Assembly (NCBI GenBank): GCA_019448385.1
Contig: JAGTXO010000092.1
Location: 1 to 54,034 of the forward strand
Source: Diacronema lutheri
Lineage: Eukaryota > Haptophyta > Pavlovophyceae > Pavlovales > Pavlovaceae
Direction of reading: 5' to 3'
DNA length: 54,034 bases
Both the position numbers and the translations under genes were made by a program. This document shows, piece by piece, positions 1-54,034 of the stretch. Every line of letters starts with the position of its first letter. Position 1 is the first letter of the stretch. The notes under the pieces were generated by a model. That model saw nothing but the letters and a program-made list of their open reading frames with translations. It had not been told where the DNA came from and did no database searches.

Positions 1-745
1 GCCGCGCGCAAGGCGGAGGCGGACGAGCTCAAGCGGCGCGAGGGGCTGCAGATCGCGCGCGCGCGCGCCAAAGACGCCGAGCTCGCCACGATCACCGAGC
101 GCGTCCGCGTGCGCGCCGCCGCGCGCGCCGCCGCGCGCGCGCCGCGCGCCGCGCGCGGCCTCGTGGCGGCCGCGGAGGCGCGGCGCTGCATGTGCGATGC
201 GCGCGCGCCGTGTTGGCGCGCGCGCGGGTGGGGGCGCTGCCCCGTCCGGCGGTGGGGGCGCTGCTTCGTCCGGCGCGCCCGTCGCCGCGCGCCGCCTGCG
301 GCACCGCGCGCCATCCGCCGCTCGCCGCCCGCGCCGCCATCGCGCGGGCGGGTGCGCCCGCACGTCCGCGGCGCGCGCGGCGCGCGGCGCGCGGCCGCGC
401 GCGGCGCCGGCGTTGCGCGCGGCCGCGCGCCGCGCCAGCGCGCGCCTCTGTGGCCCCGCCGCCCGCCCCCGGCCCCGCCGTGCCGCGCGCGGTCGGTTCG
501 CCCGCCATGTGCGGTCGGTTCGCCCGCCATGTTTTTCATTTTGTGTGCGGTCGGTTCTCGCCCGCCTGCGCGCCTCCGCCGCCCGTCGCGCGGCCGCCCG
601 TCGCGCGCGCTCGCGGCCGGGCGGGGCGGGGCGCGCGGCGCGCGCGCCAGCTCGCGTCGCAGCGTAGCCCACGGAAAATGGGGGTGGGGGGGGGTCCGCA
701 GCGCCTCGCCAACCGCAGTCGGCGCGGCGCCCGCGCGCCGCGCCG

Positions 746-797
<52 letters not shown>

Positions 798-2267
798 TTT
801 GGTCTTGCGCCGCACGCCATGTTTTAAACATTGTGTGCACACACGCCGCGCGCGCGGCGGCCGTGCGCAGGCGTTCGAGGCATCGGCGGTGTCGCTGCAG
901 CACGATGCGGCCGAGCTGGGAAGGCGCGAACTGGAGGAATCTATTTACGTCCCCTTCTCATCCGATTTCTCAGTCAGGCTTCGGTCAGTGTGGGGCGGGG
1001 AGAGGGCAGTTGGGGGGTGTGGGGGGGGGGGGGGGGGGGGGGGGGGGCAGCACAGGAAGCACCCACCCGAATCGCGCAGCGCGGGCAGCGCGCACGCTGA
1101 CCCCCCCCCCCCCCCCCCCCCCCCCGCCCTGCGCAAGCGTCCCCTCATTTGCTGGTGAAACCCTGCCCCCTCCCCCCCTTCCCTTCCGGTGTTGTATCGC
1201 AGTTCGAATCGGCTGGCGCTTGCGCTCGGCACCAACGCGCAGGGATCAAAGGTGCAGCGGGTGGCAGCGGGCCGCGGCGGGCGGTAGCGGGCGGTAGCGG
1301 GCGGCGGCAGCCCCCCGCCTTCTGCCAAGCCACGCGCGCCAGTCATGCGGTCATGCAAAGGATAGACCCCTCAGCCCCCCCCCCCCCCCCCCCCCCCCCT
1401 CCCCGCCCCACCCCCCCCACCCCTCCCGGCTGGGCCGCCCTTTTTCAAACCCGTGCTCCAGGTCGGTTCGGCGCTCTACTGGCGACTGCGGCCTGGCCTC
1501 GCCATCGGCGGCTCGGTTGCGTATAACGTGACGGTGAGTGCGCGCCTGTGTCTGTACCCGCTACTTCCCTCCTCTACCCCCTCGCCCCCTCTCCCGCCTC
1601 ACCCGCGCCGACAACACCGCGTCCCCCCGCCCCTGCCCCCTTTCTCCCCTTCCCCCCTCCCCCACTGCCCGCCCTTTCCCGCCCTTTTCTCTTTCCCGCC
1701 CTTTTCTCTTTCCCGCCCTTTTCTCTTTCCCGCCCTTTTCTCAGTCTGACGTCGTCGAGCGCCTGCTGATCGGCGGCACGGCGCATGGCGGCGCGCATGC
1801 GGTCAAGGTGGCGGCCGAGCGGCACGGCGCCGTCAATCTGCTCTATTCGATCAAGGCGCGCGCCGCCCCTTTGCACAGCGCCGCCCCGCCAGGCCTCGCC
1901 TCCCCGCCCGGCTGTGCATGCATTCCAAGCGCCCACATCCCACCCCCCCCCCCCCTCATCCCCCCTGTCACCCGTCCACCGCCCCCGTCCCTCCCCGCAC
2001 GCTGCGCGCCGCATGGAGGCACAGTTCATCTGCGCGTACCGCACCCGCCCCGCCCCCGCGCGCCGCTCCTTCCGCCCCGGGTGGCAAGCACACCTGCCCC
2101 CCCCCCCCCCCCCCCCTCTCCCCCCGCCTTTTTTCAAAACACGTTTTCGCCGCCCAATTCCCGTCTCGCAGATGAGTCGCAGTGTGCAGCTGCTCGTCAA
2201 GGCGCAGCTGAGTGAAGGCCACTCGACGCTGCGCAACCTTGGCGCCTCAGTCGCCTTCAATCTCTGA
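1..2267 (+). CDS. 3' part of a six-exon gene, unknown function, beta-strand-like C terminus
   Basis: I built this from splice sites. Exons are 1-102, 871-977, 1203-1251, 1462-1533, 1745-1855 and 2172-2267 (stop TGA). All junction phases agree and give 179 codons in the window. The gene enters from the left edge. The first visible exons are charged and coiled-coil-like (ELKRREGLQIARARAKDAEL). The later exons alternate polar and hydrophobic residues in short strands (YWRLRPGLAIGGSVAYNV, HGAVNLLYSIK, LGASVAFNL at the end), as in a membrane beta-barrel of the VDAC/Tom40 type. That is only a resemblance and I cannot name the family. Donors are GT for introns 1, 3 and 4 and GC for introns 2 and 5. 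The introns carry poly-C and poly-G runs. The gene converges on the next gene, 220 bp downstream. Confidence 0.55.
747..797. repeat. 51-bp poly-C run in an intron
   Basis: An uninterrupted run of 51 C lies in intron 1 of the first gene. Similar runs of 20-90 C or G recur in most introns here (for example 1021-1047, 12733-12770, 16602-16649, 18579-18665, 53011-53067). Their exact length in an assembly is unreliable. Confidence 0.9.
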
Positions 2268-2486
2268 GCCGCGCGCACTGAAATTCCCTTCGAAAAGTCG
2301 GCGGCATTCGATGAAGCCACGGGCACTTGGCGGCGGGCGGGCCGCGGGCGTTGACACGCTTGCGCGCATTTCACGCACGTGCGCAGGGTACCCACTTGAC
2401 TCATGGAAAAAAAAAAAAAAAAAAAAAGTGAAATGGCCCCACGTGGCCTCACCCGCATACCAAGCAGCTGTTACACCACGCGCTCG
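2268..2486. other. Intergenic spacer between convergent genes, with poly-A run
   Basis: This 219-bp spacer separates the stops of two convergent genes. It contains a 21-bp poly-A run at 2407-2427. The run may be a relic of a retroposed 3' end or a slippage tract. Nothing else is recognisable. Confidence 0.5.
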
Positions 2487-3866
2487 TCACGGCGGCGGCA
2501 TTTCGGCCCCTCCGGCAGCGACGAGGGCCTGCGCGATGGCCGCCCTCCTCAGCACCACCGCAAGGCCATGCGCGGACGCGAGCGAGAAGTGGGTGTACGC
2601 GCAGAGGAGGAGATGAAAGAGCGCGTGGCCCCACCCGTGCAGCAGCGTCCGGTTGACGGCAAAGCACGCGCCGCCCGCCGCGAACGCCGCGAGCGCTGCG
2701 CGCGCGCGCGACGGAGCGGGCGGGCGGGCGGTGGGTGGCGCGGTGGGCGGCGCGGTGGGCGGCGCGGCGCGAGGCGCGCGCGCGAGAGGCTGTCGGGCCA
2801 ACGCATCCCGTAATTGCCGCCTCCTCCTTCCCCCCCCCCCCCCCCCCCCCCCCCCGGGAGCACGCGAAGGAAGCAGTGGCGCACCGCGCAGGCCGCCCGC
2901 CACCCGCCCAGCCGCCAGCGACCCGCCCAGCCACCCGCCGCGGGGCGGGTGCGAACGCACAGGCGGTAAAGTTGGCCACGTCGCCCCTCGCAAGCATGGC
3001 GGCGGAGGAGTGGAGCACGGTCAGCGCAATCCCCAGCTGACGGAAGACGGGTCTGTGCATGCATGCATGCATGGGGGGGGGGGGGGGGGGGGGGGGGGGG
3101 AGGGGGAATGGAGAAGGCATGCCGTGTGGCGCAGGCGGGCCAAAGTGGGTAATTTTGAAAGGAGGAAGGGTAGGGCGGGAGGGAGGGTGGGGAGGGCGGG
3201 AAGAAAAGGGGCGGCGGAAGCGACGGCGTCAGCGCAAAAAAGTCGGCCGCGCGCGCGGCGCAGGCGCGGCGGGCGGTCGCGCGACGGCGCCGCGCGCGCG
3301 CAGTGCTGCGCGCGCGCGCGCCTCTGCTGCGGCGCCGTCCACAGCGCGTAGATGCACACGGCGGAGAGGCAGGCGGTGAGCGCGCTGTAGCGCAGGGAGG
3401 CGGAGAGGCCGAAGGACGTGAGCACCTGCGCCGCAGCCCTCCCGGACCGGACCCGGGGGGGGGGGGGGGGGGAAGGGGAAGAAGGGAGGTGGAGGGGGGG
3501 GGGGGGGGGGGGGAGGGGGCTTAGGGTAGAGGAGGAGAGGCCGCGAGGGAGGGGAGAGGGGAAGAGGGTAGTGGACGCGATGCATGCATGCATGCACGCG
3601 GCGCGCGGTCGCCACGGCGCGCGGCCGCGCCCGCCGCCGTCGCGCCGCGCCCCACCGCGCCGATGTGGATGAAGGTCTGGTCGAGGCGGCGGTATATGTT
3701 GGCGTGTGGGTCCCAGCTCAACCCACAGCCGAGCGCGCGCGCCACGCCGCCCACCCGGCCGCCGAGGCCACCGGAGCCACCCACGCGCGCGTACGCGAGT
3801 TCAAACGCGGATTTGGCGGCGCCGTTGCCACGCACGCCGCTGCCGCTGCCAGCCGACCCACGGCCT

Positions 3867-3906
<40 letters not shown>

Positions 3907-4952
3907 CGTCGACGTCGTCGTCGTCGTCGTCGGCGCGCGCGCCGAGCAGCGCGCTGGTCTCGGCGGTGGTCTCGGCAGCGGCGCGCGGCACACCAGCGCA
4001 GCCGCGCAATGGCGGCGGGAACGCGCGCCGCCGCCCACGCACGCCGGGGCCACTGCCGCCGCTGCCGACACCACCGCCGCCGCCGCTGCCGCCACCGATG
4101 TCGTCGTCGTTGAGGCCGCCGTCGCCGTCGTCGTCAAAGTCGGCGGCGTCGTCGGCGGCGTCGGGTTCTGCCAGGGCGCGCGCGTATCCGCCGCGGCCGC
4201 CGCCGCTGCTGCCGCCGCCCGCCCAAGAACCCGACAGGAGCGCGCCAAGCCCGCCGCCGCCGCCAAGCCCGCCGCCACCACCAAGCCCTCGCCAGAGCGC
4301 GCGCAGGACACCGCCACCGCCCCCCTTCTCGCCCTTGCCCCCCGCGCCGTCCGTCTCGGAGTCGACGGCGGCGTCGACGTCGGCCGCGCGCGACCGCACG
4401 CCTGCGGCGGAGGCAGCCGCCGACCGCTGCCGCGGCGCGCCGACGCGCCGCGCGCGCGCGCCGCGCGCGCCCGCCGCGTCGAGTGCGCCGCCGCCCAGTT
4501 CGCCGCCGGCGGGGCCGTCGGCCGGCGCGCGCACCTCGCCGTCGGCCCCGCCAGGGGCCGCGGCGTCGGCGCGCGCGCCCTCCGCCCGCCGCGCCGCGCC
4601 GCGCGCCGCGACGCCGTCCCTGTCGCACGCGCCCGCCGCGGCGCAACCGCTGCCGCTGCCGCCTCCGCCTCCGCCTCCGCCTCCGCCACCGTCACCTCCG
4701 CCGCCGCCACCGCCTCCGCCGCCGCCTCCGCCACCACATCCGCCGTCACACGCCCCCCCCTCCTCCTGCAGGCGAAGCTGCTCACAAGCCGTGACGTCAC
4801 GCGTAACGTCACGCGTGACGTCACGCATGCGATGTGTGACGTCACGCAGGCGGCCCCTCGCGGTGGCAGCCGCAGCCGCGCCGCCTGCCCCGCCACCGCC
4901 GTCGCCACCGCCGCCGCCGCCCGCCGCCGTCGGCTCCGGCCGGCCAAGCGCT

Positions 4953-4985
<33 letters not shown>

Positions 4986-5378
4986 CGGGCGATCACCGAC
5001 CCGCCCAGCGCGGCGAGCGCGGCGAGCGCGCGCAGCGGCGCGGCGGCGCGCAGCGCGCGCGCGGCGAGCGCCACGATGGCGTCGCTCGCCACCCACCCGA
5101 CCGCCGCGACGAGGCCGCCGTCGCCCGGGTCGCCGCCCGGCCGCGCCCAGCCCGCCGCGCGCCTGCCGCGCGTGTCGGACATGTCGGACAAATCCGACAG
5201 CCCGCCCGCCACGTCGGAACTGTCCGCGCGTCGGCGCCCGCCACCGCCGCCGCCACCGCCGCCGCCACCCAGCACGCCGCCGCGCGCCGCCGCCTCCGCC
5301 GCCGCGGCTGCGACGGCGGCGGCGGCGGCGGCGCGCGACGTGGCCGCGCCGCGCGCGCACGCGCGCGGCGTCGCCCAT

Positions 5379-5417
<39 letters not shown>

Positions 5418-8400
5418 ACTCCGCCCGCCGCCGCGCCGCGCCGCTGCGCGCGCGCGGCGCGCGCGGCGCGCACGCCGCCGAGCGCGCGGTCGACGGCCTC
5501 CGTCGCGGAGTGCGTGACGTGCGCGTGCAATGCGCACGCGACGTGGAAGGCAATGGAGAAGGGCGCGTGTACGAACCACGCGCCAATCATCACGAGCTCG
5601 AGCGGCGGCCACCAGCAGTCGCCGCCCGCCCACCCGCCGCCGTCGCCGCCGCCGCCGCCGCCGCCGCCGCCCGCCCACCCGCCGCCGTCGCCGCCGCCGC
5701 CCGCGCGCACGCCGCCGCCAAGCTGCGATGCGCGCAGGTGCGTGCCGCCGCCGCCCAGCGCAAACGCCCCCGCGTCCGCAGCGGCGCCACTGCCGTCGCC
5801 GCCGCCCGCAAGGCGACCACCGGCAGCGGCCTCGACCACGGCGGCGAGCGCGCGTGCCGCCATGCCCGCCGCGGCGGCCGCCGCCGCCGCCGATACCGCC
5901 GTCAACACATCGCCGCCTTCGGCCACTCCCGCGCCCACGGCGCCGGCCGCCATCGCTCGCGCCTCGCCCGCGCCCACCGCAAGCGCGCGCCGCGCGCCGC
6001 GCGCCGCGGCGTGCGCCCACCCGCGCGGCGCGCCGCCGTCGCCCTCCGCCGTGTGGCCGGCGGAGGCGGCGGGAGGCGCGACGCGCTCGCCCTCGCCGGC
6101 TACACGGCGGCGGTGCACCTCGCGAGGGCGAGGCGGCGGCGTCCAAGCGACGACCTCGCGCTCGCGCTCGACGCCGCCGCGCGTCGTCGCGTGGCGCGCG
6201 CGCGCCGCGCGCCGGAGCGGCGCGCGGCGCGCGCGCGTTGCCGCCTCCGCCCCTACGCCGACACCGCCGCCACCGCCGCCGTCGGAGCCGCTGCCGTAGG
6301 GGCCGCCACCGCCGCCGCCACCACCGCCACCACCGCCACCGCCACCGCCGCCGCCGGGGCCGCTGCCGTCGGAGGCGAGGCGGCGCGCGCGCGCGCCCGC
6401 CGTGGGCGCCCCGCCGTTGCGCCTGGCGGTTACGCCGGCGGTTACACCCGCGGGTACACCGGCGGTTACGCGGCGCTCGGCTGCGCGCCCGTCAACGCCC
6501 GCCGCGTGGCGGTCGCCGCCGCCGTCGACGACGCCTACGCCGCCGAGCCCGGCGTAACCGCCGGCGTAACCGCCGAGCTCGCCGGCGTAACCGCCGCCCA
6601 GGCGAAAGAGCGCGCTGCCGAGGCGCGCGAGCGCACCGCCCGCTCCGCCGCCGCCGCCACCGTCGCTGCCGGCGCGTTCTGCCTCGCGCGCGCCGCTTGC
6701 GCCGCGCCCGCCCGCCCCTCCGTCCGGTGCCGCCGCGTCGTCGCCGGTGGCGTCACCGGTGGCGTCACCGGTGGCGTCACCGGTGGCGTCACCGGTGGCG
6801 TCACCGGGCACGTACCCCGACGACAAGGCGTAGGCGTAGGCGAAGGGCGGGTAGGGCGAACCGTCGTCCTGGCCGTAGCAGGCAACGTAATGGCGGAGGG
6901 CGACAGCGACGGGCAGCAGCATCGAAAGCGCGTTGCACACCTGTCCGGGGGGGTGGGTAGCGGTTGGAAGTCCGGGGGGGGTTAGGGTTGGGAGTCCGGG
7001 GGTAGGGAGGGTCAGTCCGGGAGGAGGACAACGGGTGCAGGTGGGGGTGGTGGGGCGCAGGGACAGTGTTTTGCTAGGCGAGGCAGTCCGGAAGGGCGAA
7101 ACGAGTCCGGGAGACGGCCAGGCGTGAGCGCACGCGGCCGGACGGCGCGGCGCGACCCGGCGCGGGCGAATCGGCGGCGTGGCGCGAATCTCGCGCGCGC
7201 GACCGCCGCGGCGCGCAGTCCGGTCGCGCAGTCCGGGCGCGCAGTCCGGGCGCACAGTCCGGGCGCGCAGTCCGGGCGCGCAGTCCGGGCGCGCAGTCCG
7301 GGCGCGCGCGCACCTCCTGCGCGGCGGTCATCTGGTGCAGCCCCGAGTAGGCGGGCGTTCCCGTAAGCGCCTGCTCGAGGTCGTCCGAGCCCGCTTCCGA
7401 CAGCGCTTCCGACAGCGCGCTGGACAGGCCCGACACGCCGCCGGTAAGCCCGCTGAGCCCGCCGGACAGCGCACCGGACAGCTCCGAGATGCCCGCGCCC
7501 AGCCCGCCGCCCAGCTCCGAGAGCCGCTCCGACAGCCGCTCCGAGAGCAGTTCCGGACGCGCGCCGGGCTCGGACTGGTCCGACGGCAGGTCCGACAGCA
7601 GGTCCGATGCGTCCGACAGCCCGCTCCACTCGGACGCGAGTGACCGCGACCGACAGAGCGCGGCGGGCACGTGCGCGGGCCCGCCGCTCCCGCCGCTCGC
7701 GCCACCGCACGCGTCACGGTGGGCGTCACGGTGGGCGTCACGGTGGGCGTCACGGTGGGCGTGGGCGTTACGGTGGGCGTCACGGTGGGCGCACCCGCCG
7801 CCGCAGCCGCCGCCGCCCACCACCATCTCGACGCCGCCCTCCACGTCGCCACACACGCCACCGCGCGCGCGCCCCGCGCCAGCGCCGGCCGGCCCGCCGC
7901 CATCGCCGCCCCACGCCGAGCCGTGCGCGCGGCCGCCCGCGGCGCATCCCGCAGCAGCCGTCGGCGAACGCGCGCCGCGCGGCGAGCCGAGCGGTGACGT
8001 GCGCGGCCTGCCCGCGAGCGGCAGGGCCGAGTCCGGTGCGCACAGCCCGCCCACGCCTTGCACACCGGACCACGCCGCCGCGAGCGGCAGGGCCGAGTCC
8101 GGTGCGCACAGCCCGCCCACGCCTTGCACACCGGACCACGCCGCCGCGAGCGGCAGGGCCGAGTCCGGTGCGCACAGCCCGCCCACGCCTTGCACACCGG
8201 ACCACGCCGCCGCGAGCGCGCCGCCGTCGGCGCGCGCGCCAGCCGGCGCGCCAACGCTGCCGTGCGGCGGAGGCGGCGGCGGCGGCGGCGGCGGGGATGC
8301 GCGAGGGGCCGACAGCGCGCTGTGCCCACCGACGCCATCATTGTGGCTTCCATCAGCATGGCCGCCCTGCGCTGCGTCCGCGGCCGTGTGCTCGCCGCCC

Positions 8401-9176
8401 TCGCGCGCCCACGCGCGCGGCGCGTCGCGCCCGCCGCCGGCTGCGCCGGCGCGCAGCGGCGGCGCGACGGCGGCCGCGGCGTGCGCGGCGGCGGTGCGCG
8501 ACGCGTTGGCCGCGGCCAGCGGCGCGACGCTGGCCGCGGTATCGCCGCGCACGGCGGCCGGTGCGATGGTGAACGGCTGAGGCGGCGGCGGCGGCGGCGG
8601 CAGCAGCGGCGGGACGCCGGCCATGGCCAGCGCGCCCGCGCCGCCCGGGCCGATGCCGCCGCCGCCGCCTCCGCCGCCGCCGCCGTCCGGCGGAGCGCCG
8701 TGTGCGCGCGCGGGTAGAGCGGCGGCAGCATTGGCGTCGACGAGCTGGGGCGCAGGCGGCGCGTGTGGCGGCGCGTGCGCGCCAAGAGCCGCGGCCGCCC
8801 CGTCCGCCACGCCCGCGCGCACGGCGCGCTCGCCATCCGTCGCCGCCCCATCGTCGGCCGCGGCGCACGCATGCGCCCGCCGCGCGTCGGCCGGCGCGCG
8901 CGGTGGCTGCAGCTGCGGCTGCACGGGCGGCGCGAGGCCCAACGTCGGCTGGCGCTGCGCCGCGTCCGCACCCCCGCGCGCGTAAGCCCCATCCGCCGCG
9001 CCGAGCGACGTCGGCCACGCGCGCGGCGTCGGCTGGTGCGGCGGCGGCGGCGGCGGTGGCGGCGGCGTGCGCACGGGCTCGGGCGCGAGCGCGGGCGGCG
9101 CGCGCGCCTCCCAGTGCGCGAGGCGGCCGAGTGCGCCGCCGCCCGCCCTCCCGGCGGGTCGGTGCATCGGAGACAC
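2487..9176 (-). CDS. Large low-complexity multi-pass membrane protein, CREST-like C-terminal region
   Basis: Exons on the minus strand are 9176-7314, 6940-3656, 3425-3336, 3036-2961 and 2695-2487. Phases agree at every junction, giving 1841 codons including the stop. The start (9176) is tentative. The first exon is Ala/Pro/Gly/Ser-rich with a 3x66-bp tandem repeat and a 12-bp repeat. The 3.3-kb second exon alternates Gly-rich filler with hydrophobic segments (NALSMLLPVAVALRHYV; ELVMIGAWFVHAPFSIAFHV). The short exons add further membrane segments (FIHIGA/VLTSFGLSASL) and end with a helix containing GWGHALFH. A multi-pass protein with His and Asp in membrane segments and a late HxxxH resembles the CREST group (ceramidase, PAQR, TMEM8/PGAP6-type). 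That assignment is inference. One of the four introns uses a GC donor (after 3336). Confidence 0.55.
6739..6806. repeat. 12-bp coding tandem repeat
   Basis: About five copies of a 12-bp unit (GGTGGCGTCACC) lie in the second exon of the membrane protein gene. Read on the minus strand they encode a Gly-Asp-Ala-Thr repeat just after the first membrane segment. Confidence 0.8.
7209..7310. repeat. GCGCAGTCCGGGC-type tandem repeat in an intron
   Basis: About seven imperfect copies of a 13-14-bp unit lie in the intron between exons 1 and 2 of the membrane protein gene, next to the 5' splice site. The AGTCCGGG core recurs in other introns here, for example 17300-17500 in the uS5 gene. Confidence 0.8.
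7716..7795. repeat. 12-bp coding tandem repeat
   Basis: Copies of GTCACGGTGGGC encode an Ala-His-Arg-Asp repeat on the minus strand in the first exon of the membrane protein gene. Confidence 0.75.
8016..8213. repeat. 66-bp tandem repeat, three copies
   Basis: Three apparently identical 66-bp copies encode a 22-residue unit on the minus strand (core WSGVQGVGGLCAPDSALP). They lie in the first exon of the low-complexity membrane protein gene. The identity suggests recent expansion. Confidence 0.85.
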
Positions 9177-9323
9177 CGGCCTCGCCTCCGTCCGTGTGGT
9201 ACGCGATGCCGGCGCGGCAGCGGCCTTGCCTTTTTCCCATGACAGTCAGTTCGTGTGCGTGTCACGCCCCTCGTGCACTGGCCACTGGGGAATATTCAAA
9301 AGTCGCTGGAGACAGTCTCTTGA

Positions 9324-10880
9324 CAGTATATCGCGGACTGCGACAAGAGCCAGTTTGAGCATGCCTGCGCCGCGCGCACGCGCGACGCCGTTGAGTGCGC
9401 TGCTCGCGCCCAGCGCAACGCCGTCAGGCTGGTTGACCAAGGTGACTTTGACCGCGCGGGCAGGCTCCTGACCTCCTCCGGTCTCGCCGACCTCCGCGAC
9501 CAGAGCGTCCTTGCCGAGCTCGCGCAGAGGCACCAGGGAATGAGGCGAAATTTCGGGGCGAAACGTTTCGCCCCCGAATTCGCCCCGAAACGAAATGCCG
9601 GTTTTGGGCTCCGTTTCGGGGCGAAATTCGGGGGGCGAAATTTCGGGCGAAATTCGGGGCGAAATGTCCATTTCGGGGCGAAATTTCGGGGGGCGAATTT
9701 CGGGGGGCGAAATTTCGGGGGGCGAAATTTCGGGGCGAAATTTCGGGGCGAAATGGCGGCCCGTCATACATGGCGGCACATTCAGTCCTCAAACAAGACC
9801 TTGACCGGCAGGCTGCCCGACTTGAAGATCTTCTGCACGGTGCTCCGTCGCGCTGCCGATGAGTCGCGCTTCTGCGAGCCGACTGTGACTCGCAGGTGGC
9901 GGCTTCATCCCGCCCACGCCGCCTTGAGCATGACAACATGAATACGTTAGTATGTGGACATATGGGCCGTTGCTGCCGGGCGAAATTCGCCCCGAATTTC
10001 GCCCCGAAACGGGTTTCGGGGCAAAATTTGCCCGAAATTTCGCCCCCCGAAAGAAAACCGAAATTTCGCCCCATTTCGGGGCGAAATTTCGGGGGGCGAA
10101 ATGGCAAATCTGCATTTCGCCCCGAAATCTCATTCCCTGAGAGGCACCCGCAGAGCCGCGCGCCGATTCGCGCCGACTACATTTCCGACCCGACCATCGA
10201 CCGGATCACGATCGACGAGGCCGCGCTCGTGCAGGTGCTGCGCAAGCTCGACACACACGTCGCGCCAGGCCCCGGCGGTTGGAACAACGCAATGCTCCGG
10301 GCGCTGAGCTTCACCGACTCCTTTGCGAGCCCGGTGGCCCAGAAGGTCGTCACCTCGCTCAAGATGTACGGAGAGCTGTTCGTCAACAACGACCTGCCCG
10401 CGTGGTACAACTGGCTGGCGACGGCGGTTCGCGAAGTCGGCCTCACGAAGCCCGGCCCCGGCGCGGGGGTGCGCCCCATCGGCATCGGGTGCATGCTGCG
10501 CACCGCGCTCACGCGCGCCGTGTTTGGCGCTGACGTCCGCAGCGCCCTTGGCGAGCGAATGGCGCCGCACCAAGTCGCGGTCGGCGTCAAGGCGGGCATG
10601 ACCAAGGCCATCTTTGGCGTGCGCGTGCACCTCGAGGAGGACAGCGCTGGCGCGGCGATCTTCACCGACCTTGCGAACGCTTTCAACACCGTGGAGCGTG
10701 GCGCGATCGTCGCCGCGCTCGCCGCAAGCGACAATCCGCCGCGCGTCCGCGCGCTCGCGCGCCTCGCCGTTACGGTGCTCACCCCCGCGAGCCCCTCTTT
10801 GGGCTGGGGCGAGGACGCACGATTGCGCCCTACGCATGCGTGCAGGGCGTACAGCTGGGGTCGGTCGAGGGCATGCGTTC
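9324..10880 (+). pseudogene. Truncated non-LTR retrotransposon (LINE) reverse transcriptase, split by a MITE
   Basis: The open frame starts after a TGA at 9321 and reads through a helical region (AQRNAVRLVDQGDFDRAGRL) to 9533. It is broken by the element at 9534-10139 and resumes in the same frame at 10148. The RT part shows GVRPIGIGCMLRTALTRAVF, FTDLANAFNT (motif A, first catalytic Asp) and, after a frameshift near 10830, GVQLGSVEG (finger/palm motif). It stops before the catalytic DD. The 5' end and 3' half are missing. The organisation matches the second RT fragment at 24.8-26.5 kb, so both belong to one LINE family. It is a dead copy abutting the 3' flank of F-box/ankyrin gene A. Confidence 0.75.
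9534..10139. mobile_element. hAT-like MITE, 606 bp, inserted in the LINE
   Basis: The termini are CAGGGAATGAG and its inverse CTCATTCCCTG. They are flanked by a perfect 8-bp duplication AGAGGCAC (9526-9533 and 10140-10147). An 8-bp duplication and a CAGGG-type end are classic for the hAT superfamily. Both arms are built of arrays of the palindrome CGAAATTTCG joined by GGGG spacers (about 9540-9760 and 9985-10130). The central 220 bp is unrelated and may hold a captured coding fragment (LKQDLDRQAARLEDLLHG on +). No transposase is encoded. Removing the element and one repeat restores the RT frame. Confidence 0.85.
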
Positions 10881-10977
10881 GAGGCACTGTGTGGACGAGA
10901 CGCGCGGCGGATGCTCATCTCGCACGTCGGCACGATGGCTGCGCGAGGCCATGCGCAGCTCGGAGGGTGCCGGGTTG

Positions 10978-12228
10978 TTACGGCCGCTGCTGCTGCGCCA
11001 GCTGCGCTTGAACCCAATCGACCATGCGCGCGTTGCCAGAAGAGCGCGCATTGCTCAAGCAAAGCTTCGGATCCCACTCGCAGCCGTGCTCGCGCGCCCA
11101 CTGCAGCACCTCGAGGTAGCCACCCGCAGCTGCAGCGGAGCACGTGCCGCTGTCCCACTCGCAGCCGTGCTCTCGCGCCCACTGCAGCACCTCGAGGTAG
11201 CCACCATGAGCTGCAGCGGAGCACGTGTTGCTGTACCACACGCAGCCGTGCTCGCGTGCCCACCGCAGCACCTCGAGGTGCCCACCCAGAGCTGCATCGA
11301 AGCACGTGTAAATGCTCCAATTGCAGCCGTGCTCGCGCGCCCACTGCAGCACCGCAAGATGGCCACCCCGAGCTGCAGCGTAGCACGTGTCGCTGTTCCA
11401 ATCGCAGCCGTGCTCTCGCGCCCACTGCAGCACCTCGAGGTGCCCACCCAGAGCTGCATCGAAGCACGTGTAAATGCTCCAATTGCAGCCGTGCTCGCGC
11501 GCCCACTGCAGCACCGCAAGATGGCCACCCCGAGCTGCAGCGTAGCACGTGCCGCTGTCCCACTCGCAACCGTGCTCGCGCGCCCACTGCAGCACCTCGA
11601 GGTGTCCACCCGCAGCTGCAGCGGAGCACGTGCCGCTGTCCCACTCGCAGCCGTGCTCGCGGGCCCACCGCAGCACCTCGAAGTGGCCACCCTCAGCTGC
11701 AGCGTAGCACGTGCTGCTGTCCCACTCGCAGCCGTGCTCGCGGGCCCACCGCAGCACCTCGAGGTGTCCACCCGCAGCTGCAGCGTAGCACGTGCTGCTG
11801 TCCCACTCGCAGCCGTGCTCTCGCGCCCACTGCAGCACCTCGAGGTGGCCACCCTCAGCTGCACCGTAGCACGTGCTGCTATCCCACTCGCAGCCACCCT
11901 CGCGCAGCAACGCCATCGTGCCGACGCATCCAGCCCTCGCCGCTAGCGCGCACAGCTCGATCTGCTCCCGCGCGGGAAACGCGGCCGAGCGGAAGCCGGG
12001 CAGAACCCACGCCCACGCGGCAAGCGCGCGCGAGCGCAGCATCGCCGAGCGCGGCGTGCGTGTCGGCGCGGGAAGTAAGTGCGCAAAGGCGCGGCACGAC
12101 GCGCGCACGCTCAGCGCGTCCTCCGGTCCGATGAGCGCGCCGACGCGCGCGAGCACGTCGGCGGGCAGCCGCGCGACCATGTCTGCGCGCTCGGCACTCG
12201 CGCGCGCCGTCGCGCGCCTCGTGAGCAT
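10978..12228 (-). CDS. F-box/ankyrin-repeat protein A
   Basis: Intact 416-aa frame. Residues about 15-60 form an F-box-like segment (RLPADVLARVGALIGPEDAL) followed by a conserved linker. From about residue 110 there are roughly ten ankyrin-type repeats of 25-27 residues (GGHLEVLQWAREHGCEWDS). The C terminus reads ARMVDWVQAQLAQQQ. F-box proteins recruit substrates to SCF ubiquitin ligases, and the repeats would bind the substrate; that role is known for the family, not shown here. The start is the ATG shared in position with copies B and D. The repeats are nearly identical at DNA level, so copy number could expand or contract. Paralogues are B, C and D. Confidence 0.85.
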   Translation of the reverse strand: MLTRRATARASAERADMVARLPADVLARVGALIGPEDALSVRASCRAFAHLLPAPTRTPRSAMLRSRALAAWAWVLPGFRSAAFPAREQIELCALAARAGCVGTMALLREGGCEWDSSTCYGAAEGGHLEVLQWAREHGCEWDSSTCYAAAAGGHLEVLRWAREHGCEWDSSTCYAAAEGGHFEVLRWAREHGCEWDSGTCSAAAAGGHLEVLQWAREHGCEWDSGTCYAAARGGHLAVLQWAREHGCNWSIYTCFDAALGGHLEVLQWAREHGCDWNSDTCYAAARGGHLAVLQWAREHGCNWSIYTCFDAALGGHLEVLRWAREHGCVWYSNTCSAAAHGGYLEVLQWAREHGCEWDSGTCSAAAAGGYLEVLQWAREHGCEWDPKLCLSNARSSGNARMVDWVQAQLAQQQRP

Positions 12229-12573
12229 CCGTGGCGCGGACGAGCTTTCGGCAAGCGGGGCGGTGGCACGCTCCGCCCGGTCGCCTCGAAAGCCGCCGCC
12301 CTCCCGGGACGAGCGTGGCGGCGGCTGCGGGCGTCTTGCGCGACCGACCCGGACATTTTACACAGGATGGAAAAGGCCGGACTCCTTAAAAGTCCGCAGA
12401 CCACACTGGTGTGACTGTAGGGCCGCTCAGTCCGCTGCCTGCCATCACGCCAGTGCCACCCATCCCACGTGAGCTCCACGTAGGGCACACGCATGACCCT
12501 GGCCTGGGTCCAGGTGCGGGCTGATGCGTCGGGCAGCCCACCTTCCCGGACCCCGGACCCCGGACCCCGGCCG
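12229..12573 (-). promoter_or_regulatory. Conserved 5' flank of the F-box/ankyrin genes
   Basis: This roughly 340-bp block recurs upstream of copy B (15572-15746 and 16273-16442, split by a transposon) and copy C (about 22470-22847). Only about 60 bp of it remains before copy D. It includes a CTTTTAAGGAGTCCGG stretch on the coding strand and a CACACTGGTGTG palindrome. It probably carries the promoter and 5' leader. An open frame runs through part of it in A but is closed in C, so I do not call it coding. Confidence 0.5.
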
Positions 12574-12711
12574 TTATTGCGAGAACCATTCCCGCGCAAC
12601 GTCGACCACGCGCTTGCCCGTGCGCTTCGCCACGTCGGCGGCGGTCTGCTGCGTCGAGAGCGCCTTGAAGAGCGCGCGCATCGTGTTTGTTGGGTTGCGA
12701 CTGCCGTGCAC
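12574..12711 (-). pseudogene. Stray copy of the last exon of mitochondrial uS5
   Basis: 138 bp closely matching the last exon of the uS5 gene at 16443-16580, with the AG acceptor kept and the stop changed from TGA to TAA. The encoded end is GSRNPTNTMRALFKALS through to EWFSQ. No other uS5 exon lies upstream: 12712-13049 holds only the old intron start (poly-G 12733-12770 and pyrimidine-rich sequence). It marks the edge of the duplicated block that carried F-box/ankyrin gene A. Confidence 0.85.
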
Positions 12712-12728
12712 CTGCGAGCGAAGCGGGC

Positions 12729-12771
<43 letters not shown>

Positions 12772-13049
12772 GGTGGGGGGGGAGGGGAGGTGGGGAGGGG
12801 GGAAAGGTGGGGTGGTTGGTGGTCCGCTGCGCGTCTCCCCATACGCCGCCCGCCCGGGCTCGCAGCGCCGTCAGCCCCCGCTGGCAACCAACCACCCCGC
12901 TGCCCCCCCTCCCCCTCCCCCTTTCCCGCCCCCCGCAGCTGGTGCTGACCCCACGTGCCTAACCGCCGCGCGCTGCTGGTCGCGTGCCGCCGCCCGCGTG
13001 CAGGCGGTAGGCGCCGTCCAGCCCACCGCACGCGTCAGCGCCCGCCTGC
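12712..13049. other. Intron remnant and low-complexity spacer
   Basis: A relic of the last uS5 intron (poly-G run, then GGGGAGGTGG-type and C-rich sequence) matches 16581-16800. It then passes into the 3' end of a LINE fragment. I see no gene. Confidence 0.55.
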
Positions 13050-13845
13050 GTCGCCTGATCGGCCGCACGACGCGGCGCCGCCCCCCTGCGCGCACCATGC
13101 GCGCGTGCGCGGGCAGCAGCTGCGCGTGCCCGCGCACCACGCACGCGGCGAGCTGTTGGCGCATGACGCGCTGGAGCGACGCCTGAGCGGCCCCGCGAGT
13201 TACCGCGCGCATGCGCGCCATCCACGCGTCCGCGCCCATGTGCGAGAGCGACTGGAGGAGGGCGGCCAGCCCGACCGACCACTCGCCAAAACCGCCGACG
13301 ACGACCGCCTGCAGCGGCGGGAACTCGTTGAGGCGCCGCTGCATTGGGCTTACGTGGCCATCCGGCGCCGCAAAGATCTCCCAATTGAGCGCGACGCATT
13401 CGCGCAGCCGCTCCCTCGGCACCTCGCGCGCGCGCAGCTCCACCGTCCCGCAGCGTCGGGCGTCCGCCCACGGCTTGTAGCGCGTCGGGCAGAAAGCGAG
13501 CGTCTTGAGTTCGAAGAGGTTCAGCTGGCCGCGGAGCGCGATGACAAAGTCGACTGTCCGCATCTGCGGGCTCCGCCCAGGTCGCGCGCGGCTGGCGACG
13601 CGTGCCGCGCGTGGCACGCCCGTGCACGCCGCCGCGCACGGCCGAGCACGCCGCGCCAGCCGGCCCGCTCGAACCGCCGTTCGGATCGCGGACGCCCGCT
13701 GCGGCCCGTCGGCGCACGTCATCTGCACCAGCGGCCACGGCGCCGTCCGCTGCGGCCTCGTCTCGAGCAGCCCGCCCGCTGCTCGCCGCCCCTCACGCCG
13801 CCGCAGCCTCGCTGGCGCGTCGTGCTCCCGCGCTCACCAATTAAG
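13050..13845 (-). pseudogene. LINE C-terminal fragment with restriction-like endonuclease domain
   Basis: Minus-strand coding remnant. The segment MRTVDFVIALRGQL / FELKTLAFCPTRY has the Asp followed by Glu-x-Lys of a PD-(D/E)XK fold. It is followed by ALNWEIFAAPDGHVSPMQRRL and VVVGGFGEWSVGLAALL. Such endonucleases sit C-terminal to the RT in R2/CRE/NeSL-type non-LTR elements. The RT part is absent here. It probably belongs to the same LINE family as the fragments at 9.3 and 25 kb, but they do not overlap, so that is inference. It separates F-box/ankyrin copies A and B. Confidence 0.6.
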
Positions 13846-14083
13846 GAGCTCCGTTCCAAGGGCCTCCCTCCGTAAGACCTGCGCGCGATCGGACAGGGCT
13901 CGACCATATATACCACGACGCACGAGACATCGCCCAAAGGAGCCCCGCTGACGCGACGCGCACGCCGATTTGCAGCTCGGTGCGGCATGCCGACGCCCTC
14001 TCGTGCTCGAAAAGGGAGGGGGGTGGGGGTGAAAGGAGGGGGGGGGGGGGGGGGGGAGGGGGGGGGGGAAGAGTGCCACACTG
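13846..14083. other. Spacer downstream of F-box/ankyrin gene B
   Basis: About 240 bp with a TATATA-containing stretch near 13905 and a poly-G run at about 14038-14057. No gene is seen. Confidence 0.4.
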
Positions 14084-15571
14084 TTACAGCTGCTGCTGCT
14101 GCGCAAGCTGCGCTTGCACCCAATCGACCATGCGCGCGTTGCCACGCGCATTGCGCAAGCAATCCTGCGGGTCCCACTCGCAGCCGTGCTCGCGCGCCCA
14201 CTGCAGCACCTCGAGGTGTCCACCCCGAGCTGCAGCAGAGCACGTAGCGCTGCCCCACGTGCAGCCGTGCTCGCGTGCCCACTGCAGCACCTCCAGGTGG
14301 CCAACCGCAGCTGCAGCGTAACACGTGATGCTGTTCCATTCGCAGCCGTGCTCTCGCGCCCACTGCAGCACCTCGAGGTGGCCACCATGAGCTGCAGCGG
14401 AGCACGTGTAGCAATTCCACTCGCACCCGTGCTCGCGAGACCACTGCAGCACCTCGAGGTGGCCACCCCTTGCTGCAGCGGAGCACGTGTCCCTGTCCCA
14501 CTCGCAGCCGTGCTCTCGCGCCCACCGAAGCATCTCGAAGTGGCCCCCCTCCGCTGCAGCGTAGCACGTGTCGCTGTCCCACTCGCAGCCGTGCTCGCGC
14601 GCCCACCGCAGCATCTCGAAGTGACCACCCCCAGCTGCAGCGGAGCACGTGTCCCTGTCCCACTCGCAGCCGTGCTCTCGCGCCCACTGCAGCACCTCGA
14701 GGTGGCCACCCGCAGCTGCAGCGTAGCACGTGCGCCTGTTCCACTCGCAGCCGTGCTCTCGCGCCCACTGCAGCACCTCGAGGTGGCCACCCTCAGCTGC
14801 AGCGGAGCACGTGTCCCTGTCCCACTCGCAGCCGTGCTCTCGCGCCCACTGCAGCACCTCGAGGTGGCCACCCGTAGCTGCAGCGTAGCATGTGCGGCTG
14901 TCCCACTCGCAGCCGTGCTCTCGCGCCCACTGCAGCACCTCGAGGTGGCCACCCTCAGCTGCAGCGGAGCACGTGCCGCTGTCCCACTCGCAGCCGTGCT
15001 CTCGCGCCCACTGCAGCACCTCCAGGTGGCCACCCCTAGCTGCAGCGGAGCACGTGCTGCTGTTCCACTCGCAGCCGCGCTCGCGTGCCCACTGCAGCAT
15101 CTCGAGGTGGCCACCCTTGGCTGCAGCGAAGCACGTGTAGATGTCCCACTCGCAGCCGTGCTCTCGCGCCCACTGCAGCACCTCCAGGTGGCCACCCCTA
15201 GCTGCAGCGGAGCACGTGCTGCTGTCCCACTCGCAGCCACGCTCGCGCAGCAACGCCATCGTGCCGACGCACCCAGCCCTCGCCGCCAGCGCGCACAGCT
15301 CGATCTGCTCCCGCGCGGGAAACGCGGCCGAGCGGAAGCCGGGCAGCGCCCATGCCCAAGCGGCGAGCGCGCGCGAGCGCAGCATCGCCGAGCGCGGCGT
15401 GCGCGTCGGTGCGGGAAGCGCGTGCGCAAAGGCGCGGCACGACGCGCGCACGCACAGCGTGTCCTCCGGCCCGATGAGCGCGCCGACGCGCGCGAGCACG
15501 TCGGCGGGCAGCCGCGTGACGACGTCCGCGCGCTCGGCGCGCTTGCGCGCCGTCACGCGCCTCGTGAGCAT
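14084..15571 (-). CDS. F-box/ankyrin-repeat protein B
   Basis: Intact 495-aa frame from the ATG at 15571 that aligns with the starts of A and D. The N-terminal F-box-like segment is TRLPADVLARVGALIGPEDT, then the shared linker (FRSAAFPAREQIELCALAAR), then about thirteen ankyrin-type repeats (GGHLEVLQWAREHGCEW). The end is ARMVDWVQAQLAQQQQL, as in A. Upstream in-frame codons run into the transposon at 15747-16272, so the long upstream extension is not used. It lies downstream of uS5 in the same direction, which looks like the ancestral arrangement from which copy A arose. It has more repeats than A. Confidence 0.85.
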   Translation of the reverse strand: MLTRRVTARKRAERADVVTRLPADVLARVGALIGPEDTLCVRASCRAFAHALPAPTRTPRSAMLRSRALAAWAWALPGFRSAAFPAREQIELCALAARAGCVGTMALLRERGCEWDSSTCSAAARGGHLEVLQWAREHGCEWDIYTCFAAAKGGHLEMLQWARERGCEWNSSTCSAAARGGHLEVLQWAREHGCEWDSGTCSAAAEGGHLEVLQWAREHGCEWDSRTCYAAATGGHLEVLQWAREHGCEWDRDTCSAAAEGGHLEVLQWAREHGCEWNRRTCYAAAAGGHLEVLQWAREHGCEWDRDTCSAAAGGGHFEMLRWAREHGCEWDSDTCYAAAEGGHFEMLRWAREHGCEWDRDTCSAAARGGHLEVLQWSREHGCEWNCYTCSAAAHGGHLEVLQWAREHGCEWNSITCYAAAAVGHLEVLQWAREHGCTWGSATCSAAARGGHLEVLQWAREHGCEWDPQDCLRNARGNARMVDWVQAQLAQQQQL

Positions 15572-15746
15572 CCGCGAGCGGACGCGCTTCGGCAAGCGGG
15601 GCAGCGGCACGCTCCACCCGGTCGCCTCGAAAGCCGCCGCCCTCCCGGGACGAGCGTTGCGGCTGTGGGCGTCTTGCGCGACCGACCCCGGACAATTACA
15701 CAGGAAGGAAAACGCCGGACTCCTTAAAAGTCCGCAGACCACACTA

Positions 15747-16272
15747 GGGAGTGTGAAATCGATTTCTGGGTGGCCGTTTCTGGGCGAGATTTGAAAAATA
15801 GGCGCGCTTTTGTTTAATGTCACCCCCAAACGGATTTTCGCGCCATGCCACGCGTGCAGCCGTCTGCGGCTGCGAGCACGCTTGCGAGTTCATCAGGCGG
15901 CCCGTCGGCGGACGGGGATGTGCCGTCGGGGCCCTACCCGTGAGCGACCTACTCCACCGCGACCGCATGCGCGCTGTTCAGGGCATGCATCGACGCTAGC
16001 TACGCGGCGGACGTCGTTAACCGCAACGCCGGTGTGGCGATGGTCGGCGTGCGCGCCGCGCTCGAGCAGTATTTCGAGGAGTCGTCGATGCAGCTTCCCG
16101 GCGTCGACGCGCTCACTCCTTGCTTAAAGACGGCGCTGGAAAGGAAGGCGCCAACGACCAAGGTGCTCGCGCGCGCGCGCGTCTCGCGCGCGCGCGCGTC
16201 TCTCGCGCGCGCGCGCATGATATTCAAATCTCACCGGGAATCGGGTCACCCAGAAATCGATTTCACACTCCC
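15747..16272. mobile_element. TA-flanked terminal-inverted-repeat element, 526 bp
   Basis: The ends GGGAGTGTGAAATCGATTTC and its inverse are flanked by TA on both sides (15745-15746, 16273-16274), as in Tc1/mariner-type insertions. It splits the conserved 5' flank of F-box/ankyrin gene B within the CACAC/TGGTGTG palindrome, which is uninterrupted before copy A. No transposase is present. The middle holds a coding-like stretch (VGVRAALEQYFEESSMQLPG on +, near 16045-16110) followed by GC dinucleotide runs. This may be a captured host fragment. Confidence 0.75.
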
Positions 16273-16442
16273 TACTGGTGTGATTGTACGGCCGCTCAGT
16301 CCGCTGCCTGCCATCACGCCAGTGCCGTCCATCCCACGTGAGCTCCACGTAGGGCACGCGCATGACCCTGGCCTAGGTCCGGGTGCGGGCTGACACGTCG
16401 GGCAGCCCACCTTCCCGGACCCCGGACCCCGGACCCCGGCCG

Positions 16443-16597
16443 TCATTGCGAGAACCACTCCCGCGCAACGTCGACCACGCGCTTGCCCGTGCGCTTCGCC
16501 ACGTCGGCGGCGGTCTGCTGCGTCGAGAGCGCCTTGAAGAGCGCGCGCATCGTGTTTGTTGGGTTGCGACTGCCGTGCACCTGCGAGAAAAGCGGGC

Positions 16598-16650
<53 letters not shown>

Positions 16651-18576
16651 TGGGGAGGGGGGAAAGGTGGGGTGGTGGGTGGTCAGCTGCGCGTCTCCCC
16701 GCACGCCGCCCGCCCGGGCTCGCAGCGCCGTCAACCCCCGCTGGCAACCAACCAACCCCCGCTTCCCCCGCCCCCCCCCCCCCTCTCCCGCCCAATTTGA
16801 AAGCGCAGGGCGTAACGGCCACCTTGCACCACACGTCGGAAATGCCGAGCAGCTCGAGCGCCGTCTCCACGCGCTCGCCTGCGCGCACGCCCTGCCCCCT
16901 CGCGCGAATGCCCAGCTGCGGCAGCCAGGGGAGGGGTGGGGGGGAAGGGGGGGGGGGGGGGTGGGGGGGAAGGGGGGGGGGGGGTTAAGCGCAGGACAGC
17001 TCAACGGGGGGAAGGGGGGGTGGGTGGGGGGGAAGGGGGGGGGGGGGGGGGGCACAAAAGCGCGCGCGCGTTCGCGCAGGATGGGGGCTGCGGCCGGCAG
17101 GGCGGTGCAGGCCACGCCGGCTCGGGCCGGCGACGCGTGGTGTGACGGGTGGTGACGGGTGGTGACGGGTGACGCGGCGTGACAGTGTGCGGACCCGCCG
17201 TCACACCTTGAGGTTTGTTGCGCCAAACTTTGCGGCGAGCGGGTGGAAGAGCGTGCGCCCATCGTACCGCGGGATGTATACGACCGCCTGCGCAACACGG
17301 CGAGTCCGGGAGAAACGGGGTGGAGGGAGTCCGGAGAGGAGGCGAGTCCGGTGAGCAGGCGAGTCCGGGAGGAGAAGGGGGGAGGAGTCCCGCGAGCAGA
17401 TGAGCCCGGGAGGAGAAGGGGGGGAGGGGTCCGGTGAGCAGGCGAGTCCGGGAGGAGAAGGGGGGGAAGGGGTCCGGTGAGCAGATGAGTCCGGGAGGAG
17501 AGGCGCGCCGTGCGCGCGCACACCTTGAGCGCCTCGCGCGTGGCCTTGTCCGCGGCGGCCTGCTGCGTCGCCGCCTTGCCCAGCCCATACCCGCCCGCGC
17601 CCCTACCGTTACCCACCGCAACGAGGGCCGAGTAACGCATCCGCTTCTGCGACGCGGTGACGGTTGTTACGCGCCGCACGTGTAACACCTCCGCAGCCAT
17701 GGCGGTGGGCGCGGCGGTGATGCCGTGCGGGAGGGGGGCGTGCAGCTGCATGGCCTCCGACGAGCGCGCGGCGCCTGTCCCGGCGAAGGGGAGGGAAGGG
17801 CAAGGGGGGGGGGGGGGGGGGATGGAAGGTTGACGGTTGGCGGTTGGCGGTTGGCGGTTGGCGTGGCGTAAAGCCGGTGGCGGGGTGGGGCGCGACGGCG
17901 CCGCCACAAGCGCACGCGGGGCGAGCGGTCGGTCGGTCGGGCGGGCGGGCGGGCGGGCGGGCGGGCGGGCGGGCGGACGGGCGGGCGGACGGGCGGGCGG
18001 ACGGGCGGACGGGCGGGCCGACGGGCGGGCGGGCGGGCGGACGGGCGGGCGGACGGGCGGGCGGACGGGCGGACGGGCGGGCCGACGGGCGGGGCGAAGG
18101 GGGCGTCACGCACGTCGAGCGCGCGCAGGCGGGCGGGCGGCGCGCAGGCGGGCGGGCGGCGCGCAGGCGGGCAGGCGGGCGGGCGGCGCGCGCACCCGGC
18201 GCGAGGGGCGTGAAAGTGGGCAGATATTGGGCGGGAACCCGCCGTGCCACGCCCTCAGCAATGGCTGCCGCGCGCGCAGCCTCCGCTGCGGGTGTGAGCG
18301 CGAGCGGTGGCGGCGGGCCGAGCGGTCGACCTGCGAGCGGTTGGGCGGTTGGGCGGTTGGGCGGTTGGGCGGTTGGGCGGTTGGGCGGGCGGGCGAGCGG
18401 GCGGGCGGGCGCGGGCGATGGCAGGGGCGGCGACGGCACGCGCGCATGGTGGAGGGGGTATGCGGGGGGAGATTGGAGGGGGCAGGGGGCGGGGTATGCG
18501 GGGGGAGATGGGAGGGGGTAGGGGGAGAGGGGGAGGGGCGAGGTCAGGCGGTGGGCTCGCATGGGCCGTCGGCGCA

Positions 18577-18665
<89 letters not shown>

Positions 18666-19279
18666 AGCCCAGCCCAGGCCGCCATCGTGCGCGCCACCCA
18701 CCGAGCGGCGCCGCCTCGAGCGCCGACTGCAACGCCGCGTGCAACGCCACCGCCGCCGCCGCGCCGCCGTCGGCGCCGCCTCCGTCGCCGCCGCCGCCGC
18801 CTCCTCCGAGGCTGCGCTGCGCCGCGCGCGCCGCCTCGGCGGCCACGCCAGCCGCGCCGTTCTCGCCACCGCCGCCGCCACCGCCGCCGCCCGCGCCGCC
18901 GCCCGCGCCGCCGCCCGCGCCGCCGCCCGCCGTCGCCGCGGCGCGCAGCGCCGCCGCGAGCAGCGCGCGCGCCGCCGCCGCGGCGTGCGCGTCGCCCGCC
19001 GCGTCGGCGGCGGCGGCCTCGGCGGCGGCGGCCTCGGCGGCGAGGAGCGGCGCGAGCGGCTCGCGCACCGCCGCGGACGAGCCGTTCACGGCCACCGCCT
19101 CGCGGCGCGCAAAGCCGGCGCGCGGCGGCAGGTTGGGAAGGGCGAGGTCATCATATTCTGAGCGCAGGACCTCTTCGATGCCGAGTGCGATGGTCTTCTT
19201 GCGCGCGCGCCGGCCGACGCCACCCGGCGCCGCCGGAGCCGCCGCGCCGTCGCCGTCGTTGCCGCCGTCGCCGTCGGCC

Positions 19280-19315
<36 letters not shown>

Positions 19316-20001
19316 GGCGGCGCCGGCGCCTCGCCCGACGTCGTGGCGAGCGCCTCGGCGTCGGCACGCAGCTCGTGCGGCGCGATGGCCTCGTCCTCGA
19401 GCAGCGCGCGCAGCGCCGAACGGCGCACGCCGCCAACGCCGCCACCGCCGCCGCCATCGCCGCAGCTGGCGATCGCGCCGCCGCGCGCGCCGCGCGCGGC
19501 CGACGGCGCGAGCGCGACCGCCTCGGTCGCGCGCTGCTCGAGGTCAAGCGCATCGACGAGGCGGTGAGAGAGCGCGTCAACGGCGGCGAGGCGCTGCGCG
19601 AGCTCGCTCGCGCTCTCGCGCCCGCGCGCGCCGCCGTCGACGCCGCCATCGACGCCGTCAGGCGTGGGCTCGGGCGCGTCGGCGCGCGCCGGCGCGTGCA
19701 GCGCCGACTCGGCGGCGAGCGCGGCGCGCGCGGCGGTGGCGCGACGGAGCAGCGCGCGCGCGCGCGCGCCAAGCGCCGACGGCTGCCCACGCCCGCCCAC
19801 CGGCGCGTCGTCGTCGGCCGCGCGCCCGCCGCCGTCGCGCGACGAGCTGAGCGCGCGCGCGCCGCGCGGCCACGCGGGCGCAGCGCCGCGCGCCGCCAGG
19901 TGCGGCGCGAGCGCACGCGGCAGAACAACGAGGCCGCGCGCGCGATGCGGTGCGCGCGCCGTCGGTGCGAGCCGCGCCGTCCGCGCGAGAGCGCGCAGCA
20001 T
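16443..20001 (-). CDS. Mitochondrial small-subunit ribosomal protein uS5
   Basis: Six exons on the minus strand: 20001-18702, 18285-18196, 17774-17524, 17287-17207, 16915-16823 and 16580-16443. All phases agree, giving 651 codons including TGA. The uS5 signature is LHVRRVTTVTASQKRMRYSA then VAVGNGRGAGGYGLGKA, YIPRYDGRTLFHPLAAKFGA, LELLGISDVWCK and HGSRNPTN. These are the RNA-binding and S5 C-terminal domains. The first exon gives an Arg/Ala-rich transit-like start (MLRALARTARLAPTARAP) and a roughly 400-residue Ala/Gly-rich extension much longer than usual uS5. All five introns use GT donors. Intron 1 has an 87-bp poly-C run on +. The start lies only 116 bp from the divergent F-box gene. Confidence 0.85.
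17921..18185. repeat. GGGC/GGAC tetranucleotide array in a uS5 intron
   Basis: Tandem CGGG-type tetramers, with scattered A and C changes, fill much of the intron between uS5 exons 2 and 3. A similar (GGGC)n array sits in an eIF4A3 intron at 53820-53895. Confidence 0.85.
18579..18665. repeat. 87-bp poly-C run
   Basis: The longest homopolymer in the window lies in uS5 intron 1. On the sense strand it reads poly-G, so it cannot act as the pyrimidine tract of that intron. Confidence 0.9.
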
Positions 20002-20117
20002 GCCGTGCAGGCGCGTGTGGGTTCGCCCTGCTGATCTTGAGGCCGTGCTGCCCGGACGGAGGCGGCCTAGTCCGGGTCGCGCCACCAAAACGCGGAAAGG
20101 CTAAAAAAGTTAAAAAA

Positions 20118-22394
20118 ATGAAAAGGTTAAAAGCCGGACTGGAGGAATCGCGGAGGTCCGACGCGCGAAGCCTCGAGCGCGCTCGCGGAATGTGCCCGCC
20201 GCGCGAGCGGGCGGGCGGCGGCTCGCCGCCGACGCGCGGCGCGACGCTCGCGCGCCACTCTTCGCCGCCGAGGCCCTCGCCGCCGCCGCCCAAGCTCGCC
20301 GCCGCCGAGCCCGCACCGTCACGCGCGCTGCCGGCGCGCGCGCACGCGCCCGCCGCACCATCGCCGTCGCCGTCTCCGTTCGCCGAGCTGCCGGTCGAGC
20401 TGCTCGCGCACGTGCTGTGGCAGCTCGGCGCGCCGTCACGCTCGCGCCGCGCCGCGCCGCTTCTGCTCCGCAACGCCGAAGCGCCCGCGCGAGCGCTCGC
20501 GGGACGGCCGCGTTCGGCGCGCTGCCCGCCAGGCCCGGCCTTCGCCGAGCTGCTCGCCGTCGAGGGCGTCTGCCGCGCGTGGCGCGACGGTGCGCGCTCG
20601 GACGACGAGCTCTGGCGCGCCGCTGCGCTCACCACCTGGCGCCTCCCGCCGCCCGCCGCACCGGCCGTCGCGCCCGCGCACGCGGCCGCCGGCGCGCGCG
20701 CGCCACAACTCGGCGGCTCGGCGGGCGTCGCGAGCGGCCCCGCGGACGGCGCGTCCGCCGCCGCGGCCGCCGCCGCGGCCGCCGCCGTGGCCGCGCGCGC
20801 CGCCGAGCGCGCGCGCTTTGGCGAATCCTCGTGGCGCGCCGTGTGTTCAACGTTTTCCCGCCGTTTTCGGCTCCCGTCGGGCCTTTCGCCGCATGCGCCG
20901 CGCGATGGCGCCCTCGTCTTCGCCAAGGGCATCGGCGGGTTTCGGCCGCGCGGGGCACGCGCGGACGCGGACGCGAGCGCGTGCGCCACGCCGCGCCGCG
21001 GCGGCGGCTACGGCGGCGGCAGTTACGGCAGTTACGGCGTGGGCGGCGTCGCGTGCTGGGTGGCGGTTGTACATGCGCCCAACGGTCGGCTCCCCACGCT
21101 CGCGCCGTACGATGCATGCATCGCGCCACCCGCCCCGCCCCCGCCCCCGCGCCACGCACACGGCCACGTCGCGTCGCGCGGCGGGCTCGCAGCCGTACTC
21201 GCCCTCGCACAGGAGGAGGCGGAGGCGGAGGCGGAGGCGGAGGCGGCCGAGGCAGCGCGCTGTGCTGCGGAGGCGACGTGGCGCGCCGCAGGCTTTCGGC
21301 CCGGGCCCGCGTCGGCCGTGCGCGCGAGTGGCGCGCCAGCGCGCGGCCGCCCGCACGAGCCCGGCGTGGGCTGCGTGCCGCGCGCTGCGAACGCGGCGCT
21401 CGAGCGGCGTGCCGCCGACGGCCGCGCCTACTTGCGTCTCAAGATGGTGCTGCAGAATGGGCGACGCGATGCCGTGTGCATCGACCTCGATTCTGCGCAG
21501 CTCGCGCTGCGTGTGGCGGTTGCCGTTGGCGGCGGCGGTGGAGGCGACGGAGTCGACGGTGACGGTGACGGTGACGGTGACGGTGACGGTGACGGCGACG
21601 GCGACGGTGACGGTGACGGTGACGGTGACGGCGACGGCAGCGGCGGCGGCGGCGCGCGCGGCCGCGGTGCCCGCCAGGTGGCGCCGTTTGACGAAACGGG
21701 CGGCGTTGCGATCGAGCACGCGCCCGTGAGCGCCGTGCGCCTCCTCTCGCGCTTCCCGCCGCCGTCGCACGCGGCCGACGGCGCCGACGGCGTCGACGGC
21801 GCCGACGGCGGGCGCACGCGCGCCGCCAGTGATGGATGTGAGTACGAGGATGGCGGCGTTGACCATCGCGAGGAGGAGGACAAGGGCGAGGGCGAGGACG
21901 AAGAGGATCGTGACGAGGAGGAGGATGAGAAGGACGCGGCATTTGACGACTTGGCAAATGATGACGACGGGTATGCATGCAGCCGTTACGTGTGGCTCGC
22001 CCCGTTTGAGGTGGCCATTGCGGAGCTCTGGTTTCGAGTCGACGAGGCGAACGACGAGCCCGCCGCGCGCGCCCACGCCGACGCGCCGCTCAGCGCGCAG
22101 CCCATCGCCCCCTCCGCGCCCCTTTTCAAACGGGCGCCCGCCGCCGCCGCGGCTGTCTTTGAACCAGAAGCGCTCGAGCGCTGCCGCAGCGTCTCGCTGC
22201 GGGTCTGCGCGCGCGCGGGCGCGCCGGTGCGGCGCGCAGGCGGCGGCGCGCGCGCCGCCGCGGCCCTCCGCGGCCGCGGCGCGGGCGTCGAGTGCACGCC
22301 CGTCGTCGCGCGCTTTGATTCGGAGGAGCGCGTGTGGGCGCGGTACGAGCGCGTCGACTCGAACTTTTGGGCGGTCTCGCGGCCGCAGTACTAG
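20118..22394 (+). CDS. F-box protein with acidic and Gly-Asp repeat regions
   Basis: Single-exon frame of about 758 aa from ATG 20118 (alternative 20190). The N terminus is basic and Ser/Pro-rich. The F-box is FAELPVELLAHVLWQLGAPS, continued by LLAVEGVCRAWRDGARSDDE LWRAA. A 6-bp repeat at about 21556-21640 encodes a Gly-Asp run, and a Glu/Asp-rich stretch follows near residue 590. The C-terminal part (YVWLAPFEVAIAELWFRVDE; ERVWARYERVDSNFWAVS) looks folded but I cannot name it. It is probably an SCF substrate adaptor. It shares a 116-bp intergenic region with divergent uS5, containing short A-runs next to the start. Confidence 0.7.
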   Translation: MKRLKAGLEESRRSDARSLERARGMCPPRERAGGGSPPTRGATLARHSSPPRPSPPPPKLAAAEPAPSRALPARAHAPAAPSPSPSPFAELPVELLAHVLWQLGAPSRSRRAAPLLLRNAEAPARALAGRPRSARCPPGPAFAELLAVEGVCRAWRDGARSDDELWRAAALTTWRLPPPAAPAVAPAHAAAGARAPQLGGSAGVASGPADGASAAAAAAAAAAVAARAAERARFGESSWRAVCSTFSRRFRLPSGLSPHAPRDGALVFAKGIGGFRPRGARADADASACATPRRGGGYGGGSYGSYGVGGVACWVAVVHAPNGRLPTLAPYDACIAPPAPPPPPRHAHGHVASRGGLAAVLALAQEEAEAEAEAEAAEAARCAAEATWRAAGFRPGPASAVRASGAPARGRPHEPGVGCVPRAANAALERRAADGRAYLRLKMVLQNGRRDAVCIDLDSAQLALRVAVAVGGGGGGDGVDGDGDGDGDGDGDGDGDGDGDGDGDGDGSGGGGARGRGARQVAPFDETGGVAIEHAPVSAVRLLSRFPPPSHAADGADGVDGADGGRTRAASDGCEYEDGGVDHREEEDKGEGEDEEDRDEEEDEKDAAFDDLANDDDGYACSRYVWLAPFEVAIAELWFRVDEANDEPAARAHADAPLSAQPIAPSAPLFKRAPAAAAAVFEPEALERCRSVSLRVCARAGAPVRRAGGGARAAAALRGRGAGVECTPVVARFDSEERVWARYERVDSNFWAVSRPQY
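21556..21640. repeat. 6-bp GACGGT coding repeat
   Basis: About 14 copies of GACGGT/GACGGC encode an alternating Asp-Gly run within the F-box gene. Confidence 0.85.
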
Positions 22395-22469
22395 GCGCCG
22401 TACTCTGTACGAGTTAGACCCGCTTGGACTCCAGCATTTCTCGCGCGAGTCGGCGCGGAAAGTAAGGTG

Positions 22470-22847
22470 GGCTGCCCGGGAAGGTGGGCTGCCGGGCGCA
22501 TCAGCTCGCACCTGGACCCAGGCCTGGGTCATGCGCGTGCCCTACGTGGAGCTCACGTGGGATGGGCGGCACTGGCGTGATGGCAGGCAGCGGACTGAGC
22601 GGCCGTACAGTCACATCAGTGTGGTCTGCGGACGCACGCGACTTTGAGGAGTCCGGCCTTTTCCATCCTGTGTAATTGTCCGGGTCGGTCGCGCAAGACG
22701 CCTACAGCCGCCACGCTCGTCCCGGGAGGGCGGCGGCTTTCGAGGCGACCGGGCGGAGCGTGCCGCTGCCCCGCTTGCCGAGAGCGCGTCTGCTCGCTGG
22801 TGCGCACGCGGCGCGCGACGGCGCGCACGCGCACCGAGCGCGCGGAC
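22470..22847 (+). promoter_or_regulatory. Conserved 5' flank before F-box/ankyrin copy C
   Basis: Inverted-orientation match to the block at 12229-12573, with a local change near 22630 where ACTTTTAAGGAG is replaced by a longer sequence. The shared start codon of the family is GTG here (about 22800), so the first usable ATG is 22848. Confidence 0.5.
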
Positions 22848-24129
22848 ATGGTCACGCGGCTGCCCGCCGACGTGCTCGCGCGCGTCGGCGCGCTCATCGG
22901 GCCGGAGGACGCGCTGTGCGTGCGCGCGTCGTGCCGCGCCTTTGCGCACGCGCTTCCCGCACCGACGCGCACGCCGCGCTCGGCGATGCTGCGCTCGCGC
23001 GCGCTCGTCGCTTGGGCGTGGGCGCTGCCCGGCTTCCGCTCGGCCGCGTTTCCCGCGCGGGAGCAGATCGAGCTGTGCGAGTTGGCGGCGAGAGCTGGAT
23101 GCGTCGGCACGATGGCCTTGCTGCGCGAGCACGGCTGCGAGTGGGACAACAGCGTGTGCTTCGCGGCGGCTGAGTGTGGCAACCTCGAGGTGCTGCAGTG
23201 GGCGCGCGAGCACGGCTGCGAGTGGGACACCTACACGTGCTCCGCTGCAGCTTTTGGTGGCCACCTCGAGATGCTGCAATGGGCGCGCGAGCACGGCTGC
23301 GAGTTGGACAGAGACACATGCTCCACTGCAGCTGAGGGTGGCCACCTGGAGGTGCTGCAATGGGCGCGCGAGCACGGCTGCGAGTGGGACAGCAGCACGT
23401 GCTACAATGCAGCTGCGGGTGGCCACCTCGAGATGCTGCAGTGGGCGCGAGAGCACGGCTGCGAGTGGGACAGCAGCACGTGCTCCTATGCAGCTCGGGT
23501 GCCACCTCGAGGTGCTGCGGTGGGCACGAGAGCACGGCTGCATGTGGGACAGCGGCACGTGTGATGCTGCAGCTCATGGTGGCCAGCTCGAGGTGCTGCA
23601 GTGGGCGCGCGAGCACGGCTGCGAGTGGGACACCTACACGTGCTCCGCTGCAGCTTTTGGTGGCCACCTCGAGATGCTGCAATGGGCGCGCGAGCACGGC
23701 TGCGAGTTGGACAGAGACACATGCTCCACTGCAGCTGAGGGTGGCCACCTGGAGGTGCTGCAATGGGCGCGCGAGCACGGCTGCGAGTTGGACAGAGACA
23801 CATGCTCCGCTGCTGCTATGGGTGGGCACCTCGAGGTGCTGCAGTGGTTGCGCGAGCACGGCTGCGAGTGGGACAGCAGCACGTGCTCCGCTGCAGCTTT
23901 GGGTGGCCACCTCGAGGTGCTGCGATGGGCACGAGAGCACGGCTGCGAGTGGGACAGCGGCACGTGCGATGCTGCAGCTCATGGTGGCCACCTCGAGGTG
24001 CTGCAGTGGGCGCGAGAGAATGGCTGCGAGTGGGACGGAAATTCGTGCTGGTATTACGCGCGTGTTTTCAGCGGCTCGCGCGTGGCCGACTGGGTGGAAG
24101 CGCAGCTGGCGCTGGAGAATGCGCACTGA
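22848..24129 (+). pseudogene. F-box/ankyrin copy C, frameshifted
   Basis: It starts at the ATG inside the F-box (MVTRLPADVLARVGAL), because the family ATG has become GTG. The frame runs through about six ankyrin repeats. At about 23500 the repeat spacer lacks 2 nt (GCAGCTCGGGTGCCACC), shifting frame; the remaining repeats continue in the next frame to the TGA at 24129. The C terminus (VFSGSRVADWVEAQLALENA) differs from A and B and equals that of D. Either it is a pseudogene or the shift is an assembly error. It is followed by the copied eIF4A3 exon. Confidence 0.75.
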
Positions 24130-24370
24130 AGGGCCGCCGGCAATCACCATCCTTATCATGGGGACCACGCGCCAGGGTTGCACCGCATGTCACGCTCACG
24201 GCAGTGACGGGCTGACGGCACACCGCACACGCTGCCCGACGGTATGTCAGCCCTGTCCACCTGCCTTCGCCTGCGCCATCGTTGATCTTGCTCAGAGCCA
24301 GCACCCACCCGCAGCCGTCCTTTCCCACCCGACCCCACCCAGTCGTCGGAAGCCAAGCCAAATTGGCGGT
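24130..24370. repeat. 3' flank shared by F-box/ankyrin copies C and D
   Basis: This 241-bp stretch is nearly identical to 52459-52699. It joins the ankyrin gene end to the 3' end of eIF4A3. No gene is seen in it. Confidence 0.8.
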
Positions 24371-24646
24371 TCAGATGAGGTCCGTGACGTTCATCGGCAT
24401 TTCGTCAATCTGCGTCGAGTAGAATTGCTCAATGTCACGCAGCACGCGGATATCCTCCGCCTTGACGAAGTTGATGGCGACGCCTTTGCGCCCGAAGCGG
24501 CCCGACCGGCCAATGCGATGGATGTAGAGCTCGCGGTTGTTGGGCAGATCGTAGCAGATCACAAGGCTCACCTGCTGCACATCGAGGCCGCGCCCCCACA
24601 CGTCGGTCGTAATGAGCACGCGCGATGAGCCCGAGCGGAACTCGGC
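24371..24646 (-). pseudogene. Stray copy of the last exon of eIF4A3
   Basis: 276 bp equal in length to the last exon of the eIF4A3 gene at 52700-52975, with acceptor AG kept and few changes (Val-Thr-Asp-Leu-Ile at the end instead of Val-Ala-Asp-Leu-Ile). It keeps helicase motifs V (GRGLDV) and VI ([13 protein letters not shown]). Upstream there is only an intron relic (poly-G about 24680-24709) and then LINE sequence, so it cannot encode a helicase. Confidence 0.85.
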
Positions 24647-24677
24647 CTGGCTTCGCCGGCGGCGCGGGGCGAGGGCA

Positions 24678-24711
<34 letters not shown>

Positions 24712-24786
24712 TAGGAAGGGGGAGGGGTGGGGAGGGGAGTTAAGGGCGCGACAAAGGGAAGGGCAGTGCCGGGCGAGTCCGACAGG

Positions 24787-26500
24787 TAGCGTGGGAGATC
24801 ATGTTGAGCAGCGGGTGAGGACCCACAGCGACTGTTTGGCCGACGAGTCGAGCGTTGTGATCAGCTTGTTCGAGATGCCAGCGATCTCGTCGGTCTTGGT
24901 CGCGAGTGTCGTGCCCACGTAGCCAGGCGAGGCCACCGGCACGCCGTAGATGTCGAGGCCGTAGTGGAGGGCGCCAGTGGCCGGGTCCGCCACCGAGCCG
25001 AGGGGGACTGCCTTTCGGCAGCCATCGAGCGTATCAGCGCAGCGCGGATCGACTTAGCACGCCGACTTGGGCCAGGTTGGCGTGAAGGCCGAGGCCGGCC
25101 AGCGCACGCTCGAAGCGCGAGAGCGCAGCGGCGACGAGGGCAAGCGGGCCGACGGCGTAGACGTCGTCATGACCTGCGCGCGCGGCCCCACCGACCGCGG
25201 TGAGCTCGGCGTCGAGGGCCACGAGCGCGGGCTGGATGGCGGCCGCGAAGAAGTAGCTGCCCTCCACCGAGCCCTGCTGCACGCCCTCCGAGCTTCGGAA
25301 GAGAAGCTGCGTGAGGGGCGCGCCGCCGCTGCCGCCGCCGGCAAAGACGGGCGCCTGCGGGCCGAGAGTCGCGTGCGCAAGGCGAGCGAGCGCGCCGATC
25401 TTGCCGGGGACGCTGCCGTCGGACAGCTGGCGAAGGACGGCTGCGCGAGAGACGGAGTTGAAGGCGTTGGAGATGTCGAGGGTGAAGACGCCGATGCTCG
25501 GCTCAGCGTCCAGCAGCTCGCGCAGGCCGATGATGAGTTTGGTGGCGACCGCCGCGACCGCCACCCCAAGCTGCTGCGGCGCGATGTGGCCCGCACATGT
25601 CTCCTTCAAAGACGCGTTCGCGAAGATCGTCTTCGTGACTGCCCGTCGGAGCGCGCAGGAAATGCCTATTGGCCTGACATCCTCCGGCTCGTCAGCAGTC
25701 GGGGCGCGCTTGCGCAGGGCGAGCAGCTGCACGTACGAGAAGACAAAGTTGACCCATGCTGGCAGCGCGCCGTTCGCAAAGCGCGTCGCGAAGTACGCAC
25801 CGGCGGCCGCCGCATCGGCCGCGGCGAGAGAGGGGAAGGGCACGGTCGGCACCAGCGCCGTGAGGTTCTCGTAGCGCCACGCCGACGCGCCAGCAGCCTT
25901 GTCGGTATCGAGGTGGCGAAAAGCAGTCTCGATGTCGGCGGGCAGGACCCAAAGGTGAGGAGCGTCATCCACACCGTCGAGGACAGCGTCGACGCTCTCG
26001 ACGCGCACCGGGTGCTTAGCCACCATCTGCGCGAGCACCTCCGGGCGCGCGATGTCAGCGATGCCGTGGCTGTCAAGCAGACAAAACGCATCCGAGATCT
26101 TGCCCTTGGCAATGAGAGCGAGCGCCCTGCGGAGCGCGCGGTCCGCGGCATTCTCACGCGCGGGCCAGCGCCGCGCGGCGTGTGCCACGCAATCACGCTC
26201 TCAGGCCGTGACCACCTCGGCGTACGCGCGCGTCTCCCAGAGGGCAAAACGCTGCGCGAGCGCGGCGCCCGTGCGGCGTGGGTCCGAGCGGGGCGCGCGG
26301 CGCAGGAGCAGTGCCGGGAGGACGTCAGCGCGCGTTCCGTCTCCGGCTGACGCACCCCCACTGCGCCGACGCCCTCGAGTGCCTTAGCGTCACGGAGGGC
26401 GTGGAGCACCTCAACGAAGGCCGTCGCGAAGCGCTCCGCAAAGCAGGGCGGCAAGGCGACGAGCATGGGCATGCCGGATCGTGGAGGCCAGCGACCAGCA
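24787..26500 (-). pseudogene. LINE reverse transcriptase, degraded copy
   Basis: The longest open part is 26188-25034 (384 aa). It shows the helical region before the RT (ALRRALALIAKGKISDAFCL), then VRPIGISCALRRAVTKTIFA, FTLDISNAFNSVSR (motif A), GVQQGSVEGSYFFAAA (motif B) and AGHDDVYAVGP (catalytic DD, motif C). The thumb region continues after a frame break at 24993-24799 (TKTDEIAGISNKLITTL). Upstream N-terminal coding (FAERFATAFVEVLHALRD) lies in another frame up to about 26472. Both ends are truncated. It is the same LINE family as the fragment at 9.3-10.9 kb. Confidence 0.8.
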
Positions 26501-27124
26501 TGACGGTGAGATGGTCGATCGCCGCGTAGCTCCCGTCCGCCGGTGCCCGGGCCGAACTGGGCACTGGCATGGGCGGATCGGCCGAGGGAGCGGCCGGGCG
26601 CGCGCCTGCGCGCGCTCGCTGGCGTCGGCCATGCTCATCGGAGCCGTCGGGCGCGTCGTCCTCACCGTCGCCGGCGAAGCGTCGGCGCAGCGGCTGCTGC
26701 CGCGCGGGCTGCGGTGGCGGCGTCAGCGGCAACGGATGCGGCGGCGGCGGGGGCCCCGACGGCGGCGCGGGCTGCTGGGGCGGGCAGCGCGCGGAGCGCG
26801 GACCGGGGCGTCCGGACGGAGGCGGGCGGCCCGACGGCGGTGGAGGCGCGCGCTGGGTCCTCGCACCGGTGGCCGAGCGCGTCCGCTACGAGGGGAAGGG
26901 GGGGCGGGGGGGGGGAGGGGGCGGACGGACCTCCCGCCCGTTCCGCGCGGCGGACGCTCAGCGCGGCTGGCGGAGGGACGGGCGTCGACGAGGACAAGCT
27001 GTCGGCCTCCGGCAAGAGGCGCGCCGCCGCAAAAAAAGTAAAAGGAAAAACTCACGAAGGCGGACGACGAGTCCTCGCAGCGCGTGCCACTGCCCCGCTA
27101 GCCGAAAGCTCGTCCGCGCCAGTG
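26501..27124. other. GC-rich spacer before F-box/ankyrin copy D
   Basis: About 620 bp. Its left part may be degraded LINE 5' sequence. A poly-G-rich stretch lies near 26895-26925 and an A-run at about 27032. The last 60 bp match the conserved 5' flank of the F-box/ankyrin genes. I see no convincing gene. Confidence 0.45.
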
Positions 27125-28250
27125 ATGCTCACGAGGCGCGCGACGGCGCGCGCGCGCGCTGAGCGCGCGAACGTGGTCGCGCGGCTGCCCGCCGACGTGT
27201 TCGCGCGGGTCGTTGCGCTCATCGGGCCGGAGGACGCGCTGTGCGTGCGCGCGTCGTGCCGCGCCTTTGCGCACGCGCTTCCCGCACCGACGCGCACGCC
27301 GCGCTCGGCGATGCTGCGCTCGCGCGCGCTCGCCGCATGGGCGTGGGCGCAGCCCGGCTTCCGCTCGGCCGCCTTTCCCTCGCGGGAGCAGATCGAGCTG
27401 TGCGCGCTGGCGGCGAGGGCTGGGTGCGTCGGCACGATGGCGTTGCTGCGCGAGCGTGGCTGCGAGTGGGACAGCAGCACGTGCTCCGCTGCAGCTAGGG
27501 GTGGCCACCTGGAGGTGCTGCAGTGGGCACGCGAGCACGGCTGCGAGTGGGACAGCAGCACGTGCTCCGCTGCAGCTGGGCGTGGCCACCTTGCGGTGCT
27601 GCAGTGGGCGCGAGAGCACGGCTGCGAGTGGGACAGCCGCACGTGCTCCGCTGCAGCTGAGGGTGGCCACCTCGAGATGCTGCAGTGGGCACGCGAGCAC
27701 GGCTGCGAGTGGGACAGCAGCACGTGCTACAATGCAGCTGAGGGTGGCCACCTCGAGATGCTGCAGTGGGCACGCGAGCACGGCTGCGAGTGGGACAGCA
27801 GCACGTGCTACAATGCAGCTGCGGGTGGCCACCTGGAGGTGCTGCAGTGGGCACGCGAGCACGGCTGCGAGTGGGACAGCGACACGTTCTTCGCTGCAGC
27901 TGAGGGTGGCCACCTCGAGATGCTGCAATGGGCGCGCGAGCACGGCTGCGAGTTGGACAGAGACACATGCTCCGCTGCTGCTATGGGTGGGCACCTCGAG
28001 GTGCTGCAGTGGTTGCGCGAGCACGGCTGCGAGTAAGACAGCAGCACGTGCTCCTATGCAGCTCGGGGTGCCACCTCGAGGTGCTGCGGTGGGCACGAGA
28101 GCACGGCTGCATGTGGGACAGCGGCACGTGTGATGCTGCAGCTCATGGTGGCCAGCTCGAGGTGCTGCAGTGGGCGCGAGAGCACGGCTGCATGTGGGAC
28201 AGCGGCACGTGTGATGCTGCAGCTCATGGTGGCCAGCTCGAGGTGCTGCA
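27125..28250 (+). pseudogene. F-box/ankyrin copy D, 5' part, interrupted by the virus
   Basis: It starts at ATG 27125 (MLTRRATARARAERAN) with an F-box-like segment and about ten ankyrin repeats. The frame meets a TAA at 28034-28036, where other repeats have TGG (Trp). A 1-nt deletion follows near 28065, in the same repeat spacer that is 2 nt short in copy C. The gene is then cut at 28250 by the viral element. Its 3' end resumes at 52335. Whether it was already dead before the virus integrated cannot be told, but the stop and frameshift are independent of the insertion. Confidence 0.8.
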
Positions 28251-28855
28251 GTGTGTGTGAGGATATGAACCACGAGCTCACTTTTGCCTCCCCGCTCAGA
28301 ACGCCTAACAGACTTTCCGTCATTTTGAAATTTCGTAAGGGGTTACGGGATTTGCCGCTTGATCAGAACGACAGTTTGTCATTCCGTAAGGGGCGATCAA
28401 AGTGTCGCGTTGTCATATCGTCAGAACGTCGAGTGCGCGCCCCGTTTTCTGAGCTCGTACCGCGCGTTCCGTTCGCTGAGCTCGTACCGCGCGTTCCGCT
28501 CGCCTGTTCACCCGCGCGCCCCGTTCGCTGAGCTCGTACCGCGCGTTCCGTTCGTCTGTTCACCCGTGCGCCCCGTTCGCTCCGTTCGCTCCGTCCGACC
28601 GCACGACCGCGCGCGCGCCGCCGGACCGCGCGCTCCGTGCGACCGCGCGCTCCGTCCAACCGCGCGCCCCGTTCGCGCCGCGCGCCCCGATCGCGCCGCC
28701 CGTCCGCGCGAAGAGTCCGAGTGCGCGCCCCGATCGCGCCGCCCGCCGCCGCCGCGGTGAGCTCGAGGGGGCGTTAGGACCGCCGGACCGGCCGTGTGCT
28801 AGGACCGCCCGGCCGGTCGCGAGCGCGTAGAGAGAGCGGCGAGAATAACCGCCGG
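28251..28855. repeat. Left terminal inverted repeat of the PLV (605 bp)
   Basis: Inverse of 51579-52183, same length and nearly identical. The outer 180 bp is unique; the inner part is built of short GC-rich direct repeats (GAGCTCGTACCGCGCGTTCC and Arg/Pro-codon-like CGCGC blocks). An open frame runs through it in both copies but is repeat-driven and not called a gene. Long repeats of this kind serve as replication ends in protein-primed systems. Confidence 0.9.
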
Positions 28856-28873
28856 CGAGGCTCATCCGCGCGA

Positions 28874-29554
28874 ATGCGAGGTGACCGGGACACCCGCTTT
28901 CGGCGCATCAGTCGCGAGCTCGCCACCAGCCCGCGCACCCGTCGCGTCGAGTTCCCAGACACCGAGCTCGACGCGGGCGACCTGATGCGCCTATCATACC
29001 TGCCACGCGGCCCCCAGTTCTCCGCCGCGGCCGACCTAGGCTACTCGGTCGATCAGGATCTTACGACTCCTGAGACCGCCGTGCTGCGCGACCCACTGGG
29101 TAAGCCTGTGATCGTACATCGCGGGTCGGCATCTGCGAAGGATTGGCTGCTCTCCGACGTCGCGATCGGAGCGGGCAAGGCCCACCACGACCCGCGGCAG
29201 CGAGAGGCGCGGCGGCTGACCGAGCAGGTCCAGCGCAAATACGGCCGCGCGGCCGACGCGTTGGGCCACTCGTTGGGAGGGCGCCTCGCCGAACAGAGCG
29301 GCGCGGGCGGTCGTGTCATCACGTTCAACAAAGCCGCCGGGCCGATGGACCTAGCGATCGCCCCGGCGAACGGTGCCCGGCAGCTCGATATGCGTGTGCC
29401 TGGGGATGTGGTGAGCGCGCTGTCCAACCGTACGGACCGACGGATCGAACGCCGCACGGTGGCGCCCGTTGGACGAGGTGGTATAGCGGGTGCCCACTCG
29501 TTGGCGAATCTCCCGAGCCGAAGGTCCAAAAATACCCGTACGACTCGTTCATAG
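28874..29554 (+). CDS. Class-3-lipase-like alpha/beta hydrolase
   Basis: 226 aa from the ATG at 28874, the first outside the terminal repeat. The nucleophile elbow GHSLGG follows ADAL at about residue 130. It is preceded by VIVHRGSASAKDWLLSD, the oxyanion-side strand typical of class-3 lipases, and followed by VITFNKAAGP. Candidate triad residues are the elbow Ser, an Asp in LDMRVPGDVVS, and the His in GAHSLANL. Related small hydrolases occur in some algal viruses. Possible roles are membrane breach during entry or exit, or modification of host lipid; neither is shown. It is the leftmost gene and the only one reading away from the left repeat. Confidence 0.7.
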   Translation: MRGDRDTRFRRISRELATSPRTRRVEFPDTELDAGDLMRLSYLPRGPQFSAAADLGYSVDQDLTTPETAVLRDPLGKPVIVHRGSASAKDWLLSDVAIGAGKAHHDPRQREARRLTEQVQRKYGRAADALGHSLGGRLAEQSGAGGRVITFNKAAGPMDLAIAPANGARQLDMRVPGDVVSALSNRTDRRIERRTVAPVGRGGIAGAHSLANLPSRRSKNTRTTRS

Positions 29555-29564
29555 CCATATGGGC

Positions 29565-30518
29565 TCACGGTGCGTAGTTGTCCCGGAGGAAGGTCTTGAC
29601 CGATGACGGTGTGACGCCGTAGGTCTCTGCGATTTGCTTATGAGCCTGTTTGACAGGTATAGTACGGTTGTCATAAGCGTTTATGACAGCTACGCGGTTT
29701 TCAGCGAGCTTCGCTAATGCCGACTGGCCCATTAGCGTACCGACCTTTTCATACAGCGGAGATTTTGAGATGCCTCCGCTCCCTGATGCACCGGGCGTTA
29801 GTCCAATCCACGGCGTGCTTGGCGTGATCGGCTGAGGTGGCTGTACAGGCGTAGACGGGGTACGCGAGCGTGTGGGCGAGGCCGCAACTATGCGCATAGG
29901 TTGAATGAGTGACGAAGGTTGGAGGGGTGCTGGACCTCCGGCAGCCTGGGGTGCCAAGGGCGCTGTGGTCGATGAAGCGGCAGGCTGGAGTGGCTGGGCG
30001 AGCGCTCCGACCGGCATGGTGGCGGCCGGTGGCGGAGCAGCCATGGTGGCGGCCATCGCCTGCGACATCGGGCGGGGTGCCTGGAAGTCGCGGGTCGGCA
30101 TGATCATAGATGAGAGCGGCTCGCGCACCGCGCTGAACGGCGGTCGGCGCCCGGGCAGCGTGATCTGCCGAAGCTCCGGGGGGTATGCCGGGTCGAGCTG
30201 GATGTCCTCGATCGACGGTGCCGGTGCGAAGACCGAATCGGCGATCCTAGGGTCGCGCGGCAACCGAGGCAGATTGTCGACGTGCTCGCGCTCGTCCTCG
30301 GAATACTCCACCGGTACGTCATGCCGGCGCAGCTTCTCCGAGTACGTCGAGTGGCGGATGCCGGTGTACCACCGTCGCCCCCTGCTCGTGAAGTGCGAGT
30401 GGTACGGGCCGACGTACGGCTCACCGCGCAGCGTAAAGTACGCCATGTCGGGGCGCGCGTCGTACTGGTTTCGGTCGCCGAGCTTCTCGCGCTCCAGAGC
30501 ATCGACGAAGGTCGTCAT
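29565..30518 (-). CDS. Putative virion protein with C-terminal helix-turn-helix-like segment
   Basis: 317 aa. Residues about 30-65 contain EPYVGPYHSH and RRWYTGIRHS, a YVGxYHxH...TGxxHS pattern that I know from structural proteins of algal viruses and phages. A long Pro/Ala/Gln-rich linker follows. The last 35 residues (IPVKQAHKQIAETYGVTPSS) look like a helix-turn-helix. It converges on the lipase gene with a 10-bp gap and lies 22 bp downstream of the ATPase gene in the same direction, so the two may be co-expressed. An AT-rich stretch (CAATTAATTT) lies just upstream of the start. The function is inferred only. Confidence 0.55.
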   Translation of the reverse strand: MTTFVDALEREKLGDRNQYDARPDMAYFTLRGEPYVGPYHSHFTSRGRRWYTGIRHSTYSEKLRRHDVPVEYSEDEREHVDNLPRLPRDPRIADSVFAPAPSIEDIQLDPAYPPELRQITLPGRRPPFSAVREPLSSMIMPTRDFQAPRPMSQAMAATMAAPPPAATMPVGALAQPLQPAASSTTAPLAPQAAGGPAPLQPSSLIQPMRIVAASPTRSRTPSTPVQPPQPITPSTPWIGLTPGASGSGGISKSPLYEKVGTLMGQSALAKLAENRVAVINAYDNRTIPVKQAHKQIAETYGVTPSSVKTFLRDNYAP

Positions 30519-30540
30519 CGGTGCCGTATGCGCGCGGAAA

Positions 30541-31365
30541 TTAATTGTCGTCGTGCTCGCCCCCCGGTTGGTCCGCGGGCGGCGCGTCGAACCGGATGCG
30601 CGCGAACCGGTTGTAGATGTGGCCGCTCGACATATCGAGCGTCATGAACTGGTGGGGGTCTGCGCCGGGCGGGAAGACGTGCTGGAAGACCGCTTCGAAC
30701 ATGCGCTTATCGATCGGTACGAGCTCGCTGCGGATGCTCTCGAGCTCACTCGTGTTGCTCGGGCGGAACAGAAAGGCGTGCGTCAGCAACTTGCGCGTGC
30801 TTAGAGGCAACGCTCGGTATGTCTGTGCGATCAGCCAGACCGACAGTCGAAGGTGGCGCCGATTGTTCGCGAACCGCTCGAGGTGCTTCCGCAGCTCGGC
30901 ATCTTTCAGATTGGCTGCGAAATCGTCGATGATGAGCAGCGTGTTCTCCGGGCGGCGGGCTCGAGCGCGCTGTTCGAGGATCGGCGTGAGTGCTGCGAGC
31001 AGCGGGGCGTCGAACGTGTGGTGCACCTTGCGCGGGTCGTGGTGGGCAAACGGGCTGTTCGTCATCGAGAGAAACGACGCCTGGGGGATCACGAGGTGCA
31101 CGTGCTCGAAGACGCCCCGGTACACCCGCGGGCTTGCCTGGCAGAGCAGCGCGGTCGACAGACTCGTCTTACCGCTGCGTGGCGGGCCGAGAAAGGCGAC
31201 GAAGTGTGCTTGGCGGGGCAGGGGTTCGGGTATGTGCTCGCCCAGACTGTTGTCCACACTGAACTTGGGGATCGTTAGGTCGATCGTGTGGCCGTCGTCG
31301 GTCACGTGCATCGATTGAGGGGGTGCCTCGATTTTAAATTCACACGAACCGAATGTTGGGCACAT
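30541..31365 (-). CDS. A32/FtsK-HerA-type genome-packaging ATPase
   Basis: 274 aa. The start at 31365 was chosen because upstream in-frame sequence is an Arg/Pro repeat antisense to another gene. Walker A is FLGPPRSGKTSL at about residue 60; Walker B is ENTLLIIDDF at about residue 145. A sensor-like segment RRHLRLSVWLIAQTYRALP follows. This ATPase packages viral DNA into the capsid at the end of assembly and is one of the core genes of polintons, virophages and PLVs. The length is normal for the family. Its 5' end overlaps the next gene (31340-31813) by 26 bp on the same strand. Confidence 0.85.
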   Translation of the reverse strand: MCPTFGSCEFKIEAPPQSMHVTDDGHTIDLTIPKFSVDNSLGEHIPEPLPRQAHFVAFLGPPRSGKTSLSTALLCQASPRVYRGVFEHVHLVIPQASFLSMTNSPFAHHDPRKVHHTFDAPLLAALTPILEQRARARRPENTLLIIDDFAANLKDAELRKHLERFANNRRHLRLSVWLIAQTYRALPLSTRKLLTHAFLFRPSNTSELESIRSELVPIDKRMFEAVFQHVFPPGADPHQFMTLDMSSGHIYNRFARIRFDAPPADQPGGEHDDN

Positions 31366-31813
31366 GGCGGACGACCGGTGGCGGCATGTAGTACCGCTGG
31401 GGTGCTGGCGGAACCGAGGTCGGGGGCGGGGGCGCGGGCGCGGGCGCGGGCGCGTAGTAGGTCTGGGGTGCCGGCGGCGTGGGCGCGGGAGCCGAGGCGT
31501 ACACACCGGCGACCTCGCCCGCCACGCGCCTCGGCAGCATGACCCACACGAAATCTTCGCCGGCCAGCCGTTCTGCGCTCTGGACGGGCGGTTCAGGGAG
31601 CGCGATAGGGCGCGTGGCCGCCCGCCCGGCTTCGATGAGCGCGCGTCGCTTGTCGTTGCCCGACTGCAAGTTCCTCAGTAGCCTGGCCCGGCGCGCTTCG
31701 GCCTTCGCCTTTACCGCCGAGTCGACGATCGGTGGCGATGGGTCGCTAGGAGCGGTGAACTCGGGTTGCTCGGTTGGTTCGGTGATGGGGTCGGGGTCGG
31801 GGCCGGGGTCCAT
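31340..31813 (-). CDS. Small proline-tailed protein of unknown function
   Basis: 157 aa starting MDPGPDPDPITEPTEQ. An acidic N terminus is followed by a basic helical, possibly coiled-coil segment (VKAKAEARRARLLRNLQS) and a Pro/Ala/Tyr-rich tail (YYAPAPAPAPPPP; PQRYYMPPPVV). It overlaps the ATPase start by 26 bp and is divergent from the minor capsid gene across a 48-bp gap holding an AT-rich island. On this strand the island reads AAAATAAAAAT. Position and regulation suggest a virion component or assembly factor. I do not recognise the family. Confidence 0.5.
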   Translation of the reverse strand: MDPGPDPDPITEPTEQPEFTAPSDPSPPIVDSAVKAKAEARRARLLRNLQSGNDKRRALIEAGRAATRPIALPEPPVQSAERLAGEDFVWVMLPRRVAGEVAGVYASAPAPTPPAPQTYYAPAPAPAPPPPTSVPPAPQRYYMPPPVVRHVPNIRFV

Positions 31814-31835
31814 CGCGTTATGCGCCTCCCGCGCG

Positions 31836-31846
31836 ATTTTTATTTT
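31836..31846. promoter_or_regulatory. AT island in the divergent ATPase-side/minor-capsid promoter
   Basis: ATTTTTATTTT in an otherwise GC-rich 48-bp gap. On the minus strand it matches the AATAAAAAT element found before the major capsid gene. Confidence 0.5.
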
Positions 31847-31861
31847 CGGTCGCAACGGGCC

Positions 31862-32647
31862 ATGGCACCATCCGGCCGCACCCGCCTGTTCCTCACTTCG
31901 GCCCAAGCCGACGTTCTGCCACTCGGCCCCGAGCGCAACGACCGTTGCATCTTCGACGTCAGCCCCATTCACGCCAACAGCGGGCAGCGCATCGTGTGCC
32001 GTCTCGAGAGCGCGTCCATCCCGATCACCCGCCCTTCGATCCACCGCGGCAACCGCGTGCTGAGCCTGCGCTTCGGCGCGACGCCCATTTCGTACGAGCT
32101 CGACTCGCCTCGGGTGATCGGTACGTCGGCGGAGCTCGCGGCCTACCTCAGCGAGTACTTTGCCGGCCGCGGCTTGGAATGGAGCTTCTCGAGCGATGTG
32201 TCGCGGCTCTCGGTGACCAACACGACCGCGTCGATCGTCACTCTGCACGGCGCGGCAGACGGCTGCACGAGCGCAGGGCTCATAGGTCTCGGCCGGCAGG
32301 GCGTCGTCGTGCCGATCGGAGCCACGGTCCAGCTGCCTGCGGTGCCCGACGTGATGGGTGGCGCGCGTATGGTGCTCGTCGTGGCGGAAGGCCTCGAGTT
32401 GGGCTCGTCGGACTCGGGCTCGCTGCTCCGCCCGCGCTCGCACACGTCGAACATCCTGGCCGCGGTGCCCATCGGCGTTCCGTACGGCGGGCTCCAGCAG
32501 TACACCGCGACGACGGGCCTGTCGTTCCCCACGGGGCGTGCGACCATTAGCTCGATCGATCTGCAGCTGCTCGACCAGGATGGCGTCGAGTACAACACGA
32601 ACGGCAGCGAGTGGAGCGCGGTCGTCCATTTCGAGGTCATCGGCTAG
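31862..32647 (+). CDS. Minor capsid (penton) protein
   Basis: 261 aa from the ATG at 31862. The protein is beta-rich throughout, as expected of the single-jelly-roll penton of polintons and PLVs. The C terminus (IDLQLLDQDGVEYNTNGSEW then SAVVHFEVI) has the last-strand pattern usual for this family, and QQYTATTGLSFPTG is in the expected place. It would form the pentameric vertices of the capsid. It lies directly upstream of the major capsid gene with one small gene between, an arrangement common in PLVs. I recognise it by position and fold pattern rather than by a catalytic motif. Confidence 0.7.
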   Translation: MAPSGRTRLFLTSAQADVLPLGPERNDRCIFDVSPIHANSGQRIVCRLESASIPITRPSIHRGNRVLSLRFGATPISYELDSPRVIGTSAELAAYLSEYFAGRGLEWSFSSDVSRLSVTNTTASIVTLHGAADGCTSAGLIGLGRQGVVVPIGATVQLPAVPDVMGGARMVLVVAEGLELGSSDSGSLLRPRSHTSNILAAVPIGVPYGGLQQYTATTGLSFPTGRATISSIDLQLLDQDGVEYNTNGSEWSAVVHFEVIG

Positions 32648-32712
32648 CCGCGTCCCCACGCGCCGCTCTATTTTCCGCGAGGAATGACCACCCACAGAAC
32701 CCCAGAATCGCC

Positions 32713-33048
32713 ATGCTCTTCGGTCGATTCGGCGCACGCGTCCGGCAGTGGGGGCGCACAGCTCTTCCCAAAGCCCAGCTTTTCGGCCGCCAGCTCGCCC
32801 AAGGCCTGCACACCGGCGCGCGCATCGCGCGGCAGATCACCGATTTCGGCGACCGCGCCATCCAGTACGCGACGGACCACCACCTGGGCGGCGATGCGAT
32901 TCGACCGGTGCTCGACTCGGGCCGCGCGATCCTGGGCGAGGCGCGGCTCGGCGCGCGCATCGCGGATGAAGTGGGCTCCGGCCTCGATGGGCTCGTGACC
33001 GGCTTCGAGCGCCGACCGGCAGGCCCGGGACCCGGTCCGCGGCGGTAG
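32713..33048 (+). CDS. Small basic protein between minor and major capsid genes
   Basis: 111 aa from ATG 32713 (MLFGRFGARVRQWGRTALPK). It is basic with amphipathic helices (FGRQLAQGLHTGARIARQIT; GRAILGEARLGARIADEVG) and a Gly/Pro tail. It has no Cys and no clear membrane span. Small basic or amphipathic proteins in this position often are internal virion components (cement or membrane-active, like adenovirus pVI), but no match can be shown by eye. Confidence 0.5.
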   Translation: MLFGRFGARVRQWGRTALPKAQLFGRQLAQGLHTGARIARQITDFGDRAIQYATDHHLGGDAIRPVLDSGRAILGEARLGARIADEVGSGLDGLVTGFERRPAGPGPGPRR

Positions 33049-33118
33049 CGTCCCGCACGTCGCGCGCGTCGCGCGCGTCCCCGCGTCGCGCGCGTCCCAC
33101 GCGCGGCAGCCGGCCGCC

Positions 33119-33128
33119 AATAAAAATG
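33119..33128 (+). promoter_or_regulatory. AATAAAAATG element before the major capsid gene
   Basis: It lies 37 bp upstream of the preferred capsid start. Elements of the same form lie at 34483-34492, 34518-34527 and 44616-44623. The ATG inside the element is out of frame or followed by a stop at the other sites, so I take the element as a promoter, not a start codon. Confidence 0.55.
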
Positions 33129-33164
33129 GGTGATCCATGCCACCCACCCCCCCCGCGTCGAATC

Positions 33165-34487
33165 ATGATGCCCATGAGCCCGATCGATGATGGCCATCAC
33201 GAGGTGTCCAACTCGCTCCCTGAGGGCTACCACCTGAAGAAGCATTCGATCGCCCCGCCCGCCCAGTCCACCCGCTCGTACATCACGCCGCGCGGCGCGT
33301 CCACCTTCCTCCCGGGCGCCAAGATCGAGTTTGACATTCCGTGCGGCTCGCCCGGCCAGTTCCTCGACCCGAGCCAGACGGTCCTCGCGTTCACCGTGCG
33401 CAACACGAACAACGTGAGCACCGACACGCTTCGTCTCGACGGTTCGGCGGCGTCGGTGATCGGTGAGATCCTGCTGTACCACGGCTCGACCCAGATCTCG
33501 CACATCAGCGACTACGAATCGTTGGTGAAGCTGTTCGAGGACGCGACGACCGACCTCGACTCGCTGCGCAGCTCGGGGACCGTCCGCGGCGTCGCCGAGT
33601 ACGCGCCGACTGCCAACGATTTGGCGGGCCTCGTGGCGGCGTACTACTCGCGGGCCGGCGCGACGATCAACGGCGGCGGCTCTCTTGAGGTGGCGATTCC
33701 GCTGATGTGCATCATTGGCACCATGGCACACCGCGTCCTGCCGCTGAGCGCCATCAGCGACTCGCTTCGGCTGGAGATCAAGCTCAATCCGGCGGTGCTC
33801 TGGGGCGGCTGGAATGATGCCGATCAGTCCGGACTCGTGAGCGACGTTCGGTTGTACCTCTCGCACGTGATTCTCGACGGTGCGGTGGAGCGCGCCATGA
33901 TGTCCAGCCTCGGCGGTCAGTACGAGATTCCTGTCACCGACGTCCGCTCGTTTAGCCATACCATCGAGGCCAGCTCGGGCGCGGCCACGTACCAGTTTCC
34001 GCTGCGGGTGTCGAGCGCAAACAAGGTGTTCGTCGTGTTCCGCCCGCGCGCATCCGCCTCGACGAACCGGGCGTATTGGGCGATCGGCCGCACGCGCGGG
34101 ACCATCTCGAGCTACCGCTTCCGCCTCGGCGCCCAGAACATCCCCGCGAGCGAGGTGCCGTGCACCGGCTCGGCGGCCGAGGCGCGCGCCGAGTTCATCC
34201 GTGCGATGGGCAGCATCTCGGACTCTGCCGCGCGCTCGTGCGTGCCGACATCGCAGTACATCTCGGACGCCGCGGGCGACTACGCCCAGGGCGGCTTTGC
34301 CATCGGGCTCGACCTCCAGGCGTTCGCGGCGGGCGACGCGCTCGCCGACGGCCGCAGCCTGCGCCACGAGTACCTCACGCTCGACTTGCGCATGGCGAAC
34401 AACAACCCGGCGCTCACGATGACGGCGTACATCCTCTTCGACAAGTTGCTAACCGTGCACAGTGGGCTGCTGTCGTACTCCGATTAA
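33165..34487 (+). CDS. Major capsid protein, double jelly-roll
   Basis: 440 aa from ATG 33165 (another ATG at 33168; an in-frame ATG at 33126 lies within the promoter-like element). The N-terminal part has RSYITPRGASTFLPGAKIEF, two beta-sandwich halves follow (ILDGAVERAM between them). The C terminus is FAIGLDLQAFAAGDALADG, HEYLTLDLRMANNNPALT, AYILFDKLLTVHSGLLSYSD, the ending usual for PLV major capsid proteins. Trimers would form the hexagonal capsomers. The gene is intact, without stops or shifts. Length is within the usual PLV range. Confidence 0.85.
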   Translation: MMPMSPIDDGHHEVSNSLPEGYHLKKHSIAPPAQSTRSYITPRGASTFLPGAKIEFDIPCGSPGQFLDPSQTVLAFTVRNTNNVSTDTLRLDGSAASVIGEILLYHGSTQISHISDYESLVKLFEDATTDLDSLRSSGTVRGVAEYAPTANDLAGLVAAYYSRAGATINGGGSLEVAIPLMCIIGTMAHRVLPLSAISDSLRLEIKLNPAVLWGGWNDADQSGLVSDVRLYLSHVILDGAVERAMMSSLGGQYEIPVTDVRSFSHTIEASSGAATYQFPLRVSSANKVFVVFRPRASASTNRAYWAIGRTRGTISSYRFRLGAQNIPASEVPCTGSAAEARAEFIRAMGSISDSAARSCVPTSQYISDAAGDYAQGGFAIGLDLQAFAAGDALADGRSLRHEYLTLDLRMANNNPALTMTAYILFDKLLTVHSGLLSYSD

Positions 34488-34527
34488 AAATGATCGTCCA
34501 TCGGTCCACGTACCACGATTAAAAATG
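34483..34527 (+). promoter_or_regulatory. Doubled ATTAAAAATG element before the GIY-YIG gene
   Basis: Two copies (34483-34492 overlapping the capsid stop region, 34518-34527) lie 17 and 52 bp before the next start. One ATG opens an 11-codon frame and the other is followed at once by TAG, so neither is a coding start. Confidence 0.55.
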
Positions 34528-34543
34528 TAGCCGCTAAGACACA

Positions 34544-35200
34544 ATGGCTTCAGAACAGCTGAGCAGCCAGTTCGGGAACGCCCTACGCGCGAGCCACATC
34601 GACAAGCCGCCCCGCACGGGAGGTCTATACATCATCCGCCCCGGCTGGGGGCGCGATCGCAACCTCTTCAAGGTCGGTCGTACAAATGTCATCGGACGGC
34701 GACAGGGGAATTACTCACAAGCCATGCCACACGTGGCCGGCTCAGTTCAGATCGTCGCGTTTCTCATCGTCGCCGAGTCACAGCAGGTCGCACGAGAGCA
34801 AGCCCTCAAAGACGCCACGAGCCCCGGCTTCGGCTTCACGGCGGTTCACCCGAAGGACACCGAGTGGCGGCGGTACACCGGCAACGACTTGGGAGCGTCG
34901 ATCCGCGCGCTGTTCTCCCACATCCGACGCGCAGTCGACGGCCGCGCGTACGTTTTCGACGACCTGACCGGTAGGGTCGAGGGGTGGTTCGGCCGTGAAG
35001 CATACGTGCAACAGCCAAACGCCTTGCCGATCGGACCGGTCGTGACGCTGCGCTCCCAGTCGAACCGTCGCCGGCTGGGCTCGGTTCGACCCGACGGGAC
35101 GGCGGCCGACCCATCGACGCAGAACGGGGTGCACACGCGGCTGCTGCGTCCCCGGGGCCCGCGTCCACCGCGACGCATTTCTTATGTCGGTATGGAGTAG
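34544..35200 (+). CDS. GIY-YIG nuclease-domain protein
   Basis: 218 aa. The GIY-YIG core is at residues about 25-110: GGLYIIRPGW (GIY equivalent), LFKVGRTNVIGRRQGNY (YIG equivalent with catalytic-type Arg), and a later Glu in HSREQALKD-like helix (QQVAREQALKDATSPG). It is followed by EWRRYTGNDLGASIRALFSH, typical of the T5orf172/MSV199-type branch. The C-terminal 80 residues are basic and Pro/Arg-rich. Roles could be processing of genome ends, recombination or cleavage of host DNA. Because no integrase is seen, it is a candidate for a part in integration, but that is speculation. Its end overlaps the fibre start by 17 bp. Confidence 0.75.
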   Translation: MASEQLSSQFGNALRASHIDKPPRTGGLYIIRPGWGRDRNLFKVGRTNVIGRRQGNYSQAMPHVAGSVQIVAFLIVAESQQVAREQALKDATSPGFGFTAVHPKDTEWRRYTGNDLGASIRALFSHIRRAVDGRAYVFDDLTGRVEGWFGREAYVQQPNALPIGPVVTLRSQSNRRRLGSVRPDGTAADPSTQNGVHTRLLRPRGPRPPRRISYVGME

Positions 35201-37827
35201 CACCGAAGAAATGGCGTCTGTCCTAGGCACGATCAAGCTGGTCGACGAGCCGACGGTTGAGGAGGAAATGCTCGAGCCACTAACGGGTGACTTGGTCGCA
35301 GGTTCCAGGAAACTGCTCGAATCGCCGCGCTTCACGTCAGACACTACGCTCGCGGACGACTACTCGAGCGTGTACGGCTGGGACACCAACGAGGGTTGGG
35401 CGGTCACAGCGAGTGCATCCTTAACGCAGGCTCGGGCGGCAATGGCTTTCAACAAAACAAATACTGGTCCTCCTGACGGCTGGCATAGCATAATCGCCCC
35501 AGTCAAATGGCTGAAGATTCAATTTCCACATGCGGTCGTGTTGGACTCGTATACGATTACGTCCAGGAATGATCAGTCATTTGTATGGTTCCCGACAAAG
35601 TGGCACGTGCGCGGCTCGTTGGACGGTACGACATGGACCGATCTGGAAGAACCTCGTATAGAGACCACGTGGATTCACAACACGAGCAAAACGTTTGATG
35701 CAGGTATCACCAAATCAGTGGCATATCGTCAATTCATGCTCTATATAGAGTCTTCTAGGCGAACCATTACAAATGCCGACAGCAACTATGTAGTAATCGG
35801 CGAGTGGATCCTCAAAGTATACACAAATTTTATCGAACCCGAGCGGTATGCTAAGCCAGTGGACGGCACCTTCTTTGACACCCCATGGTACGGCGCTCCA
35901 CTCACACCATCGTCCGCCTTTGGTCTCCTCGGTGTGAAGCAGGACTTGATCACACCCCTGGGGCATGTCGGCGCTCGCCTTGGTGATCGCTCCTTCTTCA
36001 CCACGCCCAAGTATTACGTCCCGACGACGGAGGCCGGAATGGACTACCTCTTCGAGACAATAAAGGGTGGGGCACAACTCGCCGGTGGGCACTATGCACG
36101 GGGCTTTGCTATCTCAGTCGATAGGCAGGGTGTTGTGAGCGTGAAAATGAACGATTCGAGCATGGTGCCCACAAGCATTGTGCTCACAGATGGATGGTAT
36201 TTCATACAGTGGCAGCTAGATAGCGCTCGGCGGATTGTGATTATCCGGGCGCAGTCGTATGCAAGCGGTACGGTGCAGACAGATTTCAAAATTACCGCAA
36301 ACATTGTCTTCGAGATCGGAGCGGGCGTGCGCTATGGATCAGGTGGCGCTGATGTGGCTCGGCTGTATGTCCGAGAGATGTTTGGTAATCTGAATACGCT
36401 GGATGCGCTCGAGAATCCCAAATTCACGTCTGCAAACACCGTCGATATGACGGGGTACGGGGGGTGGGCAGTCAATGGTGTCGGTCCGTTCGAGTGGGCG
36501 GTGCGTGCATCGCATCCAGGCGTGGATTCCAACTTCGAGCCCTATAAAAATGCTGATAAAATATTCTTGGCTAATCGTTACTTGTTTGACACTCTCGAAG
36601 GTGACGACCGTTGGTGGGAAATTCGGTATCCTACGCGCGTGATTCTCACATCGTTTCGAATGCAGTACCGGACAAATATAGATAATAACCGACTGGTGAA
36701 CAAGTGGACTATCCAGGGATCAGATGACGGTGTGAATTACACCACCATTCAGTCATACACAAACCCTTTTGCGCAGGGGTTCGACGCAAATTATGACTAT
36801 ACGGTAGCAAATCAAGGCACCGCATACCTCTACTGGCGCATCAACATTCTTGACAATGTGGGCTCCATCTATAAGACGCAGATGATCGAGACACGGTTTT
36901 TCACTATTTTTCCTGAAAAACCCTTCTACGAGCGTTCCTCTCCCACTGGCGCCGAGCTGACCGACACCGTGATGTCGCCTACGCAGTCGGCGAGGTACCC
37001 CATCGGTCCAGCAGTAGTGGGTAAGACCGGGCTGCTCATAGACGCGCATGTCCAAGCCTCGGGTACCGGCGTGGTGATGGGCGTGCGGGCTTCCCCATTC
37101 TCGACCGATGCGGTATGGAGGTTGGAGCGGCTCGAGGATGGCCATCTCAAGCTCGTTGTCGGTCCGGCGGCTACCACAACCACGAGCCCCATCGACCTCG
37201 GCACGATGAAGCGGTTGACGTTGGACATCTCTCACACAGTAGGTCGCTCCTTTTTGCAGATCTTCGTGGATGGCGTACGTTTCACGGAGAGCGGGTGGGT
37301 TGACGGGGATGTTGAAGTGCTTCCCGACACTGCGTCGCTCGTGCTCGGCGGCACGCCGGGCATCACATGTGTGGTCGAGCGCGTCGCCGTGCGGAAAGAC
37401 CACTCGCGAGTGAGGGCGGGCCATGACGGGCCGCTTGCAAGCAAGATACGAAGCGTGTATTATGATGAGTTGTATACCGAGCCAACAAGGGGGGGTTCCG
37501 CGAGCCAGGTGTTGGCCGGTGCGCGCATCCCTTTGGATATGGACAAAGAAATGTCAAAGATGATTGAACCACTTACGGGTGACGTGGTAGAAAAGGTCGG
37601 GAAACTGCTCGAATCGCCGCGCTTCACTTCAAACAACACGCTCGCGGACGACTACTCGAGCGTTTACGGCTGGGATACCAACGAGGGGTGGGCTGTGAGC
37701 GCGATCTCGGATATTTCAGATAACATGCCACCGTGGCGCGCGTTCAATAAGACAGAACTAAACAATAACGATTGTTGGCATAGCCATAATGATCCCTCAG
37801 ATTCCAATTGGTTAAAGATACAATTTC
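35184..37827 (+). pseudogene. Fibre/adhesin gene, 5' part (split by Copia element)
   Basis: About 880 codons before the insertion. Modules in order: a short leader; EPLTGD…KLLESPRFTS followed by a discoidin (F5/8C-like) domain (WLKIQFPHAVVLDSYTI; KWHVRGSLDGTTWTDLEE); a LamG-like segment (GFAISVDRQGVVSVKMND); LENPKFTSANTVD with a second discoidin-like domain (KWTIQGSDDGVNYTTIQS); and a LamG/concanavalin-like domain (TGLLIDAHVQASGTGVVMGV). The EPLTGD module then begins again at about 37560. Such sugar-binding modules fit a receptor-binding fibre; that is inference. The region is clearly more AT-rich than its neighbours. The frame is cut at 37827 by the retrotransposon. Confidence 0.75.
37823..37827. 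repeat. Left target-site duplication ATTTC
   Basis: 5-bp repeat matched at 42681-42685, flanking the Copia element. Confidence 0.9.
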
Positions 37828-38100
37828 TGTTGGCATTGTGTCTGTGCTGCATGTGTGAGTGTGACTGCATGTCCGTGTGACACGCATGGCGGATGCCCGT
37901 CGGCGCATCCCATTGGTGGTCGGCGAAACGATTCGCCGGGCTTACTTGGCGATTCGGTGTCTTAACGAAGACGGAGAGAAACGAAGACCGCGCTCGGCCA
38001 GGCCGAGCACTAGGTGGCGCTCGACTCGCCTGGTCCGCCCATCGGGGACAGGGAGTCGGAGTGAGCTACTGCGTCGACAAGTTGATCGGGAAGTCTAGCA
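37828..38100 (+). repeat. 5' LTR of the Copia element
   Basis: 273 bp, TG…CA ends. It contains an open frame (also in the 3' LTR) that has no coding meaning. Confidence 0.9.
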
Positions 38101-38846
38101 TGACGTCAAGCCGCAGCGGCGACAACCTGATCATCAAGAACATCGACGACTTGAAGAACCTGAAGAAGGCCGACGGCAGGCAGTCGAACACGCCAACGTC
38201 GAACGGCACGAAGTCGGACGCGGGCAAGAAGCCGGCGGGTCAGCAGCTCGTCGTCGGCAACAGTAGCGCGGTGACTTCCGACGCGACCCAGCTGAGCGCG
38301 ATCTTCTCGCTCTCGGCGTGGACGGCGCCGGCGGACGCGCTCCTCGCGGCGACGACGGCTGAGACCGGCCTGGACCGCCCGAAGCCGCGCATCGGCGGCG
38401 CGGGCGACGCGCTCATCGACTCAGGCTCGGAGAAGAACATCGTGCCGGCCGCGCTGCTCGTTAACTGCAAGCCGCTCGACGAGCCGCAGACGCTCGTTTT
38501 CGGCAACGGCACGCAGGAGACGGTCACGGTCGCCGGAGAGCTGCTGCTCTACCTCGACGAGGCCAGCGCCGCAAAGTCCGGCGGGAGGCCGTTCGTCGTG
38601 GTCAAGGCCTGGGGTTCCGACAAGGTGCCGATGCCGATCATCTCCGCGACCTGCCTCGCCGCCTCTGGCGTCAACATCACGTTCTCGCGCGACGGCCACT
38701 ACGCGGACTTCCGCGCCGTCGGCGGCCCGCTCGTGCGCCTGGACGAGCAGGCCAAGATGAAGGTGTGGCTCGCGCGGACGGCTTCGACCGCGCTCAAGTC
38801 CAACCCGGCGCTCGTCGCCGCCGTCGCGCAGCCACCGGGAAACTAA
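38100..38846 (+). CDS. Copia gag-remnant/aspartic protease
   Basis: 248 aa from an ATG that starts on the last base of the 5' LTR. About 100 residues of polar sequence (SGDNLIIKNIDDLKNLKKAD) stand where Gag should be, with no capsid-like region and no CCHC zinc knuckle. The protease follows with active-site DSGSEKNIV (ALIDSGSE, about residue 120) and flap-side VFGNGTQETVTVAGELLL. It ends at a TAA at 38846, 120-200 bp before the integrase frame. Because Gag is absent, the copy would need Gag in trans. Confidence 0.75.
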   Translation: MTSSRSGDNLIIKNIDDLKNLKKADGRQSNTPTSNGTKSDAGKKPAGQQLVVGNSSAVTSDATQLSAIFSLSAWTAPADALLAATTAETGLDRPKPRIGGAGDALIDSGSEKNIVPAALLVNCKPLDEPQTLVFGNGTQETVTVAGELLLYLDEASAAKSGGRPFVVVKAWGSDKVPMPIISATCLAASGVNITFSRDGHYADFRAVGGPLVRLDEQAKMKVWLARTASTALKSNPALVAAVAQPPGN

Positions 38847-38969
38847 GTCGCCCGCCGGCCGGTCCAAGCGAGGAGGAGCTTCGGGTATGGTCGATCAGAG
38901 CGGGCACAACGGACAAGAACCTCCTGCTGCGTACGATGGCGCGCGTCGGCGGGATGGCGGAACTCAAGA

Positions 38970-41900
38970 ATGACGCGCTCGACGAGCAGTCGGCGGCGTC
39001 GATGGTCCGCAAGTCGTTCAAGGACGCGATGCCGACGGGCTGATGATCTTCCGTTCAGCGTGGAGGGCCGTCGCCTCGGCTTCCGCTACGGGATGATCCT
39101 GGTCGACGGCTACTCGCGTCGGTGGCAAGTGTACGCGCTGCGCACGCTGGCGGAGAGCGAGATCGCGCTCGCGCTGCAGTGGTACGCGCAGCTGTTGGGG
39201 ACGGGGGCGATGCACATCTCCCACTGGATCCTCGGGTCGTCGTTCGGGCGACGCAGCATCCACACGGATGGCGGCACTTCGTTGATGGCCGCATCGGTCG
39301 AGCGCGCGCTGGCGCAGCTCGGCTTCTCTTCGACGGTTACCTCCGCACCCGACTCGCCGAGTTCGAATGGGGTGGCGGAGCGCGCGATTCGTTCGCTCAA
39401 GGTCCGTCTGCGCGCGCTCATGACGCGCGCGGGCGGCATACCCATGCACGACTGGCACTTTGCGGCGTGGCATGCGGTGGCATCGCGCAACAGGCTCGCC
39501 TCGCAACGTATCGCGCAGGCGGGTGAGCGCGCCGAGTGGCGGTCGCCGGAGGAGCTCTTCTTCGGCGTGTTGGCTACGTTCAAGCACCACGTGGCCTTCG
39601 GGGCCAGGTGCCGGGTGCTGCTGGTCGGGGCTCGCGCGCAGGCGCTGGGCACGCTCCGACAGCGCGCCGTGCTCGGGCGCGTCTACCTCTGGGGTGGGCA
39701 CGGCCTGCAGGTCCGAGGCGTGTTTCGTTACGTCCTCGGCTATGTCGTCCGCTGCGACGACGGTACCCTTTTGTACTCACGCGATGTGTGGGTCGACGAG
39801 ACGGACATCGTCGAGGGGGGATTCTCATCGCTTGGCGCCGCACCGCAGCGGGCTGGCGTGGGGACGAGCGATGCTGCGCGCCGCACGCGCCAGCACGATT
39901 CGCTGCCGGAGGAGGCGCCCGATGGGCGGCTGCCTGCCGACGAGGAGCACGACTGGGCCGACACGCCCGACAGTGCGCGCGAGGATGAGGACGTCGACTT
40001 CGACGCTTCCGAGAGGCCATCGCACGAGGAGCACGACAGGGCCGACACGCCCGACAGTGCGAGCGGGGATGAGGACGTCGACTTCGACGCTTCCGAGAGG
40101 CCATCGCTGAGCACCGGAGCTGCGCCGACGCGCGAGCCACCGGGGATTGCGGCTGCGCCGATGCTCGGGCTGCCGTGGTTCGGGGCCTTGCCGAGGCGCG
40201 GGGTGCCCGAGAGAGCGGCTGCGCAGACGCGCGAGCTGCCCGAGAGAGCGGCTGCGCAGACGCGCGAGCTGCCCGAGAGTGCGGCTGCGCAGACGCGCGA
40301 GCTGCCCGAGAGTGCGGCTGCGCCGACGCGCGAGCTGCCGTGGTACGGGACTTCGCCGACGCGCGAGCTGCCGTACGAGTCGCCTTCCGGCCTGATCGGC
40401 GCGGATGACGACGACGGCGTGACCTCACCTGATGGTCACGCGCAGGGCGCGGACGTGACCTCACCCCAAAGTGGTCGCGCGCTGCCGCGCGACGAGGCGG
40501 GCGTTGCTTACCCCGTGCTCAGTCCGATCGCGAAGCCGCACGAGGACGTGTCGGGCGACGAGTCGGGCGCCAACTATGACGTGCTGGACGAGTCGCAGCA
40601 GCTGCTCGACCTGTCGCACGACGTGGACCGCCGTGATCGCACTTCTCGGTCCAACCCGCAGCTGTTCCCTCGCGTCCTGGCTGCGACCTGCCTCGCTGTC
40701 TGGAAGGCGCAAGAAGTCGTCATCCCGAAGAACTACAAGCAGGCGATGCGCTCGCAGCAGGCGGAGCAGTGGCAAGCCGCCGTCCAGGAGCACCTCGCCG
40801 GGCATGAGCAGCTCGGCACCTTTGAGGAAGAGCTCGTGCCGCTCGGCACGTGGGCGCTCCCGAGCCAGTGGGTCTTTTCCCTCAAGGTCGGCTCGGACGG
40901 CAAGGTCGAGCGCTTCAAGGCGCGCTCGGTCCTGATGGGCAACTTCCAGAGGCCCGGCGTGGACTTCCAGGAGGTCTTCTCGCCGACGATCCGGCCCGAG
41001 CAAGTTCGTCTGCTCATCGCGCTCGGGGCCAAGATGCAAAAGGACAAGGCGCAGCGCATCGAGGACGCGACCATCGGCTCGTTCTCCGTCGTCACCAAGG
41101 GCGATGTCAAGGACGCGTACCTCAACTCGTCGCTCAACGAGGACGAGCGGCCGCTGCACAGTTTGCCCCAAGGATACGTGACCAAGACGGTCGCGCCGTC
41201 CGGCTACAAGGTGGTCGGGCGGAGTCTCAAGGCGCACCCAGGCCTTCGGCAGTCAGGGCGCGCGTGGCATCGGCTGCACCGATCGTCGCTGCTGGCGCTC
41301 GGCTTCGCCGAGGCGCCGTCTGCCCCGTGCATCTACGTCAAGGAGACGGCACCGGGCGAGTACCTCATCGCAGGAGGGTTCGTGGACGACCTCATCTTCC
41401 TCAATCTGACGCGCTCGGCGCGCGCGATCGAGGAGCTGGCCGCGAGCTTGCGGCCGCACTACGAGATCAAGCTGTCGGAGAGGCTCGACAAGTTCCTCGG
41501 CTCCATCTTTGAGACGTGGTCGGACGGCATTTACATGCACCTCGGACCGTACGTCACCGGGCTGCTCGAGCGCTTCGAGGCAACGACAGGACAACCGGCG
41601 CCGACGCCGGAGGTCGAGGCGCGATCGCTCGTGTCGTCAGACGACGACGACGACGAGCTGCTCTCGACGGAGAACAAGCTCATGTACCAGTCCATCACGG
41701 GAGGGCTGATGTTCGCGATGGTGACGTGCCGGCCCGATCTTGCGCACGCGGTGAACATGCTTGCGCGGCGGATGTCGAGGCCGAGGGCCGTCGACCTGCG
41801 CGCCGCACGTCGCGTGCTGCAGTACCTGCGCGGCACCGAGCACCTCGGCTTGCTCTTCAAGTACGACGAGGACGCCGAGTGCGCGACGCTGCGCGCGTTC

Positions 41901-42356
41901 GCCGACGCGGACTGGGCCAACGACCCCGTGCAGCGCAAGTCCACGACCGGCTACATCGTGTTTTTCAACGGTACGCCGATCTCGTGGCACAGCGGCTTGC
42001 AGAGCACCATCTCGCTCAGCAGCTGCGAGGCGGAGTATGTCGCATTGAGTGAGTGCTGCCGAGAGGTCGACTACCTCCGGAGCATCATCGACTTCCTCCA
42101 CCAGCCGTCGGAGTCGCCGACGGAGATCTTTGAAGACAACCAGGGGATGATCGATCTCGTCAACAACCCGGTGCACCACCGGCGCACGAAGCACGTCGAG
42201 GTCAAGTACCACTACGTGCGCGACGCGCAGGAGAAGGGTCGGATCGTTGTGAGCAAGGTGCACACCTCGCTCAACCACGCCGACATCATGACGAAGGCCA
42301 CAGACAACGCCACGTTCGCTCGCCACGTTACGAGCTTCATGGTTGCCCGCCGCTAA
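38970..42356 (+). CDS. Copia integrase (core), reverse transcriptase, RNase H
   Basis: The frame opens at 38970, but homology starts near 39042. The coding just before it (LRVWSIRAGTTDKNLLLRTM, to 39043) is in another frame, and the integrase HHCC finger is not visible. Integrase core: MILVDGYSRR (first Asp), SIHTDGGT (second Asp), SSNGVAERAIRS (Glu). A long acidic/Pro linker holds an 81-bp duplication (39946-40107) and a 30-bp repeat (about 40205-40340). RT: NYKQAMRSQQAEQW, WVFSLKVGSDGKVERFKAR, KGDVKDAYLNS, and FVDDLIF as the catalytic box. RNase H: AFADADWANDP, SLSSCEAEYVALSE. The frame is open to TAA at 42356. Confidence 0.85.
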   Translation: MTRSTSSRRRRWSASRSRTRCRRADDLPFSVEGRRLGFRYGMILVDGYSRRWQVYALRTLAESEIALALQWYAQLLGTGAMHISHWILGSSFGRRSIHTDGGTSLMAASVERALAQLGFSSTVTSAPDSPSSNGVAERAIRSLKVRLRALMTRAGGIPMHDWHFAAWHAVASRNRLASQRIAQAGERAEWRSPEELFFGVLATFKHHVAFGARCRVLLVGARAQALGTLRQRAVLGRVYLWGGHGLQVRGVFRYVLGYVVRCDDGTLLYSRDVWVDETDIVEGGFSSLGAAPQRAGVGTSDAARRTRQHDSLPEEAPDGRLPADEEHDWADTPDSAREDEDVDFDASERPSHEEHDRADTPDSASGDEDVDFDASERPSLSTGAAPTREPPGIAAAPMLGLPWFGALPRRGVPERAAAQTRELPERAAAQTRELPESAAAQTRELPESAAAPTRELPWYGTSPTRELPYESPSGLIGADDDDGVTSPDGHAQGADVTSPQSGRALPRDEAGVAYPVLSPIAKPHEDVSGDESGANYDVLDESQQLLDLSHDVDRRDRTSRSNPQLFPRVLAATCLAVWKAQEVVIPKNYKQAMRSQQAEQWQAAVQEHLAGHEQLGTFEEELVPLGTWALPSQWVFSLKVGSDGKVERFKARSVLMGNFQRPGVDFQEVFSPTIRPEQVRLLIALGAKMQKDKAQRIEDATIGSFSVVTKGDVKDAYLNSSLNEDERPLHSLPQGYVTKTVAPSGYKVVGRSLKAHPGLRQSGRAWHRLHRSSLLALGFAEAPSAPCIYVKETAPGEYLIAGGFVDDLIFLNLTRSARAIEELAASLRPHYEIKLSERLDKFLGSIFETWSDGIYMHLGPYVTGLLERFEATTGQPAPTPEVEARSLVSSDDDDDELLSTENKLMYQSITGGLMFAMVTCRPDLAHAVNMLARRMSRPRAVDLRAARRVLQYLRGTEHLGLLFKYDEDAECATLRAFADADWANDPVQRKSTTGYIVFFNGTPISWHSGLQSTISLSSCEAEYVALSECCREVDYLRSIIDFLHQPSESPTEIFEDNQGMIDLVNNPVHHRRTKHVEVKYHYVRDAQEKGRIVVSKVHTSLNHADIMTKATDNATFARHVTSFMVARR

Positions 42357-42398
42357 GTGCGTTCTGCGCGCGCGCGCGCCGCACGCACGGTGCGCGTC

Positions 42399-42407
42399 GA
42401 GGGGGGG
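42399..42407 (+). other. Polypurine tract of the Copia element
   Basis: GAGGGGGGG directly before the 3' LTR, the expected primer site for plus-strand synthesis. Confidence 0.75.
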
Positions 42408-42680
42408 TGTTGGCATTGTGTCTGTGCTGCATGTGTGAGTGTGACTGCATGTCCGTGTGACACGCATGGCGGATGCCCGTCGGCGCATCCCATTGGTGGT
42501 CGGCGAAACGATTCGCCGGGCTTACTTGGCGATTCGGTGTCTTAACGAAGACGGAGAGAAACGAAGACCGCGCTCGGCCAGGCCGAGCACTAGGTGGCGC
42601 TCGACTCGCCTGGTCCGCCCATCGGGGACAGGGAGTCGGAGTGAGCTACTGCGTCGACAAGTTGATCGGGAAGTCTAGCA
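42408..42680 (+). repeat. 3' LTR of the Copia element
   Basis: 273 bp, apparently identical to 37828-38100. Confidence 0.9.
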
Positions 42681-44581
42681 ATTTCCCTATGCAGTCTTTC
42701 TGGACTCGTATACGATTAAGTCCAGAAACGATCCTAATAAGGTATGGAACCCGACAAAGTGGCGTGTACGCGGCTCGTTGGACGGAACGACATGGACCGA
42801 TCTGGAAGAACCTCGTATAGAGACCACGTGGACTCACAACACGAGCAAAACATTTGATGAAGGTATCACAAAATCAGTGTCATATCGTCATTTTATGCTC
42901 TATATCGAGACGTCTAGACAATCGGTAACAAGACCCGAAAGTGGGCCCGTGGCTATCGGTGAGTGGTACCTCAACGTGCGCCTCCCCTCTACTCCTCTTA
43001 AACCCGTACTGACTGGTATACCACCAACTGCCTCTGGAATAGAGGTGTATGAGCAGTTCTCCGTGCTGTCAGACACGGTTTTGGAGAACCCGAAATTCAC
43101 CTCCGCTTCCACGGTCGATTTCAGCGAGTACCCGGGATGGCCGATGAGCAATTTCACCGACCCCGGTGTGGAATCGGCTATGATGGCCATTGGTCGTGTT
43201 GTCGAAACAGAAATTCCCTCGGGCGGTTTTGACGCGGCCTTCAACAAGTCAACGGATACCACCAGCGACATGGTCCGAGCGCGGGGGTCATAACGTTGCG
43301 CAACGTACCGTCAGCCGCTTCGTGATCGAGTACTCCAACGACCTGGCCACACCAGCAGCAGATCGTCAATGGTTGCTGCTTGAAGAGTTCTCCCTTTCCC
43401 AAACCCAGAGCCAGAGTATTTCCGTACTCGAATTCGAACCACCTAAAAAGCTCTCTATATCCGATGATATTCTCACGGCATCCGCAAGCCAAGACACATA
43501 CTACTCGTTCTCGACGTCGGCCCAGGCCAACCAACGGGTGGCTCGGTCGTTCCGATTCCGCCACCTGCAGACCGCGGGTAATCAGCTGGCCCAAATCGGC
43601 GAGCTCAAGTTCTTCACCAAACTAGCTGTAGCACCCGTGATGTCGCCTACACAGTCGGTAAGGTACCCCATCGGTTCGGCAGCAGTGGGTAAGACCGGGC
43701 TGCTCATCGACGCGCATGTCCAAGCCTCGGGTACCGGCGTGATCATGGGCGTGCGGGCTTCTCCATACTCGACCGATGCGGTATGGCGGTTAGAGCGGCT
43801 CGAGGATGGCCATCTCAAGCTCGTTGTCGGTCCGGCGGTGACCACCACAACCACGAGCCCCGTCGACCTCGGCACGATGAAGCGGGTGACGTTGGACATC
43901 TTCCACGTCGAGGGTCGCTCCTTTTTGCAGATCTTCGTTGATGGCGTACGTTTCACGGAGAGCGCGTGGGTTGACGGGAATGTTGACGCGCTTCCCGACA
44001 CTGCGTCGCTCGTGCTCGGCGGTGTGCCGGGTGTCACAGGTGTGGTGGAGCGCGTCGTCGTGCGGACAGATCACTCTCGAGTTCAGGTAGACCACGACGG
44101 GCCGCTTGCAAGCAAGATACGAAGCGTGTACTACGATGAGTTGTCGAATTGGGTGTATGAGCGTTTGCAAACGGTTCAGGCCGCGCTCGAAGGGCTCTCA
44201 GCGACAGTGGCCGCCCGGCCTATTCACTCATTTGCTTCATTCGCATTCACGAGCGGGCAAGTCGATAACACTACCCTGAAGCATATTCTGGTTCTCACGT
44301 TCTCACCCGCGTTCCCCACTGCTTCACGGCCAGTATTTTCGTACACAACCGCGCCGTGGTTTTCGGGGCTCCTTCGTGATCGCGAGATGCGGCTGTTGCG
44401 GCACGACACAACGAGCGCTACATTCGCATTGGTCACACCCAGCCCCTTCCAGGTCATGTCGATGACGGCCGAAAGTGATACCTACACGCTGCACCTAACG
44501 GTTACCGACGGTGTGACGGGTCGTGTGATGCTCGCGCAGAGGTTCAAAATCGATTTTGATAATCAGATGGTGTCCGTGTGA
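42681..44581 (+). pseudogene. Fibre/adhesin gene, 3' part, with a frameshift
   Basis: After the duplication ATTTC the discoidin domain cut at 37827 continues in the frame it had on the left (KWRVRGSLDGTTWTDLEE; HFMLYIETSRQS). A one-base shift lies near 43270 (around GACATGGTCC), where the domain passes from the frame of 42778-43293 to that of 43190-44581. The second LamG-like domain (TGLLIDAHVQASGTGVIMGV) follows. The C terminus is unique: a short coiled helix (WVYERLQTVQAALEGLSATV) and a beta-rich end, as in trimeric fibre heads. The shift may be real decay or a sequencing error. Confidence 0.75.
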
Positions 44582-44615
44582 CCACTAGCGGCAGGTGATC
44601 ACGGACGCGGCGCGG

Positions 44616-44623
44616 ATTAAAAA
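44616..44623 (+). promoter_or_regulatory. ATTAAAAA element before the 28-residue peptide gene
   Basis: It lies 22 bp upstream of the ATG at 44645 and matches the element before the capsid and GIY-YIG genes. Confidence 0.45.
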
Positions 44624-44644
44624 GCCGTGTATCAAACCCCAACG

Positions 44645-44731
44645 ATGGTCGAGCTCGCGTTCGTTGCTTCTAGCGTCGCACTGATCGGAGCCTTGCTCGG
44701 CTGGCTCGCACGTATCTATCCGGCGGCCTAA
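44645..44731 (+). CDS. 28-residue single-span membrane peptide
   Basis: A short frame, MVELAFVASSVALIGALLGW then LARIYPAA, forms one hydrophobic span with a short basic tail. It is preceded by an ATTAAAAA element and ends 3 bp into the convergent zinc-ribbon gene. Such tiny membrane peptides in viruses can be virion membrane or holin-like components. Support rests only on composition, promoter element and the tight fit between neighbours. Confidence 0.4.
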   Translation: MVELAFVASSVALIGALLGWLARIYPAA

Positions 44732-45027
44732 GCCGCGCTGGCACGCCCGGCCCGATGGCTGACCAGCATATCATTCAGCTCCTTGCCCTCCCGTCGGAGG
44801 CGCATCGTCTCCTGCCGGGCTCGAACGCCTAGACGAGTGCACACCACGCAGTTGCGGGTGCGGAACACATGCTTGTCACTCCAGTGCCGGCGGTAGGCCA
44901 TCTCCTGCGCGGGCACCTCGCGCTTGCACGTGTGGCACGTGCAGATCTCGTTGTCATCGGCGATAAGGATGCGAGGCATCGTGGCTGACCATGGTCTGCG
45001 CTTTCTTTCGTCGCCGAATGGACGCAC
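44728..45027 (-). CDS. Zinc-ribbon protein, paralogue 1
   Basis: 99 aa from 45027, or 83 aa from the ATG at 44979 (MPRILIADDN). Two CxxC pairs (CHTC, CVVC) are spaced 27 residues apart with a RHW between, then VRARQETMRLRREGKEL. The same layout recurs in the gene at 45388-45702 (CRTC, CNEC, VRARQE). A TTAAAATG element lies upstream on this strand (45063-45057). These could be DNA- or RNA-binding regulators, for instance of late transcription. I do not know the family. Confidence 0.6.
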   Translation of the reverse strand: MRPFGDERKRRPWSATMPRILIADDNEICTCHTCKREVPAQEMAYRRHWSDKHVFRTRNCVVCTRLGVRARQETMRLRREGKELNDMLVSHRAGRASAA

Positions 45028-45099
45028 CTCCCGAACGCGCGCGCGCGCGCGCGTTCATTTTAACGCGACAAAAACCTGGGCCGCTGGACACGAGAGACG

Positions 45100-45396
45100 A
45101 TGTGCCTCAACGCCGATGTGCAGCCTCATTTCTTGCTACTTGGCTATGAGGTGTTGTGGGGTGTCAAGAAGCACTCCGATCACTGCTACATCGGCCAGTG
45201 CAAACGCCTTGACGATGGTCTCCGGTACGATCTGGTCGTGAGCCGCACCGGCATCTCAATCAAGAAGGACCTCGCGCAGGTCGCACGCGTGCCCATTCCG
45301 CCCGCCATGCGCGATGCGTTCTGGCCGACCGAGGCGGTGGCGCGCAAGGGGTGCCGCATCTGCTGCGATGACGACTGGGAGCAGGGTCTAGCTTAG
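45100..45396 (+). CDS. Small Cys-rich protein of unknown function
   Basis: 98 aa (MCLNADVQPHFLLLGYEVLW). The N-terminal half is beta-like, the C terminus ends CRICCDDDWEQGLA. It sits between the two zinc-ribbon genes, divergent from one and overlapping the end of the other by 9 bp; this tight packing supports a real gene. No motif is recognised. Confidence 0.5.
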   Translation: MCLNADVQPHFLLLGYEVLWGVKKHSDHCYIGQCKRLDDGLRYDLVVSRTGISIKKDLAQVARVPIPPAMRDAFWPTEAVARKGCRICCDDDWEQGLA

Positions 45397-45702
45397 GTCG
45401 AGCTTCTCATTCTCGACCAGCTCGATCTCCCCTCGTGCCACCTGTTGGGCGAGCGCCCGCGCCGCAAAGTGCCGCTCCTGGCGAGCACGCACCATCCGCT
45501 TCACGCACTCGTTGCAGTTTTGCGTTAAGTACACATTGCCCGAGCGGTGGTGGCGCCGGCAACACATGTCGTTCACATCGACGGTGCGCTCACAGGTCCG
45601 GCACGTTCGCTGCGGCATTCCGAGCACGGCGCACGGTTCGATCATCAGGCGTGGGGCGCGCGAAGGCATGGTAGGACCGGTTGGTTGACCATCGGAACGC
45701 AT
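45388..45702 (-). CDS. Zinc-ribbon protein, paralogue 2
   Basis: 104 aa from 45702, or 93 aa from the ATG at 45669 (MPSRAPRLMIEPC), which is preferred because the first ATG lies in a TTAAAATG element. Cys pairs CRTC and CNEC with RRHH between, then RMVRARQERHFAARALAQ. It is a clear paralogue of 44728-45027, implying a tandem duplication with later insertion or retention of the 45100 gene between them. Confidence 0.6.
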   Translation of the reverse strand: MRSDGQPTGPTMPSRAPRLMIEPCAVLGMPQRTCRTCERTVDVNDMCCRRHHRSGNVYLTQNCNECVKRMVRARQERHFAARALAQQVARGEIELVENEKLDLS

Positions 45703-45707
45703 TTTAA
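45700..45707 (-). promoter_or_regulatory. TTAAAATG element before zinc-ribbon paralogue 2
   Basis: CATTTTAA on the plus strand, i.e. TTAAAATG reading toward the gene, about 33 bp before the preferred start. It is the shorter form of the virion-gene element. Confidence 0.45.
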
Positions 45708-45788
45708 GACGCGCCGTTTAAACGCGCGTCGCGTCGCGCGACGTGCGTACCGTGCGGGCGACTCTCCATTTTCGGGCGAACCCACCGG

Positions 45789-48700
45789 TCACTCCGAGTC
45801 CACCTCCATGGCGTTCGAGCCGGCGCGCGAAGCATCCGCAACGGCCTGGGCGCGGTAGTGCCCGTGCGCCAACGCGTGGATGCCGTCGGGAAGCAGCACG
45901 CACTTGTCGTCGTAGCGAGTCAATGCGATGCGGGCCTTCTGCCGGAGGAAGATGCGGTGGTCGCGGTCCGAGTCGAGCGAGTGTGACACCACGCGCACCT
46001 TCTCACCCTGGAACAGCACGCGCTTGTAGTGGTCCATCTGAAAGTGCGCCTTGGCAATCCGCTTCGGCGCGCCCTTGCACACAAACTTCGCAGACTCGTC
46101 ATCAGCGAGCTTGTACGCATAGGCCTTGGCGCGGCACCCAAAGAACGACTGGATCAGTCGACCGCTCGTCTCGTCGGTGAGGTAGCCGAGCTGCTTGCGG
46201 TGCGATGCGTCGTAAAGCGGGTCGTCGGGCGACAAATCGCTCAGGTCGAGCCATGACGAGCCGAGCGAACGCATGGCGGTCTGATACTCCTCGATCGAGT
46301 CGACGTGCATCTGGACCATGACGCTGTCCGTGTCCGTCATGAGCAGCTCGGACCGAGGGAATGCCGCTTTGAGCCCGCCGTAGTAGAAGCTCGTCATCAT
46401 CGCCTTGGAGAGATCGAGAACCGCTTGGCCGACAAACACGGGCTTGTTCAACTCAGTCTCGTGCGGCTGGAAAAAGGCCATAGCGAAATCGTCGTCGAGC
46501 TGTCGCATGCCTAGGAAGCCGGGCGCGTTGATGCGCCGCTTGATCATCGATCGGCGCGTCGTATAAATCGTCTTCGTGTGCTTGGACACGTCCTCCATGG
46601 TCTTTCCAAAGGGAGCGTTCATCATGAGCTTGAAGAAGGAGCGTGCAAACTCGCTCTTCGCCTCAGCGCGTTTGGCCGCCATGAGCTCGATGTAGGGGCG
46701 CATCCACGGCGTCTGCTTGTACGTCATGACCCGATGCAGCTTGGTCACGCGCACGCCGAGCGAGCAGTAGAGTTTGAGCGCCGAGATGTGCACGATGTAC
46801 TTCGTGATGTCGCCCAGCTGGCTCATGAGCTTGTATCCGGGCGTGCGCGTGCTCCGACCCTTGTCGTCCGTGGGCACCTGCGACGCGGACAGCTGCTCGT
46901 CTGCGACCATCATCCTGCAGGGCGCCGGTGGGAAATCGTTGAGACGATCGTGCGTCTCGAGCGGGAAGTGCAGATCGACCTCGAGCACTGCGCCGCGCTC
47001 CGTCATGAACTCTTCCGACGGCTGCCCACCGCGCGTCATGAAGCCGCCGTACATCGGGTCGTTGACGTACCGCATGGCCGCCGCCTCGTCTCCCTCACCG
47101 ATGTTCACCTCGTCAAAGCAGTCGATCGGCAAGTGTTGCGACATGACGCTCGGGTACATACTCGTAAAGTCCATGTACTGGATGCGCGAAATGGGCTTGC
47201 CCGGATCGAACTCCGCCGACCCTGGGAAGTTGGACTCTGCAGCCCTCTTGCGCACCATGCTCACACCGCCGCGGATGCCCATCTGAAACCAGCGGTACCA
47301 TCCCATGTTGCTAATGAGCCGAACGCGCGCCCCTGTGATGCGCATCATCGTCGTGTTTGCAAAACTGGGGAGGCCGACAAAGTGGAACGGGTCGATGCCA
47401 GCCAGCCCGATAGCCAGCGAGCAGAATGAGGCCAACACGTCGGCCAGGGCCTCGACATCGACGCGCAGGTAGAGCTTCACCATCTCCCCGATCGTGCGCA
47501 CGCCGAGCTCCGCGCACGTCTCCTTCAACCGCGCGATGTACTCGTCGGGCTTGTACCCCACCGGCCCACGTGTGCTGGAGGTTACCTTACCGGTATCCTC
47601 GTCGATCGTCTCGATCCAACCGTGCTCGAGCGTGGCGTGGAAGTCCTCGCGGCAAAGCGTCTCGACCGACTCGTCGCGGCGAGCGTACCACTGCGACTCG
47701 TACGGAAAGGGGAGCTTGCGGCGCAGCAGCTCGAACCGACGTCCCGGACCGTCGCCCTCCGCGGCGAACTCGCGGAGGAAGTGCTTGTCCGCGTCGGGCA
47801 CATCGTCTAAGAGGGTCTCGAGGCGCCCCTGGAGAAAAGCGCACGAATCGAGGAACTTGAAACGACCAATCTCGAGCGACTTGAACTTCATCGTGTTCAC
47901 GTGCAGCGACGAGATCTTGTTCTCCGCCAGTGCTCGGATCTCCGGGTCGGCCAGCGCTTGGTGTATGATGTGACCGTCGTAACCGGTCATGTTGTGGAAC
48001 AGCACGGGGATCTTCACCGGGACCTTGCGCTTCAGGTTGCAGTACGAGTGCGCCGCGCCCATGTACTTGCCGGTGTAGTGGCAATGATCGAACGCTTTCG
48101 CCCACTTGAGCTTATCCTTCCTAACGCGGTCACTCTCGGCATAGTCGTCGTCGTCGTCGTCGTCATCCTCCGAATCCGAGCCCAGGTCAACCCCGTCGTC
48201 CGGCCGCTCGCCGAGTTTCTTGTTGCAGCACCAGCACATCGTCGCCTCGGCGTACGCGTCTTGCACCTCCTGGCAGTACGTCTCGATGGGTGGCAACTCT
48301 TCAAACTTCGGCTCTGGGATCGTCACTCGCTCGAAGAGCATTCGCAAAAAGGCCTTGTGCGCGTCCGGACCTAGGTGCTCCCAGTAGAAGCTCTCTCCGT
48401 GCGGTGAGACGATGCGTGCCCCTGCCGCGAAGCACGTCTGCTCGAGCTTGACATCGTTTTCAAACTCGGCGTTCTCCCGCTCCACCTGCACCGCCTCGAA
48501 ATCTGCCGACACATAAACGGGGTGGGGGCACAGCGTCTTGTACTCTTCGAACCTGCTGTACACCTTATCGGGCATCTTGTACTTGCGCTCGCCGGGCTCG
48601 GGATGACCGTTGCACTTGGCAACGTGCGCCTTGTATGCTGAGTCGCCGTTGTTGTTGAAGAACCCCTTCATGCAGCAGAGGCAGACGCTTTTCGAGTGGT

Positions 48701-50396
48701 TTGTCCCAGGGCAGAGAACGGCCGACGGGTTGCGCATGGCCAGGAAGTGATCCTTGTAGATGATCACGTTCAGCACCGTCTTCTTGCGCTGGTCGGCCGC
48801 TTTTGCGAGGCGAAGATCCCACGGGGTGTGGTACGCCTTCTCGTCGATGATCTCCCCGGTCGTCTTGTTGCGGCGAATCGGACCCTGCTCGTCGGGCTCG
48901 GGGTCCAGCTTGAACACATTCCAGCAATACGTCGGGTTTGCGAGCTCCCACGCGTCGATGTTCTCCACGGTGACCGGGTAGATGTTCGGGCCAGGCGGCT
49001 CGATGATCTTGTAGGTCGAGTGTTTGAGGATCACGCTAGGGCGGTACTTGTAGCGGCACTCGTCCGGCAGGCCGAGGGCCAGCGAGGCGTACAGGAAGCA
49101 CTTGTTGTCCTTGTTTGTCGGGTTGATCAGACCGAGCTTCGAGTTCTTCATGATCTCCGGCAGATCCTCATGACTCGAGCCGCGGTCGCGCGCGCCGGTC
49201 ATCGGGTGCGTCTTGAGCGAGAACTCCAGCACACCGAAGGAGAACTTGTTGCCATACTCATCGAGCGTGTTGATGATCTTCCGCTCAATCATCTCCGCGA
49301 GCATGTCGACCGACTCTCCCGTCGCCAGCACCGACGTCGAGTACTCGTACGTCGCGAGCGCACCGCTCTGGGTATACTTGATCATGTTGATCAGCCGGGC
49401 GTTGGAGGATCCTGCCATCGCACGGCGCACGACCGGACCGAGACTTGCGGCGATGTCGATGTCCTTCGTGGTGTCCTCGCCCGGCTGGTTGGACGCGCGC
49501 ACAGCACCCGAGAGCGCGATGAGCTGAGCGCGGAACGGCTTCCCACGCCACTCCTCGCGCGCCTTCTCGTAGAGCCTGGCGGCGATTTCCTTGACCTCCT
49601 TCAGCGACAACTCCTCGGGCGTCGACATGTCAGCCGGCATGCCGATGTAGCCCATAAGCTCGGTGAAATCGGGGTGGTTGGCCATGCTCGAGCGGAGCGC
49701 GCCGACGGTGCTGTATTGCAGCGTAAACGTGCGCTCGAGCCCCTTGAATGTCCCGTACGTCTCATCGCGCACGGTGACCTCTTCGTCGAAGAGCCCCTGC
49801 TCCTGGGGCAGGAAGGCATCCCGAACCGACGAGAGTGGCGGCAGGCGCGCGATCAACGAGGGCGTGTAGATCTTGGAGCGGAGCGCGATGGTCGGCCAGC
49901 TCTCCCTCACCAACTCGATCATCGCCGAACGACCTGGGCGAACGGGGCGGGTGGGGCAGGCGGCCGGGCGCGCGGCGCGAACGGGAGGCGCGGGGCGCGG
50001 GCGAGCGGGCTGGGCGGGGCGCGCGGCGGTCGGCGTGAAGAAGCTTGAGATGCTCGCCTGCGAGAGCGAACGGACGGGGCGGCCGAACGCGCGGGGGCGG
50101 GTGGAGCGGGCGCTCCGGACGAACGACATGGGCGTGTTGAGCGTCTCCTCGAACGTGACGGACGGGCGGGCGGCGGTGGCGGCGGCGGCGGCGGCGAGGG
50201 CGCGGCGGGCACGGAAGGCACGTTGGACGTTGGCGAACGATGAGCTGAGGCTCGAGGTCGTCGGGCCGAAGAGGGCGATGATGTGGTTCGAGCTGGGGAC
50301 GTTCTGGCTGGTCGACATTGCGATCGGGTGAACCATGGCGCGGGTTTTTGGCGGGCCGTCCTGAACGCACCTGCGCGCGCGCGCCGGCGGACGCAC
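45789..50396 (-). CDS. Protein-primed family B DNA polymerase (pPolB)
   Basis: 1535 aa from 50396; starts at 50336 or 50318 are also possible. Residues 1-150 are Ala/Arg/Pro-rich. About 150-560 form a conserved N-terminal region (NKDNKCFLYASLALG; a CLCC…HVAKC zinc finger) like that of Maverick/polinton polymerases. Exonuclease motifs: SADFEAVQ (about 631) and NMTGYDGHI (about 804). Polymerase: MDFTSMYPSVM (motif A, about 1077), KLMMNAPFGK (motif B, about 1259), MTDTDSVMV (motif C, about 1355). The frame is intact. It copies the viral genome from a protein primer at the inverted repeats. It is the largest gene and the main replication gene present. Confidence 0.9.
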   Translation of the reverse strand: MRPPARARRCVQDGPPKTRAMVHPIAMSTSQNVPSSNHIIALFGPTTSSLSSSFANVQRAFRARRALAAAAAATAARPSVTFEETLNTPMSFVRSARSTRPRAFGRPVRSLSQASISSFFTPTAARPAQPARPRPAPPVRAARPAACPTRPVRPGRSAMIELVRESWPTIALRSKIYTPSLIARLPPLSSVRDAFLPQEQGLFDEEVTVRDETYGTFKGLERTFTLQYSTVGALRSSMANHPDFTELMGYIGMPADMSTPEELSLKEVKEIAARLYEKAREEWRGKPFRAQLIALSGAVRASNQPGEDTTKDIDIAASLGPVVRRAMAGSSNARLINMIKYTQSGALATYEYSTSVLATGESVDMLAEMIERKIINTLDEYGNKFSFGVLEFSLKTHPMTGARDRGSSHEDLPEIMKNSKLGLINPTNKDNKCFLYASLALGLPDECRYKYRPSVILKHSTYKIIEPPGPNIYPVTVENIDAWELANPTYCWNVFKLDPEPDEQGPIRRNKTTGEIIDEKAYHTPWDLRLAKAADQRKKTVLNVIIYKDHFLAMRNPSAVLCPGTNHSKSVCLCCMKGFFNNNGDSAYKAHVAKCNGHPEPGERKYKMPDKVYSRFEEYKTLCPHPVYVSADFEAVQVERENAEFENDVKLEQTCFAAGARIVSPHGESFYWEHLGPDAHKAFLRMLFERVTIPEPKFEELPPIETYCQEVQDAYAEATMCWCCNKKLGERPDDGVDLGSDSEDDDDDDDDYAESDRVRKDKLKWAKAFDHCHYTGKYMGAAHSYCNLKRKVPVKIPVLFHNMTGYDGHIIHQALADPEIRALAENKISSLHVNTMKFKSLEIGRFKFLDSCAFLQGRLETLLDDVPDADKHFLREFAAEGDGPGRRFELLRRKLPFPYESQWYARRDESVETLCREDFHATLEHGWIETIDEDTGKVTSSTRGPVGYKPDEYIARLKETCAELGVRTIGEMVKLYLRVDVEALADVLASFCSLAIGLAGIDPFHFVGLPSFANTTMMRITGARVRLISNMGWYRWFQMGIRGGVSMVRKRAAESNFPGSAEFDPGKPISRIQYMDFTSMYPSVMSQHLPIDCFDEVNIGEGDEAAAMRYVNDPMYGGFMTRGGQPSEEFMTERGAVLEVDLHFPLETHDRLNDFPPAPCRMMVADEQLSASQVPTDDKGRSTRTPGYKLMSQLGDITKYIVHISALKLYCSLGVRVTKLHRVMTYKQTPWMRPYIELMAAKRAEAKSEFARSFFKLMMNAPFGKTMEDVSKHTKTIYTTRRSMIKRRINAPGFLGMRQLDDDFAMAFFQPHETELNKPVFVGQAVLDLSKAMMTSFYYGGLKAAFPRSELLMTDTDSVMVQMHVDSIEEYQTAMRSLGSSWLDLSDLSPDDPLYDASHRKQLGYLTDETSGRLIQSFFGCRAKAYAYKLADDESAKFVCKGAPKRIAKAHFQMDHYKRVLFQGEKVRVVSHSLDSDRDHRIFLRQKARIALTRYDDKCVLLPDGIHALAHGHYRAQAVADASRAGSNAMEVDSE

Positions 50397-50750
50397 GCGG
50401 TGGTGGGTGGTCGGACTCGGGCGCTCCGAGCGGCTGACCGGCGGTGGTGGCGGTGGCGGGCGGCGGGGCGGCGGGGTGGCGGCGGCGGACCGGCGGCGGC
50501 GGCGGACGATCGGTCTGAGATTCTCAATTCTCAGGTCATCCAGACGGTCAGGTCATCCGGACGGTCAGGTCATCCGGACGGTCAGGTCATCCGGACGGTC
50601 AGGTCATCCGGACGGTCAGGTCATCCGGACGGTCTCGCGGGCGAAATACGTAACCAGCAATGTTTTCCCATCGCGATTTGAACACATCTCACCCACGCGC
50701 GCCCGTGCGATCGGTGGCCGGCGATTTGTCTGTGGTGCTGAAGGTACCGA
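50397..50750. promoter_or_regulatory. Divergent intergenic region between pPolB and the DUF5754-like gene
   Basis: 354 bp, GC-rich at the left, holding the 17-bp repeat array at 50532-50633. It serves two divergent genes. The ATTAAAAATG element is absent, which suits early genes. Confidence 0.45.
50532..50633. repeat. Six tandem 17-bp repeats
   Basis: Six head-to-tail copies of CAGGTCATCCGGACGGT, one with a G-to-A change in the first copy. Perfect periodicity and position between replication genes suggest protein-binding iterons, either a regulatory site or an origin-linked site. Confidence 0.85.
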
Positions 50751-51050
50751 ATGATCTCCGCGACTCTCTCACGCTCGCCCCTCTCATCGAAGAAGTGGCG
50801 GATCTTTCTTACCGACGGAGCGGTCGTGCGCACGATCGACTTTGGAGCACGCGGATACCAGGACTTCACGCAGCACGGTGATCTTGAGCGTCGGACCGCC
50901 TATTTGAGCCGGCACGCGGCACGCGAGAATTGGCGGGATCCATACAGCGCAGGCTTCTGGTTGCTCTGGGAGCATACGACCTTATTGGCGGCTGCTCGAG
51001 CCATCACCCGTCGTTCCGGCATTCGGATCAAGCTGCCAGCGAGCACGTAG
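50751..51050 (+). CDS. DUF5754-like small viral protein
   Basis: 99 aa. The core KKWRIFLTDG, then TIDFGARGYQDFTQHGDLER, LSRHAARENWRDPYSAGFW and LLWEHTTLLAAARAI matches a family I know from giant and related viruses (I recall it as DUF5754), with unknown role and possible structural function. The usual WSRWLLW is shortened here to WLLW, a loss of about three residues. An in-frame stop lies just upstream of the ATG, fixing the start. It is the last gene before the right inverted repeat. Confidence 0.7.
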   Translation: MISATLSRSPLSSKKWRIFLTDGAVVRTIDFGARGYQDFTQHGDLERRTAYLSRHAARENWRDPYSAGFWLLWEHTTLLAAARAITRRSGIRIKLPAST

Positions 51051-51305
51051 GTCCTTGTCATTTAGCGATTGCGCGCGCGCGCGCACTCGGACTCTTCGCG
51101 CGGACGGGCGGCGCGATCGGGGCGCGCACTCGGACTCTTCGCGCGGACGGGCGGCGCGATCGGGGCGCGCGGCGCGAACGGGGCGCACGGTTGGACGGAG
51201 CGCGCGGTCGCGCGGAGCGCGCGGTCCGGCGGCACGCGCGCGGTCGTGCGGAGCGAACGGGGCGCGCGGTTGGACGGAGCGCGCGGTCGCGCGGAGCACG
51301 CAGCC
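51051..51305. repeat. Displaced inner fragments of the terminal repeat
   Basis: The CGCACTCGGACTCTTCGCGC and GACGGGCGGCGCGATCGGGG blocks of the terminal repeat appear again here, partly duplicated. No gene is called, although open frames run through the Arg-codon-like repeats. Confidence 0.65.
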
Positions 51306-51568
51306 CCAGCGTCACTCAGCGTCACAGGTACCTGTCACATACGGAAAGTACCTGGTACCTGGTACCGGATGCCGCAGACCCCCCGAATACTTTATACCCT
51401 ATAGAGACTATAAAATACATTATCACTTTTAAATTTTTTCTAAAAGTGAGAATGTAAAATATACACTCTCTATAGGGTATAAAGTTTTCGGGGGGTCTGC
51501 GGCATCCGGTACCAGGTACCTGGTACTTTGCATATGTGACAGGTACCTGTGACGCTGAGTGACGCTGG
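51306..51568. repeat. 263-bp near-perfect palindrome (foldback/MITE-like)
   Basis: The arms start CCAGCGTCACTCAGCGTCAC and end with the inverse. They run about 120 bp each to an AT-rich centre (CTTTTAAATTTTTTCTAAAAG). They contain GGTACC-rich blocks and a TATACCCTATAGAG/CTCTATAGGGTATA pair. The AT-rich core contrasts sharply with the surroundings. It abuts the right terminal repeat and is absent from the left side, so it is either an inserted foldback element or a structural site acquired at one end. Confidence 0.85.
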
Positions 51569-51578
51569 CATTGGCGTA

Positions 51579-52183
51579 CCGGCGGTTATTCTCGCCGCTC
51601 TCTCTACGCGCTCGCGACCGGCCGGGCGGTCCTAGCACACGGCCGGTCCGGCGGTCCTAACGCCCCCTCGAGCTCACCGCGGCGGCGGCGGGCGGCGCGA
51701 TCGGGGCGCGCACTCGGACTCTTCGCGCGGACGGGCGGCGCGATCGGGGCGCGCGGCGCGAACGGGGCGCGCGGTTGGACGGAGCGCGCGGTCGCACGGA
51801 GCGCGCGGTCCGGCGGCGCGCGCGCGGTCGTGCGGTCGGACGGAGCGAACGGAGCGAACGGGGCGCACGGGTGAACAGGCGAACGGAACGCGCGGTACGA
51901 GCTCAGCGAACGGGGCGCGCGGGTGAACAGGCGAGCGGAACGCGCGGTACGAGCTCAGCGAACGGAACGCGCGGTACGAGCTCAGAAAACGGGGCGCGCA
52001 CTCGACGTTCTGACGATATGACAACGCGACACTTTGATCGCCCCTTACGGAATGACAAACTGTCGTTCTGATCAAGCGGCAAATCCCGTAACCCCTTACG
52101 AAATTTCAAAATGACGGAAAGTCTGTTAGGCGTTCTGAGCGGGGAGGCAAAAGTGAGCTCGTGGTTCATATCCTCACACACAC
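51579..52183. repeat. Right terminal inverted repeat of the PLV (605 bp)
   Basis: Inverse of 28251-28855, equal length, almost identical (one residue differs between the open frames that cross the two copies). Confidence 0.9.
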
Positions 52184-52334
52184 TTTGATCGCCCCTTACG
52201 GAATGACAAACTGTCGTTCTGATCAAGCGGCAAATCCCGTAACCCCTTACGAAATTTCAAAATGACGAAAAGTCTGTTAGGCGTTCTGAGCGGGGAGGCA
52301 AAAGTGAGCTCGTGGTTCATATCCTCACACACAC
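52184..52334. repeat. Tandem duplicate of the outer 151 bp of the right end
   Basis: It repeats 52033-52183 with a single visible change (GACGGAAAG to GACGAAAAG). The element therefore ends twice on this side; the second copy is the one joined to host DNA. Confidence 0.9.
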
Positions 52335-52458
52335 GTGGGCGCGAGAGCACGGCTGCGAGTGGAACGGAAATTGGTGCTGGTCTTACGCGCGTGTTTTCAG
52401 CGGCTCGCGCGTGGCCGACTGGGTGGAAGCGCAGCTGGCGCTAAAGAATGCGCACTGA
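52335..52458 (+). pseudogene. F-box/ankyrin copy D, 3' part
   Basis: The host gene resumes with GTGGGCGCGAGAGCACGGC in mid-repeat and runs to the TGA at 52456-52458. It matches the end of copy C (VFSGSRVADWVEAQLAL) with a few changes (Ala-Lys-Asn-Ala in place of Glu-Asn-Ala context). With 27125-28250 it forms the gene that the virus interrupted. Confidence 0.85.
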
Positions 52459-52699
52459 AGGGCCGCCGGCAATCAGCATTCTTATCGTGGGGACCACGCG
52501 CCAGGGTTGCACCGCATGTCACGCTCACGGCAGTGACGGGCTGACGGCACACCGCACACGCTGCCCGACGGCATGTCAGCCCTGTCCCCCTGCTTTCGCC
52601 TTCGCCATCGTTGATCTTGCTCAGAGCCAGCACCCACCCGCAGCCGTCCTTTCCCACCCGACCCCACCCAGTCGTCTGAAGCCAAGCCAAATTGGCGGT
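52459..52699. other. Spacer between F-box/ankyrin D and eIF4A3 (convergent)
   Basis: Nearly identical to 24130-24370. It holds the 3' untranslated parts of both genes; no separate gene is seen. Confidence 0.7.
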
Positions 52700-53009
52700 T
52701 CAGATGAGGTCCGCGACGTTCATCGGCATTTCGTCAATCTGCGTCGAGTAGAATTGCTCAATGTCACGCAGCACGCGGATATCCTCCGCCTTGACGAAGT
52801 TGATGGCGACGCCTTTGCGCCCGAAGCGGCCCGACCGGCCAATGCGATGGATGTAGAGCTCGCGGTTGTTGGGCAGATCGTAGCAGATCACGAGGCTCAC
52901 CTGCTGCACATCGAGGCCGCGCCCCCACACGTCGGTCGTAATGAGCACGCGCGATGAGCCCGAGCGGAACTCGGCCTGGCGGCGCGGGCGGCGAGTGGCG
53001 AGGGCGTAG

Positions 53010-53068
<59 letters not shown>

Positions 53069-54026
53069 GGGGGGTGTTGAGGAAGGGGGAGGGGTGGGGA
53101 GGGGAGCCAAGGGCGCGACAAAGGGATGGGGTGGGGAGGGGAGTTAAGGGCGCGACAAGGGGGAAAACGGCACTCTGGTGAGGGCGAGCTGGAAGCGGTG
53201 CCAAGCCAGGCAGCACAGCGGCGGCTGGGCGGAGCCGTGCACGAGCGCCGCGATGTGTCACGCGCCTGCTCTTTCCCCACTCCCCCCCCCCCCCCCCCCC
53301 CCCCCTCCGGCACCGCCCCTATCGCGGCGTGTCACGTGGTTTGGCATGGCCACGCGGCGTGCAGGGCGCAGCAGTGTGATGCAAGGGCGGTGGGACATCG
53401 TGGCTTCACGTCGGAGGCGCAGAGCGGCTTCACGGCGGTGGGGGCAGCGCGGCTTGCCATGATCTCGTCGCGCTCCTTCTGCGGCATGTCGCCGTGCATG
53501 GCAGAGACGGTGAAGTTGGCCTGGCGCATCTTGTCCGTCAGCCAGTCCACCTTCTTCTTCGTGTTGCAGAAGATCACCGCCTGCGCTTCATTTGGGCAGA
53601 GGGGGCGGGGAGGGGAGGGAAGGGGAGGGGGAGGGAAGGGGCAGGGGAGGGGGAGGAGGTTGGCGGGAGCAAGGCGGGAAAAGAGGAGGGGGAGGCAAAG
53701 GGTCAGGGCGGTAGCGCTGCGTTGGGACAAGGCCGTGCGGGTGTCGAACGCGGTGCCGGGCCCGTTCTGCCTTTTGCAGCGAATGACGAAAGGGCGCAGA
53801 AGACATTGCACGGGCGGGAGGCGATTCGACGGGCAGGCGGGCGGGCAGGCAGGCGGGCTGGCGGGCGGGCGGGCGGGCGGGCGGGCGGGCTGGCGGGTGA
53901 CCAGGCGAACAGGCGGATGGGTCGGATGGATTCGCGCAGTGTGCGTGCCTGTGTGATGGTGAGCGTGTCGTAAAGGTCGCAGAGCGTGTCAAATTTCCAC
54001 TCCTCGCGCTCAACTGCCACAAAGAA
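52700..54026 (-). CDS. eIF4A3/FAL1-type DEAD-box helicase, C-terminal exons
   Basis: Minus-strand exons 54026-53949, 53580-53458 and 52975-52700 (TGA), with more exons beyond the window. Phases agree and codons are continuous: [15 protein letters not shown]…[20 protein letters not shown]…[30 protein letters not shown]. It carries helicase motif V (GRGLDV, Gly for the usual Ala) and VI ([13 protein letters not shown]) and ends MPMNVADLI, the ending typical of the exon-junction-complex helicase eIF4A3. Both introns inside the window use GC donors (GCACGC, GCAAGC). The last intron has a 57-bp G run, poly-C on the sense strand, near its acceptor. Confidence 0.9.
53011..53067. repeat. 57-bp poly-G run in an eIF4A3 intron
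   Basis: It is C-rich on the sense strand, about 35 bp before the acceptor. A shorter version (about 30 bp) is found at the same place in the copied exon block at 24680. Confidence 0.9.
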
Positions 54027-54034
54027 CTGAAAAA

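What the first reader, a model, noticed from the sequence alone, without database searches (positions are those of the whole stretch)
28251..52334. Integrated polinton-like virus inside a host F-box/ankyrin gene
Capsid proteins, packaging ATPase and protein-primed polymerase lie between 605-bp inverted repeats, and the host coding repeat is split exactly at both ends. Virion and replication genes are intact except the fibre, so the copy is young or still partly active. The insertion point at base level is rarely this clear.
Basis: partly seen in the sequence, partly recalled or inferred. Interest (0 to 1): 0.9.

Follow-up and report, generated by a model that had tools for sequence, protein, structure and literature searches.

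The report
Hybrid algal virus integrated in host
A small DNA virus sits in a repetitive gene of a single-celled alga; its shell genes are almost identical to those of sister copies elsewhere in the genome, but its copying machinery and genome ends are of a different kind, which suggests that related viruses recently swapped engines.

Summary
Window 28251-52334 is an integrated polinton-like virus (PLV) in an alga whose assembly matches Diacronema lutheri: 605-bp inverted ends (604/605 identical), a double-jelly-roll capsid protein, an A32-type ATPase, an open pPolB frame. It sits in an ankyrin-repeat array with no net base change (modulo the 81-bp unit). F-box was not found. The fibre gene is split by a nested copia retrotransposon.

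New here: (1) Three other full-length relatives (C4; a C69 head-to-tail dimer) have 97-99% identical virion genes but an SF1-helicase-type protein instead of pPolB, and different genome ends. The window copy is a hybrid: polymerase cassette and both termini differ together. (2) No integrase was detected; net change at insertion is 0, +1 or -2 bp, pointing to end joining. (3) A second locus (C15), made only of viral end fragments, sits at the same phase of another ankyrin array; host flanks are about 80% alike, viral pieces 99%. That suggests a preferred site, from one independent test.

PLV proviruses, replication-gene replacement and nested retrotransposons are known; the near-identical hybrid and the repeated site are unusual. 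No reads were available.

The parts
27342..28250 (+). host ankyrin-repeat array (81-bp units), left of the insertion; frame broken near 28035-28070
28251..28855 (+). left TIR; outer 485 bp B-type with (GT)n terminus, inner 120 bp (28736-28855) A-type
28874..29554 (+). lipase-like protein (weak label: sub-cutoff hits and a recalled GHSLG motif)
   Evidence: 99% in siblings
29565..30518 (-). unknown protein, fast evolving
   Evidence: no family hit; pN/pS 0.93-1.23
30541..31365 (-). A32-type packaging ATPase
   Evidence: PF04665 3.1e-10; phrog_2666 terminase 3.2e-14
31820..32647 (+). candidate minor capsid protein (by place and size only)
   Evidence: no family hit; 96-99% in siblings
32713..33048 (+). 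small conserved protein
   Evidence: 99% in siblings; no Pfam hit
33126..34487 (+). major capsid protein, double jelly roll
34544..35200 (+). possible GIY-YIG (T5orf172) protein
   Evidence: PF10544 E 0.066, below cut-off; 69-72% in siblings
35184..37827 (+). fibre-like protein, first part, F5/8 type C domains
   Evidence: PF00754 4.3e-12
37828..42680 (+). nested Ty1/copia element; LTRs 37828-38100 and 42408-42680, 273/273 identical; polyprotein 38970-42356; 5-bp duplication ATTTC
   Evidence: RVT_2 4.6e-28
42681..44581 (+). rest of the fibre region
44728..44979 (-). small HNH-like protein, A-type version (weak label)
   Evidence: 93-99% in siblings; HNH E 0.0065
45033..51295 (.). B-type replication cassette, no second long copy in the genome
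45388..45702 (-). small endonuclease-like protein, B-type version (48% over 44 residues to the A-type one)
45789..50336 (-). [quoted passage not shown]
   Evidence: PF03175 1.5e-11; relatives; invariant DTDS columns; motif places
50751..51050 (+). DUF5754 gene, B-type version; siblings carry a 57-58% version beside MCP
   Evidence: PF19058 8.6e-20
51100..51286 (-). internal 91% partial copy of TIR positions 314-499
51296..51698 (.). A-type right-end sequence, inner TIR included
51579..52183 (-). right TIR
52180..52334 (-). extra partial TIR (positions 155 to 1), joined over ACAC
52335..52455 (+). end of the host ankyrin gene, right of the insertion
   Evidence: 95% to 24006 onward; translation to a stop

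Best explanation
An integrated polinton-like virus that is a recombinant of two related viruses. One (A-type) supplied the virion genes. The other (B-type) supplied pPolB, two small genes and the outer 485 bp of both inverted ends, which are the presumed replication origins of a protein-primed genome. The linear genome entered the chromosome without a recognisable integrase of its own, by exact or near-exact end joining, favoured at one position of the host's ankyrin repeat. A copia retrotransposon broke the fibre gene. Shown: gene content, hybrid make-up with shared breakpoints, sister copies, net base changes at the insertion sites against paralogous empty sites, the second insertion at the same repeat phase, the nested copia. 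Inferred: that the ends are origins cognate to the polymerase, that end joining was the route, that the site is preferred, which type is ancestral, and the order of events.
For: Capsid fold, ATPase, pPolB and TIRs. Hybrid: 28736-34472 is 97-99% to C4 and C69A/B, 45033-51295 is unmatched there but for a 71% stretch in the DUF5754 gene, and the edges 28736, 45032 and 51698 are the same against C4 and C69A. The sibling slot holds a 1289-1455 aa protein with an AAA_30 helicase domain and no detected similarity to pPolB. The window keeps both versions of a small HNH-like gene on either side of the 45032 edge. Changes in MCP, ATPase and lipase are mostly silent (pN/pS 0.14, 0.16-0.24, 0.12-0.25; few changes). 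No integrase or recombinase model hit in 13 viral frames of the window by Pfam. Net change: C4 +1 bp (3 of 9 spanning empty copies inspected); C69 -2 bp (2 of 40 listed inspected); C60 and C15 zero modulo 81. C69 A/B: head-to-tail, ends joined without loss, 1 mismatch and 2 single-base gaps in the 13.4 kb compared. C15 sits at the same repeat phase; one random insertion hits one of 286 such sites with p about 7e-6. C15 and C60 left flanks are 83% alike over 566 bp against 98.9-99.7% for the TIR pieces.
Against: The site preference rests on one independent locus, as C60 defined the site. The third B-type end piece (C69:426114, TIR 68-320) lacks the terminus and is not in an array. No donor B virus was found. 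Two zero-change insertions are also what a site-specific recombinase would give. Two virion genes show no purifying pattern (candidate mCP pN/pS 0.72-0.91, 29565-30518 0.93-1.23; all genes together 0.40 and 0.51). C60 is a single 54-kb contig and no reads were checked. Minor capsid, lipase and GIY-YIG labels are weak. Empty-site comparators are paralogues, not alleles. Short viral frames were not all scanned for a recombinase.
Confidence: 0.68

Rival explanations
1. A tyrosine-type recombinase, supplied in trans or too divergent to detect, integrates a circular form by exchange over a short GTG core; this explains the lack of TSD, the exact insertion and the repeated site.
For: In C60 and C15 the left viral end begins GTG and the right host flank begins GTGGGCG. 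PLVs with such recombinases lack TSDs (PMC12220804, PMC12721341; passages).
Against: No recombinase model hit in the frames scanned. The A-type events differ (+1 and -2 bp) and lie in unrelated sequence. Tandem truncated ends (C15, 52180-52334) do not follow from it.
Confidence: 0.22
2. One insertion into one ankyrin array was spread to the other array by ectopic recombination or gene conversion, so there is no site preference.
For: The arrays are many and similar: 100 matches listed at 71-100% to a 567-bp array query.
Against: Identity drops from 99% to 81% and 78% (nearest two units) right at the viral end, on the left flank; the right flanks part after about 32 bp. A conversion tract would have to stop at the viral ends on both sides.
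Confidence: 0.07
3. The hybrid is an assembly chimera.
For: C60 is a short contig and the virion half has near-identical relatives.
Against: The window differs from every sibling by 1-3% all along the shared half, so it is a distinct copy; the pPolB cassette has no other long copy to have come from; the assembly rests on deep PacBio data (PMC8379373, passages).
Confidence: 0.06
4. A retroviral-type integrase or DDE transposase inserted it, as in Polintons and mavirus.
For: TIRs and exact ends.
Against: No 5-6 bp duplication at C60, C15, C4 or C69; no integrase model hit outside the copia frame, and none inside it either (RVT_2 only).
Confidence: 0.03

Closest known systems
Polinton-like viruses of algae (PgVV and relatives)
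   Same: capsid-ATPase set, long TIRs, about 20 kb, GIY-YIG and lipase genes in some, pPolB or SF1 helicase in others (PMC4642659, PMC12220804; passages)
   Different: capsid relatives found by sequence only in Pavlovales plus one metagenome protein (capped at 8000 candidates); no recombinase found; near-identical copies in one genome differ in replication type
OmPLV of Oxyrrhis marina
   Same: integrated PLV, no TSD, replication protein with SF1 helicase (PMC12721341; passages)
   Different: OmPLV has a Y-rec gene and a helicase-pPolB fusion; here no recombinase was found, and helicase protein and pPolB are on different copies
EMALEs (mavirus-like endogenous virophages)
   Same: replication-gene replacement, nested retrotransposons, TIRs (PMC8547959; passages)
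   Different: EMALEs carry rve integrase, mostly 3-5 bp TSDs, and no sequence-specific integration was seen there
Maverick/Polinton
   Same: pPolB, DJR capsid protein, A32 ATPase, TIRs
   Different: no viral rve integrase and no 5-6 bp TSD here

Membership tests
Polinton-like virus | double-jelly-roll major capsid protein | tested here: met
Polinton-like virus | A32-type packaging ATPase | tested here: met
   PF04665 3.1e-10, above cut-off
Polinton-like virus | minor capsid protein | tested here: inconclusive
   candidate 31820-32647 by place and size; no family hit
Polinton-like virus | terminal inverted repeats, 14-40 kb | tested here: met
   605-bp TIRs, 23.9 kb between outer ends including a 4.9-kb copia element
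Polinton-like virus | replication gene (pPolB or helicase/primase type) | tested here: met
   PF03175 1.5e-11
Maverick/Polinton | retroviral-type integrase | tested here: not met
   no rve model hit in 13 viral frames of the window
Maverick/Polinton | 5-6 bp target-site duplication | tested here: not met
   net change 0 at C60
Maverick/Polinton | capsid maturation protease | tested here: inconclusive
   no hit in the frames scanned; short frames not all scanned
PLV with tyrosine recombinase | tyrosine recombinase gene | tested here: inconclusive
   no hit in the frames scanned; divergent forms can escape
Virophage (helper-dependent) | dependence on a giant virus | not testable with these tools
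   no infection data
Ty1/copia retrotransposon (37828-42680) | LTRs, 5-bp duplication, RVT_2 | tested here: met

The most novel reading that the evidence does not exclude
The B-type virus has sequence-guided, integrase-free integration. Its (GT)n genome end imitates the start of the host ankyrin unit (8 of 12 bases at C60, 9 of 12 at C15; about 0.5% of random 12-mers from the host part of the window reach 8), so that linear genomes, and even copy-back end fragments like C15, are joined exactly at that position of a multicopy host repeat. Changing the polymerase cassette then means changing the termini, and so also the integration address.
Probability: 0.2. Interest if true: 0.78.

Novelty: new variant of a known kind. 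Interest (0 to 1): 0.55.

Why it matters
Small eukaryotic viruses are thought to exchange replication modules, with the evidence coming mostly from discordant gene histories. Here two replication types carry virion genes that are 97-99% identical in one genome, and polymerase and both genome ends differ together. That makes co-inheritance of polymerase and origin directly testable. The exact, duplication-free insertions and the repeated ankyrin site offer a case for asking how PLVs without a recognisable integrase enter chromosomes.

Tried and rejected
F-box: no model at E<=0.01 in 7 host frames. Free relatives in viral contigs: MCP, MCP alignment, ATPase and terminus pattern gave none; the pPolB alignment gave 2 loci at 29-30% identity, not studied further. 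MCP against PDB sequences: none; profile: 2 chains at E 0.9, taken as chance. Helicase-type protein against the pPolB profile: no similarity, but the first profile had only 3 rows; its own protein search gave 2 relatives, one of them D. lutheri's. A polymerase-like tail in that protein is recalled motif reading only; its fold was never obtained. A common motif at the insertion sites was seen by eye after the fact and C46 does not fit; dropped. Weak or very short TIR matches at C11, C75 and C85 (71-91%, 42-158 bp) were taken as chance GC-rich matches and not counted; the C4, C46 and C53 rows were kept because longer alignments bore them out. L030, one of the C4 empty copies, was sought but my exact-string look-up did not find it.

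The capsid model came after a long queue (the same answer was collected again). The Foldseek searches (viral, pdb) were never accepted.

Literature: 'Pavlovales' with 'polinton' 0 papers; 'virophage, ankyrin, integration site, endogenous' 0 papers; other searches (listings with abstract starts). Nothing is claimed beyond this open-licence library. PMC8379373, PMC10120064, PMC12220804, PMC8547959, PMC12721341 and PMC4642659 were seen as found passages only.
Full report
What was checked. The window is one whole contig (C60, 54,034 bp) of a 43.49-Mb, 103-contig assembly. Size and contig count match Diacronema lutheri NIVA-4/92 (43.503 Mb, 103 contigs; PMC8379373, passages), and the capsid search returns a D. 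lutheri protein on a contig of C69's length. The species is an inference.

Nested copia. 37828-42680 is a Ty1/copia element with identical LTRs (273/273) and a 5-bp duplication ATTTC, inside the fibre region. The C4 sibling has its own copia insertion of the same family in the same region, in the opposite direction (LTRs 262/262). The C69 siblings show none there.

Sister copies and the hybrid. The capsid gene has four places in the genome at 99-100% protein identity: the window, C4:98252-120636, and C69:1616210-1634911 and 1634912-1653649. Partial members lie on C53 and C46. Against C4 and C69 the window is 97-99% identical over 28736-34472 (96-99% under the scoring). It is 84-99% where matched over the GIY/fibre region to 45032. 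It is unmatched over 45033-51295 except for a weak 71% match at 50832-50969 (the DUF5754 gene), matched again over 51296-51698, and unmatched in the outer 485 bp of both TIRs. In place of pPolB the siblings carry a 1289-1455 aa protein with an SF1-type helicase domain (AAA_30, 1.7e-9; sub-cutoff RecD and TraA hits), without detectable similarity to pPolB. Their genome ends start GCTGCTCTC instead of GTGTGTGTG. Short terminal repeats of this kind are what protein-primed replication is known to use for sliding back (recalled, not tested). Around the 45032 edge the window keeps both versions of a small HNH-like gene (44728-44979, 93-99% to the siblings; 45388-45702, 48%), and the DUF5754 gene stands beside the capsid gene in the siblings but in the B cassette in the window. 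The right side of the cassette ends in a 91% partial copy of the B-type TIR (51100-51286). The cassette has no second long copy in the genome; the remaining matches are short. Changes in MCP, ATPase and lipase are mostly silent (pN/pS 0.14, 0.16-0.24, 0.12-0.25), but the candidate minor capsid protein (0.72-0.91) and 29565-30518 (0.93-1.23) show no such pattern; six genes together give 0.40 and 0.51, from few changes. The simplest reading is recombination between circulating viruses in which polymerase and both ends changed together. Which type is ancestral is open.

How it got in. The host sequence is an array of 81-bp ankyrin units. A neighbouring array shows the uninterrupted junction. Against it the insertion has no net change, except that lost whole units would be invisible; a 3-bp GTG overlap is possible. 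The host frame is already broken just upstream, so this was perhaps not a working gene. For C4, nine rows span the joined flanks; the three inspected show that the filled site has one extra T. For C69, the 40 rows listed span the joined flanks; the two inspected show that two bases (GG) are missing from the filled site. C69 A and B abut end to end with no loss and differ by one mismatch and two single-base gaps in the 13.4 kb compared; copy number in such an array could be an assembly matter. The spread 0/+1/-2, the dimer and the end fragments fit joining of linear ends better than a transposase.

The second insertion at the same place. C15:148720-149812 consists only of four end fragments: 1-178 forward, then 298-1, 340-1 and 284-3 reversed. 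It begins ...gaggtgctcca|GTGTGTGAGAGG and ends CTCTCACAC|gtgggcgagagagc, the same phase of another ankyrin array. The first two pieces form a fold-back joined over GAACG, as in copy-back defective genomes (recalled comparison). The window's own extra 155-bp piece is joined over ACAC; the other two C15 joins show no overlap. The two host units nearest the left junction are 81% and 78% identical between the loci (further out my ungapped count falls to 11-30% because of a shift); a gapped match gives 83% over 566 bp, while the TIR pieces are 98.9-99.7% identical. So the insertions look independent. Near-exact target units number 286 (control 0), giving about 7e-6 for one random hit. C60 defined the site, so this is one test. 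The third B-type piece (C69:426114-426364, positions 68-320) has no terminus and does not lie in an array. The viral end resembles the target (8/12 and 9/12), which suggests short-homology guidance but does not prove it.

Known or new. PLV proviruses are common in protists (PMC10120064, passages). Replacement of pPolB by helicase-type proteins, separate histories of capsid and polymerase genes, GIY-YIG genes, absence of TSDs in PLVs with tyrosine recombinases, and nested retrotransposons are described (PMC12220804, PMC12721341, PMC8547959, PMC4642659; passages). I found no paper in this open-licence library on polintons in Pavlovales. New as far as seen: the hybrid at 97-99% identity with both termini exchanged, and the same-phase ankyrin insertions without a recognisable integrase.

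Noticed in passing
window 24803-27032: Dispersed repeat of about 2.2 kb next to the array, with many genomic copies at about 92% (51 matches listed, self included; a lower bound).
   Followed up: no
L012 2412/2413 (C69:1634911/1634912): Two sister proviruses joined head to tail, end to end, with no base lost and almost no divergence.
   Followed up: partly
L014 2221-3313 (C15:148720-149812): Mini-element made only of viral end fragments, starting with a fold-back pair, at the same ankyrin phase as the window insertion.
   Followed up: yes
L015 1615-1865 (C69:426114-426364): Lone internal TIR fragment (positions 68-320) without terminus, outside any array.
   Followed up: partly
C4 and C69 insertion sites: Both A-type insertions with known empty sites lie in multicopy repeats (9 and at least 40 copies), as do C60 and C15.
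   Followed up: partly
window 35184-44581 and C4:107318-113352: Fibre region hit separately by the same copia family in two of the four proviruses.
   Followed up: partly
window about 28035-28070: In-frame stop and 1-bp shift in the host ankyrin array just upstream of the insertion.
   Followed up: partly
L017 1358-1897 (C46:782857-783396): Contig C46 ends inside the left end of another A-type element.
   Followed up: no
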